A DNA stretch of 64,000 bases, taken from positions 13,280,501 through 13,344,500 of the forward strand of contig JAGUCH010000002.1 of assembly GCA_019096065.1 (NCBI GenBank). Reading direction: 5' to 3'. Positions 1 to 64,000 of this stretch are shown piece after piece. The position numbers were made by a program, and so were the translations under genes. Each line of letters opens with the position of its first letter. Position 1 is the first letter of the stretch. This DNA comes from Paracyclopina nana. Its lineage: Eukaryota; Arthropoda; Copepoda; Cyclopoida; Cyclopettidae. The notes under the pieces are model-generated. The model searched no databases. It worked only from the letters and a program-made list of their open reading frames with translations, and was not told where the DNA came from.

Positions 1-2861
1 AGGATGAGCTGGACGTCAATCACGAATATGTGGAACGTAACTGCTCAACCTTGCTTTACCTGTGTGTCTCGAGCGGAAGAGTGGACTTCACGAGGGAAGT
101 TTTGCGTAGGAGAGATGTCAATCCCAATGTGCCGCACAAAATCCTCAAGAAATACCCATTGCACCAAGCTGTTGAGGATGGCAATGTTGCCCTGGTTGAC
201 CTACTTCTCAAGGCCGGAGCTGACATCAATGTCAAGATGGAAAATGGAAACATGCCCCTACATTTGGCTGCTGTGAGGTCAGCAGCTAAGTGGGCGAAGG
301 ATGCTCAAGAGCAAGTCCAGAGGGATTTTGTCTTGATCACAAAAATGCTCTTGAGCGTGCCTGGAGTCAATGTGGACTACAAAAACAACATTGGAGTCAC
401 ACCACTCTTCTTTGCAGTTGACAAAGGCACTGAGCAAGTGGCCAGAGAATTGCTGCTGAAAAGGGCTTGTATCAATGTTGAAGTCGATGGTGACACCATT
501 GAGGAAAAGATTGAGGAGAAAATGCCAGCTGTCCTTGAAGGCCTGGAGCTCACTTACAACAGGAGAGACAATGATGCCATTGAAAACAAGCTCTTTCACT
601 TGTTATACTTTGAAAACTATGATCCTGGCAAGTTCATCGAAGCCTGGAAGGAGGCTGACGAAGGAAACAATAACAGAGTCAACGTGGATGCTGACAATGG
701 CACCTACACTTTTCTCCAGTATTGTGCTGATCAAGTAAGTCTAGTCGATGCATAAAAATTAACATAATTATTCAAATCAACTTCAAGGGACTGGATAAAA
801 TTGTGAGATTTCTGCTGTTTGAGAAGGGAGCCTCCCCCAACAAAATGTGCTCCAACTACTTGATTCCTCCCTTGGCATTGGCAGGTCATCATGGCTACTA
901 TAAAGTCATCAATGTCTTCAAAGAGTTGGCCCTCACCCACCCCAAAATATATGTCAACTTTGCTGCCAAAGACAAGATCAAGGCAGAAAATATACTGCAC
1001 AAGGTCATCAAGGGGGAATCGAAGTCATCTGTCAATTCAGATTTCAGGGATTATGATCGTTGTCTTGATGCTCTGCTTGAAGATCGTCCTGCTTTCAGAA
1101 AATTGATTTTGCCTGCCGTCAATGCCACCGACCAAATGGGCAACACTCCGATGTACGCAGCATTGCTATTTACTGTTCTTTTATTTACTTAAATTGTCTC
1201 TCCATTATAGACATATTGCTGCTCAACTGGGCAAAGAAGCGGCCGTGAGGAAACTGTTGAGGTGCGAGGCCAATATAGGCATAAAAAACAAAAGAATGGA
1301 GACGCCCATCACTTTCATCTCCCCCACTGTAATGGAGGAATTCCTCGACGAATGCCTTCAAGATCATGGACTCATCACGGATGATACCTTCCAAATCACC
1401 TTCAAGTACTCCTTTTTGGGGCCACCCTTAAATACCAAGTCACTATTCAATCATCATGATAAAGATCATTCTGCTGGAGGAGAAACTGATGCTCTCGAAT
1501 TCAAAGGTGGCTCCTTTGATGAAGATGGCCAAGAAGAAGAAGAAGATGATCTGGGCCAGGATTTGCCCGAGGCTGAGCCGTTGTGGTACCTAAGCCAGTC
1601 TTTGGACCATCGGAGGCTGCTTGCGCATCCGGTCATAACCAGTTTCCTTTGCCTCAAATGGAGACGAATCAGACCGTATTACTACGTCAACTTGATGATT
1701 TACCTGCTATTTCTCTCTTGTCTGACCTCCTACCTCCTCATGGCCAACTTGAGCGAAGAAAACAGCAATGACCTCACCGGACTACGATGGACAACTCTTG
1801 TTCTCGCCTCCTTGCTGGCAATGAGGGAATGCTTTCAAGCTCTGGTCTCTCCCAGGAGGTACATTTTCAATTTGGAAAACATCATGGAGGTCATCATGCT
1901 TGGAATCTCCATCTACCTGACCCAAGAGATGATGACAACCTCTCAGCACCATAGAAACTTGGCAGCTGCCGCCATTCTCTTGGCATGGACAGAAATGTTC
2001 TTGATGTTTGGAAGGCACCCAAAGCTGAGCACATTCATCAAGATGTTCTCTTCTGTCTCCCTCAAGTTCATGTTCTTCCTCATGTGGTACATCTGCATCA
2101 TTGTGGCCTTTGGCCTAGCCTTTTTCCTCATCCTGAGCAAAGGCAACAATGACTACTTCAAAGACCCCGAAAAGTCACTCATGAAGACCACAGTGATGAG
2201 CCTCACAGGAGAGCTGGAATTCGAAGGTGTCGACTTTGGCGAGGAACTGTCGCTGTATGGCAAAGCTGTCTACCTGTTGTACATCTTCTTCATCATGTTG
2301 GTGCTGGTGAACCTTCTCAATGGTCTGGCAGTCAGTGACATTGCCGTGATCCAGAAGGAGGCCGAAATTCTCTCTTATGTATCACGAGTGGAGTTGATCT
2401 CCTTCATTGAGTCAATGCTATTGGGTGACCCATTTCATTTCCTCACCAACTGGCCTCCATTTGCTTGGGGACGAAAGCTACCCCCATGTGACTGCTTCAG
2501 ATCCCTCTATAGAATTGGACCGGTGAGATGGCTGCTTTCTAAAGTTATGGGCACAACATTGCTCTTTTCTGAAAGATTGGTCCATAAAAAGGCCGTCTTC
2601 TATCCAAACAAATCCAAGAGAGAGCAAAGCAGCCTGCCTGGGCCAAGTGGTGGCTCAGCTAAAATCAAGCCTTTGACTGACAGCCTTATCATAGATGATG
2701 ATATTATAGAAGCTGCCAAGGGCCTTTTAGTGAAGCGCCACGAAAGCAGGGAATTGTCCATGCTCTCTTCCAAGCTGAAGCAAATTGAAAAGTCAATGAT
2801 GCTTATGAATAAGCAACAAAATCTCATTATTGAGATGATTAACAATATGGCAGCTAAGTGA
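1..2861 (+). CDS. pain: TRPA channel, painless-like (5' end outside window)
   Basis: Cation channel of the TRPA family, a plasma-membrane sensor of noxious or thermal and chemical stimuli in arthropods. Exons read 3-734, 788-1152 and 1211-2861 and join in frame (introns 53 and 58 bp, GT-AG), giving 915 residues with the N-terminus missing. The first part has ankyrin-type repeats (cores YPLHQAVEDGN, GVTPLFFAVDKG, and NTPIHIAAQLG, which forms only across the second splice). Six hydrophobic segments follow from about base 1680 to 2340, with a pore-like SLTGELEFEG and an S6 ending in NLLNGLAVSD, as in Drosophila painless. The linker before S1 (VMEEFLDECL) also matches painless rather than TrpA1 or pyrexia. 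The C-terminus is a short coiled-coil-like tail. Painless versus another insect TRPA is inferred from these motifs; membership of TRPA is secure. Confidence 0.92.
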
Positions 2862-2895
2862 AATCAAGTTGTAATCTGACTCTATATAACTCATG

Positions 2896-2901
2896 AATAA
2901 A
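2896..2901 (+). promoter_or_regulatory. Polyadenylation signal of the TRPA gene
   Basis: AATAAA lies 35 bases after the TGA of the painless-like gene, a normal position for the end of its transcript. Confidence 0.6.
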
Positions 2902-5735
2902 TTAGTACTTTCCTAACTTTAAGGTTTTTCCTTGGGTTCAAGATTAGATGGGGGAACTCTTTTTGTCCGAAAATCACCATAAGCAAATGTCCGACAACTA
3001 CATAGTTTTTAGAAGACGGGTGGGAAGACACAACATTTTGACATTTTTCTTTTTGAATTGGGCTGTTAAATTAAGGTTCATTCAAAATATTAGGCAATAA
3101 CCGTGCTGTTAACTCTTTACAGTCAAATTTTTGCCCTAATTTGTAGGTGAACCCGGGCATAATTTAAAACTGACCCAATTTCATTCGGACTTGCAAAAAA
3201 ATTTGGAAATGTCAAAAATGGGAGAGCCTAAATTAGCGCGGGCACGAAATATATCTTGTTCTATTTTTTAAAAATCCTTCTGAATTTTTGCAGTAAAATT
3301 CTCTGGTAATGTATTAGGTTAGAAAAGAAAAGGGCCCGATGTCCAATCTGGCGTCAGTTCAGCTATCGACCATAACGTGTCTTTATGTGCACTAAGATCA
3401 GAGCTTTCCAGAGCTTGATACTTAAAGATTTATTTTTTGAAGGAGTTGGCGAAGTTTAGTTAGTTCGCTAGCCATTTTGTGATTGAATGTATATGATTCG
3501 TAGTTGTATGGTTCCCATTTCTTCGATTCTCGTTTTGGCTGTGCATTCGACCCAAGAGATGCTACTTTTCTGTTGTAATAGCAGGAAAGCTGGTAAGGGC
3601 AATGCTATGCATCAGATGAATTGATCTTTGATCAAACAGCAGTCCATTATTCAGAGTTGGCTGAGCTAAAGGGAGGAGTTATTATAATTACATTTTCTCG
3701 GCTCTATGATCAATGGAGTTGCGATCAAAAAAGACTTTCATTGCATTGCATTGGAAGCTTTGATGTTTAATATCTGCTGAAAGCACATAGGAAACATAAA
3801 ACCAGAGGCGCAGACGAAACCAAGTTCATTATGAGAAAAATCGTTGGTTTCTGAGCAAGCTGATATCGTATCGCAACTTCTGAAAAATATTCAATAATTA
3901 TGTAATAGAAAATTGAATTGGCCTCTTTTTTTATTTGTTTTTTATCCTTAATTAAAACTGTTTGTTCTTCTAACAAAGTGAGCTCACATTGAGACACTAT
4001 AGCTGTAAAAATATTTTAAGAATTTAGAAAAATAGAGCATGGCCATGGGTAAAGCGTAAAAATGATAAATCGCAAAATATTTGCACCTATGTGCGAATTT
4101 TTGAGTATTATTTTCACGGTCAGTTTCTCGTTTTACTTTGGGGTAAAACGATTAATGATATTTTTTCTGATCACTCTGCGCTGTAAAGCAAGAGGACCAT
4201 TTTTCGGGCAATTTTTTGATGTGATCTCATTTTCTCATGTTTTTAAGATTGACCATAGCGTGATGCTGCTTCTAAGGAGTTATGCAAATAAAATAGGACT
4301 AGTTTGAAGGCGTATAACTCCAGAACCAAAAATATTTCAGCTTTTCCATATCAATAAGCATGCTTTGCTATCTATCATCTAGCTAAATAACTTTCTTTCT
4401 TGAGCTTTCATTTGCTGTTTGCTGTATTGCTGAAAAAGTGCACAAATTGTATTTTGTCACCATACCTATGCCCAGGATCCTATACAGTTACACAAAATCA
4501 GACATAATGTCGTGTTTACTGTTAGAGGTTTTTCAAGTAAGTCTCTCTGAATAGCAAAAAATCAGAATAAAAAATTTAAAAAAATAAAATTATGTGAAGC
4601 TGCTTTGCGTAATTTTCATAAAATCAAGCATTATGAAAAGTTAGATGATACAGTTACATAAAATCATACATAATGTCGTGTTACTGGTTGTACAGTAAAA
4701 AGTCCGCGATGTGTATGTCCAGGTAAACTAATGGGATGTTCATCTATTAAGGAAAGGACAATCCTTATCTTTACCACCTTCTTCCTAAGGCAAACTTTGG
4801 TAATGAGAGCCTGAACTACAAGCCAATAGATGTTGCTGATTCTTTTAAATTGAATTTTTAATTCCTAATAGTTTTAGTATCAAATAATATTCCTGAGTAC
4901 GAGAATGACGGAGTCTTGAAATCATAAGTTTCCTTATGACAGGCAAAGATGGCGTAGATGAACACCACATTAATATAATGTTCATCTACCGTTCCTTTAG
5001 GAATGCATTATGACGAAACCATGCATAATGGCAACTCTACGCAGCTACTTTATGTACTGAGAACTCCTTTGCGCATAGGAATTTCGCGTTCCGATTCCTT
5101 AAGGAGTTTGTTGATGAACAGAGCATTAATATACTGTTCATCTACCGTTCCTTAAGGAATGCATTATGACAAATCCATGCATAATGACAACTCTACGCAG
5201 CTAGTTTATGTACTGAGAACTCCTTTGCCCAAAGGAATTTCGCGTTCCGATTCCTTAAGGAGTCTGTTGATGAACAGAGCATTAAGTCCGGTTGCAAAAT
5301 GACCAGATGCTAAAGGTCTGCATGCTTACATTAAGGCCAGATATCAAAAGACATTATTTCATGTTAATTGATTTTATGTGTTACCAAGATGGTTTGTTGT
5401 AAGATGTTGCATCATTTATATATAATTATCATAGTTGACTTATTGATCATATTTTATTTAAATTACCATTATTCCATGTGAATGAATGAATTTTGCCTGG
5501 CTTGATTTTCTGGTGTTTTGCTCAATGATTCTTCCCGCCTTGTATTAAAAAAAAGAGTTTAATAGATGAACTTTTTAGTCCACTGTGTGTAAGCAGCAGC
5601 ACCTTGGAATTCATACCCTCATAGTTGCCCTGAGCTCCTTCTTGTGAAAGCTTGTCTGATTTTTTCACTTCCTTGCCACTTTGCAAAAAAATTTCATTTC
5701 CGTGCGTTTTCTTTTTCAAAATCGAGATTAGCTAG
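2902..5735. other. Intergenic, AT-rich, no gene seen
   Basis: No open frame here resembles a protein; the longest (4062-4307) is AT-rich noise. The stretch holds a dispersed short repeat (about 4483-4518 and 4649-4684, sharing ATAATGTCGTGTT) and a tandem repeat listed separately. The rest shows nothing I can name. Confidence 0.6.
4957..5285. repeat. Tandem repeat, about 155 bp, two copies plus a partial third
   Basis: The marker GATGAACA starts copies at 4957, 5112 and 5269, so the period is 155-157 bp. Each unit contains GTTCATCTACCGTTCC, GAATGCATTATGAC, CTACGCAGCTA and GGAATTTCGCGTTCCGATTC. The unit itself contains short inverted pieces (CCTTAAGG). The copies differ by roughly 5 percent by eye. 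It looks like a local satellite-like duplication. Confidence 0.8.
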
Positions 5736-5741
5736 TTTATT
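5736..5741 (-). promoter_or_regulatory. Polyadenylation signal of the formin gene
   Basis: TTTATT on the plus strand is AATAAA on the minus strand, about 104 bases after the formin stop codon. Confidence 0.5.
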
Positions 5742-5844
5742 TCAACTGCATACTATTATACTAGTGTATGTGTATTGCGCATTAAAAAGTGTGTGAAAAC
5801 AATTCTCTATCACTGATGATTTCTTGTATTATTATTAAGGGCAG

Positions 5845-8800
5845 TTACACGTGAGCCAAAGCTTCTGCTGCGCTCTCGAGATCCTCGAGTACATTGTTCT
5901 CCCTGGTTCTCGACCGCTTCAAGTCATGACTTCTTCGTTCTTTGACCGATTTTCGTCTCTCCTTATTTCGCTTGAGTGTGGACGAGTCCGAGGTGGCCAT
6001 GAGCGTTTCCAGGAGTCCTCGCTCCATTTCGTTGCTGGCAAAGTTCTTCAAATTGTCTTCGGTCAACGGCAGGGTTCCCTCGAGCATGGACGAGCGGTGT
6101 CTCCTCGTTTTCTTTTCCCTGTTGTGCTCCCTCTCGTCAAACTTCCTCTGGAGGTCATCCATGCTCTCCTCAGTGACGCCGTCACCATTTTCGGCTGCTG
6201 CAGAGGAGGAGGACTTTTTGTGGTGTTTATGGTGCCTACTGCCATGCTTCTTTTTCCTCCGCAGAGTTCCGTTTTCGGTGATGTCAATGTCTTGCCCCAG
6301 AAGCAGCCGGAGTTGCGTGTCCTCCATTTCCTCCCTGGAAATCCTCTTGGCCAGATCCCTGCTGATGACATTGCTTTCGCCGTGATCAATGACGTCCTGG
6401 ATTTGGTGGTCTCTTTGCAGCTTGGCAGCCTCAGCAAGAGCCGCTGCGATTTGGGCTGCCTTTTTCTCCCTTCGCTTTCGCTCGCGCGCTGCCTTCTTCT
6501 TCTCGATGGTTTGAATGACTCTCTCCCTGGTCGTCCTGTATTCCAACGCGAATTCGGACAGAATTTTGCAGGACTTGTGGACCGGGTAATCCGCGTGGAA
6601 ATGCACGGGGATGCCCATCCACGTGAGGAACTCGATGTAGCGCTTATGCACGCGTTTTTGCACTTTCATCATGATGAAGATCCGCTCGGCCGCATCCGTG
6701 AGGAACTCTTGCACCCGCCTCCGCATCGGCTCGTTGGGATCGTCCAGGATTTTGCCAGCGTCTTCCAACAGCTCGGAGTTGCTTTGCTCCTGGGCAGCCT
6801 GCATGATCATCAATTTGAGCTGCTTTTCATCGTGCCTCGTGATGATTTTGAGGTAGTCCCACGCGTTCTTGCACTCGTTCTCCATCCGCTTGAGCGTCTT
6901 CTCCAGCTCGTTGAAATCGGTGCGAGAGACTCGAGTCAGAGGCCCGATTTCCGAGTACAAGTCACTGCTAGCAGGGTACGTTTCTAGCACCCAGTAGGTC
7001 ATGTGGTAGAGCAGGGAGTGTTTGTGCACCGTGTCCTTCACCTCGGGCACCTTTTCCAGGTAGTCCAATTGGAATCCTCTGCAGGCGGAGCCATTGAGGA
7101 AGTTGCCAAAGGTGAGGAGCACGTTGAGGATCGTCTTGAACGTCGTGTTCTTGCGGATGGACGCGAGGCCCACTTTGAGGTCCATCAGAGGCTCGCACAC
7201 CTCCTTCTCGATCACCTCGAATTCCATCTTGAATGACCACAGCCTCAGCCTCGCCTCGAGGCAGCTGATGGACGATAGCGTCTGCAAAAACTGCTCTGCT
7301 GTCCCCAGGGGAATGTCAGGCTGGGCCTCTTGCGCCTCGTTGATCCGCGTGGTCTCCTCCTCACTCGGCAGCATGGTCAGCAGCTTCTCCACGCCCTCAC
7401 GGTTCATGATGGTCGAGTCCATTTTCATCACTGCGGATTTGATCACCCTCGGCGGTGGCAGCTTTGTCATGCCGATATTGATCGCATTGGAGCGCTTGTG
7501 GTCCAGCACGATGATCTCCCTAGCGCTGGACAACTGGACTTGCTTGCTGTCCTTGCCCGGAGCAGCCTCTTTGGCCCGGTTTTCAAAGAGGTACTCAATC
7601 ATGGCAGTGTCCACGCCCGCGGGCTCCATGTCATCCCAGATGGTTTCTCCGGAGGATTGATGCCCATACGCTTGAGAAAGTCGAATCTCCTTCCAGAATA
7701 GCTTGGCAGTTTTCTTGCTCTTTCTTCCCACGACCTGCCACTTTTTCTCTAACGAAGCTTCTGCTCCGCTCGTTAGCGATGATGGAGCCGGAGGAGGAGG
7801 TGGTGGAATAGAGTCATTCATCATCATGGGGGGAGGTGGGGGAATGGGCGGTGGCAAGGGGATCCCATTCGAGTCCACGACCTGCTTCTTGTCCGTATCC
7901 TCATTGTTCTCGTCCGACTCATCGGTGAGGTCAGTAAAGTCGAGGTCACTGATGCGAAGTGGCCGGTTGATGTTGCCAATGATCTCGTCCCACTTGGCCT
8001 GACCCTCCCGCTCAAAGAGGATGTCATTGTCATTGTCCTCCTCCTCGTTGTCGTCCTCCTCGTCCTCAATGTTGCCCTTGGAGAGCTTGGCATTGAACAC
8101 TCCCCTCGCCTTGTCGAGGAAGCCGTTGAGAGTGAGAGCGTTGAGCCTGGTGCCGGACCTGGACGTGGGCAGGCCATGCTTGGCCAGGATGATCTCTACG
8201 TCTCTAATACTGATGCCAGCCATGTCACCCTGGCTGTCCACCTCGCCGTCAGCGAGCATTTTCGTCTTGTACCGCAAGGACTTCCTCTCCTGGAAGAGCT
8301 TCCTTTTGCCCCTCGAGGAGTCGGCTTTGGCTCGCAGCGTCGTCCTCAATCCGGACTCGGTGGCATCCTCGTCCAAGTAGGAGATCTCCTCCTCAGTCAC
8401 TGGCTCCCCGTCCTCCTGTTTCAAGGCCACGTTGTACAATTGCACCTGCTGCATCAGCCCCCCGTCCACTCCCTCCGCGCTGTCGAGTGCGGTGAGGCTG
8501 TCGATGATGCTGCTCATGTTGAGCTCCTCCATGTAGTCGGTCTGGTCGTAGAACGTGTCCTGGTCCGGGATGCCATAGAGGCACTTGTTCACCAGGGTCA
8601 AAGCGTACATGGCCAGCTCCGAGTCGATGGCTGTCCTCCTGGAGCTGTCCTTGTTGGCATTTTGCACGGTGGTGATGATGTTGCTCCAGGGGATCACTCC
8701 GAGCTCCTTGTCCACCGCATTGATGGCCTTGATGAGGAGCAGGCAATTGGACTCGGTGTACTCGACGAAAACGAGGAGCAATTTGATGGCAGTTTTGCAC

Positions 8801-11800
8801 ACGAGCGGATTGGAGGCGAGCACCAATTTGTAGAGGAATTGGACGGCTCTCGTGTTTTCAATCACGCCATTCATGCCATCGACGTAGAGCATGATTTGGC
8901 CGAGAGCTCTCAATATGAGATTTTGCAGCTGGGCCTCCTCGTCCTCGCCCAGCTCAATGAGCTGCGACAGCCCACCCTCCTTGACAAACTCATACACCAA
9001 GTCCTTATCTGATTGGAAGAAAGTCTTGAGCGAAAACAGCACTCGTTTCAGGTCCATTTCTTCGCTGCTCCTGATTTTCTCCACCAGCCTCGAGGCTTTC
9101 GAGACCTTTCCGGAGGAGGAGGAGATAGGGGACAGTAATTCAATTGAGGCCTCTTTGGCCGAGGGCAATGTTGTTGATGAGGAGGCTGGGCTCTTCAGCA
9201 AAATGTCCTCCTCAGCCTCGATTTCGGCCTGCAAATGCAGGTGTGCACCTTTGTGCAGCTCCGCAGATTCCTCCAGCCACTCCTTGTAGCCCATCTCCTT
9301 TTCGGCACTGGTCAAGTCTCCAGATGAGACGGCTACATTCATGCCATCCGCCTGCTCTTCTATCGGCTCATCGTCATCCTCGTAATCGTTGCATTCCATA
9401 ATGAGCTTGTCAGTGTCAGCTCGAGTGGGGATGCGAGGGACGCAGTGCTTGAGGCCCTTCAATATCCAAGGCGGATCGGCCTCAATTTTGGGCTTTTCCC
9501 TCACGTGCACCTCCTCCTCTTCTTCCTCTGGTTGGTCCTCTTTGGAAGCCTCGTCCTCGTAATACTCCCACTCCCAATCACCTTCTTCTTCACCGGCTCC
9601 GTCTTGCTCCTCCTCCTCGTATTCCTCCTCGACGTCTCCTCGTTCCACCTCTTCTTCGTCCTCTTCATTTGGCAGCAGATTTTGAGTCTCGACTTGGGGG
9701 GAGAAGTCCACGTGCTTTTTGGCCTCTGACAACGGGAAATTCACCACCTCTGGCGCCGGAGGGTCCGTCGTGGAGGAAGTGGTGTCGTCCAGTGCAAAAT
9801 TAGTGGGCGTTTGCTCTTTGGCCAGCAGGTCATCTATGTCCACTGTGCCACTAATGAAAGTGCCTTTCTTCTTCCTCTTAGGGGAAGTGACCTGGAAAGC
9901 GGCAAATCACTGTGCTATCAAATATTGAAGTCATTTCAAAGAAATTGCTACCTGAGGTGGAGCATCCTCGTCCTCTTCGTCGATGTAATCCAATTCTGGT
10001 GCTATGGAGACCCTTTCTCGCTGCTCCTCCAAAACCCTCTCGGCTTTTGCCTCGTAGGACTCTAAATCAGGTGGGAGGCTTTCCCCCCGTACGCCACCAT
10101 CCTCTTCCTCCTCCTCTTCAGATTCATATGTGTATTCACTTTCCTCTTCTGTCTCATCTTTGTTGGTAGAGGCATCAGATACTTTTTTGCTTGGCTGAGC
10201 ACCTGGCAGTAACATCATCATAGGGGCTCTTTTCACCTCGTAATAATCGTCCTCGCTCTCTGTGTCAAACTTGTGCGAGTTATTCACGTACAAGCTCTCT
10301 GATGGTGTCTCCATAAGAGTTTGCTTCAGCCGAGCAAAGTAGTCAAAACTGGGACTGCTCACAACCTTGAAAAAGAGGAATTTTGCAAGTGTAAAAATGC
10401 TGCTGCTCTCCTGATTTATGAGCTTCCAGTCACTTTGCTCCTACTTCGTGAGGCACAGAGGAATGTCTTTTACCATCTACGAGCCTAACTTTGGTTCACC
10501 AAAACCCCTAGTTTGTACAAGAGGTTTGATTATGATTTTAGAAAGCTTCTGCTTTCTAGTAGATGAAAATGCTTTAACGACGGAGTACTAGCACTTGCTA
10601 GGATAATACAGTAAAGAGCTCGTTTTAATTACATTGAGTGGACATTTTTTTTAGTATTCTATTAAAGTTGAACAAAAGATGTTTCAGTTTCTGGCAAGCA
10701 AGTGTAATTTTGCTGTCAAAAGAGACACTAATTAGAAACTTTGAAGGAGCTTGTAACAAAAGCTGGCAAACTTACTGAATATACTTTTTTTCATATTTTC
10801 CCGTTTCACTTAAGTGCGTCTTGGTTGTATCGTAAACTACGGAAAATTGAAAAAGGACCAAACAGCCCCCTCAACCACAATTTATGCTATGCATGCAATC
10901 TTCAGGCAGTCTTTCACTCAAAGGTGATTATCTTGTTTTTCTATTTTGCCCCATAAAAGCAATATGCTGTACTTTATATGACAGGGGAAATTGCGATCCA
11001 TGCTTTTCTGCGCTTTAGACGGAAACTAGCTGCTTTTGAAATTATGCAAATTACGAGCTTTTCAAGTAGAACTTTTTTCTGTACATTTTATGCAAAAGCA
11101 TCAAGTTTTCTCTTATGAGCTATCTGTATTCAAAAATGAATTTTTAAAAATTGAGAAAAAAGTCCTTATTCCTTTTTTTCTTTAGCCTCTCTTACTTACG
11201 AGCGTACTCGATAGTAGGATATTACTACATTTAATCATGCTTATACAAGTGATGAGAAGATAATTATTTCTAATGGCTTACCTCTTGTTTTTGAGGGATC
11301 GAAGAAGGAGGATTTTCCTCCACTCTCTGCGTCACAGCATGTAAGTGGTCACGGAGAGTCCCGAACTCTGGAATGGTGTCCGTCTGACAAAAAGCATCGA
11401 GCACCCGAGGTTTGCGAGACCTTCTCTGCTCAACCACAATGGGATCGGTGGTACGAGCGATTCTCGTGCGGACCTGCCTCTTGGGATCGCTTGTGGGCGA
11501 GGTAGACCGGGAAATGACGGTTTTCAGCGAAGTTATGGAGGACGCATCTGGGATCTCCCACCGATTCACACCACTGCTTGGCTGAGGCGTTTGATGTCTT
11601 GATGTGGAGCTGTCGGGCCTCACCACATCAGTGGCACTACTGCTCGTGGAAAACCTGAGCTCACTCCCATTGGAGTCGTGCCTTTTCCTCCAGGATCCTG
11701 TGGCGGGCGTCACAATTTCCCTGTCCCTGCTCTCCCTGGAGGAGTATCGATTTTCACCTCTGCTGAAAGAAGGCTTCGCTGGTGCCGGCGGCTCATAGCT

Positions 11801-12564
11801 GGGGATGGTCCTCTTGTCATCCAGACCATGCCTGGCCAAAGTCTCGTTGATCCTCTTGGTCAAATCAGCCATGCCGTTGGTGAAGTCCATGGAGTTCTTC
11901 CTGCTGCTGAAGGCGGATGCGAAGCGGTTCATGTTGTTGTCTACCGAAGTGGTTGCTGGTGCTGCAGGAGTTGAGGAGTCTACTGAACTGCCGTTATCCG
12001 TGCCATAGAGATTTGCGGAGTCGCTCCTCTTGTAAGCTCTCTCAAGGGTGCTGCTGTTGCTGCTGCCACCTCCATAAGAGGAGTAGTCATTGTTATTATT
12101 GCTGTGAGTCGAGGCACCATTGCTGTCAGACCTGAAATTGAAAATACAAGCATTATAGCTCCTGGACACCTAGTATATCTGGTAAAATTGAAATACCTCA
12201 GATAGCTTGAAGTACTCGAGTCTCGCCTGGTGGAAGATCCGAATGGCTCATGCCTGGTGTAAGGCGATGATGTGGCGCTGCTACTGCTGAATCTGGAGGG
12301 AATACTGATCCCATAGCTCAATTCGTTGCTTGAAGAAGCGCCATTATTAATAGTCTTGCTTCTCCCCTCAAGAGACCCGAATTTGGTGACTGTTACACCA
12401 TTGGGCTGGTACGTGGAGGCTCGCTCGTAAACACTCGATTTTCTGGCTGGGTTGAACCTATCCAGGCCTCTGGTGGTCAGGCTTGACACGCTGGATCCAG
12501 AGCTTCTTCGCGAAGACCCGTCGTACGGTGTACTGATGAAAGGCATATTTGTGGGAGATCGCAC
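5845..12564 (-). CDS. Fhos: FHOD-family formin (Fhos)
   Basis: Formin that nucleates and bundles actin in stress fibres and sarcomeres. Minus-strand exons 12564-12197, 12131-11282, 10365-9952 and 9891-5845 join in frame (1,892 codons from 12564). The first roughly 400 residues are Ser/Thr/Arg-rich and disordered; the next 250 are very acidic. An FHOD-type armadillo/FH3 region begins near residue 811 (SRLVEKIRSSEEMDLKRVLF). A polyproline FH1 lies at about plus-strand 7785-7860 (PPPIPPPPPMMM, IPPPPPPAP), then the FH2 domain (KKWQVVGRKSKKTAKLFWKE onward) to about 6500, a Lys/Arg-rich coiled coil, and a basic C-terminal autoregulatory (DAD-like) tail near 6100. The true start is uncertain: the frame stays open to about 12590 and an in-frame ATG sits at 12546. 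Long N-terminal extensions occur in insect Fhos isoforms; this intron-exon set would be one of them. Further 5' exons may exist. Confidence 0.93.
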
Positions 12565-14790
12565 CTTCCTCGACGGCGGCGACTGCTCTTCAAAAGCAGC
12601 AAGAGAGGAAAGGAGGAAATAGGGCGGCTATAAAGAGAGAGAGCGAAGCCTCTTTGTTACGATATAGTAGTATGCGTGCATCATATGTGTATTTCGGGCA
12701 CTTTTCCTACTTCTACTATGCGTGCTATAAGGGGTGCTGATGTCAGATGAATTTTATTACGGCAGTAGCAGCCTCGAGCCTGGTGATAAATCGAAAGCTG
12801 ATAAAACGTGATCAATATTGGCAACGCAACGCATCGCATGTTTGCATAGAAAGCCATTTTACGCTATGTATGCTTCCTCCTTATTTGTTGTGAAAACTTC
12901 CGAAAGCAACTTTAAGAAAAATATATTCATTTTTATATGCTTTTATATTAAGAAGTGGAGAGCGATTTTATAGTGGAATGCAACTAATACAATTTGTTTA
13001 CTATACTAATAGTCATTAGAATATGAGGTCATTCATTGATTTCTTGCCTACATGATCTAACTTTCCTGCTAATTTCCATGTATTGTTGTGGATGATATAA
13101 TATAGCGGAAATGCGAGTAGAACTTTCTCCTGTTTTCATAATGAAAATGAGCCTTGGCAGAATATGATAGCAGCTACACTTTAGTGTTGTGAGAAGAAGG
13201 CTCGGGATCATTGCCAAAGTGACCTTAATTGCTTCTCTCAACACTTGCTTCAATATTGCTCGAATTTTCATGCCAGCTTTATTGCGCGCAAGGCAAAAAT
13301 CAATGAAATCATTTTAATTCATGCAGAGGAACTTGGAAAACAATATGCAGATTTTGTGTGGCATGACTTGTTTTTCTGTCCGTTTTTGCGTCGCATAAAA
13401 CGCACATTGTTGATGTTTTAAAAAAGCACCAATTTAGAAGTAGATCAAGCGTTTTGTTACAAGTGCAATAGTGGCACGCCCTATAAATCAATTCATAATT
13501 GTAACATCATCATTTCTACTTAATGCGAGTCGGGCTGCAAATTCCCCCGTTTTGCGCATAAGTGACCACTCACTCTGAACAAATAAACTTTTTGCAATAA
13601 ACTGTTTTGTCAATGTCTCTTCAACTTTGTTGGGATTTTCCCTGCAGGCGCAAGCCAAAAAGAAAAGTTCTGTTCCTCGCGCAGATTTTTAAAAAGTCAA
13701 TAATATTGCATTTTTTTCATGCTTTTGTTTTAGCTACTCACGTTTTATAAGGGGCAAATTTCCTCCAGCTCTCCAATTGCTCATTGTTAGAATGCAATTT
13801 TAAGGTGCACTGATTCGTTGAAGAAAACTTGGCCAAAAAGCTAAAATTGGCCCACTTATATATAGACTCAACATAACGCGTGATTGACGGAATCCAGGGC
13901 TGTCTTCTTTAACTAGCAGAGTTTAAATACCAATGATATTTAACTGTGATTTGCGACCCCGAAAATCTGCACACTTGACGGGCGCAAGTCAATAGTGAAC
14001 TAAAAATATCAAAGTGTGTCACTTTTTCGAGCAGCTTTTGCCGGGTCTTCCGTGAATTGTAAGGAGGAACTGAGTAGTAAATTTTGGCAACTTGGCCAAG
14101 AAATTTCTCAAAGCTCTCGCAGGGCTGAAATAAAGGCTGCTAGGCTGCTACAGCACATCGCAAGGTTGGTGCACAACACGCACAGTGGATAATTAGTTCT
14201 TAACAATTCGTACGAATTATTGAAAAAGGCTGTGAATGGATGCGAACGTCATGGAGCTTATATCAACAGTTCTAGTGCATTTATGTAGTACAAAAGCTCA
14301 AGTTCTCTCCCACACTGCACTTAGAACAGCATGTTATTGAGCACAGTGGGATATTAGAAGTCAAAAAGTATTCTTTGAAATTTCACAAGTTCACCATGTG
14401 CTTTTTAAATACATATACATATTTTTTATGCTCCAGTTTTTGAGGTTGATGTAATGAGTAGCAACAGCTCATTTCGTGCGGAAAATCCGATTTTTTCCTT
14501 CGACTTTTAGCCTCAGCCTCGAAGGCCAGCTCACAATTGAGCAGCTGGCCTTTTCTTGACACGATTATCAAACTTTCACTTGAGCCGCGCGTTCTTCTAT
14601 GCTTCAGTATGTATAGATCGTTCCACCGTGTTCCAACTTTTCCGTTTGCTGAAGTCACCAAGGAAACTTTAAATGCTTTGAAAAATTGGATAACAATTCA
14701 TGACAACCTGAACATAACCTTGAAGAACAAATAAAATTGTGACAAATTAAATTGTGAAATACAGTGTGACTGACCAAAAATTGCGCGGGT
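12565..14790. other. Non-coding region upstream of the formin
   Basis: About 2.2 kb without a credible coding segment on either strand. The part next to 12590 may hold the formin acceptor site or promoter (pyrimidine-rich on the minus strand, 12590-12620). The rest is AT-rich and shows nothing I recognise. Confidence 0.5.
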
Positions 14791-14914
14791 GTTTTGTGTT
14801 TCCCGGCAAGAAAGGACCAATTTTAGCAGGTTAAAATTAAATATTTAACCCATAAAATTTGGCACAATTTTCTCCCGGCTAAAATTGGTCCTTTTTTGCC
14901 GGGAAACACAAAAC
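14791..14914. repeat. Short inverted repeat, 37-bp arms
   Basis: Arm 14791-14827 begins GTTTTGTGTTTCCCGGCAAG. Arm 14878-14914 is its reverse complement with one mismatch by eye, and a 50-bp loop lies between. A further partial copy of the CCCGGCAAAAA motif follows at about 14915-14945. It is probably a foldback or MITE remnant. I see no clear target duplication. Confidence 0.8.
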
Positions 14915-15099
14915 CCCGGCAAAAATGGCATTTTTTGGCCGGGAAAAAATTGTCCCTAATTCTATGGGATAAGTACTGAATTTTAACCTGCTTAAATTGG
15001 TGACATTATATTTTCTAGGTTATGCGCGTTTCGTTGATTCACGCCGCTTTTTGGCAATGAAAATTGCGTGGTCTTCGCCATTCATGTTTTATTGACGGC

Positions 15100-16210
15100 T
15101 CATGCAATGGCCTCGGCCACGGTGCGCAACTGCAAGTTGAAGCGGCGGAGGGCAAAGTGGTAGAGGTCGATGTCCAGCCTCACCATTTTGTTGCGTAACA
15201 TGAGGCTGCGCACGGACTCGGTGACTTGAGGCGACAACTCTTCCTCGTTGACATCGGGAGATTCGTTTCGTTGCTTGCGGTATCGCTTCAGTGACCCCGC
15301 AAAGAACCGGGGCAGGACGGACTCCAAGAGCAGGAACGAGGATTCCATGTGGTGGGACAGGCCCACCACGGAATACCCGTACTCCAAGTGGTGCTTGGCC
15401 ATCTGGGCGATTTCCATGAGGTCATTCCCGTCAACGTCCTCAACGCTCTTGCCGCAGGCCTTGCAGCTGCCTGCGAAAAAGCAGGCCTGCATCTGGTCGG
15501 GGTGGAAGGCGCACACAGGATCCTTGCTGCGAATGCAATCCTCCACGTCGGACTGGCTCACGTTGGCCCCGCGACCCGATGCCAAGATGCGAGCGACCTG
15601 GCGCTCAATGGGCTCCCTCGCGAACGTGACGAAGTTGGGCTGCAGCAGCCAGGCCACGTCGTAGGCGAACAGGTTCACGTAGTAAACGTAGAGCGCGTGA
15701 GCCCACGCCGGCGTCTCGAACAGGTACCACTTGTTGACCAGCACAAGCTCCTCGATCACGTTGCGTCCGTATTTTGGGGGGTCCTCTTCCGGCCTCTCTC
15801 GGACCCATTTGAAATTGAGCTCCGCGGACTGGTTGGCCATGATTGCCAGAACATGCTCGGGGATGGTGTGCGGGATCAGGTTGATGACAAGCGCTTGATT
15901 GGCTTTGGTCGTGTTGGAACCCGATGGAGCAATCTCTTCATAATTGAGGGGCGGAAGCACAGGGTAGTAGTCTTTGTTCTTCTCTATGGCGGCCTCCAGA
16001 AAGTTGGCCAAGCTCTTCCGTGTTTCCCGAATCCTCATGTCCGCCACCCAATCAATGGGACCTAAATGAGCAACTGTTCCATGGCCTTTGTTGGCATAAT
16101 GCGTAATTTTTACCCGGGTCCTCGTTGATTGCTTCGGAGAACGCGTAATAAGGATTGAGCAGCAGAGAGAGGAGCATTGCCACAAGCGTGTATTGAGTTT
16201 TTGCAGCCAT
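15100..16210 (-). CDS. Divergent pipe/HS2ST-like sulfotransferase, copy 1
   Basis: Resembles the heparan sulfate 2-O-sulfotransferase/pipe family, Golgi type II enzymes that move sulfate from PAPS to uronic acids. Exons 16210-16114 and 16061-15100 join in frame (352 residues); the ATG at 16210 starts a signal or anchor segment (TQYTLVAMLLSLLLNPYYAF). The family marks are NFVTFAREPIERQVARI, matching the 3'-phosphate-binding RDPIERLVS region, a Cys-rich stretch, and YSVVGLSHHMESSFLLLES with LPRFFAGSLKRY, matching the family's VGVTEELE...LPRFFRGA. The usual 5'-phosphosulfate loop near the N-terminus (PKTGST-like) is not visible, so activity is doubtful. A close AATAAA lies at 15088-15093 on this strand. 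It lies 65 bp downstream of the stop of a second copy on the same strand, a tandem duplicate. Confidence 0.75.
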
Positions 16211-16275
16211 TTTTACACAACATTTGAGAAAAGCAAATTGACAGCAAATAGCATAACACATGCGCTATAGCACTT

Positions 16276-17429
16276 TTAGACCATCCGTTGCTGCTTCTGT
16301 CGCTGTCCATGCTGCTCCAGCTGAATGAAAAAGCGCTGTGTTAGAAATTGGTAAAATTCAACTTCGTTCGCGAACGCTGGAGTTGACATCACGGACACAT
16401 CGATTTTTGTCGTCTCGACCAATTTTTTCTCGTATTTTTGATAGTTGGGAGGGTCCAGGTCGGGATACAGCTTGGCCACGCCCTCGAAAAATCGTGGCAT
16501 CATTGCCTCCAGCAAGATGAGGGACTTTTCGGGCTGGTTGGAAAGGCCAACCACGGCATAATAAGTTTCGACGTTCGCCTTGGCCAATTGGACCATGTGC
16601 AGGGCGGCATTTTCCTCCAGATCGCTCATCGTTTGGTTGCAGTGGGCAATGCTGCCGCAAAATTGGCACATGAGCGATTTTTCGGCTCTGTCTGCCACAT
16701 AGACTTGGCTGATCCTCGACAATGGCGCATGGACCATGCTCACTAAATTGAAGGTCAACTCCCATGGGACTGAGAATTTTCGCACGTCCACAAAGCCGCC
16801 GTTCTTTACGAGGTACGCGGTGGATCCATTGAAGTTATCGTATATCCCCTTGACGTACTTGATTTCGTCCCCTACATGCATGAGCCTGGAGGTCAATGTC
16901 TTCTCGTGACATTGAAAATGGAGCCGTTTGGACAAGAAGCTGAGCGCTGTGAGGAGTATGCTTGACTCTTCGCCCATCTCCTCATCAAAGTTGGCCATTA
17001 GCAGCTCCATGTTTCTCGTCACATTATTGTGACGCCCGCCAGCAGGCTTGGGCACCGAGCTTGAGATTTCGGAGAAAGAGGTCACATCCGCGTATTCCTC
17101 ATGGACGAGGCTCAAAAACCTCCGCATGAATTGCAGGTCGGAGCTGTTCCACCCTGAAAAATATGCATGCATGTCGTATATGGGATCACCTCGGTAATGA
17201 AATATACGGTACCTGCGTCTATTTTGAGCAGTGTTGATTCCAAGTTATCCGCCGAGTCGTGGTGGCGGGGATCATTTTTGGAAGAAGGTGAGAAATATGC
17301 ATGAAAATAATCAGCAAAAAGCTCAGGAAGTAGCTTGCTTGCTTGTGAGGTCACCATGTAGCTCAACACAATCCCAAACACAAATTTCTGCAAAATTTTG
17401 AAGCAGGATGACTTGTCTAGTTGTCGCAT
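16276..17429 (-). CDS. Divergent pipe/HS2ST-like sulfotransferase, copy 2
   Basis: Second member of the tandem pair. Exons 17429-17213 and 17153-16276 join in frame (364 residues). The N-terminus has a hydrophobic segment (FKILQKFVFGIVLSYMVTS) fitting a signal anchor. The C-terminal half carries YYAVVGLSNQPEKSLILLEA and MMPRFFEGVAKLYPDL, clear counterparts of the HS2ST/pipe C-terminal region. The equivalent of the PAPS 3'-phosphate motif reads VHAPLSRI, so the usual Arg-Asp pair is absent, and no 5' loop is seen. I infer a catalytically dead or strongly altered family member. Pairwise likeness to copy 1 is visible mainly in the last 200 residues, so the duplication is old. Confidence 0.7.
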
Positions 17430-17512
17430 GATTGTCGCAGCTGATCAAACACTATGCTTGTATTTTCCAAGCAGACAGATGTGGTTTTTGTTCTATAATG
17501 CCATATATAGGT

Positions 17513-17731
17513 TTAACTATTGCATCCCTCACTGACTTTGAGCTTTTCCAGAAGGGCAGCGCCGCCCTCGGCTGTGAGGGTATCACCACTCTCATCCCTC
17601 GCTTGGTTCCAAATGTGAAAAAAGTCCACCACATGCTTGTGCTTGAACCGTTCGGCTTCCGAAATGGGTGTGAAGCCCCAACGATCGGTGATTCGCCGAC
17701 TCGGATAATTTGAGCGGAGCATATTTTGCAC
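17513..17731 (-). pseudogene. Orphan glutaminase-like C-terminal ankyrin exon
   Basis: An open stretch on the minus strand encodes ITDRWGFTPISEAERFKHKH followed by VVDFFHIWN, closely resembling the last ankyrin repeat of kidney-type glutaminase (human GLS: KDRWNNTPMDEALHFGHHDV). It ends in a short tail and a TAG-type stop. No other glutaminase exon is visible upstream on this strand (17732-19248), where a real gene would need them. It may be a duplicated or stranded last exon, or a gene with a very long last intron. The exact 5' edge is not resolved; the similarity begins near 17705. Confidence 0.5.
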
Positions 17732-19248
17732 AGATTGGTTAAATCAGCTTTCTATATAAGCCTCTGTTACGAATTTGAGATTTACCAGGCACATTGAGCA
17801 TCATTGGACTGCTCAACCTTTTGCCTTCCTTTTTACTCATGACGTTTTAAAAAAGTATTTATCAAACGATTCAAAAAACCAATTTGAAAAATCGCAAAAA
17901 ATCCCGTTAATAATATTGAATTTTATGGCTGAAAAGTCTCTTATATGGATAAATAAAATAAAAGTAGCAATTCTATTACCTTTAAATTTGTCTGGGAATT
18001 TTATCATCACAAAAAGTAGGGATTTCCCAACAATATTTGTTGTTTAAGCCTAGCCAACATTCATACTGACAAAAAGCTTTCAAGCCAAAAAATTACTGCC
18101 AAAAACAAAACCACCGAAATGCCAAGAAAGGCTAAAAAATAATAACCCCCAAAAAATCAACGGTATTACTCGTGTAAATAACCTATAATTTCAAGTTTGA
18201 AGAAGTCTCTGAAATGAACAGCTTTTTTCCATGAAATTGCTTCTCACTAGTTTGGATTTGGGAGAAAATGCAAGAGCTAGGTAGATTTCACGAAAACGCT
18301 TCTCTCTGCAGCTTAGGCGGCTCTCCTCGCTCCGCTCGAATTAAATAGGGCTCGAATAACAGCCAATAATTTTGGGGAAAATCATTTTTTCTCATCTCTT
18401 CAGTGAGAAAGTGGGGAGAAAATATGATGATTAATCAAATTCTCATGTGTGTGAGAGGTGACCCACTTTTCGTTTCAATTAATGCCATTTGCATGCATAT
18501 GGACAGGTGTGGCCGATGTGATCCACTTCCTCAATCCATTTACTACTTAGCGCTGTGCTTAGTATAATGATGCTTACATAGCATCGAAATAACGCTTCAA
18601 AATCACCCTTTCCTTAAATGGAGCACTTACAATATTCACTAGTTTAAACATGAAGTGTACGTATATGTCTTACTTTTAAAAAATTGTACTGCAAGAGATG
18701 AATTGAATTTTATTTTCGTGCAGAAACGCGAGATGAAGACTTAATCTTCGTTTTGTGGCTGTAGCAGCAGGAGATTAAATCACTCTACACAGACTTCTGG
18801 GCAAAAACTAGATCGGAAACTGGAGCAAGAGAAACTTTTTCCTTACATTTTCAGTGTAGTACTATATTGTAGCAGGGCTTCAACTTGGCTTATCTGAATG
18901 GAAGGTGTTCGCAAACTGAATTCGGCTTGTTAAAAAAAATGAATTGATTGAGCCGGAAATGGCGAAAAATGTCACATTTGACGCCTAATTACCGCAGTTA
19001 TTTTCCATATGTTGCCAAAGTGAAAAATATTCCCGTGTAATGCATGAAATTAGAAAGTCCTTTCTTCAACAGGAATTGCTACCTTTTGCGGTAGAGTTGG
19101 TGCATTCATTGGCTGCATGGTGACTTTTATATGGTCCGACGTGGGACAACTGCTACAGAGTGGAGCAATAATATTACTGGCCGGCTTGCAGCTCCTGACT
19201 GACAACAACAATTCCACTTTAGTGCATATAAAGCTGACTTGCCTCAAA
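17732..19248. other. Non-coding region upstream of FBPase
   Basis: AT-rich sequence with no credible gene. Its last few hundred bases should include the FBPase promoter and 5' UTR, but I cannot name a core promoter element. Confidence 0.5.
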
Positions 19249-20434
19249 ATGACTTCCAAGGATTTCGTGCCAGATACGCCAACTCTAACCCGCCATCTCT
19301 TGGCCACCCTCATGCATCGCACGGATATCGAGGGAGGCGAACTGGTTAGTCTCCTTGTCACCATTCAGTCCATTGTGAAAAACATCAGCGCTGCTGTGCG
19401 AAGAGCTGGCATATCCCAGCTGTTCGGTACCCAAGGGTCTGTCAATGTCCAAGGCGAGGAGCAGCAAAAACTGGACATTTTGGCCAACCAGGTTTACCTT
19501 CATTTTGATCTCAAAAAAGTTATTGCTTAACTAGCAGGATTTTTCCAAGGTGTTTATAAACTACTTAAAAAACTCGTACACGAGCTGCCTTTTGGTCTCT
19601 GAAGAAATGGACAACGTGATTGAGGTGGAGACTGAAAAGTCTGGTCGTTTCGTTGTCTGCTTCGACCCTTTGGATGGCTCCAATAATATTGATTGCCTCG
19701 CCTCTATTGGCTCCATTTTCGCTGTCTACCGCAGAAAAACGCAAAAGGGCCTGGAGGATCCCTCGGTAGAGCGGGACGTTTTGCAGCCTGGCAGAAGCCT
19801 GATTGCTGCGGGATATGCCCTGTATGGTAGTGCAACCATGATTGTCCTGTCTACTGGCAATGGCGTGGATGGATTCATCTATGACCCTTCCATAGGTAAT
19901 GATGATATGCAATATAACATGGCACTGATCTCCAAAAAAGATGCTGATCTCTTGCAGGAGAGTTTGTGCTCACGAAGCCCAAAATCACGATGAAACCCGC
20001 ATTTAGGCAATATTCTGTCAACGAGTCTTACTCTGCCACTTGGGATAGTCGAGTTTTGGCCTTTGTCAACTCCAAAAAGGAAGGTGACAATCCCATCCCA
20101 CAAAGGTATAGTGAAATTGCCAATGTAACGCTTCCGGATTGTCAAGGATTTCTTTAGGTACATCGGAACCTTCATAGCTGATTTTCATCGCACTCTCATG
20201 TACGGAGGGATCTTTTTGTATCCCAACAATGCAGCCATGCCCAAAGGCAAACTGCGGCTGTTGTACGAGTGCAATCCGGCGACTTTCATTATGGAGCAAG
20301 CAGGTGGAATGGCAACAGATGGCACGCAAAACATCCTAGACATTCAGCCCCAGACGATACATGACAGGTCTCAAATTTTCCTTGGGGCCAAAGATGAGAT
20401 TGAGGAGCTGCTCAAATACCTGAATGCTAAATGA
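19249..20434 (+). CDS. fbp: Fructose-1,6-bisphosphatase
   Basis: Cytosolic gluconeogenic enzyme that hydrolyses fructose-1,6-bisphosphate to fructose-6-phosphate. Exons 19249-19491, 19538-19895, 19958-20105 and 20158-20434 join in frame for 341 residues, the normal length. Introns are 46, 62 and 52 bp. Diagnostic segments: [11 protein letters not shown] near the N-terminus, [18 protein letters not shown], the metal-binding [43 protein letters not shown] and [20 protein letters not shown]. The ATG at 19249 matches the family start closely (TSKDF then TLTR). Its stop codon is 14 bp from that of the convergent adrenodoxin reductase gene. Confidence 0.97.
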
Positions 20435-20448
20435 TCAGTTTTTTCTCT

Positions 20449-22281
20449 TTAATCTATTTGTGACATCATCTCATGAACATTTGTAAACTTCTCTCGAGGT
20501 TTGCCCTCATTTTCTCCTTTTTTCTTCTCTTGGGCATCAATTTTCTGCCACTCCTCAAAAGAGACAGGCCTCACGTTTCGCTGTTTTAAAAGGGACTCCG
20601 CTATTGTAAATCCCTCCTTCTGGCTCGAAAGTGAGGTAAGGTCACTGGCAACAGTTTGACCCACTTTAAAAGCTTCTGTCATGGTATCCACTATAACTCC
20701 CCTTGGCCCAGTGGCCAGCCACCCTTAGAAAGCATTTTCTAAACTATTTAAATTATTCAATTAGGATTCGATTACCTGCACAGTAGAGGCCTGGCTCCAC
20801 AAAACCATCCTGATTTGGGACAATTCCCTTTTTGGGGTCGTATGGAATGCCTTCTTCAACAGGGATGCTGAAGTAACCAATGCTCCTGAAGAGCACTCCA
20901 CAATCAATTCTTTCAATCTCACCAGTGGACTCTATGGGCTGCTCTTCGCTGACATCTTCCCCTTTCAGCCTGTTTACTTCTAAAGTCACTCCAGAAACAC
21001 TGTTTGAGTTGTCAGCATGAATTTCCTTTGGCGTACGGAGCAGCTTCAAGTTCCATTCCTTTTCAGGATGAGGTCCCCAGAGATTTAGCTGCTTTTCTGT
21101 CGGAGCCTCCATGGCAGCTTTGAACAAAAGCTCTGTTAGACGCTTCCTTGGTCGCCCAAGGGTCTTTATAATCTCCTTCGACATGCCTTTAAAGTCTTGC
21201 ATGTCAAATTTAGCCTGGCAGCCTTTTATATGGAGCCTATGAGTTAATTACTCACTGTATGGTGGTTGCAATTCTAACTTATATGAATTCGACCAACCCC
21301 CTAAGGACTTTTAATTGGGGTTTTCCAATTCCTTAACTTAATTAACTAATAAGCTAGAATGCAAGTCCTCAAGTATTTAGCGCATTTTATGACGTCACGC
21401 TGCATTTTAGAGAAGTTCGTGAATTTTATACAGATTACGTAGAGTGAGTATGTAAGTGGTCGATTTCATGTAGGTTAGGTTGGTTACCACCATAATTTGT
21501 ACTCGAATCATCATTTTAACGTTGACATAGTAGGTTTGCTTACATTTCTCTCAGCTCTTTTATGGTGAAGGCCACTTGAAGAGGACCACGTCTGCCAACT
21601 AGAGTGACCTTTTTTATTCTGCTCTCTGACAGCCTTTCCAAGGCAGCCTTTGTAATGTCGGTTTTTCGTAACTCAACAATAGGAGTCGTCAGCACTCGAG
21701 CCACATCTATGGCAACGTTGCCTAGACCAATTATGACAGCATGCTCATGGCTGAGATCAATGTCCAAGTCACTGTCCTCTGGAAGACCATTGTAGTAGCC
21801 CACAAAATTCCTGGCAGAAATCACATTCTTCGCACTCTCACCCGGAATTCCCAATGTCCGGTCCTGGTAAAATTAATTGAAATTGTAACATGCATTTGTA
21901 GTATTTATGATATGACAGTTTTACCTTGGCCGCTCCATAAGCGAGAATGACAGCATCATAGCACGTACGGAGCTCCTTGACAGATATGTCTTTGCCAATG
22001 GATACATTTCCGCAGAAGCGAACTCTTGGATCTTGAGCCACTTTGGTGAAGGTAGCCTCCACATTTTTCACATCCGGATGATCTGGGGCCACGCCATACC
22101 TGACAAGGCCAAAAGGCACTGGAAGCTTCTCATAAATGTCAATTTGACAATTTAGTTTTGACTCTTTCAAAATTTGCTGGCTTGCATAGAAACCAGCTGG
22201 ACCAGAGCCAACCACAGCCACATGACACTTTTTAGAATTGACTGAAGTAGTGCAAAAAAGCCTTCTTAACATGCTTCTCAT
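20449..22281 (-). CDS. dare: NADPH:adrenodoxin oxidoreductase
   Basis: Mitochondrial FAD enzyme that passes electrons from NADPH to ferredoxin (adrenodoxin) for steroidogenic P450s, including ecdysteroid synthesis in arthropods, and for Fe-S cluster assembly. Minus-strand exons 22281-21925, 21863-21544, 21236-20776 and 20723-20449 join in frame (470 residues). The first 15 residues ([14 protein letters not shown]) look like a mitochondrial presequence. [18 protein letters not shown] is the FAD Rossmann motif, [16 protein letters not shown] the NADPH motif, and the C-terminus has [13 protein letters not shown] and GKPREKF as in vertebrate FDXR. An intron inside the LREM/LHIKG junction splits an ATG codon. 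Confidence 0.96.
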
Positions 22282-22809
22282 TTGTTTTGCTGACGTAACG
22301 AGTTCAAAGGCTAAATCACATGTTCCTTCAACTTCTTGAATACTGACTAACGCTGGGTTGTCATTATTGAAATGAGCCTTGTCTTAGATGCGACAATTTC
22401 ACTTATTTGAGCCACTTCGTTGTTTGTTTACGAACCGCACTTTATTTTGACGAGATTGCGTTAAATAAAAAATTGTTCCGAGATACTGTAATTTTGTTTA
22501 GTGAAAGTGGTAATTTTAAAAGTAGCCCAAGTGATTAATTACAATGCAATGCTTTTTCAAGAAAAAATCCAAGCTATCACGTTGTTATTATTACTCAGAG
22601 TAATGTGGTCCGTCATTTTTATTTCCTCAATGGACTCATTCATTATTATAATCATAAGGTAAAAATAGCGTTAATTGTCATGGCCTTGTAAATAATGCAA
22701 TGCATGAACTCATCAAAGAGAACACCTTGGCCTATTCTTTTGGTTATATTGTAGTGAAAAATCACCTGCTGCCCCAGCATTGCAGCTTTCACGTGAACTC
22801 AATCAAGTA
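22282..22809. promoter_or_regulatory. Divergent promoter region, FDXR and two-pass protein
   Basis: The two genes point away from each other across 528 bp, so this stretch should hold both promoters. I see no TATA box at a convincing distance, and no open frame belongs here. Confidence 0.4.
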
Positions 22810-23765
22810 ATGATCAGTTATGAGGGTTCACAAGCGAGATCAACAATGATCAAGGTGCACTGCAACCAATTGTCCGATTTCTTGCGTATTTACGTCCTTG
22901 ATTGGCACGTTTTATGTGCCATTTTGATTCCATTTTTATTTGCTGTCTTCTTCCCTGTCTACTGGTTTGTCATTTGCCCTGCAGTCTGGAAAATAGACTT
23001 ACGGTTCTACCAGCCCAGATCATGGCTGATAGGTTATTGGCTGGTGGCATCACTCATATGGTATCATTCTAGAAAAAAACACTGCATAAAATACATCATG
23101 TATAACATTCTAGAAAAAAACACTGCATAAAATACATCATGTATAACAATGTCAATTTGAATTTGTTTTGCAGGTTTGTATTTTTGGCTGTGTGCTTATT
23201 CCATATGAGAAACGGGCACAAGACAGCCCTGAAAAGTGCCACAAATTGCATGGCATCCAAGTCAGACTCCACTGAAGATCTGTTTTATGAAGACTCATAT
23301 TTGCCCACTCCAGAGTATATGGTGGCTCCAGTTTGCATCCAGCCTGACGTGACCAATTGGGAATATGATATTGAAAGCTTAAAAAGCCCATCAAAGGTGT
23401 TGCTTTTAAGGCCACATGAAGTACGCCCATACTTGGATCATCATCAAAATCCAGGAGAAAACACTCCATTGCTCCAGCCCCCACCAGCTTTTGATAGCAG
23501 TCCTGGCAGAAATGACTCAGTGTGCTCGGACTCGTTCAAATTCGATGTGATCTTGGCGTCATTGCAAAACTTGGCTCACGAGCTCGAAAAAGATTTCAGC
23601 CAAGAAGAGGAGTATTTCAGCAAGGAAAATCGACGCACTGAGAGGCCTCATGATTTATTAAGCCTTCAAGATTATTCTAGGATAGAGCATCATAACACAA
23701 GAACACCGCCAACCTCGTCGCGCATGACAAGGTCCATTGAAGAGCATTTAAATACTGAGGATTAA
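22810..23765 (+). CDS. Unrecognised two-pass membrane protein
   Basis: I do not recognise the family. Exons 22810-23060 and 23174-23765 join in frame (280 residues); the splice completes a Trp codon inside the second membrane span. Visible: a 30-residue N-terminus, a first hydrophobic span (VLCAILIPFLFAVFFPVYWF), a short loop with KIDLRFYQPRS, and a second span made across the intron (WLIGYWLVASLIW then FVFLAVCLFH). A roughly 190-residue tail follows that is acidic and Ser/Pro-rich, with a candidate di-acidic/leucine segment (ENTPLLQPPP) and a helix DVILASLQNLAHELEKDF. With two spans and a long C-terminal tail it would be a hairpin membrane protein with both ends on the same side. Start chosen as the first ATG in the open frame; a second in-frame ATG lies about 36 bases downstream. 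Confidence 0.7.
23066..23147. repeat. Perfect 41-bp tandem duplication inside an intron
   Basis: Copies 23066-23106 and 23107-23147 are identical and begin ATTCTAGAAAAAAACACTGC. The duplication nearly doubles the intron of the two-pass protein gene, so it is probably very recent (or an assembly duplication). Confidence 0.85.
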
Positions 23766-24398
23766 ATGTTGCTTGCATTACCATATATTTTCTTTGTTGT
23801 CAAATCGGATAGTAGTTATTCATTAATATATCTTAAACGAGATAAATGTGTGTTTTCATTCTGATAGAGATGTGGAATTACATAGAAAGAAGAGAGAATA
23901 TGCGATTGACTCACACAGTGTAAGGTTGGTGTTATTGGTAATTTCAGATACTAGAAAGGGCTTTAATCATTTCAGTGAGGGGAAAAAACCAACAGCGCTT
24001 TAGTCACGGCTATGTTCTTCTTATATATGATAAGCAACGAAAGTTTTTAATTATAAGTGGGGGCAAAGTGTGAAATTACACATAAATACCACTGAGAGAT
24101 ATTCAATGGGAAATGAAAATTGAAGTAGTTGTTCATCTAGTTCATGGCATTGCTTTTTCGTTTTCTTCATCGTTTGTTCCTACTGCCTATATTATATGAA
24201 GAAAAAAAAAAGGATCGATAGCTATTCGTAGCGTTTGTACAGGTTTTGTTGTTGTAGTAGTTGTAGTACATCATGAGATTTACGAAACTTGGACACCACC
24301 ACACATTCACACAGGATAATTTTTCAACATTCTGACTATGTACATGTACGTGCGTACGCAAGCGCCCAAAACTCGTGGTTCTTCCGATTCGTAAGAGC
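23766..24398. other. Intergenic between two convergent genes
   Basis: Contains the 3' UTRs of the two-pass protein (+) and the PHD protein (-). No coding segment seen. Confidence 0.5.
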
Positions 24399-27333
24399 TT
24401 ACTTGGCGGCCACTTTTCGGCCTCGTTTTGCGGGCGGGGGTCCTCCGGCATTGGCGGCAGCTGCAGCGGCTGCTGCGGCCGCAGCCTTGGCAACCGAGCC
24501 CTTACCCGTGGCCACCTGAGTGGGACTGCACTTGTCTATGTGAAGTTCGTAATCTACGAAAGGCTTTTCGGCAATCTCCTTGGGGATCCGCACAGGGGGG
24601 AAATCCGAGAGGAAATTCCCCCCTTCAACCAGAAAGACGGGTGGCTCGGTCTTCACCTTGAGGCTCCACTCTTGAGCAGTGGGGACTTTGGCCTTGGCCT
24701 CCAGCTCCAAATACGACACCTGAGCAAGCTTGTCCTCCTCATTCGAGGCATCCTTCTTTGCGTTGTCCTTCTTGGCAGCAGAAGCTTTGCCTTTGGCAGC
24801 AGCAGCGGCGGCTGACGCGGGTTCTCGTTTCAAATGTAGCTTGAATGCGAACTCGTTGGATTTGTCTTCGGTCACAATGTTGGCCAAGATGAAGTGCACG
24901 TCCTTGTTGACCACGTTTTTGAACTTGTCCAGAGAGGCGAAATTAATACGCGAGGAAAGCTTGAAGTTTGCGCGAGTGCTGTTCGTCCACACAAAGGCTC
25001 CGCTAGCGGACGGGGGAGAGGAGGTTGTGGTCGTCGTTCCACCAGGAGACTTGATCATGGTGTTGCTCACCGTCGGCGCCTGAGGCAGCGGGCTCTTGGG
25101 CAAGAGAACCTGAATCGCCTTGGCAGCATCGTTGGACGTCGTCGTTGGTCCAAGTTTCTTGCTCTCAGCAGCGCCGTTTGCACTGCTCAAAGCCGACTTG
25201 GGCAGCGGGGCCATAGGCAATTGGATTTGGGGCGGACCCCCAACCACTTTGGGCGCCACGGTGCGCAACAAAATCGGGGTCGAGGAGCCCGCAGGTCTAA
25301 GTGTGGCCAGCTTAGTTGGAGAGCCAGGCGAAAGCGTGAGCTTGCCTCCAGCCATGCTGGTCGGACTCACGATGCGAACGATGGAGGGCGGGGCAGGCAC
25401 GCCGCCTCCTTTGCTGCTCACGGGTATAGCTTGGCCCTTGTTCGAGAGCAGAATAATTTTGTTGCCCTGAGGAGGGCCCGCTGCGGTGGTCACGGTGCCA
25501 GCCGACGTTAAGGCCGCAGTTGAAACGGAGGTCGCAGCAGCAGCCGAAGAGGAGGTTGGTACTTGTGCACGCATATACATCACCCGACTTCCGCTGGGGA
25601 CTGAATTCTGCAGTGAGGTCAAAGCCGAGGATGGAAAGCGTTGCAAGCTGCTTGCACTGATTTGCACGGGCTTCCCACCCACGATTTTGAAGAACTGAGG
25701 TCGTTGGCCTGGCGCCAGGGTGGTTCCGGGCCGCAAAGGCCTGATTTGCATCGCAGCCGCAGCAGCTGTCATCGTTGTCGGCCTCAACTGAATGAGCTGG
25801 GGCGGGGGAGCGGACGAGCTGGGCTTGAAATTTTGTACTTGTGGAGCGGCCAGGGGCGTGGTGGGGAGGACCACCTGAGGCGGCAGAGGCTGAGATAAAG
25901 CGGAGAGGTTCACCAAATTGCTGCCGCCAGGGGCGAGGGCAATTTTCGCAGGTGATCCTGCAGGAGATCCTGTGATGATTTTTGCTGCCACCACAGTCGG
26001 CGGCGCGTTCGCCTCCTTGGCAGTCTTTTTCACTTTGGCACCTCGATTCGAGTTGACAGGTGCCAAGGCGTTGTTCTTCCTCTTGCGCCCTCCTCCAGTC
26101 GCCACCACGGGTGCAGCTTGCTGAGGAGCTGGATCAGCCTTTGCATCATCATCATCATCTTTTTTGTCCACGTCGTTGGCCACGACAGGGGTCTTCTGCT
26201 TTTGAACGGCATCGAGGGAGTCGAGCTTTTTGGTCCGCCGATTGCGCTTCGACTTCTGGCACACAGGGCAGTAGCCACGAACGGCCTTTTGAAAACACGA
26301 ATGGCACGTCACATGGAATTCCAGACACTGGTACACAGGGGCCTCCAAGTCCGCGCTGCACATGGCGCATTTCATGCCACTCTCTTCGCTCTCTTTCGCA
26401 ACAGTTTCCTTCGGGGCCTCGTTCACGGCCTTCTTGTTGGCGGGTTCCTTTTTGGCTGTTTTCTTCTTGCCAGCTGCAGCGGCTGGTGGTGGTGCTGGAG
26501 TTGGGGGTTTTGGCTGCTCCTTTTCCTCATGAGCTGGAGCAGCAGGAGCCTTGCCCCTCTTGCTTTCACGAGTGGGTTTGGAGGGCTCCTGCTTCTCCTG
26601 CTTGGCAGAGGCTGCCCTCCTGGGCGTCGTTGGCGGAGCCGGCTCAGGCTGCTGCTGTTCTTCGGCAGCAGCAGCATTGTTCTCCTTATTGCTACCCTTT
26701 TTCGAAGAGGCTTTGCCCCCGCCGGCTCCGCTCACCACTGTCTTGATCAGCTTCTCAATCTCTCCTTGTATCGACTTTGCCTCGCTGGTGAACTCACCCT
26801 TGACCGAGCCCACCATGCGTTCAGCCATCACTTTGGCCATGTGCTTGAAGTGGTCCACCGAGCTGACGTCGCGCATCATCTTTTCCTCGAGCTCCCTCAG
26901 TGTAACCGGAATGCCAGGCCGCCCAAAGTGGTACTCGTTTGAGGCCGACTTGGACGCGAAACACCTCCTCGCAATGAGAGCCGTGGAGAAGACAGGATGA
27001 CGATCCATGACTACTCCAAGATCTCGTTTGAGCTGATTCTTAACCGCATTGAATTCCTGCATGAAAAAAAATAACAATAACAGCAACGATTTCGCCATGG
27101 CGACAAAGCGTCTAAGCAGACGGACGTACCTTTTCCTTCTGGGGTTTGCAAGGCTTGCAAATGAAAATGAAATCGTCATCGTTGGCCTTCTTGCTGTCAA
27201 CATTGGCACACGGGCAATGGTACCATTGCTGACAGGCTTCGCAAAAAACCCACACCACGGTCCCGTTGGGCTTCACGCAGCCCTTCTCGCCACTCGCACA
27301 CAGTTGGGTCTTCTTACCCTTGGCCTTGGCCAT
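24399..27333 (-). CDS. PHD-finger protein with a second zinc-binding module
   Basis: Likely nuclear chromatin-associated protein; the family is not recognised. Exons 27333-27130 and 27056-24399 join in frame (953 residues, intron 73 bp). Residues about 12-62 form a PHD finger: CASGEKGCVK, FCEACQQWYHCPC and FICKPC give a C4HC3 pattern. A conserved-looking block follows (VMDRHPVFSTALIARRCF, RPGIPVTLRELEEKM, a predicted helix), then Ala/Pro/Lys-rich linkers. A RING-like Cys/His cluster lies at about residues 297-335 (MKCAMCSADL, YQCLEFHVTCHSCF, YCPVC). The remaining 600 residues are largely low complexity (Ser, Ala, Pro, poly-Ala) with a folded-looking stretch near the end (NFASLDKFKNVVNKDVHFIL). 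The basic C-terminus ends KRGRKVAAK. The initiator ATG at 27333 is followed by AKAKGKK, a plausible nuclear localisation signal. Confidence 0.8.
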
Positions 27334-28425
27334 CTTGATCCTCTTCTCTTGCCCTGGTCCTTGGTCAGCAGACGGAGCAGCGTCCGTACATTACGCTTTT
27401 GCCAATTGTTTATTATTTTGACAGTTCCTCCAGTTCAGAGTTGAGCTGCGTCTTCTTCTTTCCAACGGACTGTTCAAACCTTGCAGAGCTGCCCGCAGCC
27501 GCCGATTCTGCCCTCAGAGACGCACAAAAGCCAAGCCAATCTCACTGTCCCCTACAGCCACTAGTACATAGTTTGGCGCCCAGTTGCCGAGGGTCGCGAT
27601 AGCCTGGCAAATAAGCCGCCAAAAATTCTCCATAAATGCCAGGTGCTAAATTTGATTACCGTTGAACAGCATGTTTTCAGAAGATGATTGGCCACGTTTT
27701 GAGCCAAATCAACTGGCAAAATCAAGATCGGCTGAAATGCAGAGCAGAAATGTTGGGAATCGAAAAGTTGGCGTAAGTGACATTTGCCTGAGACTTGAAA
27801 GCTGCAACGCTTTCATTTTGAGACAAAGCCAAATGGAGGCTAGTGAAAAATGGCGGACGGGGCTGTCGGCTTGAAATTGTCGGCTGTGCTCTCCCTCCCT
27901 TCGATCACTTGCGCCAATCGACCAATCCGAAGCACGCATATTGCATGCGTCGTCCTCTCGCACACTGAAGTGACACACATGAACGTTTTTATCGCTAAAA
28001 TTGACTTTTAGCGTCAACTTAATCCGAAACGATAGTCGAAGGAAACAATTCAGAAGTAACTATGTTTCCACTGCAACGAGTGATGAATCTTTCATGGTTA
28101 GTTACCCTAGAACGATTTAGCGAGTTTTAAAGGGGGAAATGTAAACAATCACGCAACCTGCTTAGACGATATTTTTTATTATTTTCCAGCAGTGTTAGAA
28201 CTACTCGGTTCTTGGGACAAGACGATAGATACAAATTCATACGCACACTCTCAAAAAAATAATTCTACTATTTTTACTCCCGCGGAAGCCGAGACCGGTC
28301 CCTGCGGGCGATGTCATCTCAAACTTCCACAAGTCTTCGTCGGTCGGTTGTTATGGGTGGGAGGCATTTAGGTAAGGTTTATCCCAAGAAAGAAAGCAAC
28401 TTCAACATCAACCTAAACTAGCTGT
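27334..28425. other. Intergenic, upstream of the PHD gene and downstream of RCC1
   Basis: No gene supported. The small frames on both strands (for example 27662-27874) lack any recognisable motif. The part near 27334-27450 should be the PHD-gene promoter; 28100-28425 should be the RCC1 3' UTR. Confidence 0.5.
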
Positions 28426-29979
28426 TTAAACGGTGCCATTAGCAGATGCACTGTCTTCCTGAACAATGAGGACGGTGTGCTGGCCGCCACCGGAGACGGC
28501 CATCACTTTGCGCTGTTCCAACTGCTTCCCACTCATTTTGAGGGGGTCCCAGGCATCCTCGTCGTCGGACAGGCCGAGCTGCCCGTTGGAGCCCATGCCC
28601 CAGCTGTAGCACTCGCCGTCCTCGGTCACGGCAAAAGAGACAGCCGTGCCGCAAGACACTTCCACACATTTGCGGCCCTCGAGTGGGCCCAATACTTGGA
28701 TGGGTTCGGTGGCATCCGTTTGGCGCTGTTTGCCAAGGCCCAGTCGGCCGTACTCGACCCTGCCAATGGCGTGGACTCTGCCGGCTGCGTCCAGGGCAAG
28801 GGTGTGATGCTGTCCGGGCACAATGTTGGTCCAACCTTCGCAGTCGGCGACTGCCTCGGTCAGAGCCTTTGACTTGGTCAAAGTGAAGAGAACCTTGCCC
28901 TTGGGTACGCCCAGCTGGTGAGTTGTTATGCATTAGAATTCACTCGGGGAAAATAAACCAAAATGTGCATACCTGATTGTAGTTGTTGAGTCCACAGACG
29001 AGTACCTCGTTTTCGGTGGACAGTGCCAAAGTGTCGTAGGAGCCAGCCCAAACGTCAGAAAAGACAGTGCGCCTGTTCTTGGCATGCACTCTTTCAGGAA
29101 TCAGAAGAAGCTCGAGACCTCTGCGGCCTCCGCGAGCGACAAATCGCTCCGCAACGCGGCCAAGCTGGCCTTGCTCAGCACAGCCAACGGTGTACAGCTC
29201 ACCCCCAGAGGTGAGCATGGCGATGTGGTCAGCTCCTGAGCTGATCTTGACCACCTCGAGGTTGCCGGGTAGAGCGAGATGCACGGGCAGCTTGCGCATC
29301 TGACCATCCGGAGTGAGGCCAAAGCTGCCCGAGCTGTCCCGGAATGTGCCCCAATAGAAGACGCGGCCGTCTTCTGTGAGGGCTGCGGTATGCGAGTCAC
29401 CGGCACTAATTTGCTTCACCTTTGCCGGCAATTCCACCGGTGCGGGAACGAAGCAGTCTTCTTCTTCGTCCGTCATGTTTCGTCCCAAAGCGCCCTCGTC
29501 GTTACATCCTACGGAAAGATACATGCTGCGAGAATGAACGGGAATAATACGCTCAAGTCCCTACCGAAGGTGTAGACTTGGCCTTCTTTCGTCAAACAAA
29601 CAGTGTGCATTCCTCCTGCACTTATGGCAACGACGTTCTTGAGGTCCTTGACCAGGGCGGGCTTGTTTCTCTCCATGATGTCGGGACCGAGACCCAATTG
29701 ACCGGTGTCGCCTTGGCCCAAAGTGAGCACAACTCCGCTGACATTCTTGAAGTGCTCGCGACGGACGCTCAGCCTCGCCTCGAGTTTGGCCCGCTTTTCC
29801 ACCAAGGCGGCCTCTTTGGCATCAGAGGCGGGGCGGCCTCTTTTACGGGGGTTCACGGCAGCCACCACTGAAGTCGACTGGGCGCCATTGACAGCAGCAG
29901 TCTTTTTCTTCAGCGTCTCGCCATCCTCGGGGATGACCTTGGCTTTGGGCACAGCTCGGGCACGTGGACCGCGAACCAT
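28426..29979 (-). CDS. RCC1: RCC1, Ran guanine-nucleotide exchange factor
   Basis: Chromatin-bound exchange factor that makes RanGTP in the nucleus, driving nuclear transport and spindle assembly. Minus-strand exons 29979-29565, 29508-28973 and 28914-28426 join in frame (479 residues). After a Lys/Arg-rich N-terminus of about 75 residues with KRGRPASD (an AT-hook-like, DNA-binding stretch), RCC1 blades follow: [95 protein letters not shown] and [12 protein letters not shown]. These align along human RCC1 in order. Introns are 56 and 58 bp. Confidence 0.97.
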
Positions 29980-30461
29980 TTTCTTAGCTTTCACGAAGAT
30001 TTCACAAATTCCGCTCTTTTTCCTCACAAAACAAACGTTGCGGCAACGCACGTTTGGCTTTTTAAATCACATCGTTGCCAGATTTTCAACTTTCGTTACC
30101 TGCTGCTATTTGACGGAAACGCCATTTCTTTCCGTGATTTCGGAAAACCGTCAAAGTAACTCTGTGAGCAGCTGCGATTTCACGTGCAAAAAAAAAGCGA
30201 CGGGAGGGAAACTGAATAAAGCATAACAATGTATGAATGGTTGCCACAGGGCAACTGGAATGCGTGTGGTGCAAAGCAATTCATTTTCAAGTTAGACTAT
30301 CGAATGAGCGAAATCGTTTATTGATGTTAACGCCTTTCAACCATGATAAGTTCATAGTAGGCTTTATATTTCAAATTTCCCGCCACGTGACTCTGATCAC
30401 GATTGGCTTGGGGCAAGCTTGCGAGAAGTGAAGTTTTATTACTTGATTTTGACAGTTTGTA
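29980..30461. promoter_or_regulatory. Divergent promoter region, RCC1 and SMUG1
   Basis: 482 bp between the start codons of two genes that point apart. It should carry both promoters. No TATA box at a convincing spacing. Confidence 0.45.
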
Positions 30462-31217
30462 ATGGAAGTAGGAATCCAGCTGATCGAATTGGAGGAGAGA
30501 CTTGCTAGGGATTTGCTCGCAATTGACTATCCTGATTCAGTTGCATTTATTTACAATCCCTTAGACTATGCCATAGACACTCACGCAAATTATGTGACCA
30601 GATACGCCAATGCATCGCCAAAGAGAGTCATGTTCCTTGGAATGAACCCTGGTCCCTTTGGCATGGCTCAAACTGGCGTGCCATTCGGAGAAGTGTCGTC
30701 TGCGGTTAATTTCCTCAAGGTTTCAGGCAAAGTGGGAAAGCCACCTAAAGAACACCCCAAAAGACTCATAGATGGGCTACAGTGTAAAAGAAGAGAAGTT
30801 AGCGGGGAGAGGTTTTGGAATCTCGTTAAAGCCCTTTGTCATGACGCTGACAACTTTGCAAAAAACTGCATAGTCTATAACCACTGTCCCTTGGTGTTCA
30901 TGTCTCAGAGTGGCAAAAACGTCACACCTCCTGACATGCCAATAGCAACCCGCAAATCAATGCTCAAATTGTGTGACGAGACGCTGAAACAAGTGATCGA
31001 GCTGTACAAAGTTGAACATATTGTGGGCTTGGGTAGATTTGCTGAAACAAGGGCCAAGGCTGCTGTGAGTGAAGGCTGCTATCCAGTGCAAGTCCATTTC
31101 ATGGTGCATCCGAGCCCGGCAAGTGCAATAGCCAACCGCGGTTGGCCAGACATTGCAACTAAAAGCCTCAGAGGAGCAGGAATCTTAGAACTCGTCCAAG
31201 GCTATGACGGTACCTGA
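30462..31217 (+). CDS. SMUG1: SMUG1 uracil-DNA glycosylase
   Basis: Single-exon, 251-residue member of the single-strand-selective monofunctional uracil-DNA glycosylase family, which excises uracil and 5-hydroxymethyluracil in nuclear base-excision repair. The catalytic motif is FLGMNPGPFGMAQTGVPFGE and the second active-site motif is MVHPSPASAIANRGW. CIVYNHCPLVFM corresponds to the pyrimidine-binding Asn region. Length and motif spacing are normal for the family. Start is the first ATG of the frame, in a favourable TTGTAATGG context. Confidence 0.97.
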   Translation: MEVGIQLIELEERLARDLLAIDYPDSVAFIYNPLDYAIDTHANYVTRYANASPKRVMFLGMNPGPFGMAQTGVPFGEVSSAVNFLKVSGKVGKPPKEHPKRLIDGLQCKRREVSGERFWNLVKALCHDADNFAKNCIVYNHCPLVFMSQSGKNVTPPDMPIATRKSMLKLCDETLKQVIELYKVEHIVGLGRFAETRAKAAVSEGCYPVQVHFMVHPSPASAIANRGWPDIATKSLRGAGILELVQGYDGT

Positions 31218-31615
31218 AAGTAAAAAAAAGCAAGGGAAAGTTTCCCTCACAAAATGGATCCTTGTCTGGATTTGCTTTTGAATCAAGTCAAAGCGAGTCA
31301 CTCTTTTTGAGGCAATATTATTTCACACAATGACTTCTGTAGCCATTACTTTTCGCGGGGATTTTGTTGACATTCCTGCTCAACTCACAGGAAAATGAAT
31401 TAAAATAAGCTAAGCCTACTTTATTCGGAAAAGCCGATGTAAACAATTATTACAGTAATCAGGATACCTTTTCGCGAAAAAACTATGGACAACAGATGGA
31501 GCTAGATTTTCGATTTGTCGATTGTGTGATCAGCTGTCGGCAGAATTGAATTCTTATTGACCTCTTGTTTTGTGAATGTATTCACCCTCTTGTTCGGGAA
31601 AGTAGGCAAGACAAA
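31218..31615. other. SMUG1 3' UTR and UBE2M promoter/5' UTR
   Basis: About 400 bp between two same-strand genes. No coding segment. Elements not identifiable by eye. Confidence 0.4.
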
Positions 31616-32164
31616 ATGCTGAATTTGTTCTCACTCAAGGACGGCAAGAAAGAGGCAGATGGCGGCCATTCTGGACAGGGCAAAAAACGGGCCACCGCGG
31701 CCCAAATCCGAATCACGAAAGACATTAATGAGCTTGAGCTGCCCAAAACGTGTGCTACTGAGTTCCCCGATCCTGATGATCTGCTTAACTTCAAACTGAT
31801 CATTTCCCCCGACGAGGGATTCTACCGAGGTGGCCGCTTTTCGTTCCTCTTCAAAATCGGCCCCAATTACCCGCACGAGCCGCCTAAGGTGAAGTGCTTG
31901 AACAAGGTGTACCATCCAAACATTGACCTGGAGGGCAACGTGTGCTTGAATATTTTAAGGGAAGACTGGAAGCCAGTGCTGACTGTCAACGCCATCGTGT
32001 ATGGACTCCAGTATTTGTTCCTGGAGCCCAATCCAGAAGACCCTCTCAACAAGGAGGCTGCTCATGAGCTCCAGACGAACAGGAGGCTTTTTGAGCAGAA
32101 TGTGCAAAGAACAATCCGTGGTGGAAGCCTCAACGGAATCTACTACGAAAAGTGTCTGAAGTGA
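31616..32164 (+). CDS. UBE2M: NEDD8-conjugating enzyme Ubc12
   Basis: E2 enzyme that carries NEDD8 from the APPBP1-UBA3 E1 to cullins. Single exon, 182 residues. The N-terminal extension [12 protein letters not shown] is the UBA3-docking tail typical of UBE2M (human MIKLFSLKQQKK). The core has [44 protein letters not shown] with the catalytic Cys at residue 110, and [19 protein letters not shown]. The ATG at 31616 is fixed by the conserved N-terminus; the upstream open frame is not used. Confidence 0.98.
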
Positions 32165-32264
32165 TCACGCTGCTTACTTTCCACTCTGCGCGCAAATTCA
32201 CTTTCAGTCAGCGAAACAGCTACTGCAAAACAGCATCTTCCTCTGCCTCTTAATGCGAATATTC

Positions 32265-32270
32265 AATAAA
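32265..32270 (+). promoter_or_regulatory. Polyadenylation signal of UBE2M
   Basis: AATAAA about 100 bases after the stop codon. Confidence 0.65.
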
Positions 32271-32550
32271 AAAGATAAGAGATGGCGTAGAGGCTAATTA
32301 TACCATAATGTCTGGTTGGAGTGTCAGCTTTAATTCGGCACTATATTCATACAAAAAAGGAACGCAAATAAATGAGGACACGCTTACTGCTTACTTCCAG
32401 CAAGTCCTGATAGCTAATGTTAAATGCGAAATTTGCCATTCTGCTCAGCGATTAGCGCTGACAAGTACAATTTTGACAATTGGAATACAGGGTAACATGA
32501 CTCCTAAAAATTAGAATGGATAAACAAGCAAGACTGAAAACTTTCAGTCT

Positions 32551-33415
32551 ATTCACATAAGTATCATAACAATAACATTGATGTAGGGCGATCCCAGCGG
32601 CCTTTATGGGCAACATTTGTGATTTTCAGCTGACACTGCTCGAGCAAAAAAACTGAGTTAGCGCAGAGACTTATATAGAAAGAGAAGTGCTACTTCTTGC
32701 ATTCTCACTGCACGCGAGCGCGCGCCAAGTGCTACTAGAGATTTTGAAAACATTTGGGTCAGCTGTTCTAATAAAATGGTCAACGGGCTGCAATGATCCA
32801 GAAAGGAAAACGCCAACTGGCACCTCTGTTTTACAACTTTTAATTCCTAATAGTTGTGAAAATATTTATAAAAGACAAAAGATAGCCCTAGCAAAATTGA
32901 GCACCTCGTAAAATAGGACTATTTTGGCTAAGTGGACTCATTTAGGAGTTATTAGCAACCAAAAGTCTGCCCCGGCCCAAATTCAGGCAGCCGCGACCAA
33001 AATTCCATTGTACTCTCTTTTGGAGCGTGCAGCAGATCTGCAAACGCACCCCCTTAAGCCTCGCCCAGTAGCACTTCTCTTGTTATATAAGTCTCTGAGT
33101 TAGCGCATTTTTGTGACTCGTAAAGTAGTTCGAAATAAAGACCCAAGCACATAAGAGTTATCAATTTTTGTGAAGGATTACTTTATGATGGTAAAATAAA
33201 ATGGTTTTAAATCTATTGTACCCAAAAAAACTTAAAACATCAAGACGTTAGAGTCCTGAAGCTATGCATTTGTAAAAACAAAGTAACCATTTACTATAGC
33301 TATTTGCCCTAAATAAAGTGGCTCGACTAATGCATACAAAATGTGATTTTGAACTCGGCTCACAAGTGTTTCTTCAAAAAACTCGGTAGATGGAGTGTCT
33401 TTGTTATGATGCTGC
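32551..33415 (+). repeat. Left outer inverted-repeat arm (interrupted by a MITE)
   Basis: Begins ATTCACATAAGTATCATAAC. After removing 32665-33096 and one target duplicate it aligns as the reverse complement of 52878-53301 almost base for base, with only scattered changes. Confidence 0.88.
32665..33096. mobile_element. Mutator-like MITE, 432 bp
   Basis: Terminal inverted repeats of 30 bp with two mismatches: the left begins AGAGACTTATATA and continues AAGAGAAGTGCTACT; the right end is its complement. It is flanked by the 10-bp direct repeat GAGTTAGCGC (32655-32664 and 33097-33106). The opposite arm holds the single, empty site at 53188-53197. A 9-10 bp duplication points to the Mutator superfamily. 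No coding capacity, so non-autonomous. Confidence 0.88.
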
Positions 33416-33460
33416 AGTATATAACCGCTCGTAAAAACTTTGAGGAGAAAATAAAAAGGC

Positions 33461-33928
33461 ATTATCTAAATTGGAGCCTTAAGTGGTGAGCTTAGAAGTA
33501 TTTAAAAAGAAAAAGTTCAAAAATGTCAAAAATGGCTCGTGTTATAATTCAGTTTACCGTTCCGACTCAGCTATTTTATATCACAGTTCTTTCTAAGTAT
33601 TTTTGGGGATATTAAAAACCTAATGGCCCTGGAATCAAAGAGAGACATAAAGTAATTTTATGCCCCCACATTCCATGGAACATTATCTAAATTGGAGCCT
33701 TAAAAGTGGTGAGCTTAGAAGTATTTAAAAAGAAAAAGTTCAAAAATGTCACAAATGGCTGTTATATACTGTAATACGATTTCCTCGTGTTATAATTCAG
33801 TTTACCGATCCGACTCAGCTATTTTATATCACAGTTCTTTCTAAGTATTTTTGGGGATATTAATACTTAATGGCCCTGGAATCAAAGAGGGACATAAAGT
33901 AATTTTATGCCCCCATATTCCATGGAAC
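33461..33928. repeat. Tandem duplication, about 221 bp unit
   Basis: Copy 33461-33681 and copy 33682-33928 both start ATTATCTAAATTGGAGCCTT and end CCATTCCATGGAAC-like. The second has about 25 extra bases containing the end of the adjoining tRNA-bearing element (TATATACTGTAATACGATTT), which the first lacks. Confidence 0.85.
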
Positions 33929-33968
33929 TAATCCAAATTCCAAAGAAGTTAGACAAAAAGGGAAGGAA

Positions 33969-34038
33969 CAACCTAAAAATTCAAACCACTAATAGTTGGA
34001 TCATTAATCCAATGCTATATCCACTGAGCTATGGAAAC
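33969..34038 (-). other. tRNA-like sequence C, left copy
   Basis: Minus strand reads TTTCCATAGCTCAGTGGATA, then an anticodon arm with a perfect 5-bp stem TTGGA/TCCAA and loop TTAATGA (anticodon AAT if read as a tRNA), then a weak B box GGTTTGAATTT. The acceptor does not pair. A fossil tRNA-like copy, not a functional tRNA. Confidence 0.5.
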
Positions 34039-34206
34039 TTCATTTAATTTGGCTGATCAAATTGACCTGGTAGAGTTCTTTACCCTAACTCTCTCAACCA
34101 CCCAAAAGTCATACATATTCTAAAAGCTTATTTCAAGGGGACTCACATGGTGTTAATTTTAAAATTCTGGCCTATGGCTTCCCATTACATAATTACAAAA
34201 AACTTT

Positions 34207-34261
34207 TAGCTCAGTACCACTACGTTTTATTGCTAAGCTCAGTACCACTTCGTTTTATTGC
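34207..34261. repeat. Short tandem duplication, about 27 bp
   Basis: GCTCAGTACCACTACGTTTT and GCTCAGTACCACTTCGTTTT occur side by side, each followed by ATTGCT. Confidence 0.75.
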
Positions 34262-34599
34262 TATTATGCATTTGAATAACCCCCACCAAAATTGTGAGAT
34301 CTAACTTTTTTAATTTCACAATCCAGTTGCTGGGATGACCAAGAAAAGAGATATAGAGGGTCACTTTTTCAAGTAGCGAAACATTTGTAACAATTTAATA
34401 TAAAGTTTGGCACTCCATATCTTCTTTCTTGACCATTCTAGCGATTTGCTTATGAAATAAAAAAGTTGGCCCTTGGGATGTTTGAAGCTCTATTCAGCAA
34501 AAAAAGCACACTGAAGAGAGCTAGAGGTTTTTTAGGATTTTATTTTATGAGGAGGATTTTAAAACTACCACCAAACAAACCCTTGGGACATAGGCTTTC

Positions 34600-34656
34600 A
34601 GATAATAAAGACTGAATCAAGAATCCAGCACTCTAACTATTGTGCCATAGGAGCAC
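34600..34656 (-). other. tRNA-like sequence B, left copy (5' half)
   Basis: Minus strand reads GTGCTCCTATGGCACAATAG, then an anticodon arm CTGGA/TTCAG with loop TTCTTGA. The T arm is not recognisable. Counterpart of 40197-40270. Confidence 0.45.
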
Positions 34657-35670
34657 CTCCAAGGAAATGTTATTATTAAAGTCCATTTTATTGCTCCCAA
34701 ACCACATGATTTTATCATGTGACAGCCTGTGATATTCACATAGCGACGAAAAACCAAGCAGCATTTTATAGGGCACGGGGCAGCCTGGTAACTTCATTAA
34801 AACACTCAAAAATTGTATAACAGAATGTAAAACTGTATATACCAAGCTGGGGAACATAAAATAGAGCTGTTCAAAATAAAATGGGCTATTCAAGATGATG
34901 TATACAAATAAGGTGAGTTCTTGTCTCTGCTTTACTATGGCACACAGTCTGACTGAGCTGTGGTAGGCTTCAAGACAAAATAATAGAATTCTGTGGATTT
35001 CACTTCCAAAATTTTCCATTGCCCATCTAAAATTAGGAAAAAATGCCTAAATTGCATACTTTTTTAAAAAACAGAACTTATCTGGGAGCTCTATTTATAA
35101 AGCTAGAGCTTAGCCCGCTTTAGAGCACTGAATTTTGATGAGAGTATCATGTTCTCAACAACAGCTGAACTTTTTTGGAAAAAATTTACTAAGGTACAAC
35201 TCAAACTACAACTCCGATCCGAACGAAATTTTGTGGGGTTCATGTAACTAACTCGAAAAACTAAAGAACGGCGGACAACAAAAACCTGAGAAATGTTTTG
35301 AAATCACTCATACTACGTCTGGTACTTTTTTAAAACAGTTCTATGAATTTAAGGTGTATGGATTAGGGAAAATTAAGATTGCTTGCATGCCTAAACATTT
35401 TGATGTCATAAAACGTACACAGAAAATCTATTTTGAAAGACAAAATCATACTAAAGAAAAGCTTCAGGGAAACTGACACAAAAATCCAGGCCAAGTGTGC
35501 ACATGAGAATTCCGGCAGAAAAAGTAGAATAAACAATTATTTGAATTTTACCGCCTTTAATGGTTAGATTGTGTGAATCAAAGTACCAACTACCAAGCAG
35601 GTTTTGTGATTGTTGTCTGCCACTCTTTAGTTTTTCAAGTTAGATAGGTTCATGGTTTCTTGGGGCGGCC

Positions 35671-36157
35671 GTACTTGGATCGACTAGGACATACTGTCCC
35701 TGGATAGACTGCAACAGATCGTCCTTGGATAGACAGACAGAACTCATAGTCCCTGGATCGACGAGACGGATAGTCCTTGGATCGACTACTATGACTTAGC
35801 AGGACCTAGGTCGACTAGAATGAACTGTGCTAGGATAGACTGACATAACTGACTGTCCCTGCATCGAAAAAACGGATCGTCCTTGGATCGACAGCTAGAA
35901 TGTACTGTACAATGTTAGAATTCAACAAAAACTTTTGTTCTATCCAAAGACTGTATGTTCTCATAGTCGATCCAAGGACGATTTGTCTTGTCGAGCCAAG
36001 TACATTTCGTTTTTCTTGTCTAACCTAATACATGTCAGTCCTGGTCTATCCAAGGACTGTGTGTTCTGACAGTCGGTCCACGGATGATCCGTTTTGTCGA
36101 TGCAAGGCCGGTTCGTTGTAGTCTATCCACGGACGATCCGTTGTCGATCCAAGGGTA
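35671..36157. repeat. Palindromic array: nine forward, nine inverted copies of a 14-bp motif
   Basis: Forward copies of GTCCYTGGATMGAC-like sequence begin near 35671, 35696, 35721, 35749, 35773, 35803, 35826, 35854 and 35879. Inverted copies (GTCKATCCAAGGAC-like) begin near 35940, 35966, 35990, 36018, 36044, 36072, 36096, 36121 and 36143. Spacing is about 25 bp and the spacers differ. The axis is near 35925. Copies vary by one to four bases. Long inverted repeats built of short tandem units are typical of foldback elements. Confidence 0.85.
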
Positions 36158-36353
36158 GGAGTCCGTTTCTTGGTACAATTACCAAATAACAAATAAAAAA
36201 AGCTTTACAAAATATAATAAACGGTGGAACAAAATTGGGCATATGTCGTGCTACCGTAGGCCGGCCGGCTACCTTTAGGCTGTTTTTTGGAACTGAGTTT
36301 TGAGAATTGATCTACTCATCAAGCCCGCTCTAGCCCGCTTGATTCCATGACTA

Positions 36354-36519
36354 ACACATCACTTGAGCTCACACGCTATGTAGTAAGAACTACTAGCTGG
36401 CGCCACCTAGGCTAAGACTAATAGTTCCCTATAGTTCAACTGAATATCTTATAATAAAGTTGAACTAGTTCCCTACCGCCTCAGCAAAAGTTAGACCCCA
36501 AGAAAAATCCCTGAGAGGT
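36354..36519 (+). repeat. Inner inverted repeat, left partner
   Basis: Reverse complement of 51139-51304 with only a few differences over about 166 bp. Contains the short palindrome TAGTTCAACT ... AGTTGAACTA at about 36435-36470. Confidence 0.85.
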
Positions 36520-36830
36520 TTTTACTTTGTAAAATGAGCTCAGACATTTTGTAAGCCTGTTTTATAATTTGTTTACATATATATACGATTTTATATGATG
36601 GAAAGTAATTTTCAAATGTTAATGAAGTTACCAGACCAGACAATCTCGACTTAGCATCTGTTCTATTACTAAGAGGGCTTGGGTTAAGAGGCCCTCAGTA
36701 GTGCAAGAGTAGCTGAAACCTTTAATCAATCAATTAAAAATTGTGCATTTTGAATTTGGCACTTTTTGGAGCTAAAAGATGTGTTAGATCAAGTTTTGTC
36801 TGGTATCTCTGATAGAGTCTGCACTCTTCT
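36519..36830 (+). repeat. Partial direct copy of tRNA-bearing element A and its neighbour
   Basis: Matches 39073-39385 in the same orientation, including one terminal inverted repeat (TATATGATGGAAAGTAATTT), but stops before the tRNA-like part. Confidence 0.8.
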
Positions 36831-37221
36831 ATAGAGCACTGAATTTTGATGAGAGTATCTCGTTCTCAACAACAGCTGAAAGGAGCTGAGCATAACCAGA
36901 CTAATAGGGTTATCGTGGAGCCCTGAGCACATACATCGAGCTGGAGACCTGAACTTTGGCACGTGCATTTGTCTTCCCATTGCGGACAATAGTTATTAGC
37001 GGCATTTTTCGATTTTCCGCCAAATGACAGACTTCCATTTTTCTCCGTTCTCCGGCGACAAAATGAGATGAATTTTTGTGTGTGACTCTCATTTTGCAAG
37101 GGCTACAACTTTTATTAATGACTTTTTTCCAGATTTGGACTCCCAAGGGCACTTGTTTATGAGCATTTTTCGTATTTTCGCGATATCTCAGACAGGCCTC
37201 AACTAAATGGGCTGAAGCAAG

Positions 37222-38077
37222 GACAAAAGCGTGGAAGAAAAGGAGTCAACATCTCAAGTCAAGACAAAGGATGATGATGACTTGATTAAGCAGCTTCAAG
37301 CTGGAAATAAGAGACCAGTTCTTCTCAAGATTGATCGAGGTCACAATATTGCTGAACTTAACCTCACCTCACCCTCACATGAACTTGAAGATGAGAACGA
37401 TTCCCGGCTTCGGAGGTCAAAACGCAATGTCAACAAGGCGATGCCTCCATTTCCTCCACATGAATCTGAGGTATGAGTGAAAAGACAATATTTACGCTTC
37501 ATTTAATTAGATGTATCTTATAGGCCTCTGACTTAGGTCAACAGCAAGTTGCCGATACTCAAACTTCGGAAATTGACAAAAGAGCAGATACTCTCTTCGA
37601 TGATGCATTAGGTCTGTCTCAATGTTTCAACATGACACCACCTTACAGCCCACCTGGCCCAAGCCAACAATATCTAGGTACAAAGAGTAAAAATTGTCTT
37701 TTTGATTGTAAATATCAGCATGTTATTTTACATGTCGATTTTACATGTCGACCATCACCAGCCAATGAGTCATTGCTCTACAATCACAAAGAAAGCTTAA
37801 TGACACCTCCAAACAATGCATCATTGGGAAATGAAAGCATGCATGGTCAGGAAACAGAAACCGATTCAGTTGCTGACTTAGGCAAGATGGGTCGTGAAGA
37901 GGGCAATGCTGATGAAAACGAGAATGACCAAGAATCAATTCAGTTCCAGGTAAAAAGATCTCAAACTAGCTAATGTGTTAAGATGTTAACTCATTTCATT
38001 ATTAGTTCGACTTTGATGAAATCTGTAACCTGTGCCTGATTCCTGATGGCCTAAATGAACTGATTGACAAGCTTTAA
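37222..38077 (+). CDS. Four-exon gene of unknown function inside the composite element
   Basis: Exons up to 37470, 37524-37677, 37762-37949 and 38006-38077 join through GT-AG introns of 53, 84 and 56 bp with matching phases, giving about 220 residues and a TAA stop. I do not recognise the family. The protein is acidic and Ser/Pro-rich and looks disordered: DDDDLIKQLQAGNKRPVLLK, then ELNLTSPSHELEDENDSRLR, a basic patch RRSKRNVNK (possible nuclear signal), proline-directed sites in MTPPYSPPGPSQ and SLMTPPNN, and a C-terminal helix FDFDEICNLCLIPDGLNELI. The 5' end is not solved: an in-frame TGA lies at 37213-37215 and no ATG opens the frame, so a first exon must lie upstream, or it begins at a non-ATG codon. 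Preserved phases argue that the gene was recently, or still is, under selection. Confidence 0.6.
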
Positions 38078-38211
38078 GCATTTGAGAATGGAACAAAACT
38101 GAAATTTAGAAAAATTAGCACGTCAGAAAGAAGATACTTAGTCCAATGAAATATGAAGATATTCCAGTGATATGATGATTATTTAACGAATTTGTATCGT
38201 TACGTTTCAGA

Positions 38212-38340
38212 AATTATAAATGTATTTTTGATGATGATTCAGAAGAGAGAAGAAGAAGGAGACGACGGGGTGATGTGCTGCGCTTGAAAAGATCTATTAT
38301 ACTGTTTGGATACTTTAAGAAGCAGAAAATTCTTGAGTGA
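38212..38340 (+). other. Possible extra exon or small frame after the cargo gene
   Basis: A pyrimidine-rich acceptor (TTACGTTTCAG, ending 38210) is followed by an open 42-codon frame ending in TGA. It encodes an acidic start (CIFDDDSEE), seven Arg in a row, then GDVLRLKRSIILFGYFKKQK. It could be an alternative last exon of the gene at 37222-38077 or chance. Several AATAAA-like signals follow (about 38401). Confidence 0.25.
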
Positions 38341-38960
38341 TAAATATGATATGTATTTGGAATGCATAAGAAAATTTATAGAGTCTTAAAACATGAAAAG
38401 AAATAAAAATACTATGAAAAATAGTCAATTTTTATTGTTGTAGCGGTTTTGGTACCTGAAATAAAAAATAGAGAATCATATGAAATAAATCAAAAAGTTA
38501 TTTTGGCACATGATATGATTTTTAAGCTTTGTTAGCGTGGAGATGTCAGTAGATGGTGCATGAAAAAGTATTGCTAATTCTTTTAGAAAAGATTTCATTT
38601 ACGCTTCCTAAAAAAGATCTTTTAACCATTTTAATGAAGAGTAAATTCTAGATTTTTCATTGATAGCTATTTATAAAATTACAAATATAGCATGGAATTA
38701 CTCTTTCATTTAAAAAAAGATGAATTACATAAAAGTTTATTTCGTGAAGAGGTTTTGGAAGAAATCTATTACAATAGCTCCTCTATAACCAGCTTCAAAA
38801 AGTGGTGAAACGTAATTGAGATCTTTTTTAACTTTTTTTTGTTTTGTGGGGAACCAGAAATTTTCCCAACTTTTCTGAAAGCTATACCCAGGTTGAGTTT
38901 ATGTCATTACATTATGTAACATCAAGTTCCGTACCACCTACGTAATATCTATTTATATAT

Positions 38961-39130
38961 GTAAACAATTTATAAAACAAGCTAATAAAATAGCTGAGCA
39001 AATTTTGTAAAGTAAAAATCGAGTGGCAACTTTGCGGGCTCGAGCTTGCGAGAGCCAAGTAATGCTACGAGATTTTTACTTTGTAAAATGAGCTCAGACA
39101 TTTTGTAAGCCTGTTTTATAATTTGTTTAC
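38961..39130. repeat. Hairpin element 1, about 170 bp
   Basis: Arms begin GTAAACAATTTATAAAACAA (38961) and end with the near-complement finishing TTTATAATTTGTTTAC (39130). The loop contains GGGCTCGAGCTTGCGAGAGCC. Its loop resembles that of the hairpin at 39835-40009, so the two belong to one family. Confidence 0.75.
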
Positions 39131-39142
39131 ATATATATACGA

Positions 39143-39726
39143 TTTTATATGATGGAAAGTAATTTTCAAATGTTAATGAAGTTACCAGACCAGGCAATCT
39201 TGACTTAGCATTTGATCCATTACTTTGAGGGCTTGGGTTGAGATGCCCTCAGTAGTGCAAGAGTAGCCGAAAGTGTCAATGAATCACTTAAAAAGTGTGC
39301 ATTTTGAATTTGGCACTTTTTGAAGCTAAAAGATGTGTTAGATCAAGTTTTGTTTGGTATCTCTGCTAGAGACTCTACTCCTCTGCTAAGCTTTGCTCAG
39401 CTTAGAAGAAGAATAGACAGGAATTCTAACAACAATTTTTTCTATCTGTAGTGGTAGCTCAGTCAGAAGAGCGTCGGACTCCTAATCTAGATGATCAGGG
39501 TTCGATCCCCATGCAAGGCATTTTTTCTCCTTTTTTCTGCAATGGGATTTACTTCTTGGACAATATCTGGTCAAACAGAGGAGCAACACACCTTATAAAA
39601 TACTTTATAATGTGTGTCACTTGATAAAGTAAAACGTCTGAGCCTTTATATATGTGTAGTGATATGAACTGAGACGAATTGGTAAACTGAATTATACATG
39701 CGAAAATTACTTTCCATCATATAAAA
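39143..39726 (+). mobile_element. TIR element A carrying a tRNA-like sequence, 584 bp
   Basis: Perfect 24-bp terminal inverted repeats: TTTTATATGATGGAAAGTAA plus four more bases at 39143-39166 and the exact complement at 39703-39726. Inside lie AATGAAGTTACCAG next to the left end, a tRNA-like sequence at 39448-39520 and GGTAAACTGAATTATACATG next to the right end. Both subterminal motifs recur in the B/C elements. No protein is coded, so it is non-autonomous. Confidence 0.82.
39448..39520 (+). other. tRNA-like sequence A
   Basis: Has an A box TAGCTCAGTCAGAAGAGC with a 4-bp D stem, an anticodon arm with loop CTCCTAA (anticodon CCT, Arg, if read as a tRNA) but a weak stem, and a consensus B box GGGTTCGATCCCC. 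The acceptor stem barely pairs, so it is tRNA-derived rather than a working tRNA. Six T residues follow at 39521-39526, a good pol III stop. Confidence 0.65.
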
Positions 39727-39834
39727 AAAATTATGGTGACGCGGTAATTAGGTCTTTTGGATTTTACCGAGGTGTCAAGGTAGTTAATGTAACATAATGA
39801 CTTGAACTCTATGTTGATAATAGTTATTTATTTC

Positions 39835-40009
39835 GAGCTGGGGCACGTAAAGTAGGGTCATTAAATAACTGAGCCAGGATTTTAAAATGGTAAAACTTGA
39901 GTACAGCTTTACTAGCCCGAGCCTGCGAGGGCTGTAATTGTACAAGTGTTTTTCCATTTTAAAATCCGAGGTCAGTCATTTAATGACCCTACTTTACGTG
40001 CCCTAGCTC
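39835..40009. repeat. Hairpin element 2, about 175 bp
   Basis: Arms GAGCTGGGGCACGTAAAGTA ... and its near-complement ending TACTTTACGTGCCCTAGCTC are about 60 bp each. The loop has AGCCCGAGCCTGCGAGGGCT. Related to hairpin 1 by its loop. Confidence 0.8.
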
Positions 40010-40196
40010 AAAATATACAATTTTATATTCTGTAATACGATTTTTGAGTGTTTTAATGAAGTTACTGGGCTGCCCCGTGCCCTAGAAAATACTGCTCGGT
40101 TTTGAGTTGCTATGTTAATGTCACTGGCTCTCATGAGCTAGCATCCCGTGGTTTGGGAGCAATAAAATAGACTTTTAAGATACATTTTTCGCAGAG

Positions 40197-40270
40197 GTGC
40201 TCCTATGGCACAATGGTTAGAGCGCTTGGCTCTTGATTCAGAAGTTTAGGGTTCAAATCCCAGTCATTCC
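40197..40270 (+). other. tRNA-like sequence B
   Basis: GTGCTCCTATGGCACAATGG with a D arm of Gln/Glu-tRNA style, an anticodon loop CTCTTGA, and a B box AGGGTTCAAATCCC with a 3-bp core T stem. The acceptor is weak. Followed shortly by a seven-T run (about 40276). Confidence 0.6.
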
Positions 40271-40343
40271 TTAACTTTTTTTATTTCTTTATCTGGCTTA
40301 AGTTATGGTTAAAGTCCTGTACATAGCATCCAATCTTCATGAT

Positions 40344-40415
40344 GTTTCCATAGCTCAGTGGTTAGAGCATTGGAATGCTAATCCAACAGTCTGTGGTTCA
40401 AACCTAGGATGATCC
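40344..40415 (+). other. tRNA-like sequence C
   Basis: TTTCCATAGCTCAGTGGTTA with a 4-bp D stem GCTC/GAGC, a perfect 5-bp anticodon stem TTGGA/TCCAA around loop ATGCTAA (anticodon GCT), and a B box TGTGGTTCAAACC. T and acceptor stems are poor. Six T residues at 40420-40425 would stop pol III. No long variable arm, so not a true serine tRNA. Confidence 0.62.
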
Positions 40416-40530
40416 TCTCTTTTTTCCAACTTCTTTGGAATTTGAATTACTTCCATGGAATATGAGGGGCATTAAATTGCTTAAAATCCCTCAAATTTGA
40501 TTCCAGGGCCGTTAAGTATTTAATATCCCC

Positions 40531-40867
40531 TGGTGCACACCTGTATTTTAGCAACCTTGTATTGCGCATTATTCAGCTATTGTCTCAATTACTAAGAATG
40601 CTAAGAAGCTCAATACAGAATAATCCGCCATTGCAATAAGAAGTCCAATTTCTTAGACTTTGGCCCAGCGGCCTCTATTTCAGGACTTATAGTGAGAGTA
40701 TCAAGTCTTATATAGCGGCCTCATCCTCGGGATCTATCCAGGCCAAATAGCCCCCTTGATTTCGGCCCTATCTCGTCTCGTCCTCGGCCTCGTCCTCGGC
40801 CCCCGGCCTCGACCTCGGCCTCGACATCGACCTGGAGACAAGGTAGTATTCATTCAGGTCATCACCA
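40531..40867 (+). repeat. 5' LTR
   Basis: Begins TGGTGCACACC and ends CATCACCA. Contains a GC-rich stretch of repeated CCTCGGCC-like units near its end. Matches the 3' LTR except at one position by eye. Confidence 0.93.
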
Positions 40868-41231
40868 AATACATGGCGCATCCAACGGTGGGGCCGGTAC
40901 CCGCGCACCCTGAAAAGTGCCCGACCGGCCATTTTGAGCTGGACTCATAACATTGTCAATAGACTGTGCAAGTGAGTCAGCTAACTAAAACTTTCTTTCA
41001 TTCACGTGGGAAAACCGAATCACGGAGCGGTCCTTTGCACTGGGCTTTGACTTGCCGCGCGGCTTCCCCACCGGCTCAAAACTGTCAACAGACTGTGTAA
41101 AGTGAGTCAGCTAAACTAAAAACTAAAACTTTTCTTCCCGTGTGAGAATTGTCAATCTATGGGGCGTTGCGCTGTGACTTGCCGCGCGGCCATCCCCACT
41201 GGCTTAAAATTATGAACTCTTTCCTTATGAT

Positions 41232-44200
41232 ATGTCTGACAAGAATAGTGATCACAAAGAAGACGATGACCAGCCAATAGTCATTGTCAACGAAAATCAA
41301 GACCCACATCCTGATCAAGACCAAAATCCCGACCGGGCAGAGACTCCAAGTTCTGCTCTAAGAAGAAGCTTGAGGATTCAAGGATTGCCCCCAAGTGCTG
41401 AAAGGGAAGTATTGCCTCATATATTTCCGCAGGCCTGCAAACTACTCTTCAATTTGAGTATCACACCCAAGTTGTCTGGTGGGGAAATCACCAGGCGACA
41501 ACTAGCCTTTTTGGAAGACTGGGATTTGACTGACTCCCCTATTCAGTGGAGCAACCGCAGTACTCCTCAAGCCTTGAAAAACCGGGTACCCACTGATCAA
41601 AACAATCCTGGTCCAAGTCAACAGCCGCACGGCAACATCAACTTGGACGGCAATTCATCTCCGAGTCCAAATACTTCAGGAGACAACGAAGAAAGCCCCA
41701 ATATAACCATCATGGGGGGAGATGACAAGACTCCTTCTAGCAGCAATGACAAAACTCCTTCTGGCAGCAAGGATCCCTCTCCAGACCCGAAGCCCGCCCA
41801 GACTGATGCCTCGAAAGGAGCCCGAAAAAAGACCTCCAACGTTGACAAGGCCAAAGCTTACAAGAAAGCCATGAAGGCGGTGGATCAATTCAAGGCCACC
41901 ATCAAAGAGGTGAACACCTTTTGCAGATCCATAAGGATCACGGCCAGGAACTGGGACAACCGCACGGAAATTCCAGAAACTCGATACATAAAGGAGGTTC
42001 TTGAAAAACTGGCAAAGGGCAAGGAGGCTATGCAAGCATGCTTCAAAGAGGTTGAAAAGCACCAGACGGCCAAGATCGACATCACGAGAGTGCTCAATGG
42101 CTTTGACCAAGAGAACAAAGCGGTCGACAACTTGGTCACACGACTTGAAGATTGGCTCCAGGCATGTCAAGAAGCGGAGTCCACCGGGATCAGAGTCTTG
42201 CCTCACCCGGAAAAGTCCTTCGACGAGCAGAGCTTCAACGAGGCTTTTCAGGAACCAGTCTACTCTTCAGAGTTTGCAAAAAATCTGGAAACCACATTGC
42301 ACCGAGAACGTCAAAAGGAGTCTGTTTCGGCGACCGCCACCACAGTGCCTCCCACGGAGCCTCCCACAGAAAAGAAGAAATCAAGCGAGACAAAAAATAA
42401 GCGTGACAAATCAAAGTCTGCCACGCCATCCGTCATATCGTTGTCAGAACCCAAAAAGCACACCCAAAAGCTGCCAAACGTTCAACCGCTGCCAGAAGAG
42501 GTGGACATTGGATGGACTAGAGAAGCCTTGAAGGAAAAGGCTGCGCAGCTCGAAGCGGCTATTCGTAAGCCAGCAACCTCCGCCGAGATCATTCACGCAG
42601 TCACGTCCTTGGAAGCAAAAATTGCCATATATGCACAACAGTGGCAAGAACTCTTGGAAATTAGTCCTTCAGTAGCTGCACAGCACGACCGGCATGATCT
42701 GGACTATCACAGGATCATCCAAGTTGCGAAGAAAGCCGCTAGTGTCGTTGCAACTCAAGAGCAAATTCTGCGCACGCATTTGGACAAACTAGCCAAGGGC
42801 ACTGTGTTCAAAAAGGGTGATAGATCCACAAAGAGCTACTCCCCTCCATTTGACGAGCTCCACCAATACACGGTGGGTGGGCTCAAGCTCAAGTACGACG
42901 CTAAGACCGACTCTTACAAAAAGGTTGGCCGCGTTCCTGGGAGCCAAGGGGGAGGGGAACCTGATGGAGATCCCTCTGACTCATCTGATTCGAGCTCAAG
43001 CTCAAGTTCGGATTCAAGCTCTTCGTCGTCTGACTGGTCACGGAAAGACAAGAAGAAGAAAAAGAAAAAGAAGAAGTCTTCATCAAGCGACTCAGACTCG
43101 GACCGCGACAAAAAGCGAAAAAAGAAAAAGAAAAAGCAGGATTCTGACGACGAAGACTTCTGGAACTCAGATTCGTCTGAGGACGAAAAGGAGAAGAAGA
43201 AGTCCAAAAGGCGCTCGCCACCATCTGAGTTGTCTTTGGGATCATTTGGCTCCCATCGCTCGTCCAAGTCCAGTAAGTCGAAGCCCAAGCACCGTGCGGT
43301 CAAGTTGGAGAACATTAAGATGCCAAGGTTTGCCAAGGAGGGAGACTACTTCATGTTCCGCGACAAATTCAAATTGTTTGTACACAAGGACAAGCAATTG
43401 AGCTATCCTGAGAAATACATCCGATTATGCGACGCTTGCGAGGGCGGTCCGGGGGAGACCTTCGTTGCCAACCAGGATCGAAACAAGAAAGGTTATTATA
43501 GAGCTCTCAAAAAATTGGACAAAGAGTTCTACAACAAGGATCGACTGCTGGACCATGCAACCTTGACGCTCCAGAACCTTCCCCCTATCGACATCAAGAA
43601 AAAAGACACAATTGTGACAGTGCGAACGCATTTGAATACGTTCATGGCTCATTTGCGATGTTGCACCAAGGGCAAGATGTCGAAAGGCGAACGCCAAGCT
43701 TATGCAACCATGGCCCTCCAAAACATCTCGTTCACGGAGAATACCAAAGAACATGTCATTACGTATTTGACTGGCCTGGGACATCATCGTTTCACCATCA
43801 AGTTGTTCGATGGATGGGCCTCAAGCCTCATGAAGCACCATCTCGATGCACTCAAGCCCCTTCAAGTGAGCACTCCAGAGGCGCCCGCCAAGTCGGTGTA
43901 TCCATCCAAGAAATACGAAGACTATAAGCCGAGTTTTGCTAAAGGAAACTACCAATGGTACAACAAGTTGGCGATGTCAACCATGTGCAACGAAGAGACA
44001 GCAGACCCTACTTACGCATCTTCAGGTGACGAGGGGGCGTGCGCCAAAGTTCTCTTCAGTGTAGTTGCCCAGGACGACCAGTTCACCTTCCTTGTATGTC
44101 CGCTATGCAATGAGGAACACAAGATCCCCGATTGCACCAAGTTTCGCGAAGCTTCAAACAAGGACAAGTACTTCTTGGTCAAGAACAGCGGCGCGTGTTT

Positions 44201-44525
44201 CCGCTGCCTGCGAGGTAGACATCACAAACCTCAATGCAACAAGTTGTCCTGGACCTGCTCCAAGTGCGGTTCGCCAGACCACAACTCGTGGCTCCACAAA
44301 GCTTGTGAAGAGTTGAAGTACTCCCGAGCGGGACCCTCGAAGGAAGATCTTGCGAAAGGTGACGACAATCAGCTGTCCAGCAAAGACTTGCTAGACCAGT
44401 TGAAGAAGCACCAGGACAAAGGCATCGAGGAGGTGAGGAAAATGTGTGCATCCTTGGAAAAGCGCATGGAGGGTAAGGCTCCATCTGAGAGCAGTGTCAA
44501 ACATTCAAATACGACAAAAAATTAA
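41232..44525 (+). CDS. Bel-Pao gag region
   Basis: Fossil-element gag of about 1,100 residues: an N-terminal disordered part, coiled-coil segments, a Ser/Lys/Asp low-complexity linker (around 42960-43240), the Pao-type gag core (KMPRFAKEGDYFMFRDKFKL region) and Cys/His knuckles near the C-terminus (CPLCNEEHKIPDC, CFRCLRGRHH, CSKCGSPDH). The low-complexity linker is unusually long. Confidence 0.9.
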   Translation: MSDKNSDHKEDDDQPIVIVNENQDPHPDQDQNPDRAETPSSALRRSLRIQGLPPSAEREVLPHIFPQACKLLFNLSITPKLSGGEITRRQLAFLEDWDLTDSPIQWSNRSTPQALKNRVPTDQNNPGPSQQPHGNINLDGNSSPSPNTSGDNEESPNITIMGGDDKTPSSSNDKTPSGSKDPSPDPKPAQTDASKGARKKTSNVDKAKAYKKAMKAVDQFKATIKEVNTFCRSIRITARNWDNRTEIPETRYIKEVLEKLAKGKEAMQACFKEVEKHQTAKIDITRVLNGFDQENKAVDNLVTRLEDWLQACQEAESTGIRVLPHPEKSFDEQSFNEAFQEPVYSSEFAKNLETTLHRERQKESVSATATTVPPTEPPTEKKKSSETKNKRDKSKSATPSVISLSEPKKHTQKLPNVQPLPEEVDIGWTREALKEKAAQLEAAIRKPATSAEIIHAVTSLEAKIAIYAQQWQELLEISPSVAAQHDRHDLDYHRIIQVAKKAASVVATQEQILRTHLDKLAKGTVFKKGDRSTKSYSPPFDELHQYTVGGLKLKYDAKTDSYKKVGRVPGSQGGGEPDGDPSDSSDSSSSSSSDSSSSSSDWSRKDKKKKKKKKKSSSSDSDSDRDKKRKKKKKKQDSDDEDFWNSDSSEDEKEKKKSKRRSPPSELSLGSFGSHRSSKSSKSKPKHRAVKLENIKMPRFAKEGDYFMFRDKFKLFVHKDKQLSYPEKYIRLCDACEGGPGETFVANQDRNKKGYYRALKKLDKEFYNKDRLLDHATLTLQNLPPIDIKKKDTIVTVRTHLNTFMAHLRCCTKGKMSKGERQAYATMALQNISFTENTKEHVITYLTGLGHHRFTIKLFDGWASSLMKHHLDALKPLQVSTPEAPAKSVYPSKKYEDYKPSFAKGNYQWYNKLAMSTMCNEETADPTYASSGDEGACAKVLFSVVAQDDQFTFLVCPLCNEEHKIPDCTKFREASNKDKYFLVKNSGACFRCLRGRHHKPQCNKLSWTCSKCGSPDHNSWLHKACEELKYSRAGPSKEDLAKGDDNQLSSKDLLDQLKKHQDKGIEEVRKMCASLEKRMEGKAPSESSVKHSNTTKN

Positions 44526-44536
44526 TTGCGCGTCAT

Positions 44537-47500
44537 GTGGCCAGATCAAATAAACGTGTTGGCCATGTGACAAAAGCTAATAATGACTTTGGGCAGGGTA
44601 TTGCATCGGAGCGTGATAAGAAAATGATCATCGTCGCGAATCTGACGCGAATCTTCAGACATTTGGAAATGCCAAAACTGACTAAAGTGTTAAGTGCTGT
44701 CCAGCAAGGTGAGTCTCTCTTGCCCAAAGATCAAACTGTACTTTTTCCAATTGTGCCACTATACGTATCACATCCAGATCAACCTGACAGTGAGCTGTTT
44801 GTGAATGGGTTTCTAGACACTGGTAGTGAAATGACATTCATCACTGAGTCGGTAAAAAATAAACTCAAAATAGTGGGGGTGCCAGACAATCAAAGCTTGC
44901 AATTTGTGGGTGCTCACTCCAAAATAAAGAGTGAAAAGATAAAGGTGATGCTGAGGCCAGCCAAGCCAAAGCCTCCCACAAAACGGTATGTGCTCACGGT
45001 GAACACCATTAACAGTTTGCAGCCCACCATGAGGTTGCCACCAATCGGGTTGTTGCAATCAAAATATGAACATATAAAACAATGTGACTTTCCTACTTTT
45101 GCAGAGGGTGCTCCTGAGATCTTGGTAGGTCAGGATAACTTTGATTTGATTTGCAGCCTCAAGACAGTGTGTGGTCCACAACGAGAAGATCCAGTGATAC
45201 AGCATACCCGATTGGGGCCCACAGTGTCATATTCAGAAAACCCATCCAAGAGTCTGGTGTGCACCTCCCTAAAAAGTGAAAGCAGTGATAATCATTACAG
45301 TGCAGAACCACCCCCTTATGAAGCCTTGAAAGTGTTGTACGAATTGGAAAAGTACCCTGAAGAACATGTGAAGCCCCTAAGTGTCAATGAGAAGCGAGCT
45401 CTAGAGATTCTGGAGCAAACTCGTCAGTTGCCAAGTGGTGAATACGAAGTGCCGGAACTTTGGCGACTGGGGGAGCCTGACTTCTTATCGAATTATTACG
45501 AAGTCTTAGTTGACACCCGTGATGTTGAGAAGAAATTGCTCAGCAGAAACCAAGCAGCTTATGATAAGGCGTGCGCCGAAATCCAACAGTGGTTGGACCT
45601 TGGTTTCATCAGGTGTCTCGATCCTGCATTGGAAAAGATCACTGATGGCAGGTTTCTGGCATGGCTGTTTGTCAACAGGCTCGATAAGCCATCAATGCCC
45701 GTGCGGGTTGTCTTTGATGGAACCCGTAAGTCCAAGGACGGGAAGTCGTTGAACGATGCTTTGCTGCCCGGCCCCAAACTCCAGACTGATTGCTACGATA
45801 TCATGCTTCTTGCAAGAGAAAAGCCTGTGTGCTTCACCAGTGACATCAGCAAGATGTACTTGCGATTCAAGCTGAGGCCCGAAGACCGAAAGTACCATCG
45901 TTTTGTGTGGCAGGACAAGGTCTATGAGTTCATGTCAGTCCCATTTGGAACTACGGCAGCCCCATGCATGGCACTGTACTGTGTTCAGAAGCATGCGGAA
46001 TTGTACAAAGAAAAGTACCCAGTGGCGTACAGACTCATTAAGACCTGCCTATATGTCGACGACTTCATCGCAAGTGTTGAGAGCACTGAGGAATTTGTGG
46101 AAGTCTCCAAACAACTCTTGGAGATCATGGACGCTGCCAAGTTGCCATTGCGCAAATGGACATGCTCAGATGCCGCAGGGCTTGGCCACATTCCACCTGA
46201 ATGGCGTGCCTCGACGTACCACGTCAAGGAAGAAGACGCTGAAACAACAAAGGCTTTAGGGATGCACATCGACCAAACGACTGACACTATCTTCTTCGAA
46301 AAACCCTCGTATGAGCCGTTCAAGAACATTCCGCTAACCTTATGAACCATGGTCAAGTACACCCCAAGATTGTTCGACTTATTAGGCTTGGTCAACCCGG
46401 TCACATTGCCTGCCAAATTGTTGATCCAAGCGGCGTGCGCCATAAGGTCGTTACTCAAGATCAATTGGGACACAGATCTTTCCAAAATCGGGACAGAAGA
46501 AGCCAATGAAATTGTAACAAAGTGGAACATGTATGTCCAAGATCTGGATGACATCGGGGGTATCTCAATCCCACGAGGACTTCGACACAAGGCTGCTGGG
46601 AAGAAGTATCTTCATGTCATGTCAGATGCAAGCGACGTAGCATATGCGGCATGCGCCTACCTTGTCTGCCACTACGAAGATGCAGAGACCACATCAACTC
46701 TGGTGACCTCAAGAATGAAGTTGTGTCCCTTGAATGAAATCCGATCCATTGCAGAAAAAGAGTTACTTGGAGCAGTTCTAGGAGCAAGAATTGCATGTCA
46801 CCTGCACAGACTTTATGAAGGCATTGATGATGTCTTTTTATGGACAGATTCCAGAGTGGTTCTGCATTGGATTTCAAAACCTGCCAGAAATTGGAGAGTA
46901 TTCGTCGGAAGACATGCGTCAGAAATATTTCAAACGACGCACCAATGGTCATGGCGTCACATCAAGGGCACCTTGAATGCTTCGGACAAAGCCACTCGTG
47001 GTGTCACGGCAAAAGAGCTAGCCACAGACCAGGCCTGGTTCAGTGGCCCAGCTTTCATCAAAGATTCGCCAGAAAACTATCCCGCTGAAAACATCGACCT
47101 CACCAATGACGACAAAGCAATTGTGGAGAAATCTGCGAAAAAGTCGTTAATAAATTCAGCCATGCAAGAATTTATTAAAGCGGGGGAGGGCATCATCCCA
47201 GACCATCTGAAATTGACAAAGCGGATCAAGATGAGATGGAAAAGTTGGAGGTCCACCGAGTTCATGTTCGACATAGCCAAGTTCAAATATGGCTACCTGG
47301 TCAGGAAGTTGGCTTTCTTCATGAGATGGAGGAACAAGGCAATTGACAAGGAGATGATCGTGGCCAGCGGTGAACCTGGTCCCATGGAGATCACCCATGC
47401 GGAAAGTGCACTGGCAGGCATCTTTCAGCAGCAGGAATTTGCTGAGGAGCTCGACTACCTGTACAGGAACAAAAAGTGGCCTCAGTCATCACAGCTAGCT

Positions 47501-49078
47501 TCGCTCAATGTGTTTATTGGCAAGCATGGTGATCTGCGCATGAGGGGGCGGACTTACAAAGGTGAGCCCACCTGGATTGGGCGAAATCGACTGGTGATCC
47601 CCGAAAAGTTGGCTGTACAGCTGTGTGAGCATCTTCACCAGCAAATAGGGCATGGCTATGGCCCAGTCACCATGGCAGCGACTCTCCAAACCAGGTACTA
47701 TGTTCGCAGTGCTAAGGCTATCTTTCAGAGTGTCACCCAGAGTTGCTGGTTGTGTGCGATCGCAAGAGCAAAGGTGGTAAGACAAGTCATGGCTCCATTG
47801 CCGTCAAACTTCTTAGTGTCAGCTGAGCAGATGTTCCCGTTCAGAAGGATCTCGCTGGACTATGCTGGCCCCTTTGTTGTGAAATATGGCAGAGGCAGCA
47901 TCAAGGTTTATGTGCTCATAGCTCATTGCCAAGATAGCAAAGCTATCCATGCCGAGGTGACCCCTGACTTGACGGCGAACGCCTTAAAAAATGCTCTGGA
48001 TCGTATGATTGCAAGGACTGGAGTGCCTCAGCAGATCCGCAGTGATCAAGGGGCAAGCTTGAAAAAGATTCGTCTTGAGATATATAATAATCCAAGACAC
48101 AAAGAGTTGACTGAAAAGCTCGACTCAATGGACTGGGCTGAAGTGAGGAAAAGTGCATCAGAAATTGGTGTTCAAGATTGGCGACTTGCCCCCCCGTATG
48201 GGCCCAACTGTAACGGTTTGGCTGAGAGTTCCATAAAAAATTGGAAGAGAGCTCTTTACAAGATCTGCGGGGAATCTGTGTTGACATTTGACGAGTTCTC
48301 CACCTTGACCAAGAGGGCGGAGAGTATGGTCAATGCCAGGCCGATCGGCAATATAGATGGGCACATATTGACGCCCAATCACTTCCTCACGAGGGGGCCT
48401 GGAGGAGACCTCATCCCCAGTATTGACCCCAAGGACATTGAGACTTTACCAAAGAGGTACTCGCTGATGGAGAAGTGTCTGCATCACTTGTGGGAGTTTT
48501 ACATCCAAGGATGGCTTTTGCGCATCCAGAAATTGCCAAAGTGGCAAAACTTTGTGCGATCACTAAAAATCGGCGATCCTGTGATTATGATTGATCCCAG
48601 GAAGTATGCCAAGAGAAGCAATTGGCGACTGGCCGTTGTGGACAAGGTGTACACCAATGCAGATGGCATGGTACGTCGAGTCATCATCAGATATGCTCTC
48701 ACCATGAAGGACAAACAAGGGAAAGAGTTTGTTGCCTTTCATTACAAGGAGCGCCCAATCCAGTTCGTAATCCCAATGCCAATCTTAGCCGAAGAGGAAG
48801 CAGCTGAATTAGTGCCGCCTTTAAAAATCAGAAAAGGCACACTGATGGAAGAACCAGTCTCAGAGGCCTTGCCTTTTGAAGGACCCTCCACTGAGCCACA
48901 TAAACCTGGCGAACTAGTTGATGATTGGGAAGAAGACCTGGAAGATGCATTCGAGCAAGCCGATGATGGAGAAAAAGACCTCTTGATCCACCTGGACCAA
49001 GGCTTAGATTTCTTACATGGTCCTATTGCTTCGCGCACACGCTCCCAGAGAAAAACTCCCCAGCCCCAGCTAAATTGA
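44537..49078 (+). CDS. Bel-Pao pol region (protease, RT, RNase H, integrase)
   Basis: Shows an aspartic protease (LDTGSEMTF), reverse transcriptase (ISKMYLRFKL, CLYVDDFIAS), an RNase H-like segment (HVMSDASDVAYAA), an integrase with an HHCC zinc part and a catalytic core (RISLDYAGPF, IRSDQGAS), and a C-terminal DUF5641-like domain (GDPVIMIDPR). These are the Bel-Pao hallmarks in the usual order. The region looks nearly whole, with about one break. Confidence 0.9.
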
Positions 49079-49879
49079 CAGTTGTGAGCCCATGGAGCTC
49101 AAAAGAGAGGCCGCACGGCTGATCTTACCTGGCTGCAGAAGACTTCGTCCTGGTTGCAGAAGACATCGTCCTGGAAGCAGAAGATTACATCGATCAACAA
49201 ATGAAATTGCATCGATTTTATCATTGTTATTAAAAATAGCATGCAAGTGAGCTGTCCAGCGCAATTTCAGTCTTGTTTGCATACTTGCAGTTCAACGACT
49301 GAAAGGGCAAACGGCCTGTGCTGCGCAAATTTCATTGCTACAAGCGTCGCGCCCATTCAAACAGGGCAGTAGCTTTGAACTCAATTGCATTGCTAATTTA
49401 TTATTGTTATCTCATTATTGTTAGGGAGATTGAAATGTGTGCTGCGCAGCGAAAAGCAAGAAACTTCGGAAAAATCATGCCTTTGCGACGTGTAAAACTT
49501 CTCAATCAAAATCTGGCATTTCGCGCATGCATGGCATTTTCATCTCATATTATTATAACCTGCGTGTTAAAATTGTTTGTTTTTTCTCTTGTTTTGGAGC
49601 TTAACTGCGGTTGATGCATTTTTGGCGCCTAAATTTGAATTGCAACTGCACGTGCCGGGCGGCGTGTCAGCGATTTTGAGTGCCTTCTTTAAAATTCAGA
49701 TGTTGGCAGCAAAATCTTTGTGAGCTGATATGACCGGGCTGTGCAGCTGCGCGCGAGTTTTTGCTCAACTTGACAGTTATGCTTATATCCGAGTTTCCCT
49801 TCCATATTTCCATGTATTATGGCATATCTCTAGCAAACCTTACCCAAAACAATGTCTGTTTTGGGGAGGGGGCTGGATT

Positions 49880-50216
49880 TGGTGCACACCTGTATTTTAG
49901 CAACCTTGTATTGCGCACTATTCAGCTATTGTCTCAATTACTAAGAATGCTAAGAAGCTCAATACAGAATAATCCGCCATTGCAATAAGAAGTCCAATTT
50001 CTTAGACTTTGGCCCAGCGGCCTCTATTTCAGGACTTATAGTGAGAGTATCAAGTCTTATATAGCGGCCTCATCCTCGGGATCTATCCAGGCCAAATAGC
50101 CCCCTTGATTTCGGCCCTATCTCGTCTCGTCCTCGGCCTCGTCCTCGGCCCCCGGCCTCGACCTCGGCCTCGACATCGACCTGGAGACAAGGTAGTATTC
50201 ATTCAGGTCATCACCA
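49880..50216 (+). repeat. 3' LTR
   Basis: 337 bp, same as the 5' LTR apart from one base by eye. Preceded directly by a purine-rich tract (GGGGAGGGGG). Confidence 0.93.
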
Positions 50217-50581
50217 TCCCCCAAATTGCTTAGAAAGAAATGTGACATAAAAGAGCTGAGTCGGATCGGTAAACTGAATTATAACACGAGGAAATTGTAT
50301 TACAGTATATAAAATGTAAAAGTTTCACTGAGGTTTTTTTAAGCGTATGAGGGCTCAGAATTTTTGGTTGGGGAGCGTATCTAAGGATTTGTTTTGCCTA
50401 TTTTGTCTTCAATCTTTAAAAGTATGAAGGCTACATCAAAAATAATTACATCATTGGAAACCTCTCATTGAGTAGATTCTGAAATCATAAAAATATCTTT
50501 ATATTTACTAACATTTTATTAAATGCAAATTCAAACTCAAGACCTTTTATTATTGTGGACATTACTATTAATGGGGATATA

Positions 50582-50665
50582 CTAAAATGCGCAACATGCG
50601 CGACAAAGTACTAAAATGCGCGACATGTGCGCCTACTAAAAAGCGCGACATGCGCGACAAATACT
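50582..50665. repeat. Short tandem repeat, three units of 25-29 bp
   Basis: Units are CTAAAATGCGCAACATGCGC, CTAAAATGCGCGACATGTGC and CTAAAAAGCGCGACATGCGC, each with a short tail. A fourth partial unit (CTGAAATGCGCGACAG) is at about 50887. Confidence 0.8.
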
Positions 50666-51138
50666 GATGTGCATTTTTTTCTTAGTACCTTGTCCTTATA
50701 GTATGAACAGATAGCAAAAATCCCACCTTTCCAGCTTTCAGAAAATAATTAAGAGAAAAAGCTAAAAAACAGTTTTGGGACGCCCAATGTAAGAAGTGAT
50801 CGGGCATCTAATATGTTCTCTTTGTTGCCTGTTTCCTAGCATGAATTCTCCATACCAACTTTTTGTTGTCAGGCATCTTAGTGCCTACTGAAATGCGCGA
50901 CAGCATCCAAAACTTGCAGAAAATCACTGTCAAATTGCCTAAAAACCTTTGCAATGGGCTCTCATTAATAATGAAATAAAGGGGTGCAATAATGCCATCC
51001 ATTAAAAACAAAACAAAGCTATTAACCTATTGGCTATAGCAAGAAGCGAAACAAATGGAAGAAATTGGCCTTGCACATTTTTCTTTCCCTCGCTGCGCTC
51101 GGATGAAAAATAGTTGCTCGGTTCTCAAATTTTTTCCG

Positions 51139-51304
51139 ACCTCTCAGGGATTTTTCTTGGGGTCTAACTTTTGCTGAGGCGGTAAGGAACTAGTTCAACT
51201 TTATTATAAGATATTCAGTTGAACTATAGGGAACTATTAGTCTTAGCCTAGGTGGCGCCAGCTAGTAGTTCTTACTACATAGCGCGTGAGCTCAAGTGAT
51301 GTGT
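51139..51304 (-). repeat. Inner inverted repeat, right partner
   Basis: Reverse complement of 36354-36519, with the same internal palindrome TAGTTCAACT/AGTTGAACTA. Confidence 0.85.
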
Positions 51305-51305
51305 G

Positions 51306-51679
51306 CTGTTATAGTGCCCTATTCTTCTACTTAGCTTTGCCCAGCTTTTTCATCAGATGTCAAATATAGAAAAGAAATTGTATCATAAATGTTGTTGTGA
51401 ATCAGTAGCTCAGTCGGTAAAGCATTGGTCTCCTTTGCCAGATGTCCAGGGCTCAATCCCCACTCAAGAAAGATGTACTTTTTCACCTTTTTTCTCTAAT
51501 GGGAAATGCCTGGTCCCATTTCATGTTGCCAAACAGAGGCGTGACACACCTTATAAAATACTTTATAATGTGCGTCACTTGATAAAGCAAGGTGACAGAG
51601 CTTTATATGTTTAGTTGAATAAACTGAGACAAATTGGTAAACTGAATTATACATACGAAAATTGCTTTCCATCATAAAA
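51306..51679 (+). mobile_element. Truncated copy of tRNA-bearing element A
   Basis: From the tRNA-like part to the right terminus it follows 39448-39726 (shared GACACACCTTATAAAATACT, GGTAAACTGAATTATACATA and GAAAATTGCTTTCCATCATA). The left terminus is missing. Confidence 0.7.
51399..51471 (+). other. tRNA-like sequence A, second copy
   Basis: TAGCTCAGTCGGTAAAGC, an anticodon arm TTGGT/GCCAG that pairs fully allowing G-T, loop CTCCTTT (anticodon CCT), and a B box CAGGGCTCAATCCCC with one change from consensus. Ends in a T-rich stretch. Better anticodon stem than copy A. Confidence 0.58.
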
Positions 51680-51984
51680 AAGTAGCTTTTTCTGGTTCAG
51701 TTCCAAGAAGTGCCAAATTTGCAGCACAATTTGTCACCAACTTTTGGTATTTGATAAATTTATTGAGAAGCAATGAACACCCCTAGTTTTCGCTTCGATC
51801 AAAGCAGTGCATTGGTTTGAGCTCAACCTTTGTAAAAAAAAATTCCAAGAATGGCCGGACACCTGCAGTTGAGAGCGTGATACTCTCATCAAATTTTTCT
51901 GCTCTGGGTTTTACCTAAAGCGTCTTTAGTTTTACCAGATGGATGCCAATTTTATTTAATACGAGCCGCCTAGATACCCTGCAT

Positions 51985-52212
51985 ACTAGTTCAACTGTAT
52001 TATAAGAGAGAGCGGCAATCTTGGGTAGCTGAGATCAATGCGAGCCCTCCAAAATTTGCGAAGGTCGAACTTATTTACTTGGCGAGGTGGAGTGACAGAT
52101 TTCCTAAAAATTGCGCCACCTATGACTTCGACCAGAGCTTCGACCTTTGCAATCTGCTCAGCAATGTGCGTTGCATGATTGCCGCTCTCTCTTATAATAA
52201 AGTTGAACTAGT
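51985..52212. mobile_element. MITE, 228 bp, with about 35-bp inverted ends
   Basis: Left end ACTAGTTCAACTGTATTATA AGAGAGAGCGGCAATC, right end its complement with about one difference and a short length change. The internal sequence is not coding. The ends share TAGTTCAACT with the palindrome inside 36354-36519 and 51139-51304. Target duplication unclear. Confidence 0.8.
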
Positions 52213-52245
52213 AAATCCGTATATACAAAAAACAGCATCATACCC

Positions 52246-52319
52246 AACCGCACCCAATAGCACGATACCGCACCCCGCACCGAACCGCACCCAATAGCAC
52301 AATACCGCACCATACTAAA
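52246..52319. repeat. Tandem repeat, 37-bp unit
   Basis: AACCGCACCCAATAGCAC then ATACCGCACC occurs at 52246 and again at 52283. A related ACCGCACCGAACAGCACCC is at about 52429-52447. Confidence 0.75.
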
Positions 52320-52449
52320 AACCACACCATAACAAAAAGAGAAATAAAAAAATTCAATATAATAAGAAAAAATTCATTATCACAGAGAGTAAAAATAATG
52401 GCCAAAAAACACGCCAAAAACAGGGCTACCGCACCGAACAGCACCCATG

Positions 52450-52877
52450 GTAGTAAAACCAGGCTATGATATAAAAATTACTTTGAGGCATCTCATGACC
52501 CAAAAGCTGACTGTACCTCATGAGTTAGGTCCCAGAGAGTCCAAAACCAGCCCTAACTCAAAAACTTTACAACTCAGTAAATCATTAGGGGGAAAAGTAC
52601 ATAGGGCAAGCATCTTATACGCCAAGGGACAAATGTCTTGAGGGATTAAGCCTTTAGGGGCAAATATCCTAGAAGCAAAAGACATGCAGCCGATCAAACT
52701 ACATTACTTCAATGATACTCATATGCGCGTCCGCTCCTGTGTGTCTAAATTGTGGACCCATGCATCAGGTCAACTAAACATAGTCCATTTTTAGTTTCCT
52801 CTCCTCAATTTCTAGGCAAAATTTTCGTGGCGTATCGCAGCCGCAGTACAGCAGCCTATTCATCAATCATATAGACA
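52450..52877. other. Unassigned DNA inside the composite element
   Basis: No gene, no internal repeat seen, and no partner in the left half. Confidence 0.4.
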
Positions 52878-53301
52878 GCAGCATCATAACAAAGACACTC
52901 CATCTACCGAGTTTTTTGAAGAAACACTTGTGAGCCGAGTTCAAAATCACATTTTGTATGCATTAGTCGAGCCACTTTATTTAGGGCAAATAGCTATAGT
53001 AAATGGTTACTTTGTTTTTACAAATGCATAGCTTCAGGACTCTAACGTCTTGATGTTTTAAGTTTTTTTTGGGTATAATAGATTTAAAACCATTTTATTT
53101 TACTGTCATAAAGTAATCCTTTACAAAAATTGATAACTCTTGTGTGCTTGGGTCTTTATTTTGAACTACTTTACGAGTCGCAAAAACGCGCTAACTCAGT
53201 TTTTTTGCTCGAGCAGTGTCAGCTGAAAATCACAAATGTTGCCCATAAAGGCCGCTGGGATCGCCCTACATCAATGTTATTGTTATGATACTTATGTGAA
53301 T
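52878..53301 (-). repeat. Right outer inverted-repeat arm, uninterrupted
   Basis: Reverse complement of 32551-33415 without its MITE. Holds the empty MITE site GCGCTAACTC at 53188-53197. Ends ATACTTATGTGAAT. Confidence 0.88.
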
Positions 53302-54279
53302 TGAGTGAGAGACAAAGGTTGCAAATATGAGTCATGTGAGTCAGGATTTTGAATTACGCGCGCATTGCGCTGTAAGTAGATGAACAAGTCTTTGTTCGTG
53401 CACTGCATTTGATACCTGGGACTTGGAGGCAGTTTGGCAGATTTGAGGCTGTTAGGGCTTACTGGCCGAATAGATGGCGCATGTCGCATTTTAGGCTGTT
53501 TAGGCAGGTTGCGGCTATCGGCTTTTTAAAAAAGACCTGCACTATAATTTTAAGGCAACTACATTTGCTTGAAATAGTTACAAAAATGCTTTCCTGATCT
53601 GAATTCGTGGTTAAATGAGGCAGTAGCTCTGTAGAAAAAGTAAGCATTGATGGAGAGCGAAGAGGCTAAAATGATGCAATATTGGTGAAATTTCGCTCCG
53701 TCGTTCGTTAAAAAGATGACGAAACGTCCGTGCTGGGTTAGGGAGGACTTTTGCCGTCATCGCATTTTCGGCTTGTGAGCGCACGTAGTTTCGCGACTTT
53801 TCTTGCACGTGACGTCACCAAACGGGAAAAAGCTCCAACTGAATATTATTTCTCGCCAAATCATCAAGCGTAAATTCAATGTAAACAGAGCAAGTGCTTC
53901 GGCGAAAGAACGTCCTATTTGTAGGCTGAGTGCGGTAAATAAAAGTTGTATTGAATGATAACGGCCTCATTATCTCTTGTGACGTCACAGATAAGGGAAC
54001 CTGGTGGTGGCGCTTGGCTGCCGGTCCGACCCGCTTTGTTGGAGCGCGTTTTCTCACTCCTGCCTCCACTGCAATTGCAATGTAGATTGCCGACGACGAA
54101 ACTGAGAACGGAGTGAGGTAGCTGTGGCGGCAGAAGTAGCTGAAGCAGCAGCAGCAGCAGCAGATTAGCAGCGCCGCGGCTGCAAGAGAAGCATTATTGC
54201 CAGCAGCACAATACAGACAGTACAACAGCACTACTACTGCACCACTTCGACGACTCGACTAGGAGTGAGAAATTCAGTA
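53302..54279. other. MBD-R2 promoter and 5' UTR region
   Basis: No convincing gene. A CAG run (about six units, 54145-54163) lies in the presumed 5' UTR. Confidence 0.45.
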
Positions 54280-54351
54280 ATGGCGTCGAGTGGATGGAAG
54301 ACCGCCAAAGATCTCAGGACATTTGGACTTTTCGCAAGAAGCCTCGTTTAA
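54280..54351 (+). promoter_or_regulatory. Upstream open reading frame before MBD-R2
   Basis: ATG at 54280 opens 23 codons (MASSGWKTAKDLRTF...) and stops about 100 bases before the main start. If within the transcript it could reduce translation of MBD-R2. It shows no likeness to a THAP domain. Confidence 0.4.
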
Positions 54352-54450
54352 GAGGGCACAGTGGCCATCATTTTCGAGCCAGTAAGGTCGACGCACAGTG
54401 CCTGAGGGCCCCGCCCTCGAGGCACACACGCAAACACGTGCCTCAACGCC

Positions 54451-57400
54451 ATGGACGAGGAGGAGGAGGCACCAGCGGCGGCAGCAGCCTCGGCGGCTGT
54501 CGAGGCCTCCACCGATGATTCCTGCTCGCTCGCGACCTCGAACGCAGTCTGGGCCGTTGGCTCGCGGCTGGAGTCCAAAGCGCGGGACTCCAACGGGGGT
54601 GAACAGTGGTTTCCCGCCAAAGTGTTGGAGGTGGAGGCCGAAGGCCGCGGTGTTCTAGTTCACTACATGCAGTGGAACGCCCGTCACGACGAGTGGATCC
54701 CGTCCAACAGCCCGCGGCTTAGGCCGGCGGCAATTAACTGTGGCTCTAGTGGCAAGAGCAGTCGGCACAACAGTGGAGGTGAGCTTGACAGTCTGGCCTC
54801 ACCCCTGGCCTCGCCCACTGCTTTGGCAGCAGCCTCGCAACTGCCAACGCCGTTGCCCGCTCACAAGGACTTCAAGCCCAACGAGAAGGTCATGGCGACG
54901 TGGAAGCTCAATCGCAAATATCTGGCCACAGTGATCAAGTATGAGCCAACCGATGGCACGTACCTGGTTGAGTTCTATGACGGTGTTCAGTGCAACGTGA
55001 AGCCCAATAATATGCGGCGACCCAGGAAGGGTGAGGAGGATCTAGATCAGCAGGAGATCCTCAGAGTCAATGGTGCAGAGGCGGAATCTGCCGAGAACTC
55101 GGACAACGACGAGTTGCTACCACAAACCTCCTCCTCCTCTTCAGGTCGAAGAGAGAGAAAGCGAAAATTTGATGTGAAAGAGCTCCTGAACATTCGTAGC
55201 GTCAAATCGCTGAGAAGCAACTCTAAAGAGGACTCGGTGGACTCTCCAGTGAGCAACAGTGCATCGTCAACAGCCAAAAAAGATCCTGAAGCATCAAAGC
55301 GGAGCAAGCGGCGCTTGGACCGGCTGCACAAGTCAGAGGAGGCCTCACCGCCACCCACACCTACAGCGCCTTCTCCAGTTGTGGTTAATGGCAGTAGCAA
55401 CAAAGCCAGAACCAAATCGTTGAACCTTGAGGATGGACCGGCCCTTGCAGCCGTGACGGGCAAGCGAGAGCGGCGAAAGAAAAAGTTCTGGGATGAGGAG
55501 CAGGACAAAAGCAACATTTCGGTCAACAACAGCTCTTCTTCCAACACTGCATCCACGACTGGCTCAAGTGTTAATGCCTCCTCGTCTGCCCTGAAACGAA
55601 AATCGTTGACTGTGGGTAGCCGAGTGTCGTCGCCTGTGCCCCGTAAGAGCAGCAAAAAGTCATCGGAGAAGAGTGATCAGGTGAAAGATGACCATCAACC
55701 CAAGTCCAATGGTGCAGCTCTGATTGACGAAGATGGTATTGTGAGCGGGACCAAAGAGAGTAATGCCAAAACGACCGGGAAGGAGAATGGGAAAGTGCTG
55801 CCATACCTGCAGTTCGATCTCACCTCGGACCCAGAGCTGATTGCAGAGAAAATGATCGAGGGTGTGAATATTCCTGGTATGGGCCAGCCCATCCCAGTGG
55901 ACAGCTCCAGCCTTCCTGATGGGTGGGAGAAGCGCGTGATCCAACGTCGCATTGGCATCACTAAGGGCAAGTGGGATGTATACATCACGAACCCTGAGAC
56001 AGGCAAGTCATTTCGCTCCAAGACCGAGCTGCAAAAGCACTTGGACGAGCGTAAGCTGCCCTATTCGAGTGAAGCATTCGACTTTTCACTTGACGACAAT
56101 CTCAAGAGGCTGCGTCAGATATGGAAACAGTACAAAGTGAAACCCTTCCTGAACAACCCCAAGGGAACGGGGAGCACCAACTTCAAGCATGTGCCTGCAA
56201 AAATCACCCAAGTCCAAGATTCTGAAGTGACAGGCCGTGGTCCCCCCGCAGCCGCTGTAGCACCGGTGGTCAACAACGCCGGATCTACTCCGCCACCCTC
56301 GGCTTCCTCGACATCATCATTGTTGTCCCTAAAGACGTCTCCACTGCAGCAACTAATTGCTGGCAGCAGCGATCTATCATGTCTGACAGAAATTGCTGTT
56401 GAATCTGAAACGGGTCAGGGCTTGCGTTGCTCGATTTCCAAGTGTGGTAAGCTGTTCCGCAACAACCGGCTGCTGCGACAGCATATCAAGCACTACCACC
56501 CAAAAGTGTATGAAAATCTGCTCCACAAGCATCCTCAAATTGGTGAGGACATTTCAGAGCCCACCTCTCCGGAGGGTAGGAGGCTGTCGGATAGTGAGCA
56601 CTTGAACGATGGCTTTCAGAGTTGTGACAACAGCAGTAGGAAGCGAAAGCCTTCTGCTGACAGCAAAAGCAGGAACAGCTCAAGCATCCCCTTCGACGAG
56701 AACTGCACCGATCAGTTTGAGTTCGCCAAGGCCACCAATCGGCGGCGGAAGTTGTCTGGAAAACGGTCCCAGGTGGATGAAGACACTCCGCTCTCAAGCA
56801 TGCTCTACGAGCAGGATGATGATGATGTTTCCTTTCTGTCTCGAAGGACTCGAAATGACAGTGTGCTCTCATCCAGCGTTTACAGTGACAATGAGGATGC
56901 CAGTGTTGACCACCCAACACCGCTGCTGCACCATCAGCAGTCGCATCAACAGCGTAGCAGCAACTGTCCTCCGACCCCGCCAACGTTCCGATTAAGCAAG
57001 CGTCGACAGGCTCAGATGAGAAAACGCATCCAGCAGCCCATCATTCGTGTCAGCAAAATTGATGACGCTCCCCTGGGCCGAGACTGTGAGCTCATGTCGC
57101 TCAATGTTACATCGACCTCGGCGACCTCAGCCGTCGGCTCTAGTGCGACATCCCCGAACAGTGGCTTGAATTTACTAGAAAGTGCCACTGCAGCCTCCTC
57201 CTCCTCTTACCCCCCATCCGAGATGGACGCTTCTGTGGCCGGATCTGAACACTTAACCACCGAAGAACTGGTGAACTGCACGTGCCGTCGCACTGAAGAG
57301 GACGGTCTCATGATTCAATGTGATATTTGTTTGTGTTGGCAGCACGGCTATTGCGTGGGCATTGAAGACGAGGATCCCGTCCCTGAAAAACACGTTTGCG

Positions 57401-58671
57401 AGACTTGCAGGCAGCCGCCCGGAGGCCGCACCGAGTCGAGGTTTTCGATAGACCAGGATTGGCTGAAGGAGGGCAAACTACCATCTTGCGAGGCCGTCCT
57501 GTCCAACATGCCTAGCAAATGGAAGTCTTCATCGGCTGTTGCTGACAAGGAGACCGCATTTAGAAAATTGTCAGAGCTGATGGCCGACCTGGTTAATCTG
57601 GACAAGGTCCTCCACGGTCTTAGAGTCAAGTTGCACGTGGCTAGCCAGCCAAACAATAGCAAAGTGTTCATGTGGTCTTCAGTCTGGAGCCTGCCCACTC
57701 AGCAGCCGGTGGTGGTGGGCCCTCCATCAGAGCAAGAGTCAATTGTGGTGGACATCAAAGAGGAGGCAGCAGAGGAGGAGCGGCTTCAGCCATCGGCTCC
57801 GGTTGATGCCAATGCAGTGGCAGATAAGCTGAACATGATGACTTCCAATGCACTTGCTGCTGAGTCAAGTCCCCCTGAAGTGCCGAAAGTGAACGGCGAT
57901 TCAGATTCTCAGCTGAAAAATGATGACAATTGCGAGATGAGCGCCAACCCCGCCACAAATGACTCCCCTTCACCTAGTCACGATCACATTTCCCCGCAAA
58001 TGGAGGAAGAGGGAGGAGGAGAGGAGGAGCTGCCCACGAAGCAAGAGGAGGAGAGCGAAGAAAAAACTCCGTTTGATAAGACTGAAAATGACCACCAGAA
58101 GAAGGAAGAGCCTTTCCTCACCAATGGCAAAGTAGCTAGTAACGATGATGATGGAAAGCAGCAGCCTTCAAAATATGAGGACAACAAGGCTAGCAACGGA
58201 CCTTTAGTTTCAGCTGAGGAAGATGAAGCCATGCTTGATGCTAGCTTCATTCCTTCTCTATCAGAGGTGGAGAGGCTTCTGCCAAGCGTAATACAGGCCA
58301 TGGACAGCATTGACAACAAGGCAACCACTGCAACGAACTCAGCTCCAGACTTGGCTGCCAAGCCTCCTCGACTCAACAACAACTCTGCTGGCACATCCAC
58401 GCCTCCCATGTTCATCCCGGAGCCTAAAAGACTTGACAGAGACGAGTGCAGGCTCAACCTGCTGCAGCACATTGCCAGTGTCCAATTTGAAGTTGAACGA
58501 CGCTTCTCGGCCATTGAGGCTGCTCTGGACAAAATTGAGACGATGCCAGGCAACCTCAGCGCTGGTCTCATCACCAGCCTTATCAACGGCAGTGAGAGCA
58601 AAATCAAGACCAAGCTCACCATGCTCTTGCAGGACTTGGCTATAGCCAGACAATTAGTGTGGACTCTGTGA
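54451..58671 (+). CDS. MBD-R2: MBD-R2/PHF20-like chromatin protein
   Basis: Homologue of Drosophila MBD-R2 and vertebrate PHF20, the chromatin-reading subunit of the NSL (MOF acetyltransferase) complex. One exon, 1,406 residues. Two Tudor/MBT-like repeats come first (WFPAKVLEVEAEGRGVLVHY about residue 50; KVMATWKLNRKYLATVIKYE about residue 150). Then an MBD-like domain from residue 490 (GWEKRVIQRRIGITKGKWDV, TELQKHLDERKLPY), a C2H2 finger at about 658-680 (LRCSISKCGKLF, HIKHYH), a PHD finger at about 940-985 (VNCTCRRTEEDGLMIQCDIC, WQHGYCVG, CETCRQPP), long disordered Ser/acidic linkers and a C-terminal helix. The N-terminal THAP domain of fly MBD-R2 is not seen here. The ATG at 54451 sits in GCCATGG context. 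Confidence 0.93.
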   Translation: MDEEEEAPAAAAASAAVEASTDDSCSLATSNAVWAVGSRLESKARDSNGGEQWFPAKVLEVEAEGRGVLVHYMQWNARHDEWIPSNSPRLRPAAINCGSSGKSSRHNSGGELDSLASPLASPTALAAASQLPTPLPAHKDFKPNEKVMATWKLNRKYLATVIKYEPTDGTYLVEFYDGVQCNVKPNNMRRPRKGEEDLDQQEILRVNGAEAESAENSDNDELLPQTSSSSSGRRERKRKFDVKELLNIRSVKSLRSNSKEDSVDSPVSNSASSTAKKDPEASKRSKRRLDRLHKSEEASPPPTPTAPSPVVVNGSSNKARTKSLNLEDGPALAAVTGKRERRKKKFWDEEQDKSNISVNNSSSSNTASTTGSSVNASSSALKRKSLTVGSRVSSPVPRKSSKKSSEKSDQVKDDHQPKSNGAALIDEDGIVSGTKESNAKTTGKENGKVLPYLQFDLTSDPELIAEKMIEGVNIPGMGQPIPVDSSSLPDGWEKRVIQRRIGITKGKWDVYITNPETGKSFRSKTELQKHLDERKLPYSSEAFDFSLDDNLKRLRQIWKQYKVKPFLNNPKGTGSTNFKHVPAKITQVQDSEVTGRGPPAAAVAPVVNNAGSTPPPSASSTSSLLSLKTSPLQQLIAGSSDLSCLTEIAVESETGQGLRCSISKCGKLFRNNRLLRQHIKHYHPKVYENLLHKHPQIGEDISEPTSPEGRRLSDSEHLNDGFQSCDNSSRKRKPSADSKSRNSSSIPFDENCTDQFEFAKATNRRRKLSGKRSQVDEDTPLSSMLYEQDDDDVSFLSRRTRNDSVLSSSVYSDNEDASVDHPTPLLHHQQSHQQRSSNCPPTPPTFRLSKRRQAQMRKRIQQPIIRVSKIDDAPLGRDCELMSLNVTSTSATSAVGSSATSPNSGLNLLESATAASSSSYPPSEMDASVAGSEHLTTEELVNCTCRRTEEDGLMIQCDICLCWQHGYCVGIEDEDPVPEKHVCETCRQPPGGRTESRFSIDQDWLKEGKLPSCEAVLSNMPSKWKSSSAVADKETAFRKLSELMADLVNLDKVLHGLRVKLHVASQPNNSKVFMWSSVWSLPTQQPVVVGPPSEQESIVVDIKEEAAEEERLQPSAPVDANAVADKLNMMTSNALAAESSPPEVPKVNGDSDSQLKNDDNCEMSANPATNDSPSPSHDHISPQMEEEGGGEEELPTKQEEESEEKTPFDKTENDHQKKEEPFLTNGKVASNDDDGKQQPSKYEDNKASNGPLVSAEEDEAMLDASFIPSLSEVERLLPSVIQAMDSIDNKATTATNSAPDLAAKPPRLNNNSAGTSTPPMFIPEPKRLDRDECRLNLLQHIASVQFEVERRFSAIEAALDKIETMPGNLSAGLITSLINGSESKIKTKLTMLLQDLAIARQLVWTL

Positions 58672-59091
58672 GCAAAGAAAGAAAAAGAGCTCCTCCATTT
58701 TACAGTGAATTTAAAAGTGGAAAATTAAAGATAGATCGAGTGAAGAAGAAAGCCACGACCTATTATGAATAGTAACAACAAAGCCACTACTGCTACGTCC
58801 ATGTTCTCGCACAGAGCCATATAATTTCAACTTCACCCTCTACTATACTTCTTCTATTTACGTACATAAAGAGTTTGACTACTACTATTATACTGATGAT
58901 GATCATCTTTTGGGGAAAAAAAAAACATTGATTGCCAAAAAAGGCTAGCAATTGCGACGAGAAATAGACAACCGGTACAACAGAATAATGATGGGCGTAT
59001 ATTTCATCTTAGGTCACGTAGAAAACATATAAATACTATGCGGATTAAAATAGGTGATTCTATGTGAGATAGAATTAAAACTGCGTTACTT
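58672..59091. other. 3' UTRs of convergent MBD-R2 and PAN2
   Basis: 420 bp between the two stop codons. An ATTAAA-type signal for MBD-R2 lies at about 58724. No coding segment. Confidence 0.4.
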
Positions 59092-62000
59092 CTACGACTT
59101 CTCTTCGTCCTCGGGCGTCTTCCAACTGCAAGCCTTGCCACGCTCGTACAAGCCATTCAAGGCCTCGATCAGTTTGTCCTCGGCCTTCAATTCGAGGTAC
59201 TTTTTGTACAGCTTCAGAGCAGTTACTGCATCTTCTATGGAGTCGTGAGTAACGCCTTGGATCTTCTGGTCCAAGAAGTACCAAGCCAGAAACTTGAGCG
59301 AGACCATCCTATGGTGAGGCAGGTGGAAGAGCAACACCGTGTCCTTGATTTGCTCAGGTGGGACAACGATGTTGATCACCTTGAAGTCGTTCTTAAGGCC
59401 GTGGCCAATGAAGATGACACCCGTGTCAACCAAATAGCGAAGCTTCTTGTAGGTCGACTTGAGAGTAGTCAAGTGTTTGGAGCTATAATTGGCATCCAGG
59501 TCTCCAGGCTTGATCCCAGAGAATTTCGTTACATAGTCTACCACTTGCTCCTGAGTAGAGATGTAGTCATCAATGAATGGAGTTCCCTCCATATGCTCAT
59601 TGCCGCGAACGCACGTGATTCGAGCAACCGACCTGCAATTGCGGAAAAAACTAGCATTTAGAGCAAAAATACTAATAAAAAAAAGAAAGCACTTACATTT
59701 GGGCCGCTTTGATGGTTGAGACTTTGCCGTCACTTCGGAGTTCAGACTCTTCTTGGTTGAGAGTGACAAACTCAGCATCAATGGCCACCAAGTCACCCTT
59801 TTTGGGCATCTCTTCTGAGCTCAGAGGAATGAAAGTTATGCGCTTCCGTCCGCCTCGCTGAGCAAGGGATTTGTCCTCCAAAAATACTTCTGCGGTGATT
59901 GGGTTGTTGAAAGTGATTTCGGAAAGTGGAGATTCCACTTGTCGTGCTTGATAGAGCAAAATGCATGGAACTTTCCAAGCTGGGTGAACTGCCACTGCCT
60001 CACTTGGCAAAATTGTTGTGATGGAGAAGTCGTTGAATACATACCACTGACTCACCTGATGATCAATAAAGATTTCAAACTTGAAATAAAAAGTAATTTT
60101 TCGTTGACGTCTTACCGGTGAGGCAATTTTTGCATGATACGTGGGGCCAACATTGATGGTGGCAACAATATTGACAGCTTTTCCAGTGGCAGGATCCATG
60201 ATTGCCCAACAGATTCCATACCTAAAAGAGCAACCAAATTCATTGACATCAGCAGCAATTGGTTTAGAAATAGACTCACAATTCGTATTCCTTGGAGGAA
60301 ACAACCGAGTCATTGCTCTCAGAGCTGCCAGGCACAACCTTTCCACTCGATAGTAAATTCAACCTCATATTTGATGGAATCCAAGAGATGCCCAGACTGG
60401 CACATTTGGCACCAACGTCCTCTTTTACTGGTTCAGAGACGGGGCTGTCACCTTCCGGATGCCAGAACTTGCAATCTGGCCGAGTGCAACTACTTCCATA
60501 CCGACAAGGCTTAGACTGATGCTGAGACTTATTTGGTGGGACAGCCTCGGGAACGATCGGAACAGCCTTTTCATCTTCAACAGCTTCCGAAGACTTTGGA
60601 GCATGCTCTTCGTACAAAAGCTCCATTTGATTAACCCAAAAGGCCACATCTTGAGGATTATCCTAAACAGAAAAGTTTTATAAAACATGCCTTTAATTTT
60701 TTTTAGAATTCTCAAAATTACCATGCCAGCATTTAGGGTGAGGACGTTGGGAAGTGTATGAAGGTTCCTTGTTTGATTGGTTGTCTGGTATTTCCTGCAA
60801 ACCTCACACCAAGCAGGAGTGGTCTGCTCTGGGCACAAGGAAGAGCAGACAATATCCTGGAAGCCCACTTTATGACTTCCTTCCGGATACATCATATTGC
60901 AGAGCAACACAGTGTCATTTTTGCAGATTTTCTCTTTGCAGCGAGTGCAAACGTTCACTTTCTCTTGGACCATTCCGAAGAGTTTGCTGAACAGAGATTC
61001 AGCTTCATTGTTGACTGACAAGTTGACTTGCGTGGGCTGATCTAGCGCAGCAGAGATCTCTTTGCCCATATCTTCCACGTTGACAGCTGCAGGCCTACTA
61101 TTCTTTGACGGACTTGAAGCTGGCTTAGCATACATCTTTCCAGGCTTCTCCTTGTCCATCAGGGGATTGATTTGCATGTAGATTTGCTGCAGAATGAACC
61201 GATTCCAGCTTTGCATCAAGCTGGGTACATTGCAGTCCCATACTGCATTTTGCTCCGTGAATATGAGGCCAAGGTTCCAAAACTCCGGAATGGTACGGAG
61301 GGCTCTGAGGAAATTGGCAGACTGACATGGCATTCCTGGACTGATGTCCATCATATGGAAGAGAAAGGAGAGCTCACAGCAGATGCAGTTCTCACGAGAG
61401 CAGGTGTGGTTCAGGAGTATGAGGCGTAGTTTTTCGCTGAAATAGAGGATTTGCAGCATAGAGTTGCAATAAGCATTAGGCAAGGAGGCTTCCAGGCCAC
61501 AAAATCCAGTACGGTTGTACCGGTCAAAGTCGAAGTCATCTGTGCCCATTTTTGACAGCTTGACGGCCACTCTTCGGTAATATTTGGGAATCATGCTCAT
61601 GGCTGCAGCTGACACGCCAGAAGACCCCGAGTTGTTTGGGTCATTCTCCTCACTGACTGACCCAAGGCCAGCCCTGGAGTTATGATGGTTCTCAGGCCTC
61701 GTCTTCAAGTTGGTGTACTTCACCACGTTGCGTTTGGCATTGGTGAGATTGCGAGCATAGCCAATTGTGCCCACGACTTTCATGCTCTTGAGAATGTCAG
61801 CATCAATGTCCGGAGTTGGCCTATACGCTGGACGCATAAAACGCTCGGGCCAAAAGTCAGACAAATACGAAGTTTGTCCACTGGGCAAATGCGGCCTTGG
61901 AACTGAAGAGTAAATGGCAAACTCGTCATTGATGTCCATGGGAGGAAGCTGCTCCACAGGATCGGCGAATTCAGAGTCTCTGGCATATGGGTTGAGCACA

Positions 62001-63274
62001 GGATCTGCCACTGATGAGTATAAGTGCACCGAATTACCGGTATCTCCAAATGCCAGGCATTGATTCGAGGGCGATATATCCATGCACATAGTGTTGGAGC
62101 CTTCCAAAGCTGAGTGGACTTGAAACATGGACATTGAAGGAGTAGTCAGCGCGGCAGTGTCCACCAGTTGGACTTGGCCAATGCTGGAGAGCACAACAAT
62201 GCGAGAGGACATGGAAGGTAGAAACCGCAGTTGATATGGTACAAGCATGGTTTGGATGGGGGAAATTGCTCGCAATATCCTGAGGTCATAGACCATTAGG
62301 AAACGATCTGGTGCCCTGCAATATAAAAAAGGTGACAATGCAATGCAGTACATTTGAAAGAATAATGAGTTTACCTAGCAGTTACCAAGTGATGACCATG
62401 CACGTCTAAATCTGATAGTCCTCCCGTGCCGTCGATTTTGTGAGCTACTTTGAGCGTCAAAGGATCGCGAAGATAAATGCGGCCCGAGGGTGCATCGCCG
62501 GATACCACAAAACGGCTATGATCTCTCAAAATCGCATTAGTACCATCTTTGACATCATCAATGATTTTGAACTCTTTCTTAGAGCCAACATCAAAATCGA
62601 TGAGCTTCTCTTGCATCCCTCCTAATACAGCACGACCTGTCCTTCCATTTATGAGAAGGCTATGCATATCGGTCCTACAATTCAGTAAAGAAAAATTAAA
62701 TCCTAAAGCAGAAATACTAGTTGACTTACATGTTGTCAGAAGTGTGAGTAAAACAAGGGATTCCTCTGCGCAATTGAGATCGAAGACCGGTGGGTGTCAA
62801 AGCTAAAATACCATGATCCATGGTAAGAATGTTGCGAATTTCGTCCGTAGGATGCACTTGAAAAGACGTGTACTTTTGCATATGCGTGCCATAGTAGGAT
62901 GTCACCTGCTCAGTGATAAAGTCAAACAATTTGCATACAGTGAAATTGCTCAAGGAGACTTACGTGGCCACTTTTCGTACCCATCCAAAGCAGATCTTCG
63001 TAGGTGTCAAAGGCCACGAAGTTGATTCCCACCTCGTTGTCCTTTTGGATGCCATCCCCCAAAACGCTGTTGAGAAGCTCAAACTCATTTGCAGGCAGGT
63101 AGGCCTCGGTGTCTGAAAATTTTTCAAAATTATGTTTACAAGAGGAAACCAATGAGAGAAAAAGCGACAAAGTTAATTACCATCATAGCCGTTTTCATAG
63201 TTTTCACCGTTGCTAGCGTCCTCGCCATTTTCGTCCATGATTCCGTCACTTTGCTCAACGTATTCCAAATCCAT
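59092..63274 (-). CDS. PAN2: PAN2, poly(A)-specific deadenylase catalytic subunit
   Basis: Catalytic subunit of the PAN2-PAN3 complex, which trims mRNA poly(A) tails in the cytoplasm. Nine minus-strand exons join in frame: 63274-63181, 63112-62964, 62905-62730, 62674-62375, 62315-60722, 60662-60280, 60221-60116, 60055-59697, 59632-59092 (1,233 residues). In order: a WD40 propeller, a linker ([16 protein letters not shown]), a catalytically dead ubiquitin-hydrolase-like domain ([20 protein letters not shown]) and a DEDD RNase ([49 protein letters not shown]). An unusual CCCH zinc-finger-like motif, [20 protein letters not shown], lies inside the hydrolase-like domain, encoded by 60662-60280. 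Confidence 0.96.
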
Positions 63275-63814
63275 TTTTGTTTCTTAAATGGAGTGTCACT
63301 CGCGTTCTAACAAGTTAGAAAATGTGAAAGAATAAAAGTGGTTTGTTGACACTGCACACTGAGCGGTGTCAAATAGCAGACTGAAGAAACGAGTGAAGCT
63401 CTCTTGTTTATAAGGCGCTATTTTGACAATATTTTCCGAGTTGGTAGTACTAAAACTAAGGCGTATCATTTTCGACTAAATACCCTGTAAACGTAAAAAT
63501 TGACTTCTTCGGTCGCATACATCGAGTTCTATTAATTCTATTAATATAAAAAATGTTAAAAGACATTTTTTCTCACATTTGAGTGATAAAGGAGCATTTG
63601 ATGACTTCAAAAGTGCCATCAAAAAGATTTGGTGAGCAAATTTCGATCCCTTCAAGACTCGGAAAATAAACAACGTTACTGGATTTTCCGACCTGTCTGA
63701 TCAATTTTGTTTTCTTTAGAATTGGCTTTTCGAGGCATTTCACTAAGTTGACCATCTAGCAACGCTATATAAGCTAAAAAAGATGGAACGCCTGCTCCTC
63801 TGATAATCTCAAAC
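63275..63814. promoter_or_regulatory. Divergent promoter region, PAN2 and TRAPPC1
   Basis: 540 bp between the two start codons. A TATATAA at 63766-63772 lies 43 bases before the TRAPPC1 ATG, so it would suit that gene with a short 5' UTR. Nothing equally clear for PAN2. Confidence 0.45.
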
Positions 63815-64000
63815 ATGACCATTTACAATTTGTACATTTTTGATGAAAAGGGGGCCTTGTTGTACTACAAAGAATGGCTACGGAAGAAGCACACCTCCAT
63901 GGACAAGCCCGAGGTCGGTTGGTCACATTCTCCATATTTTCAAAGAAAGGAGCAATTTTCAGATATTTCTAGGAAGGCAAGCTCCTCTATGGAATGCTCT
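63815..64000 (+). CDS. TRAPPC1: TRAPPC1 (Bet5), 5' part
   Basis: Small longin-fold subunit of the TRAPP tethering complex, the exchange factor for Rab1 in ER-Golgi traffic. Exon 63815-63913 encodes [20 protein letters not shown] then [13 protein letters not shown]. An intron of 59 bp follows, and exon 63973 onward gives EGKLLYGML before the window ends. Human TRAPPC1 reads MTVHNLYLFDRNG and KLMYGMLFS at the same places. Confidence 0.93.

Follow-up and report, generated by a model that had tools for sequence, protein, structure and literature searches.

A nest of insertions in the copepod Paracyclopina nana with probable rolling-circle-type elements that carry tRNA-derived segments

The closest described relatives of the elements reported here are HINE/DINE-1 elements, non-autonomous relatives of Helentrons. 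In two accounts (PMC4067079, PMC2374699) they are short, non-coding and abundant, have subterminal inverted repeats and a palindrome near one end past the second inverted repeat, insert at TT and cluster side by side. In D. melanogaster, DINE-1 reportedly has neither Pol III promoters nor any similarity to tRNA. Other small mobile elements, namely SINEs and TRIMs (Cassandra, Helenus, Ajax), contain a Pol III promoter derived from tRNA or 5S sequence and move via RNA, according to PMC10886601. tRNA genes have likewise been suspected on rolling-circle elements in Arabidopsis, where a tRNA-Cys cluster was annotated as Helitrons; according to PMC10701932, Helitron finders gave no reliable prediction for it and its units formed local arrays. 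A search of the open-licence literature yielded no other clear case of rolling-circle elements carrying tRNA.

In a window of 64,000 nucleotides of P. nana DNA, we found two elements, A and B, that share the HINE/DINE-1 features listed above, TT insertion in the case of A, but have inverted repeats and a palindrome far longer than those described for mite HINEs and, unlike DINE-1 of D. melanogaster as described, carry tRNA-derived segments. They are small and mobile and have a tRNA-derived Pol III promoter as SINEs do, but lack LTRs, and their tRNA part is interior rather than at the head or in an LTR. Unlike the Arabidopsis arrays, they occur as hundreds of dispersed copies with common exact ends.

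Both elements lie between two facing arms 20.7 kb apart. The sequence-only reading had noted these arms, and inverted alignments within the window confirmed them: the outer parts (32541–32664 against 53311–53188) were 97.6% identical (E 2e-54) and the inner parts (33095–33423 against 53199–52870) 96.7% identical (E 2e-154), far above chance. The right arm (52872–53300, plus strand) is a complete copy of a dispersed 430-bp element. The left arm (32552–33423, minus strand) is another copy, split by an insert, and it stops at 33423, before the true end of the element. The 430-bp element inserts between an A and a T without target duplication, and all 40 copies scored, of 298 loose candidates in the genome, were full length. 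Among these 40 listed copies, no other inverted pair closer than 30 kb was found; two pairs within 30 kb had the same orientation, and two facing pairs were spaced 60–63 kb apart. Eight copies at other sites were identical to the right arm, and the inner part of the left arm was 98.4% identical to other copies, against 96.8% to its partner. The two arms are not each other's closest relatives.

These results bear on the proposal that the interval is a single giant non-autonomous transposon whose termini are the 424-bp arms, and which had captured a spliced gene and was invaded later by other elements. Two facing arms of about 97% identity that enclose DNA of several kinds are what such a transposon would present. 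We nevertheless regard it as extremely improbable, because the arms are complete small elements that belong to a repeat dispersed singly across the genome, an outcome that the sequence-only reading had itself named as refuting its proposal. The absence of a second close inverted pair and the closer relatives of each arm argue in the same direction, and the gene product is present once, with otherwise distant paralogues only. The 20.7-kb interval was accordingly rejected as a single unit.

We prefer to read the interval, which lies between two genes, as a nest of separate insertions. In this reading, to which we give a probability of roughly 0.78, A, B and a fragment A' belong to the HINE/DINE-1 type of non-autonomous rolling-circle element. 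The inserts have ends and duplications of their own and further copies in the genome. Among the contents of the nest are a Pao LTR retrotransposon, short elements with inverted repeats, one element that is palindromic, a host-gene copy truncated at its 5' end and the tRNA-bearing elements. A nest built by repeated insertion and inversion had also been suggested; insertion is borne out, but nothing observed demanded an inversion. Besides the arms, self-comparison recovered direct and inverted pairs in the interior, so that the paired copies are real; that they make up most of the DNA was overstated, because 9.7 of the 20.7 kb (40531–50216) is a single LTR retrotransposon.

The insert within the left arm (32665–33096) is a terminal-inverted-repeat element flanked by a 10-bp target duplication (GAGTTAGCGC, at 32655–32664 and 33097–33106). 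We take it to be Mutator-like by the length of this duplication only; the 40 candidates scored of 202, the window copy included, were 95–100% identical. It is followed by reversed fragments of element B (33460–34864, as 33460–34043 and 34612–34864, minus strand), an inverted-repeat element with an 8-bp duplication (GGTTCATG, 35245–35646) and a largely palindromic element of about 505 bp (35660–36168; 31 other listed copies at 91–98%, one partial). A 166-bp sequence (36354–36519) has its sole other listed copy, inverted and 98.8% identical, at 51139–51304. An inversion with duplicated breakpoints was considered for this pair and rejected, since it restored no intact element. Beyond it lie a fragment of element A (36515–36830, minus strand, 92% identical to 39069–39384) and a low-copy repeat (36879–37216; two C3 copies at 96%) that runs up to the start of the gene homology. 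The retrotransposon (40531–50216, plus strand) has 337-bp LTRs that are 99.7% identical, a short target duplication (TCCCC), and a Pao peptidase and reverse transcriptase, as expected of BEL/Pao elements. Near the right arm, a 230-bp element with inverted repeats and terminal TA (51984–52213) has 33 other listed copies at 88–100%.

The gene in the middle (37216–38077, plus strand) is a paralogue within a host gene family; it looks spliced and is truncated at its 5' end. Its four exons (37216–37470, 37524–37677, 37762–37949 and 38006–38077) are open frames separated by GT-AG introns, two exon edges having been adjusted by reading the sequence directly. The four-exon structure of the sequence-only reading was thus retained, but not as a complete gene, as the 5' part is absent: when open frames of at least 80 aa from the paralogues were compared with the window, only C-terminal ones matched anywhere. 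The gene and one paralogue were searched against Pfam and PDB, and a single sub-threshold Pfam match was the sole result. Cargo of an amplified element was rejected as an explanation of the gene, which has one copy and paralogues at 35–41%.

Element A (38946–39725, minus strand) is complete at 780 bp, with an inverted repeat at the 39725 end, a body, a second inverted repeat from 39143 and a palindrome to 38954. Element B is about 800 bp long and split by the Pao insertion into a left part (39821–40530) and a right part with the shared end motif (50217–50311), both on the minus strand. A' (51319–51681, minus strand) is a fragment related to A (74%) and includes a tRNA-derived segment. The ends of A and B are exact, and both elements possess subterminal inverted repeats as well as a long palindrome, which lies at one end; on the minus strand, each of A, B and A' is best read as a target T followed by an inverted repeat, a non-coding body, the second inverted repeat, the long palindrome and a second target T. 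The inverted repeats are about 45 nt long and the palindrome 184 nt, the latter folding as DNA at −46.5 kcal/mol (z −10.9). The end motif common to A and B had 713 matches in the genome, against none for a reversed-pattern control, and for each element all 40 candidates scored were near full length.

The ends of A were exact in 28 of the 30 copies read. Plus-strand A lay beyond both ends in 20 of these 28, and one outer base was other than A in the remaining eight. At the natural empty site L057 no base was gained or lost over the junction, and L058 and L063 were one base short within an A-run; there was therefore a duplication at none of the three. A inserts between two Ts. Two further candidate empty sites, L056 and L065, were rejected as copies of A that adjoin the end of another element. 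For B, the right outer base was A in 6/6 copies and the left in 4/6, and its single empty site, L081, had two extra bases. A and B could instead be cut-and-paste elements (MITEs) with a one- or two-base duplication: the inverted repeats of both are long, the A that borders either end of element A can be read as a one-base duplication, and the two extra bases at L081 would agree. We consider this rather unlikely, since the inverted repeats of A are not at both ends, one of them sitting behind the 184-nt palindrome, and since duplication is absent at the three empty sites of A.

The assignment to rolling-circle elements follows the traits of HINEs. A and B are short, non-coding and dispersed in many copies with defined ends; they show the HINE topology of a set-back 3' inverted repeat and a palindrome near the 3' end, with far longer features; and A enters TT without target duplication, as seen in its outer bases and empty sites. 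A Rep/helicase encoded elsewhere may peel off one strand of the element, with the palindrome as a putative terminator, and the peeled strand would then be copied into a TT site. A search for an autonomous partner gave five Rep matches over the cut-off, and the one locus read had neither an endonuclease match nor the A/B ends; an examination of the termini of Rep/helicase locus L082 for inverted repeats gave no useful lead. The failure to find a partner, the length of the features relative to those of HINEs, the extra bases at L081, the eight copies of A with a non-A outer base and the lack of a cloverleaf in the consensus tRNA segment of A (z −1.2) sit less easily with a rolling-circle view.

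The tRNA-like sequences reported in the interval were confirmed. On the plus strand, A has one tRNA-derived segment (39448–39519) and B has two, B1 (40199–40271) and B2 (40344–40415), which show the two Pol III boxes, A and B, and a T-run; in A, T-runs come after the segment. The stretch 40351–40407 matched the Rfam tRNA model at 34.5 bits. Boxes and T-run together occurred in 0/5000 shuffles of either consensus. The Rfam tRNA model was matched at or above cut-off in 3 of 16 sources (best 43.6 bits), and a stretch on C4, 90% identical to the A segment, matched the full model at 35.0 bits. ARAGORN predicted no tRNA gene in the window and none in 37 sequences, and intact tRNA genes were rejected on that basis. 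Only 63 of 6042 loose tRNA candidates in the genome were scored. Our best reading is that tRNA genes were captured by rolling-circle elements and then copied as cargo: an ancestral element may have picked up tRNA genes, and the passengers would have been copied on while decaying.

Alternatively, the segment may be a working part of the element, its Pol III promoter driving transcription that aids transposition, which would make the element a class II analogue of a SINE. A, A' and B all contain the segment; A and B align only in three places, at equal spacing, namely the palindrome together with its inverted repeat, the end motif, and the 5' half of the tRNA; and both boxes persist in 22/30 copies of A and, for B1, in 6/6 copies of B. 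Against this, A and A' agree at 54/75 positions in the segment and 208/277 elsewhere, the segment and its upstream flank are more variable than most of A, and within B variation is greatest in B2, where box B was found in 0/6 copies by the pattern used. No evidence that the tRNA segments are under selection was found. To our knowledge, all tRNAs resemble one another in their 5' half, so the match between A and B need not imply shared descent. Such a working role of the segment is improbable on this evidence. Equally doubtful is a wider claim, under which A, A' and B would be rolling-circle DNA element families organized around tRNA-derived Pol III units, and the first of that sort to be described; Pol III transcription of the unit would aid strand opening or replication, and the unit would for that reason have been kept across families and in >700 copies.

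That the tRNA part is a SINE inserted into the element, rather than a captured tRNA gene, is on the unlikely side. Promoters derived from tRNA often come from SINEs, and a parallel exists in small LTR elements, for whose tRNA-derived LTR sequence a SINE origin is proposed in PMC10886601. T-runs behind each segment, as in a tRNA gene, and the two consecutive segments of B argue against it. Element A itself was rejected as a SINE with a terminal tRNA head and target duplication, as the segment lies 500 nt inside and the three empty sites are without duplication.

Several families nesting close together can mimic one giant inverted-repeat element. Of the remark that no described family combines the features of the interval, the part on tRNA-bearing sub-elements proved the valuable one. 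tRNA-derived segments are an unusual cargo for rolling-circle-like DNA transposons. The hundreds of copies, the exact ends and the natural empty sites make the pickup of small-RNA genes by rolling-circle transposition testable, and the same families allow tests of whether the Pol III promoters remain active and of how much genomic tRNA-like sequence such elements spread.

The repeats of the window were mapped with self-BLAST and inverted-repeat searches, and the genome (92 Mb in 10 contigs) was searched for further copies. The window corresponds to C2:13280501–13344500 and has eukaryotic hallmarks, namely spliced genes and animal-type retrotransposons. Self-BLAST of the window confirmed that two arms face each other at the ends of the interval 32551–53301, which the sequence-only reading had interpreted as either a giant transposon or a nest built by repeated insertion and inversion. 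The right arm (52872–53300) is a complete copy of a dispersed 430-bp element, which was near full length with 95–100% identity in every scored genome candidate (the best 40 of 298 loose candidates, counting the window copy). Of the 29 other copies read, 8 agree with the right arm at all 430 bp. The element was flanked by A on its left and T on its right in 29 of 30 copies. For three copies (L003/L011, L007/L015 and L004/L010, each pair representing a single genome place) the uninterrupted form of the flanking sequence was found elsewhere, with a junction at which no base was gained or lost. The left arm lacks its inner end and is split by an inverted-repeat element lying between copies of a 10-bp duplication (scored candidates 95–100%, the best 40 of 202, window copy included). 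The right arm and other copies agree fully with its outer 102 bases, and its inner part shared 98.4% identity with several other copies versus 96.8% with its partner arm. Among the best 40 of 298 candidates, two pairs lay less than 30 kb apart, at C2:9218085/9235542 and at C2:17409420/17419335, and the members of each pair pointed the same way. Two further pairs, which do face each other, were spaced 60–63 kb. Judged from these listed copies, the arms belong to a dispersed element and do not delimit a single transposon.

Between the arms lies a nest of elements. In order from the left, these are reversed fragments of element B, an inverted-repeat element (8-bp duplication), a palindromic element of 505 bp, a 166-bp sequence, a fragment of element A, a low-copy repeat, a gene fragment, a complete A (780 bp, 38946–39725), a B copy (39821–40530 and 50217–50311) split by a Pao long terminal repeat (LTR) retrotransposon, a second copy of the 166-bp sequence, a fragment of A' (51319–51681, a relative of A), a 230-bp inverted-repeat element and a satellite-like piece. 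The retrotransposon matched Pao peptidase and reverse transcriptase, has LTRs 99.7% identical and a 5-bp duplication, and is younger than the B copy it splits. What had been described as one large composite element is an ordinary transposon nest.

The 505-bp palindromic element (35660–36168) occurs in five head-to-tail copies with 5-base spacers at C1:10980436–10982965, a pattern as expected of rolling-circle products. The satellite-like unit (52275–52573) forms arrays of approximately 3.5 to 8 kb elsewhere (C5:5749388–5757110, C5:4711573–4716603, C3:9302322–9307971 and C7:3034560–3038067), with two oppositely oriented halves. The inverted 166-bp pair (36354–36519 and 51139–51304) is 98.8% identical, and no third copy was among the matches listed (best 40 of 737 candidates). 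A 156-bp tandem repeat at 4954–5285 has about two copies, 93% matching.

The gene consists of four frames joined via GT-AG introns. The genome search located its product at a single place and paralogues of 35–41% identity at five, one of them 7 kb outside the window. Among the paralogue open frames of at least 80 amino acids, only C-terminal ones matched the window, all within 37216–37958. A repeat present in two copies on C3 stops at 37216, the left edge of the gene homology. The spliced gene is a 5'-truncated paralogue. Neither its product nor the one paralogue searched had a Pfam match over the cut-off or a PDB match.

The tRNA-like sequences reported on mobile units proved real. Segment B2 of element B (40344–40415) scored 34.5 bits with the Rfam tRNA model. 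Of 16 further sources, nine matched this model with an E value of 1 or lower, and three reached the curated cut-off (L081 with 43.6 bits, L083 and L059). The L081 match spans model positions 8–63 of 71, indicating loss of the acceptor stem. An 81-base stretch on C4, 90% identical to the segment of A (39448–39519), matched the whole model (35.0 bits). ARAGORN predicted no tRNA gene in 37 sequences containing A or B. Of 20 stretches drawn from the tRNA hits of the genome, it called one gene in each except this C4 stretch; the nearest to A's segment among the remaining 19 was tRNA-Lys(TTT), with 76% identity over 58 nt. Boxes A and B were scored by pattern matching. Of 30 A copies, 26 retained box A, 25 retained box B and 22 had the two together; segment B1 (40199–40271) had both boxes in all six B copies, and B2 had box A in five and, by the pattern used, box B in none. 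T-runs follow the segments, and boxes 30–60 nt apart with a T-run were absent from 5000 shuffles of either consensus. As RNA, A's consensus segment did not form a cloverleaf (z −1.2).

Sequence comparisons argue mostly against a functional role of the tRNA segment. Positions 421–570 of A, which contain it, varied at 0.03–0.06 per site versus 0.001–0.04 elsewhere in A; in B, variation reached 0.08–0.14 in B2 and was close to average in B1 (0.03). A and A' were identical at 54 of 75 segment positions and 208 of 277 elsewhere, with no extra conservation of the segment. The parts of A and B that still align with each other are limited to the palindrome with its inverted repeat, the end motif and the 5' half of the tRNA, the last two at an equal spacing of 211 nt; since all tRNAs are alike in the 5' half, its alignment is a weak sign of function.

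Both elements are abundant: all 40 scored candidates of A were near full length at 93–100% identity (best 40 of 463), and all 40 of B matched at 92–100% (best 40 of 698), window copies included. We read 30 A copies and six uninterrupted B copies. Exact ends were present in 28 A copies. Of these, 24 had A as the plus-strand outer base at the left end, 24 at the right end and 20 at both ends, indicating insertion between T and T on the other strand. In B, the outer base was A on the right in six of six copies and on the left in four. All loci read were compared with the joined flanks of A copies; self-matches and heavily gapped matches were left out. The empty site of L057 matched L040 (70% overall, ungapped across the junction), those of L058 and L063 matched adjoining repeats at 90–91%, being one base short in an A-run, and no target duplication was found at these three sites. 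The single usable empty site of B (L081) gave a 79-base alignment containing two extra bases. A and B each carry inverted repeats of approximately 45–49 nt (80–87% identical), one terminal and the other set back behind a palindrome. The palindrome of A is 184 nt long and stops 8 nt short of the terminus; folded as single-stranded DNA, it reaches −46.5 kcal/mol (z −10.9). The end motif shared by A and B occurred 713 times in the genome with at most one mismatch, versus 0 for the reversed pattern.

Two facing B ends form a hairpin at L056:394–489 (Rfam mir-3327, 47.5 bits, under the cut-off of 85). At C3:6514151–6542332, six A'-like pieces lie 4.6 to 6.8 kb apart in one orientation, a spacing that suggests a larger tandem repeat.

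Five Helitron Rep matches in the genome exceeded the cut-off, all on C2. The one read (L082, C2:17148500–17158400) encodes Rep and helicase, with no endonuclease match and no similarity to the window. A ubiquitin hydrolase-like frame lies upstream, with a 172-bp tandem repeat preceding it.

HINE/DINE-1, Helentron-derived non-autonomous elements, are described as inserting at TT, with inverted repeats in subterminal position and a palindrome past the second repeat (PMC4067079, PMC2374699). A shows all three, with no duplication at its three empty sites, and B shows the repeats and the palindrome; A and B differ from the described elements in the much greater length of these two features and in their tRNA cargo. 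PMC2374699 describes DINE-1 of D. melanogaster as without Pol III promoters or tRNA similarity. Capture of protein-coding gene fragments by Helentrons is reported in PMC4067079, with none in the mite families of that study, and tRNA-derived promoters are described from SINEs and small LTR elements, both moving through RNA (PMC10886601). Taken together, these likenesses lead us to regard the tRNA-bearing units of P. nana as HINE-like families with tRNA-derived cargo.
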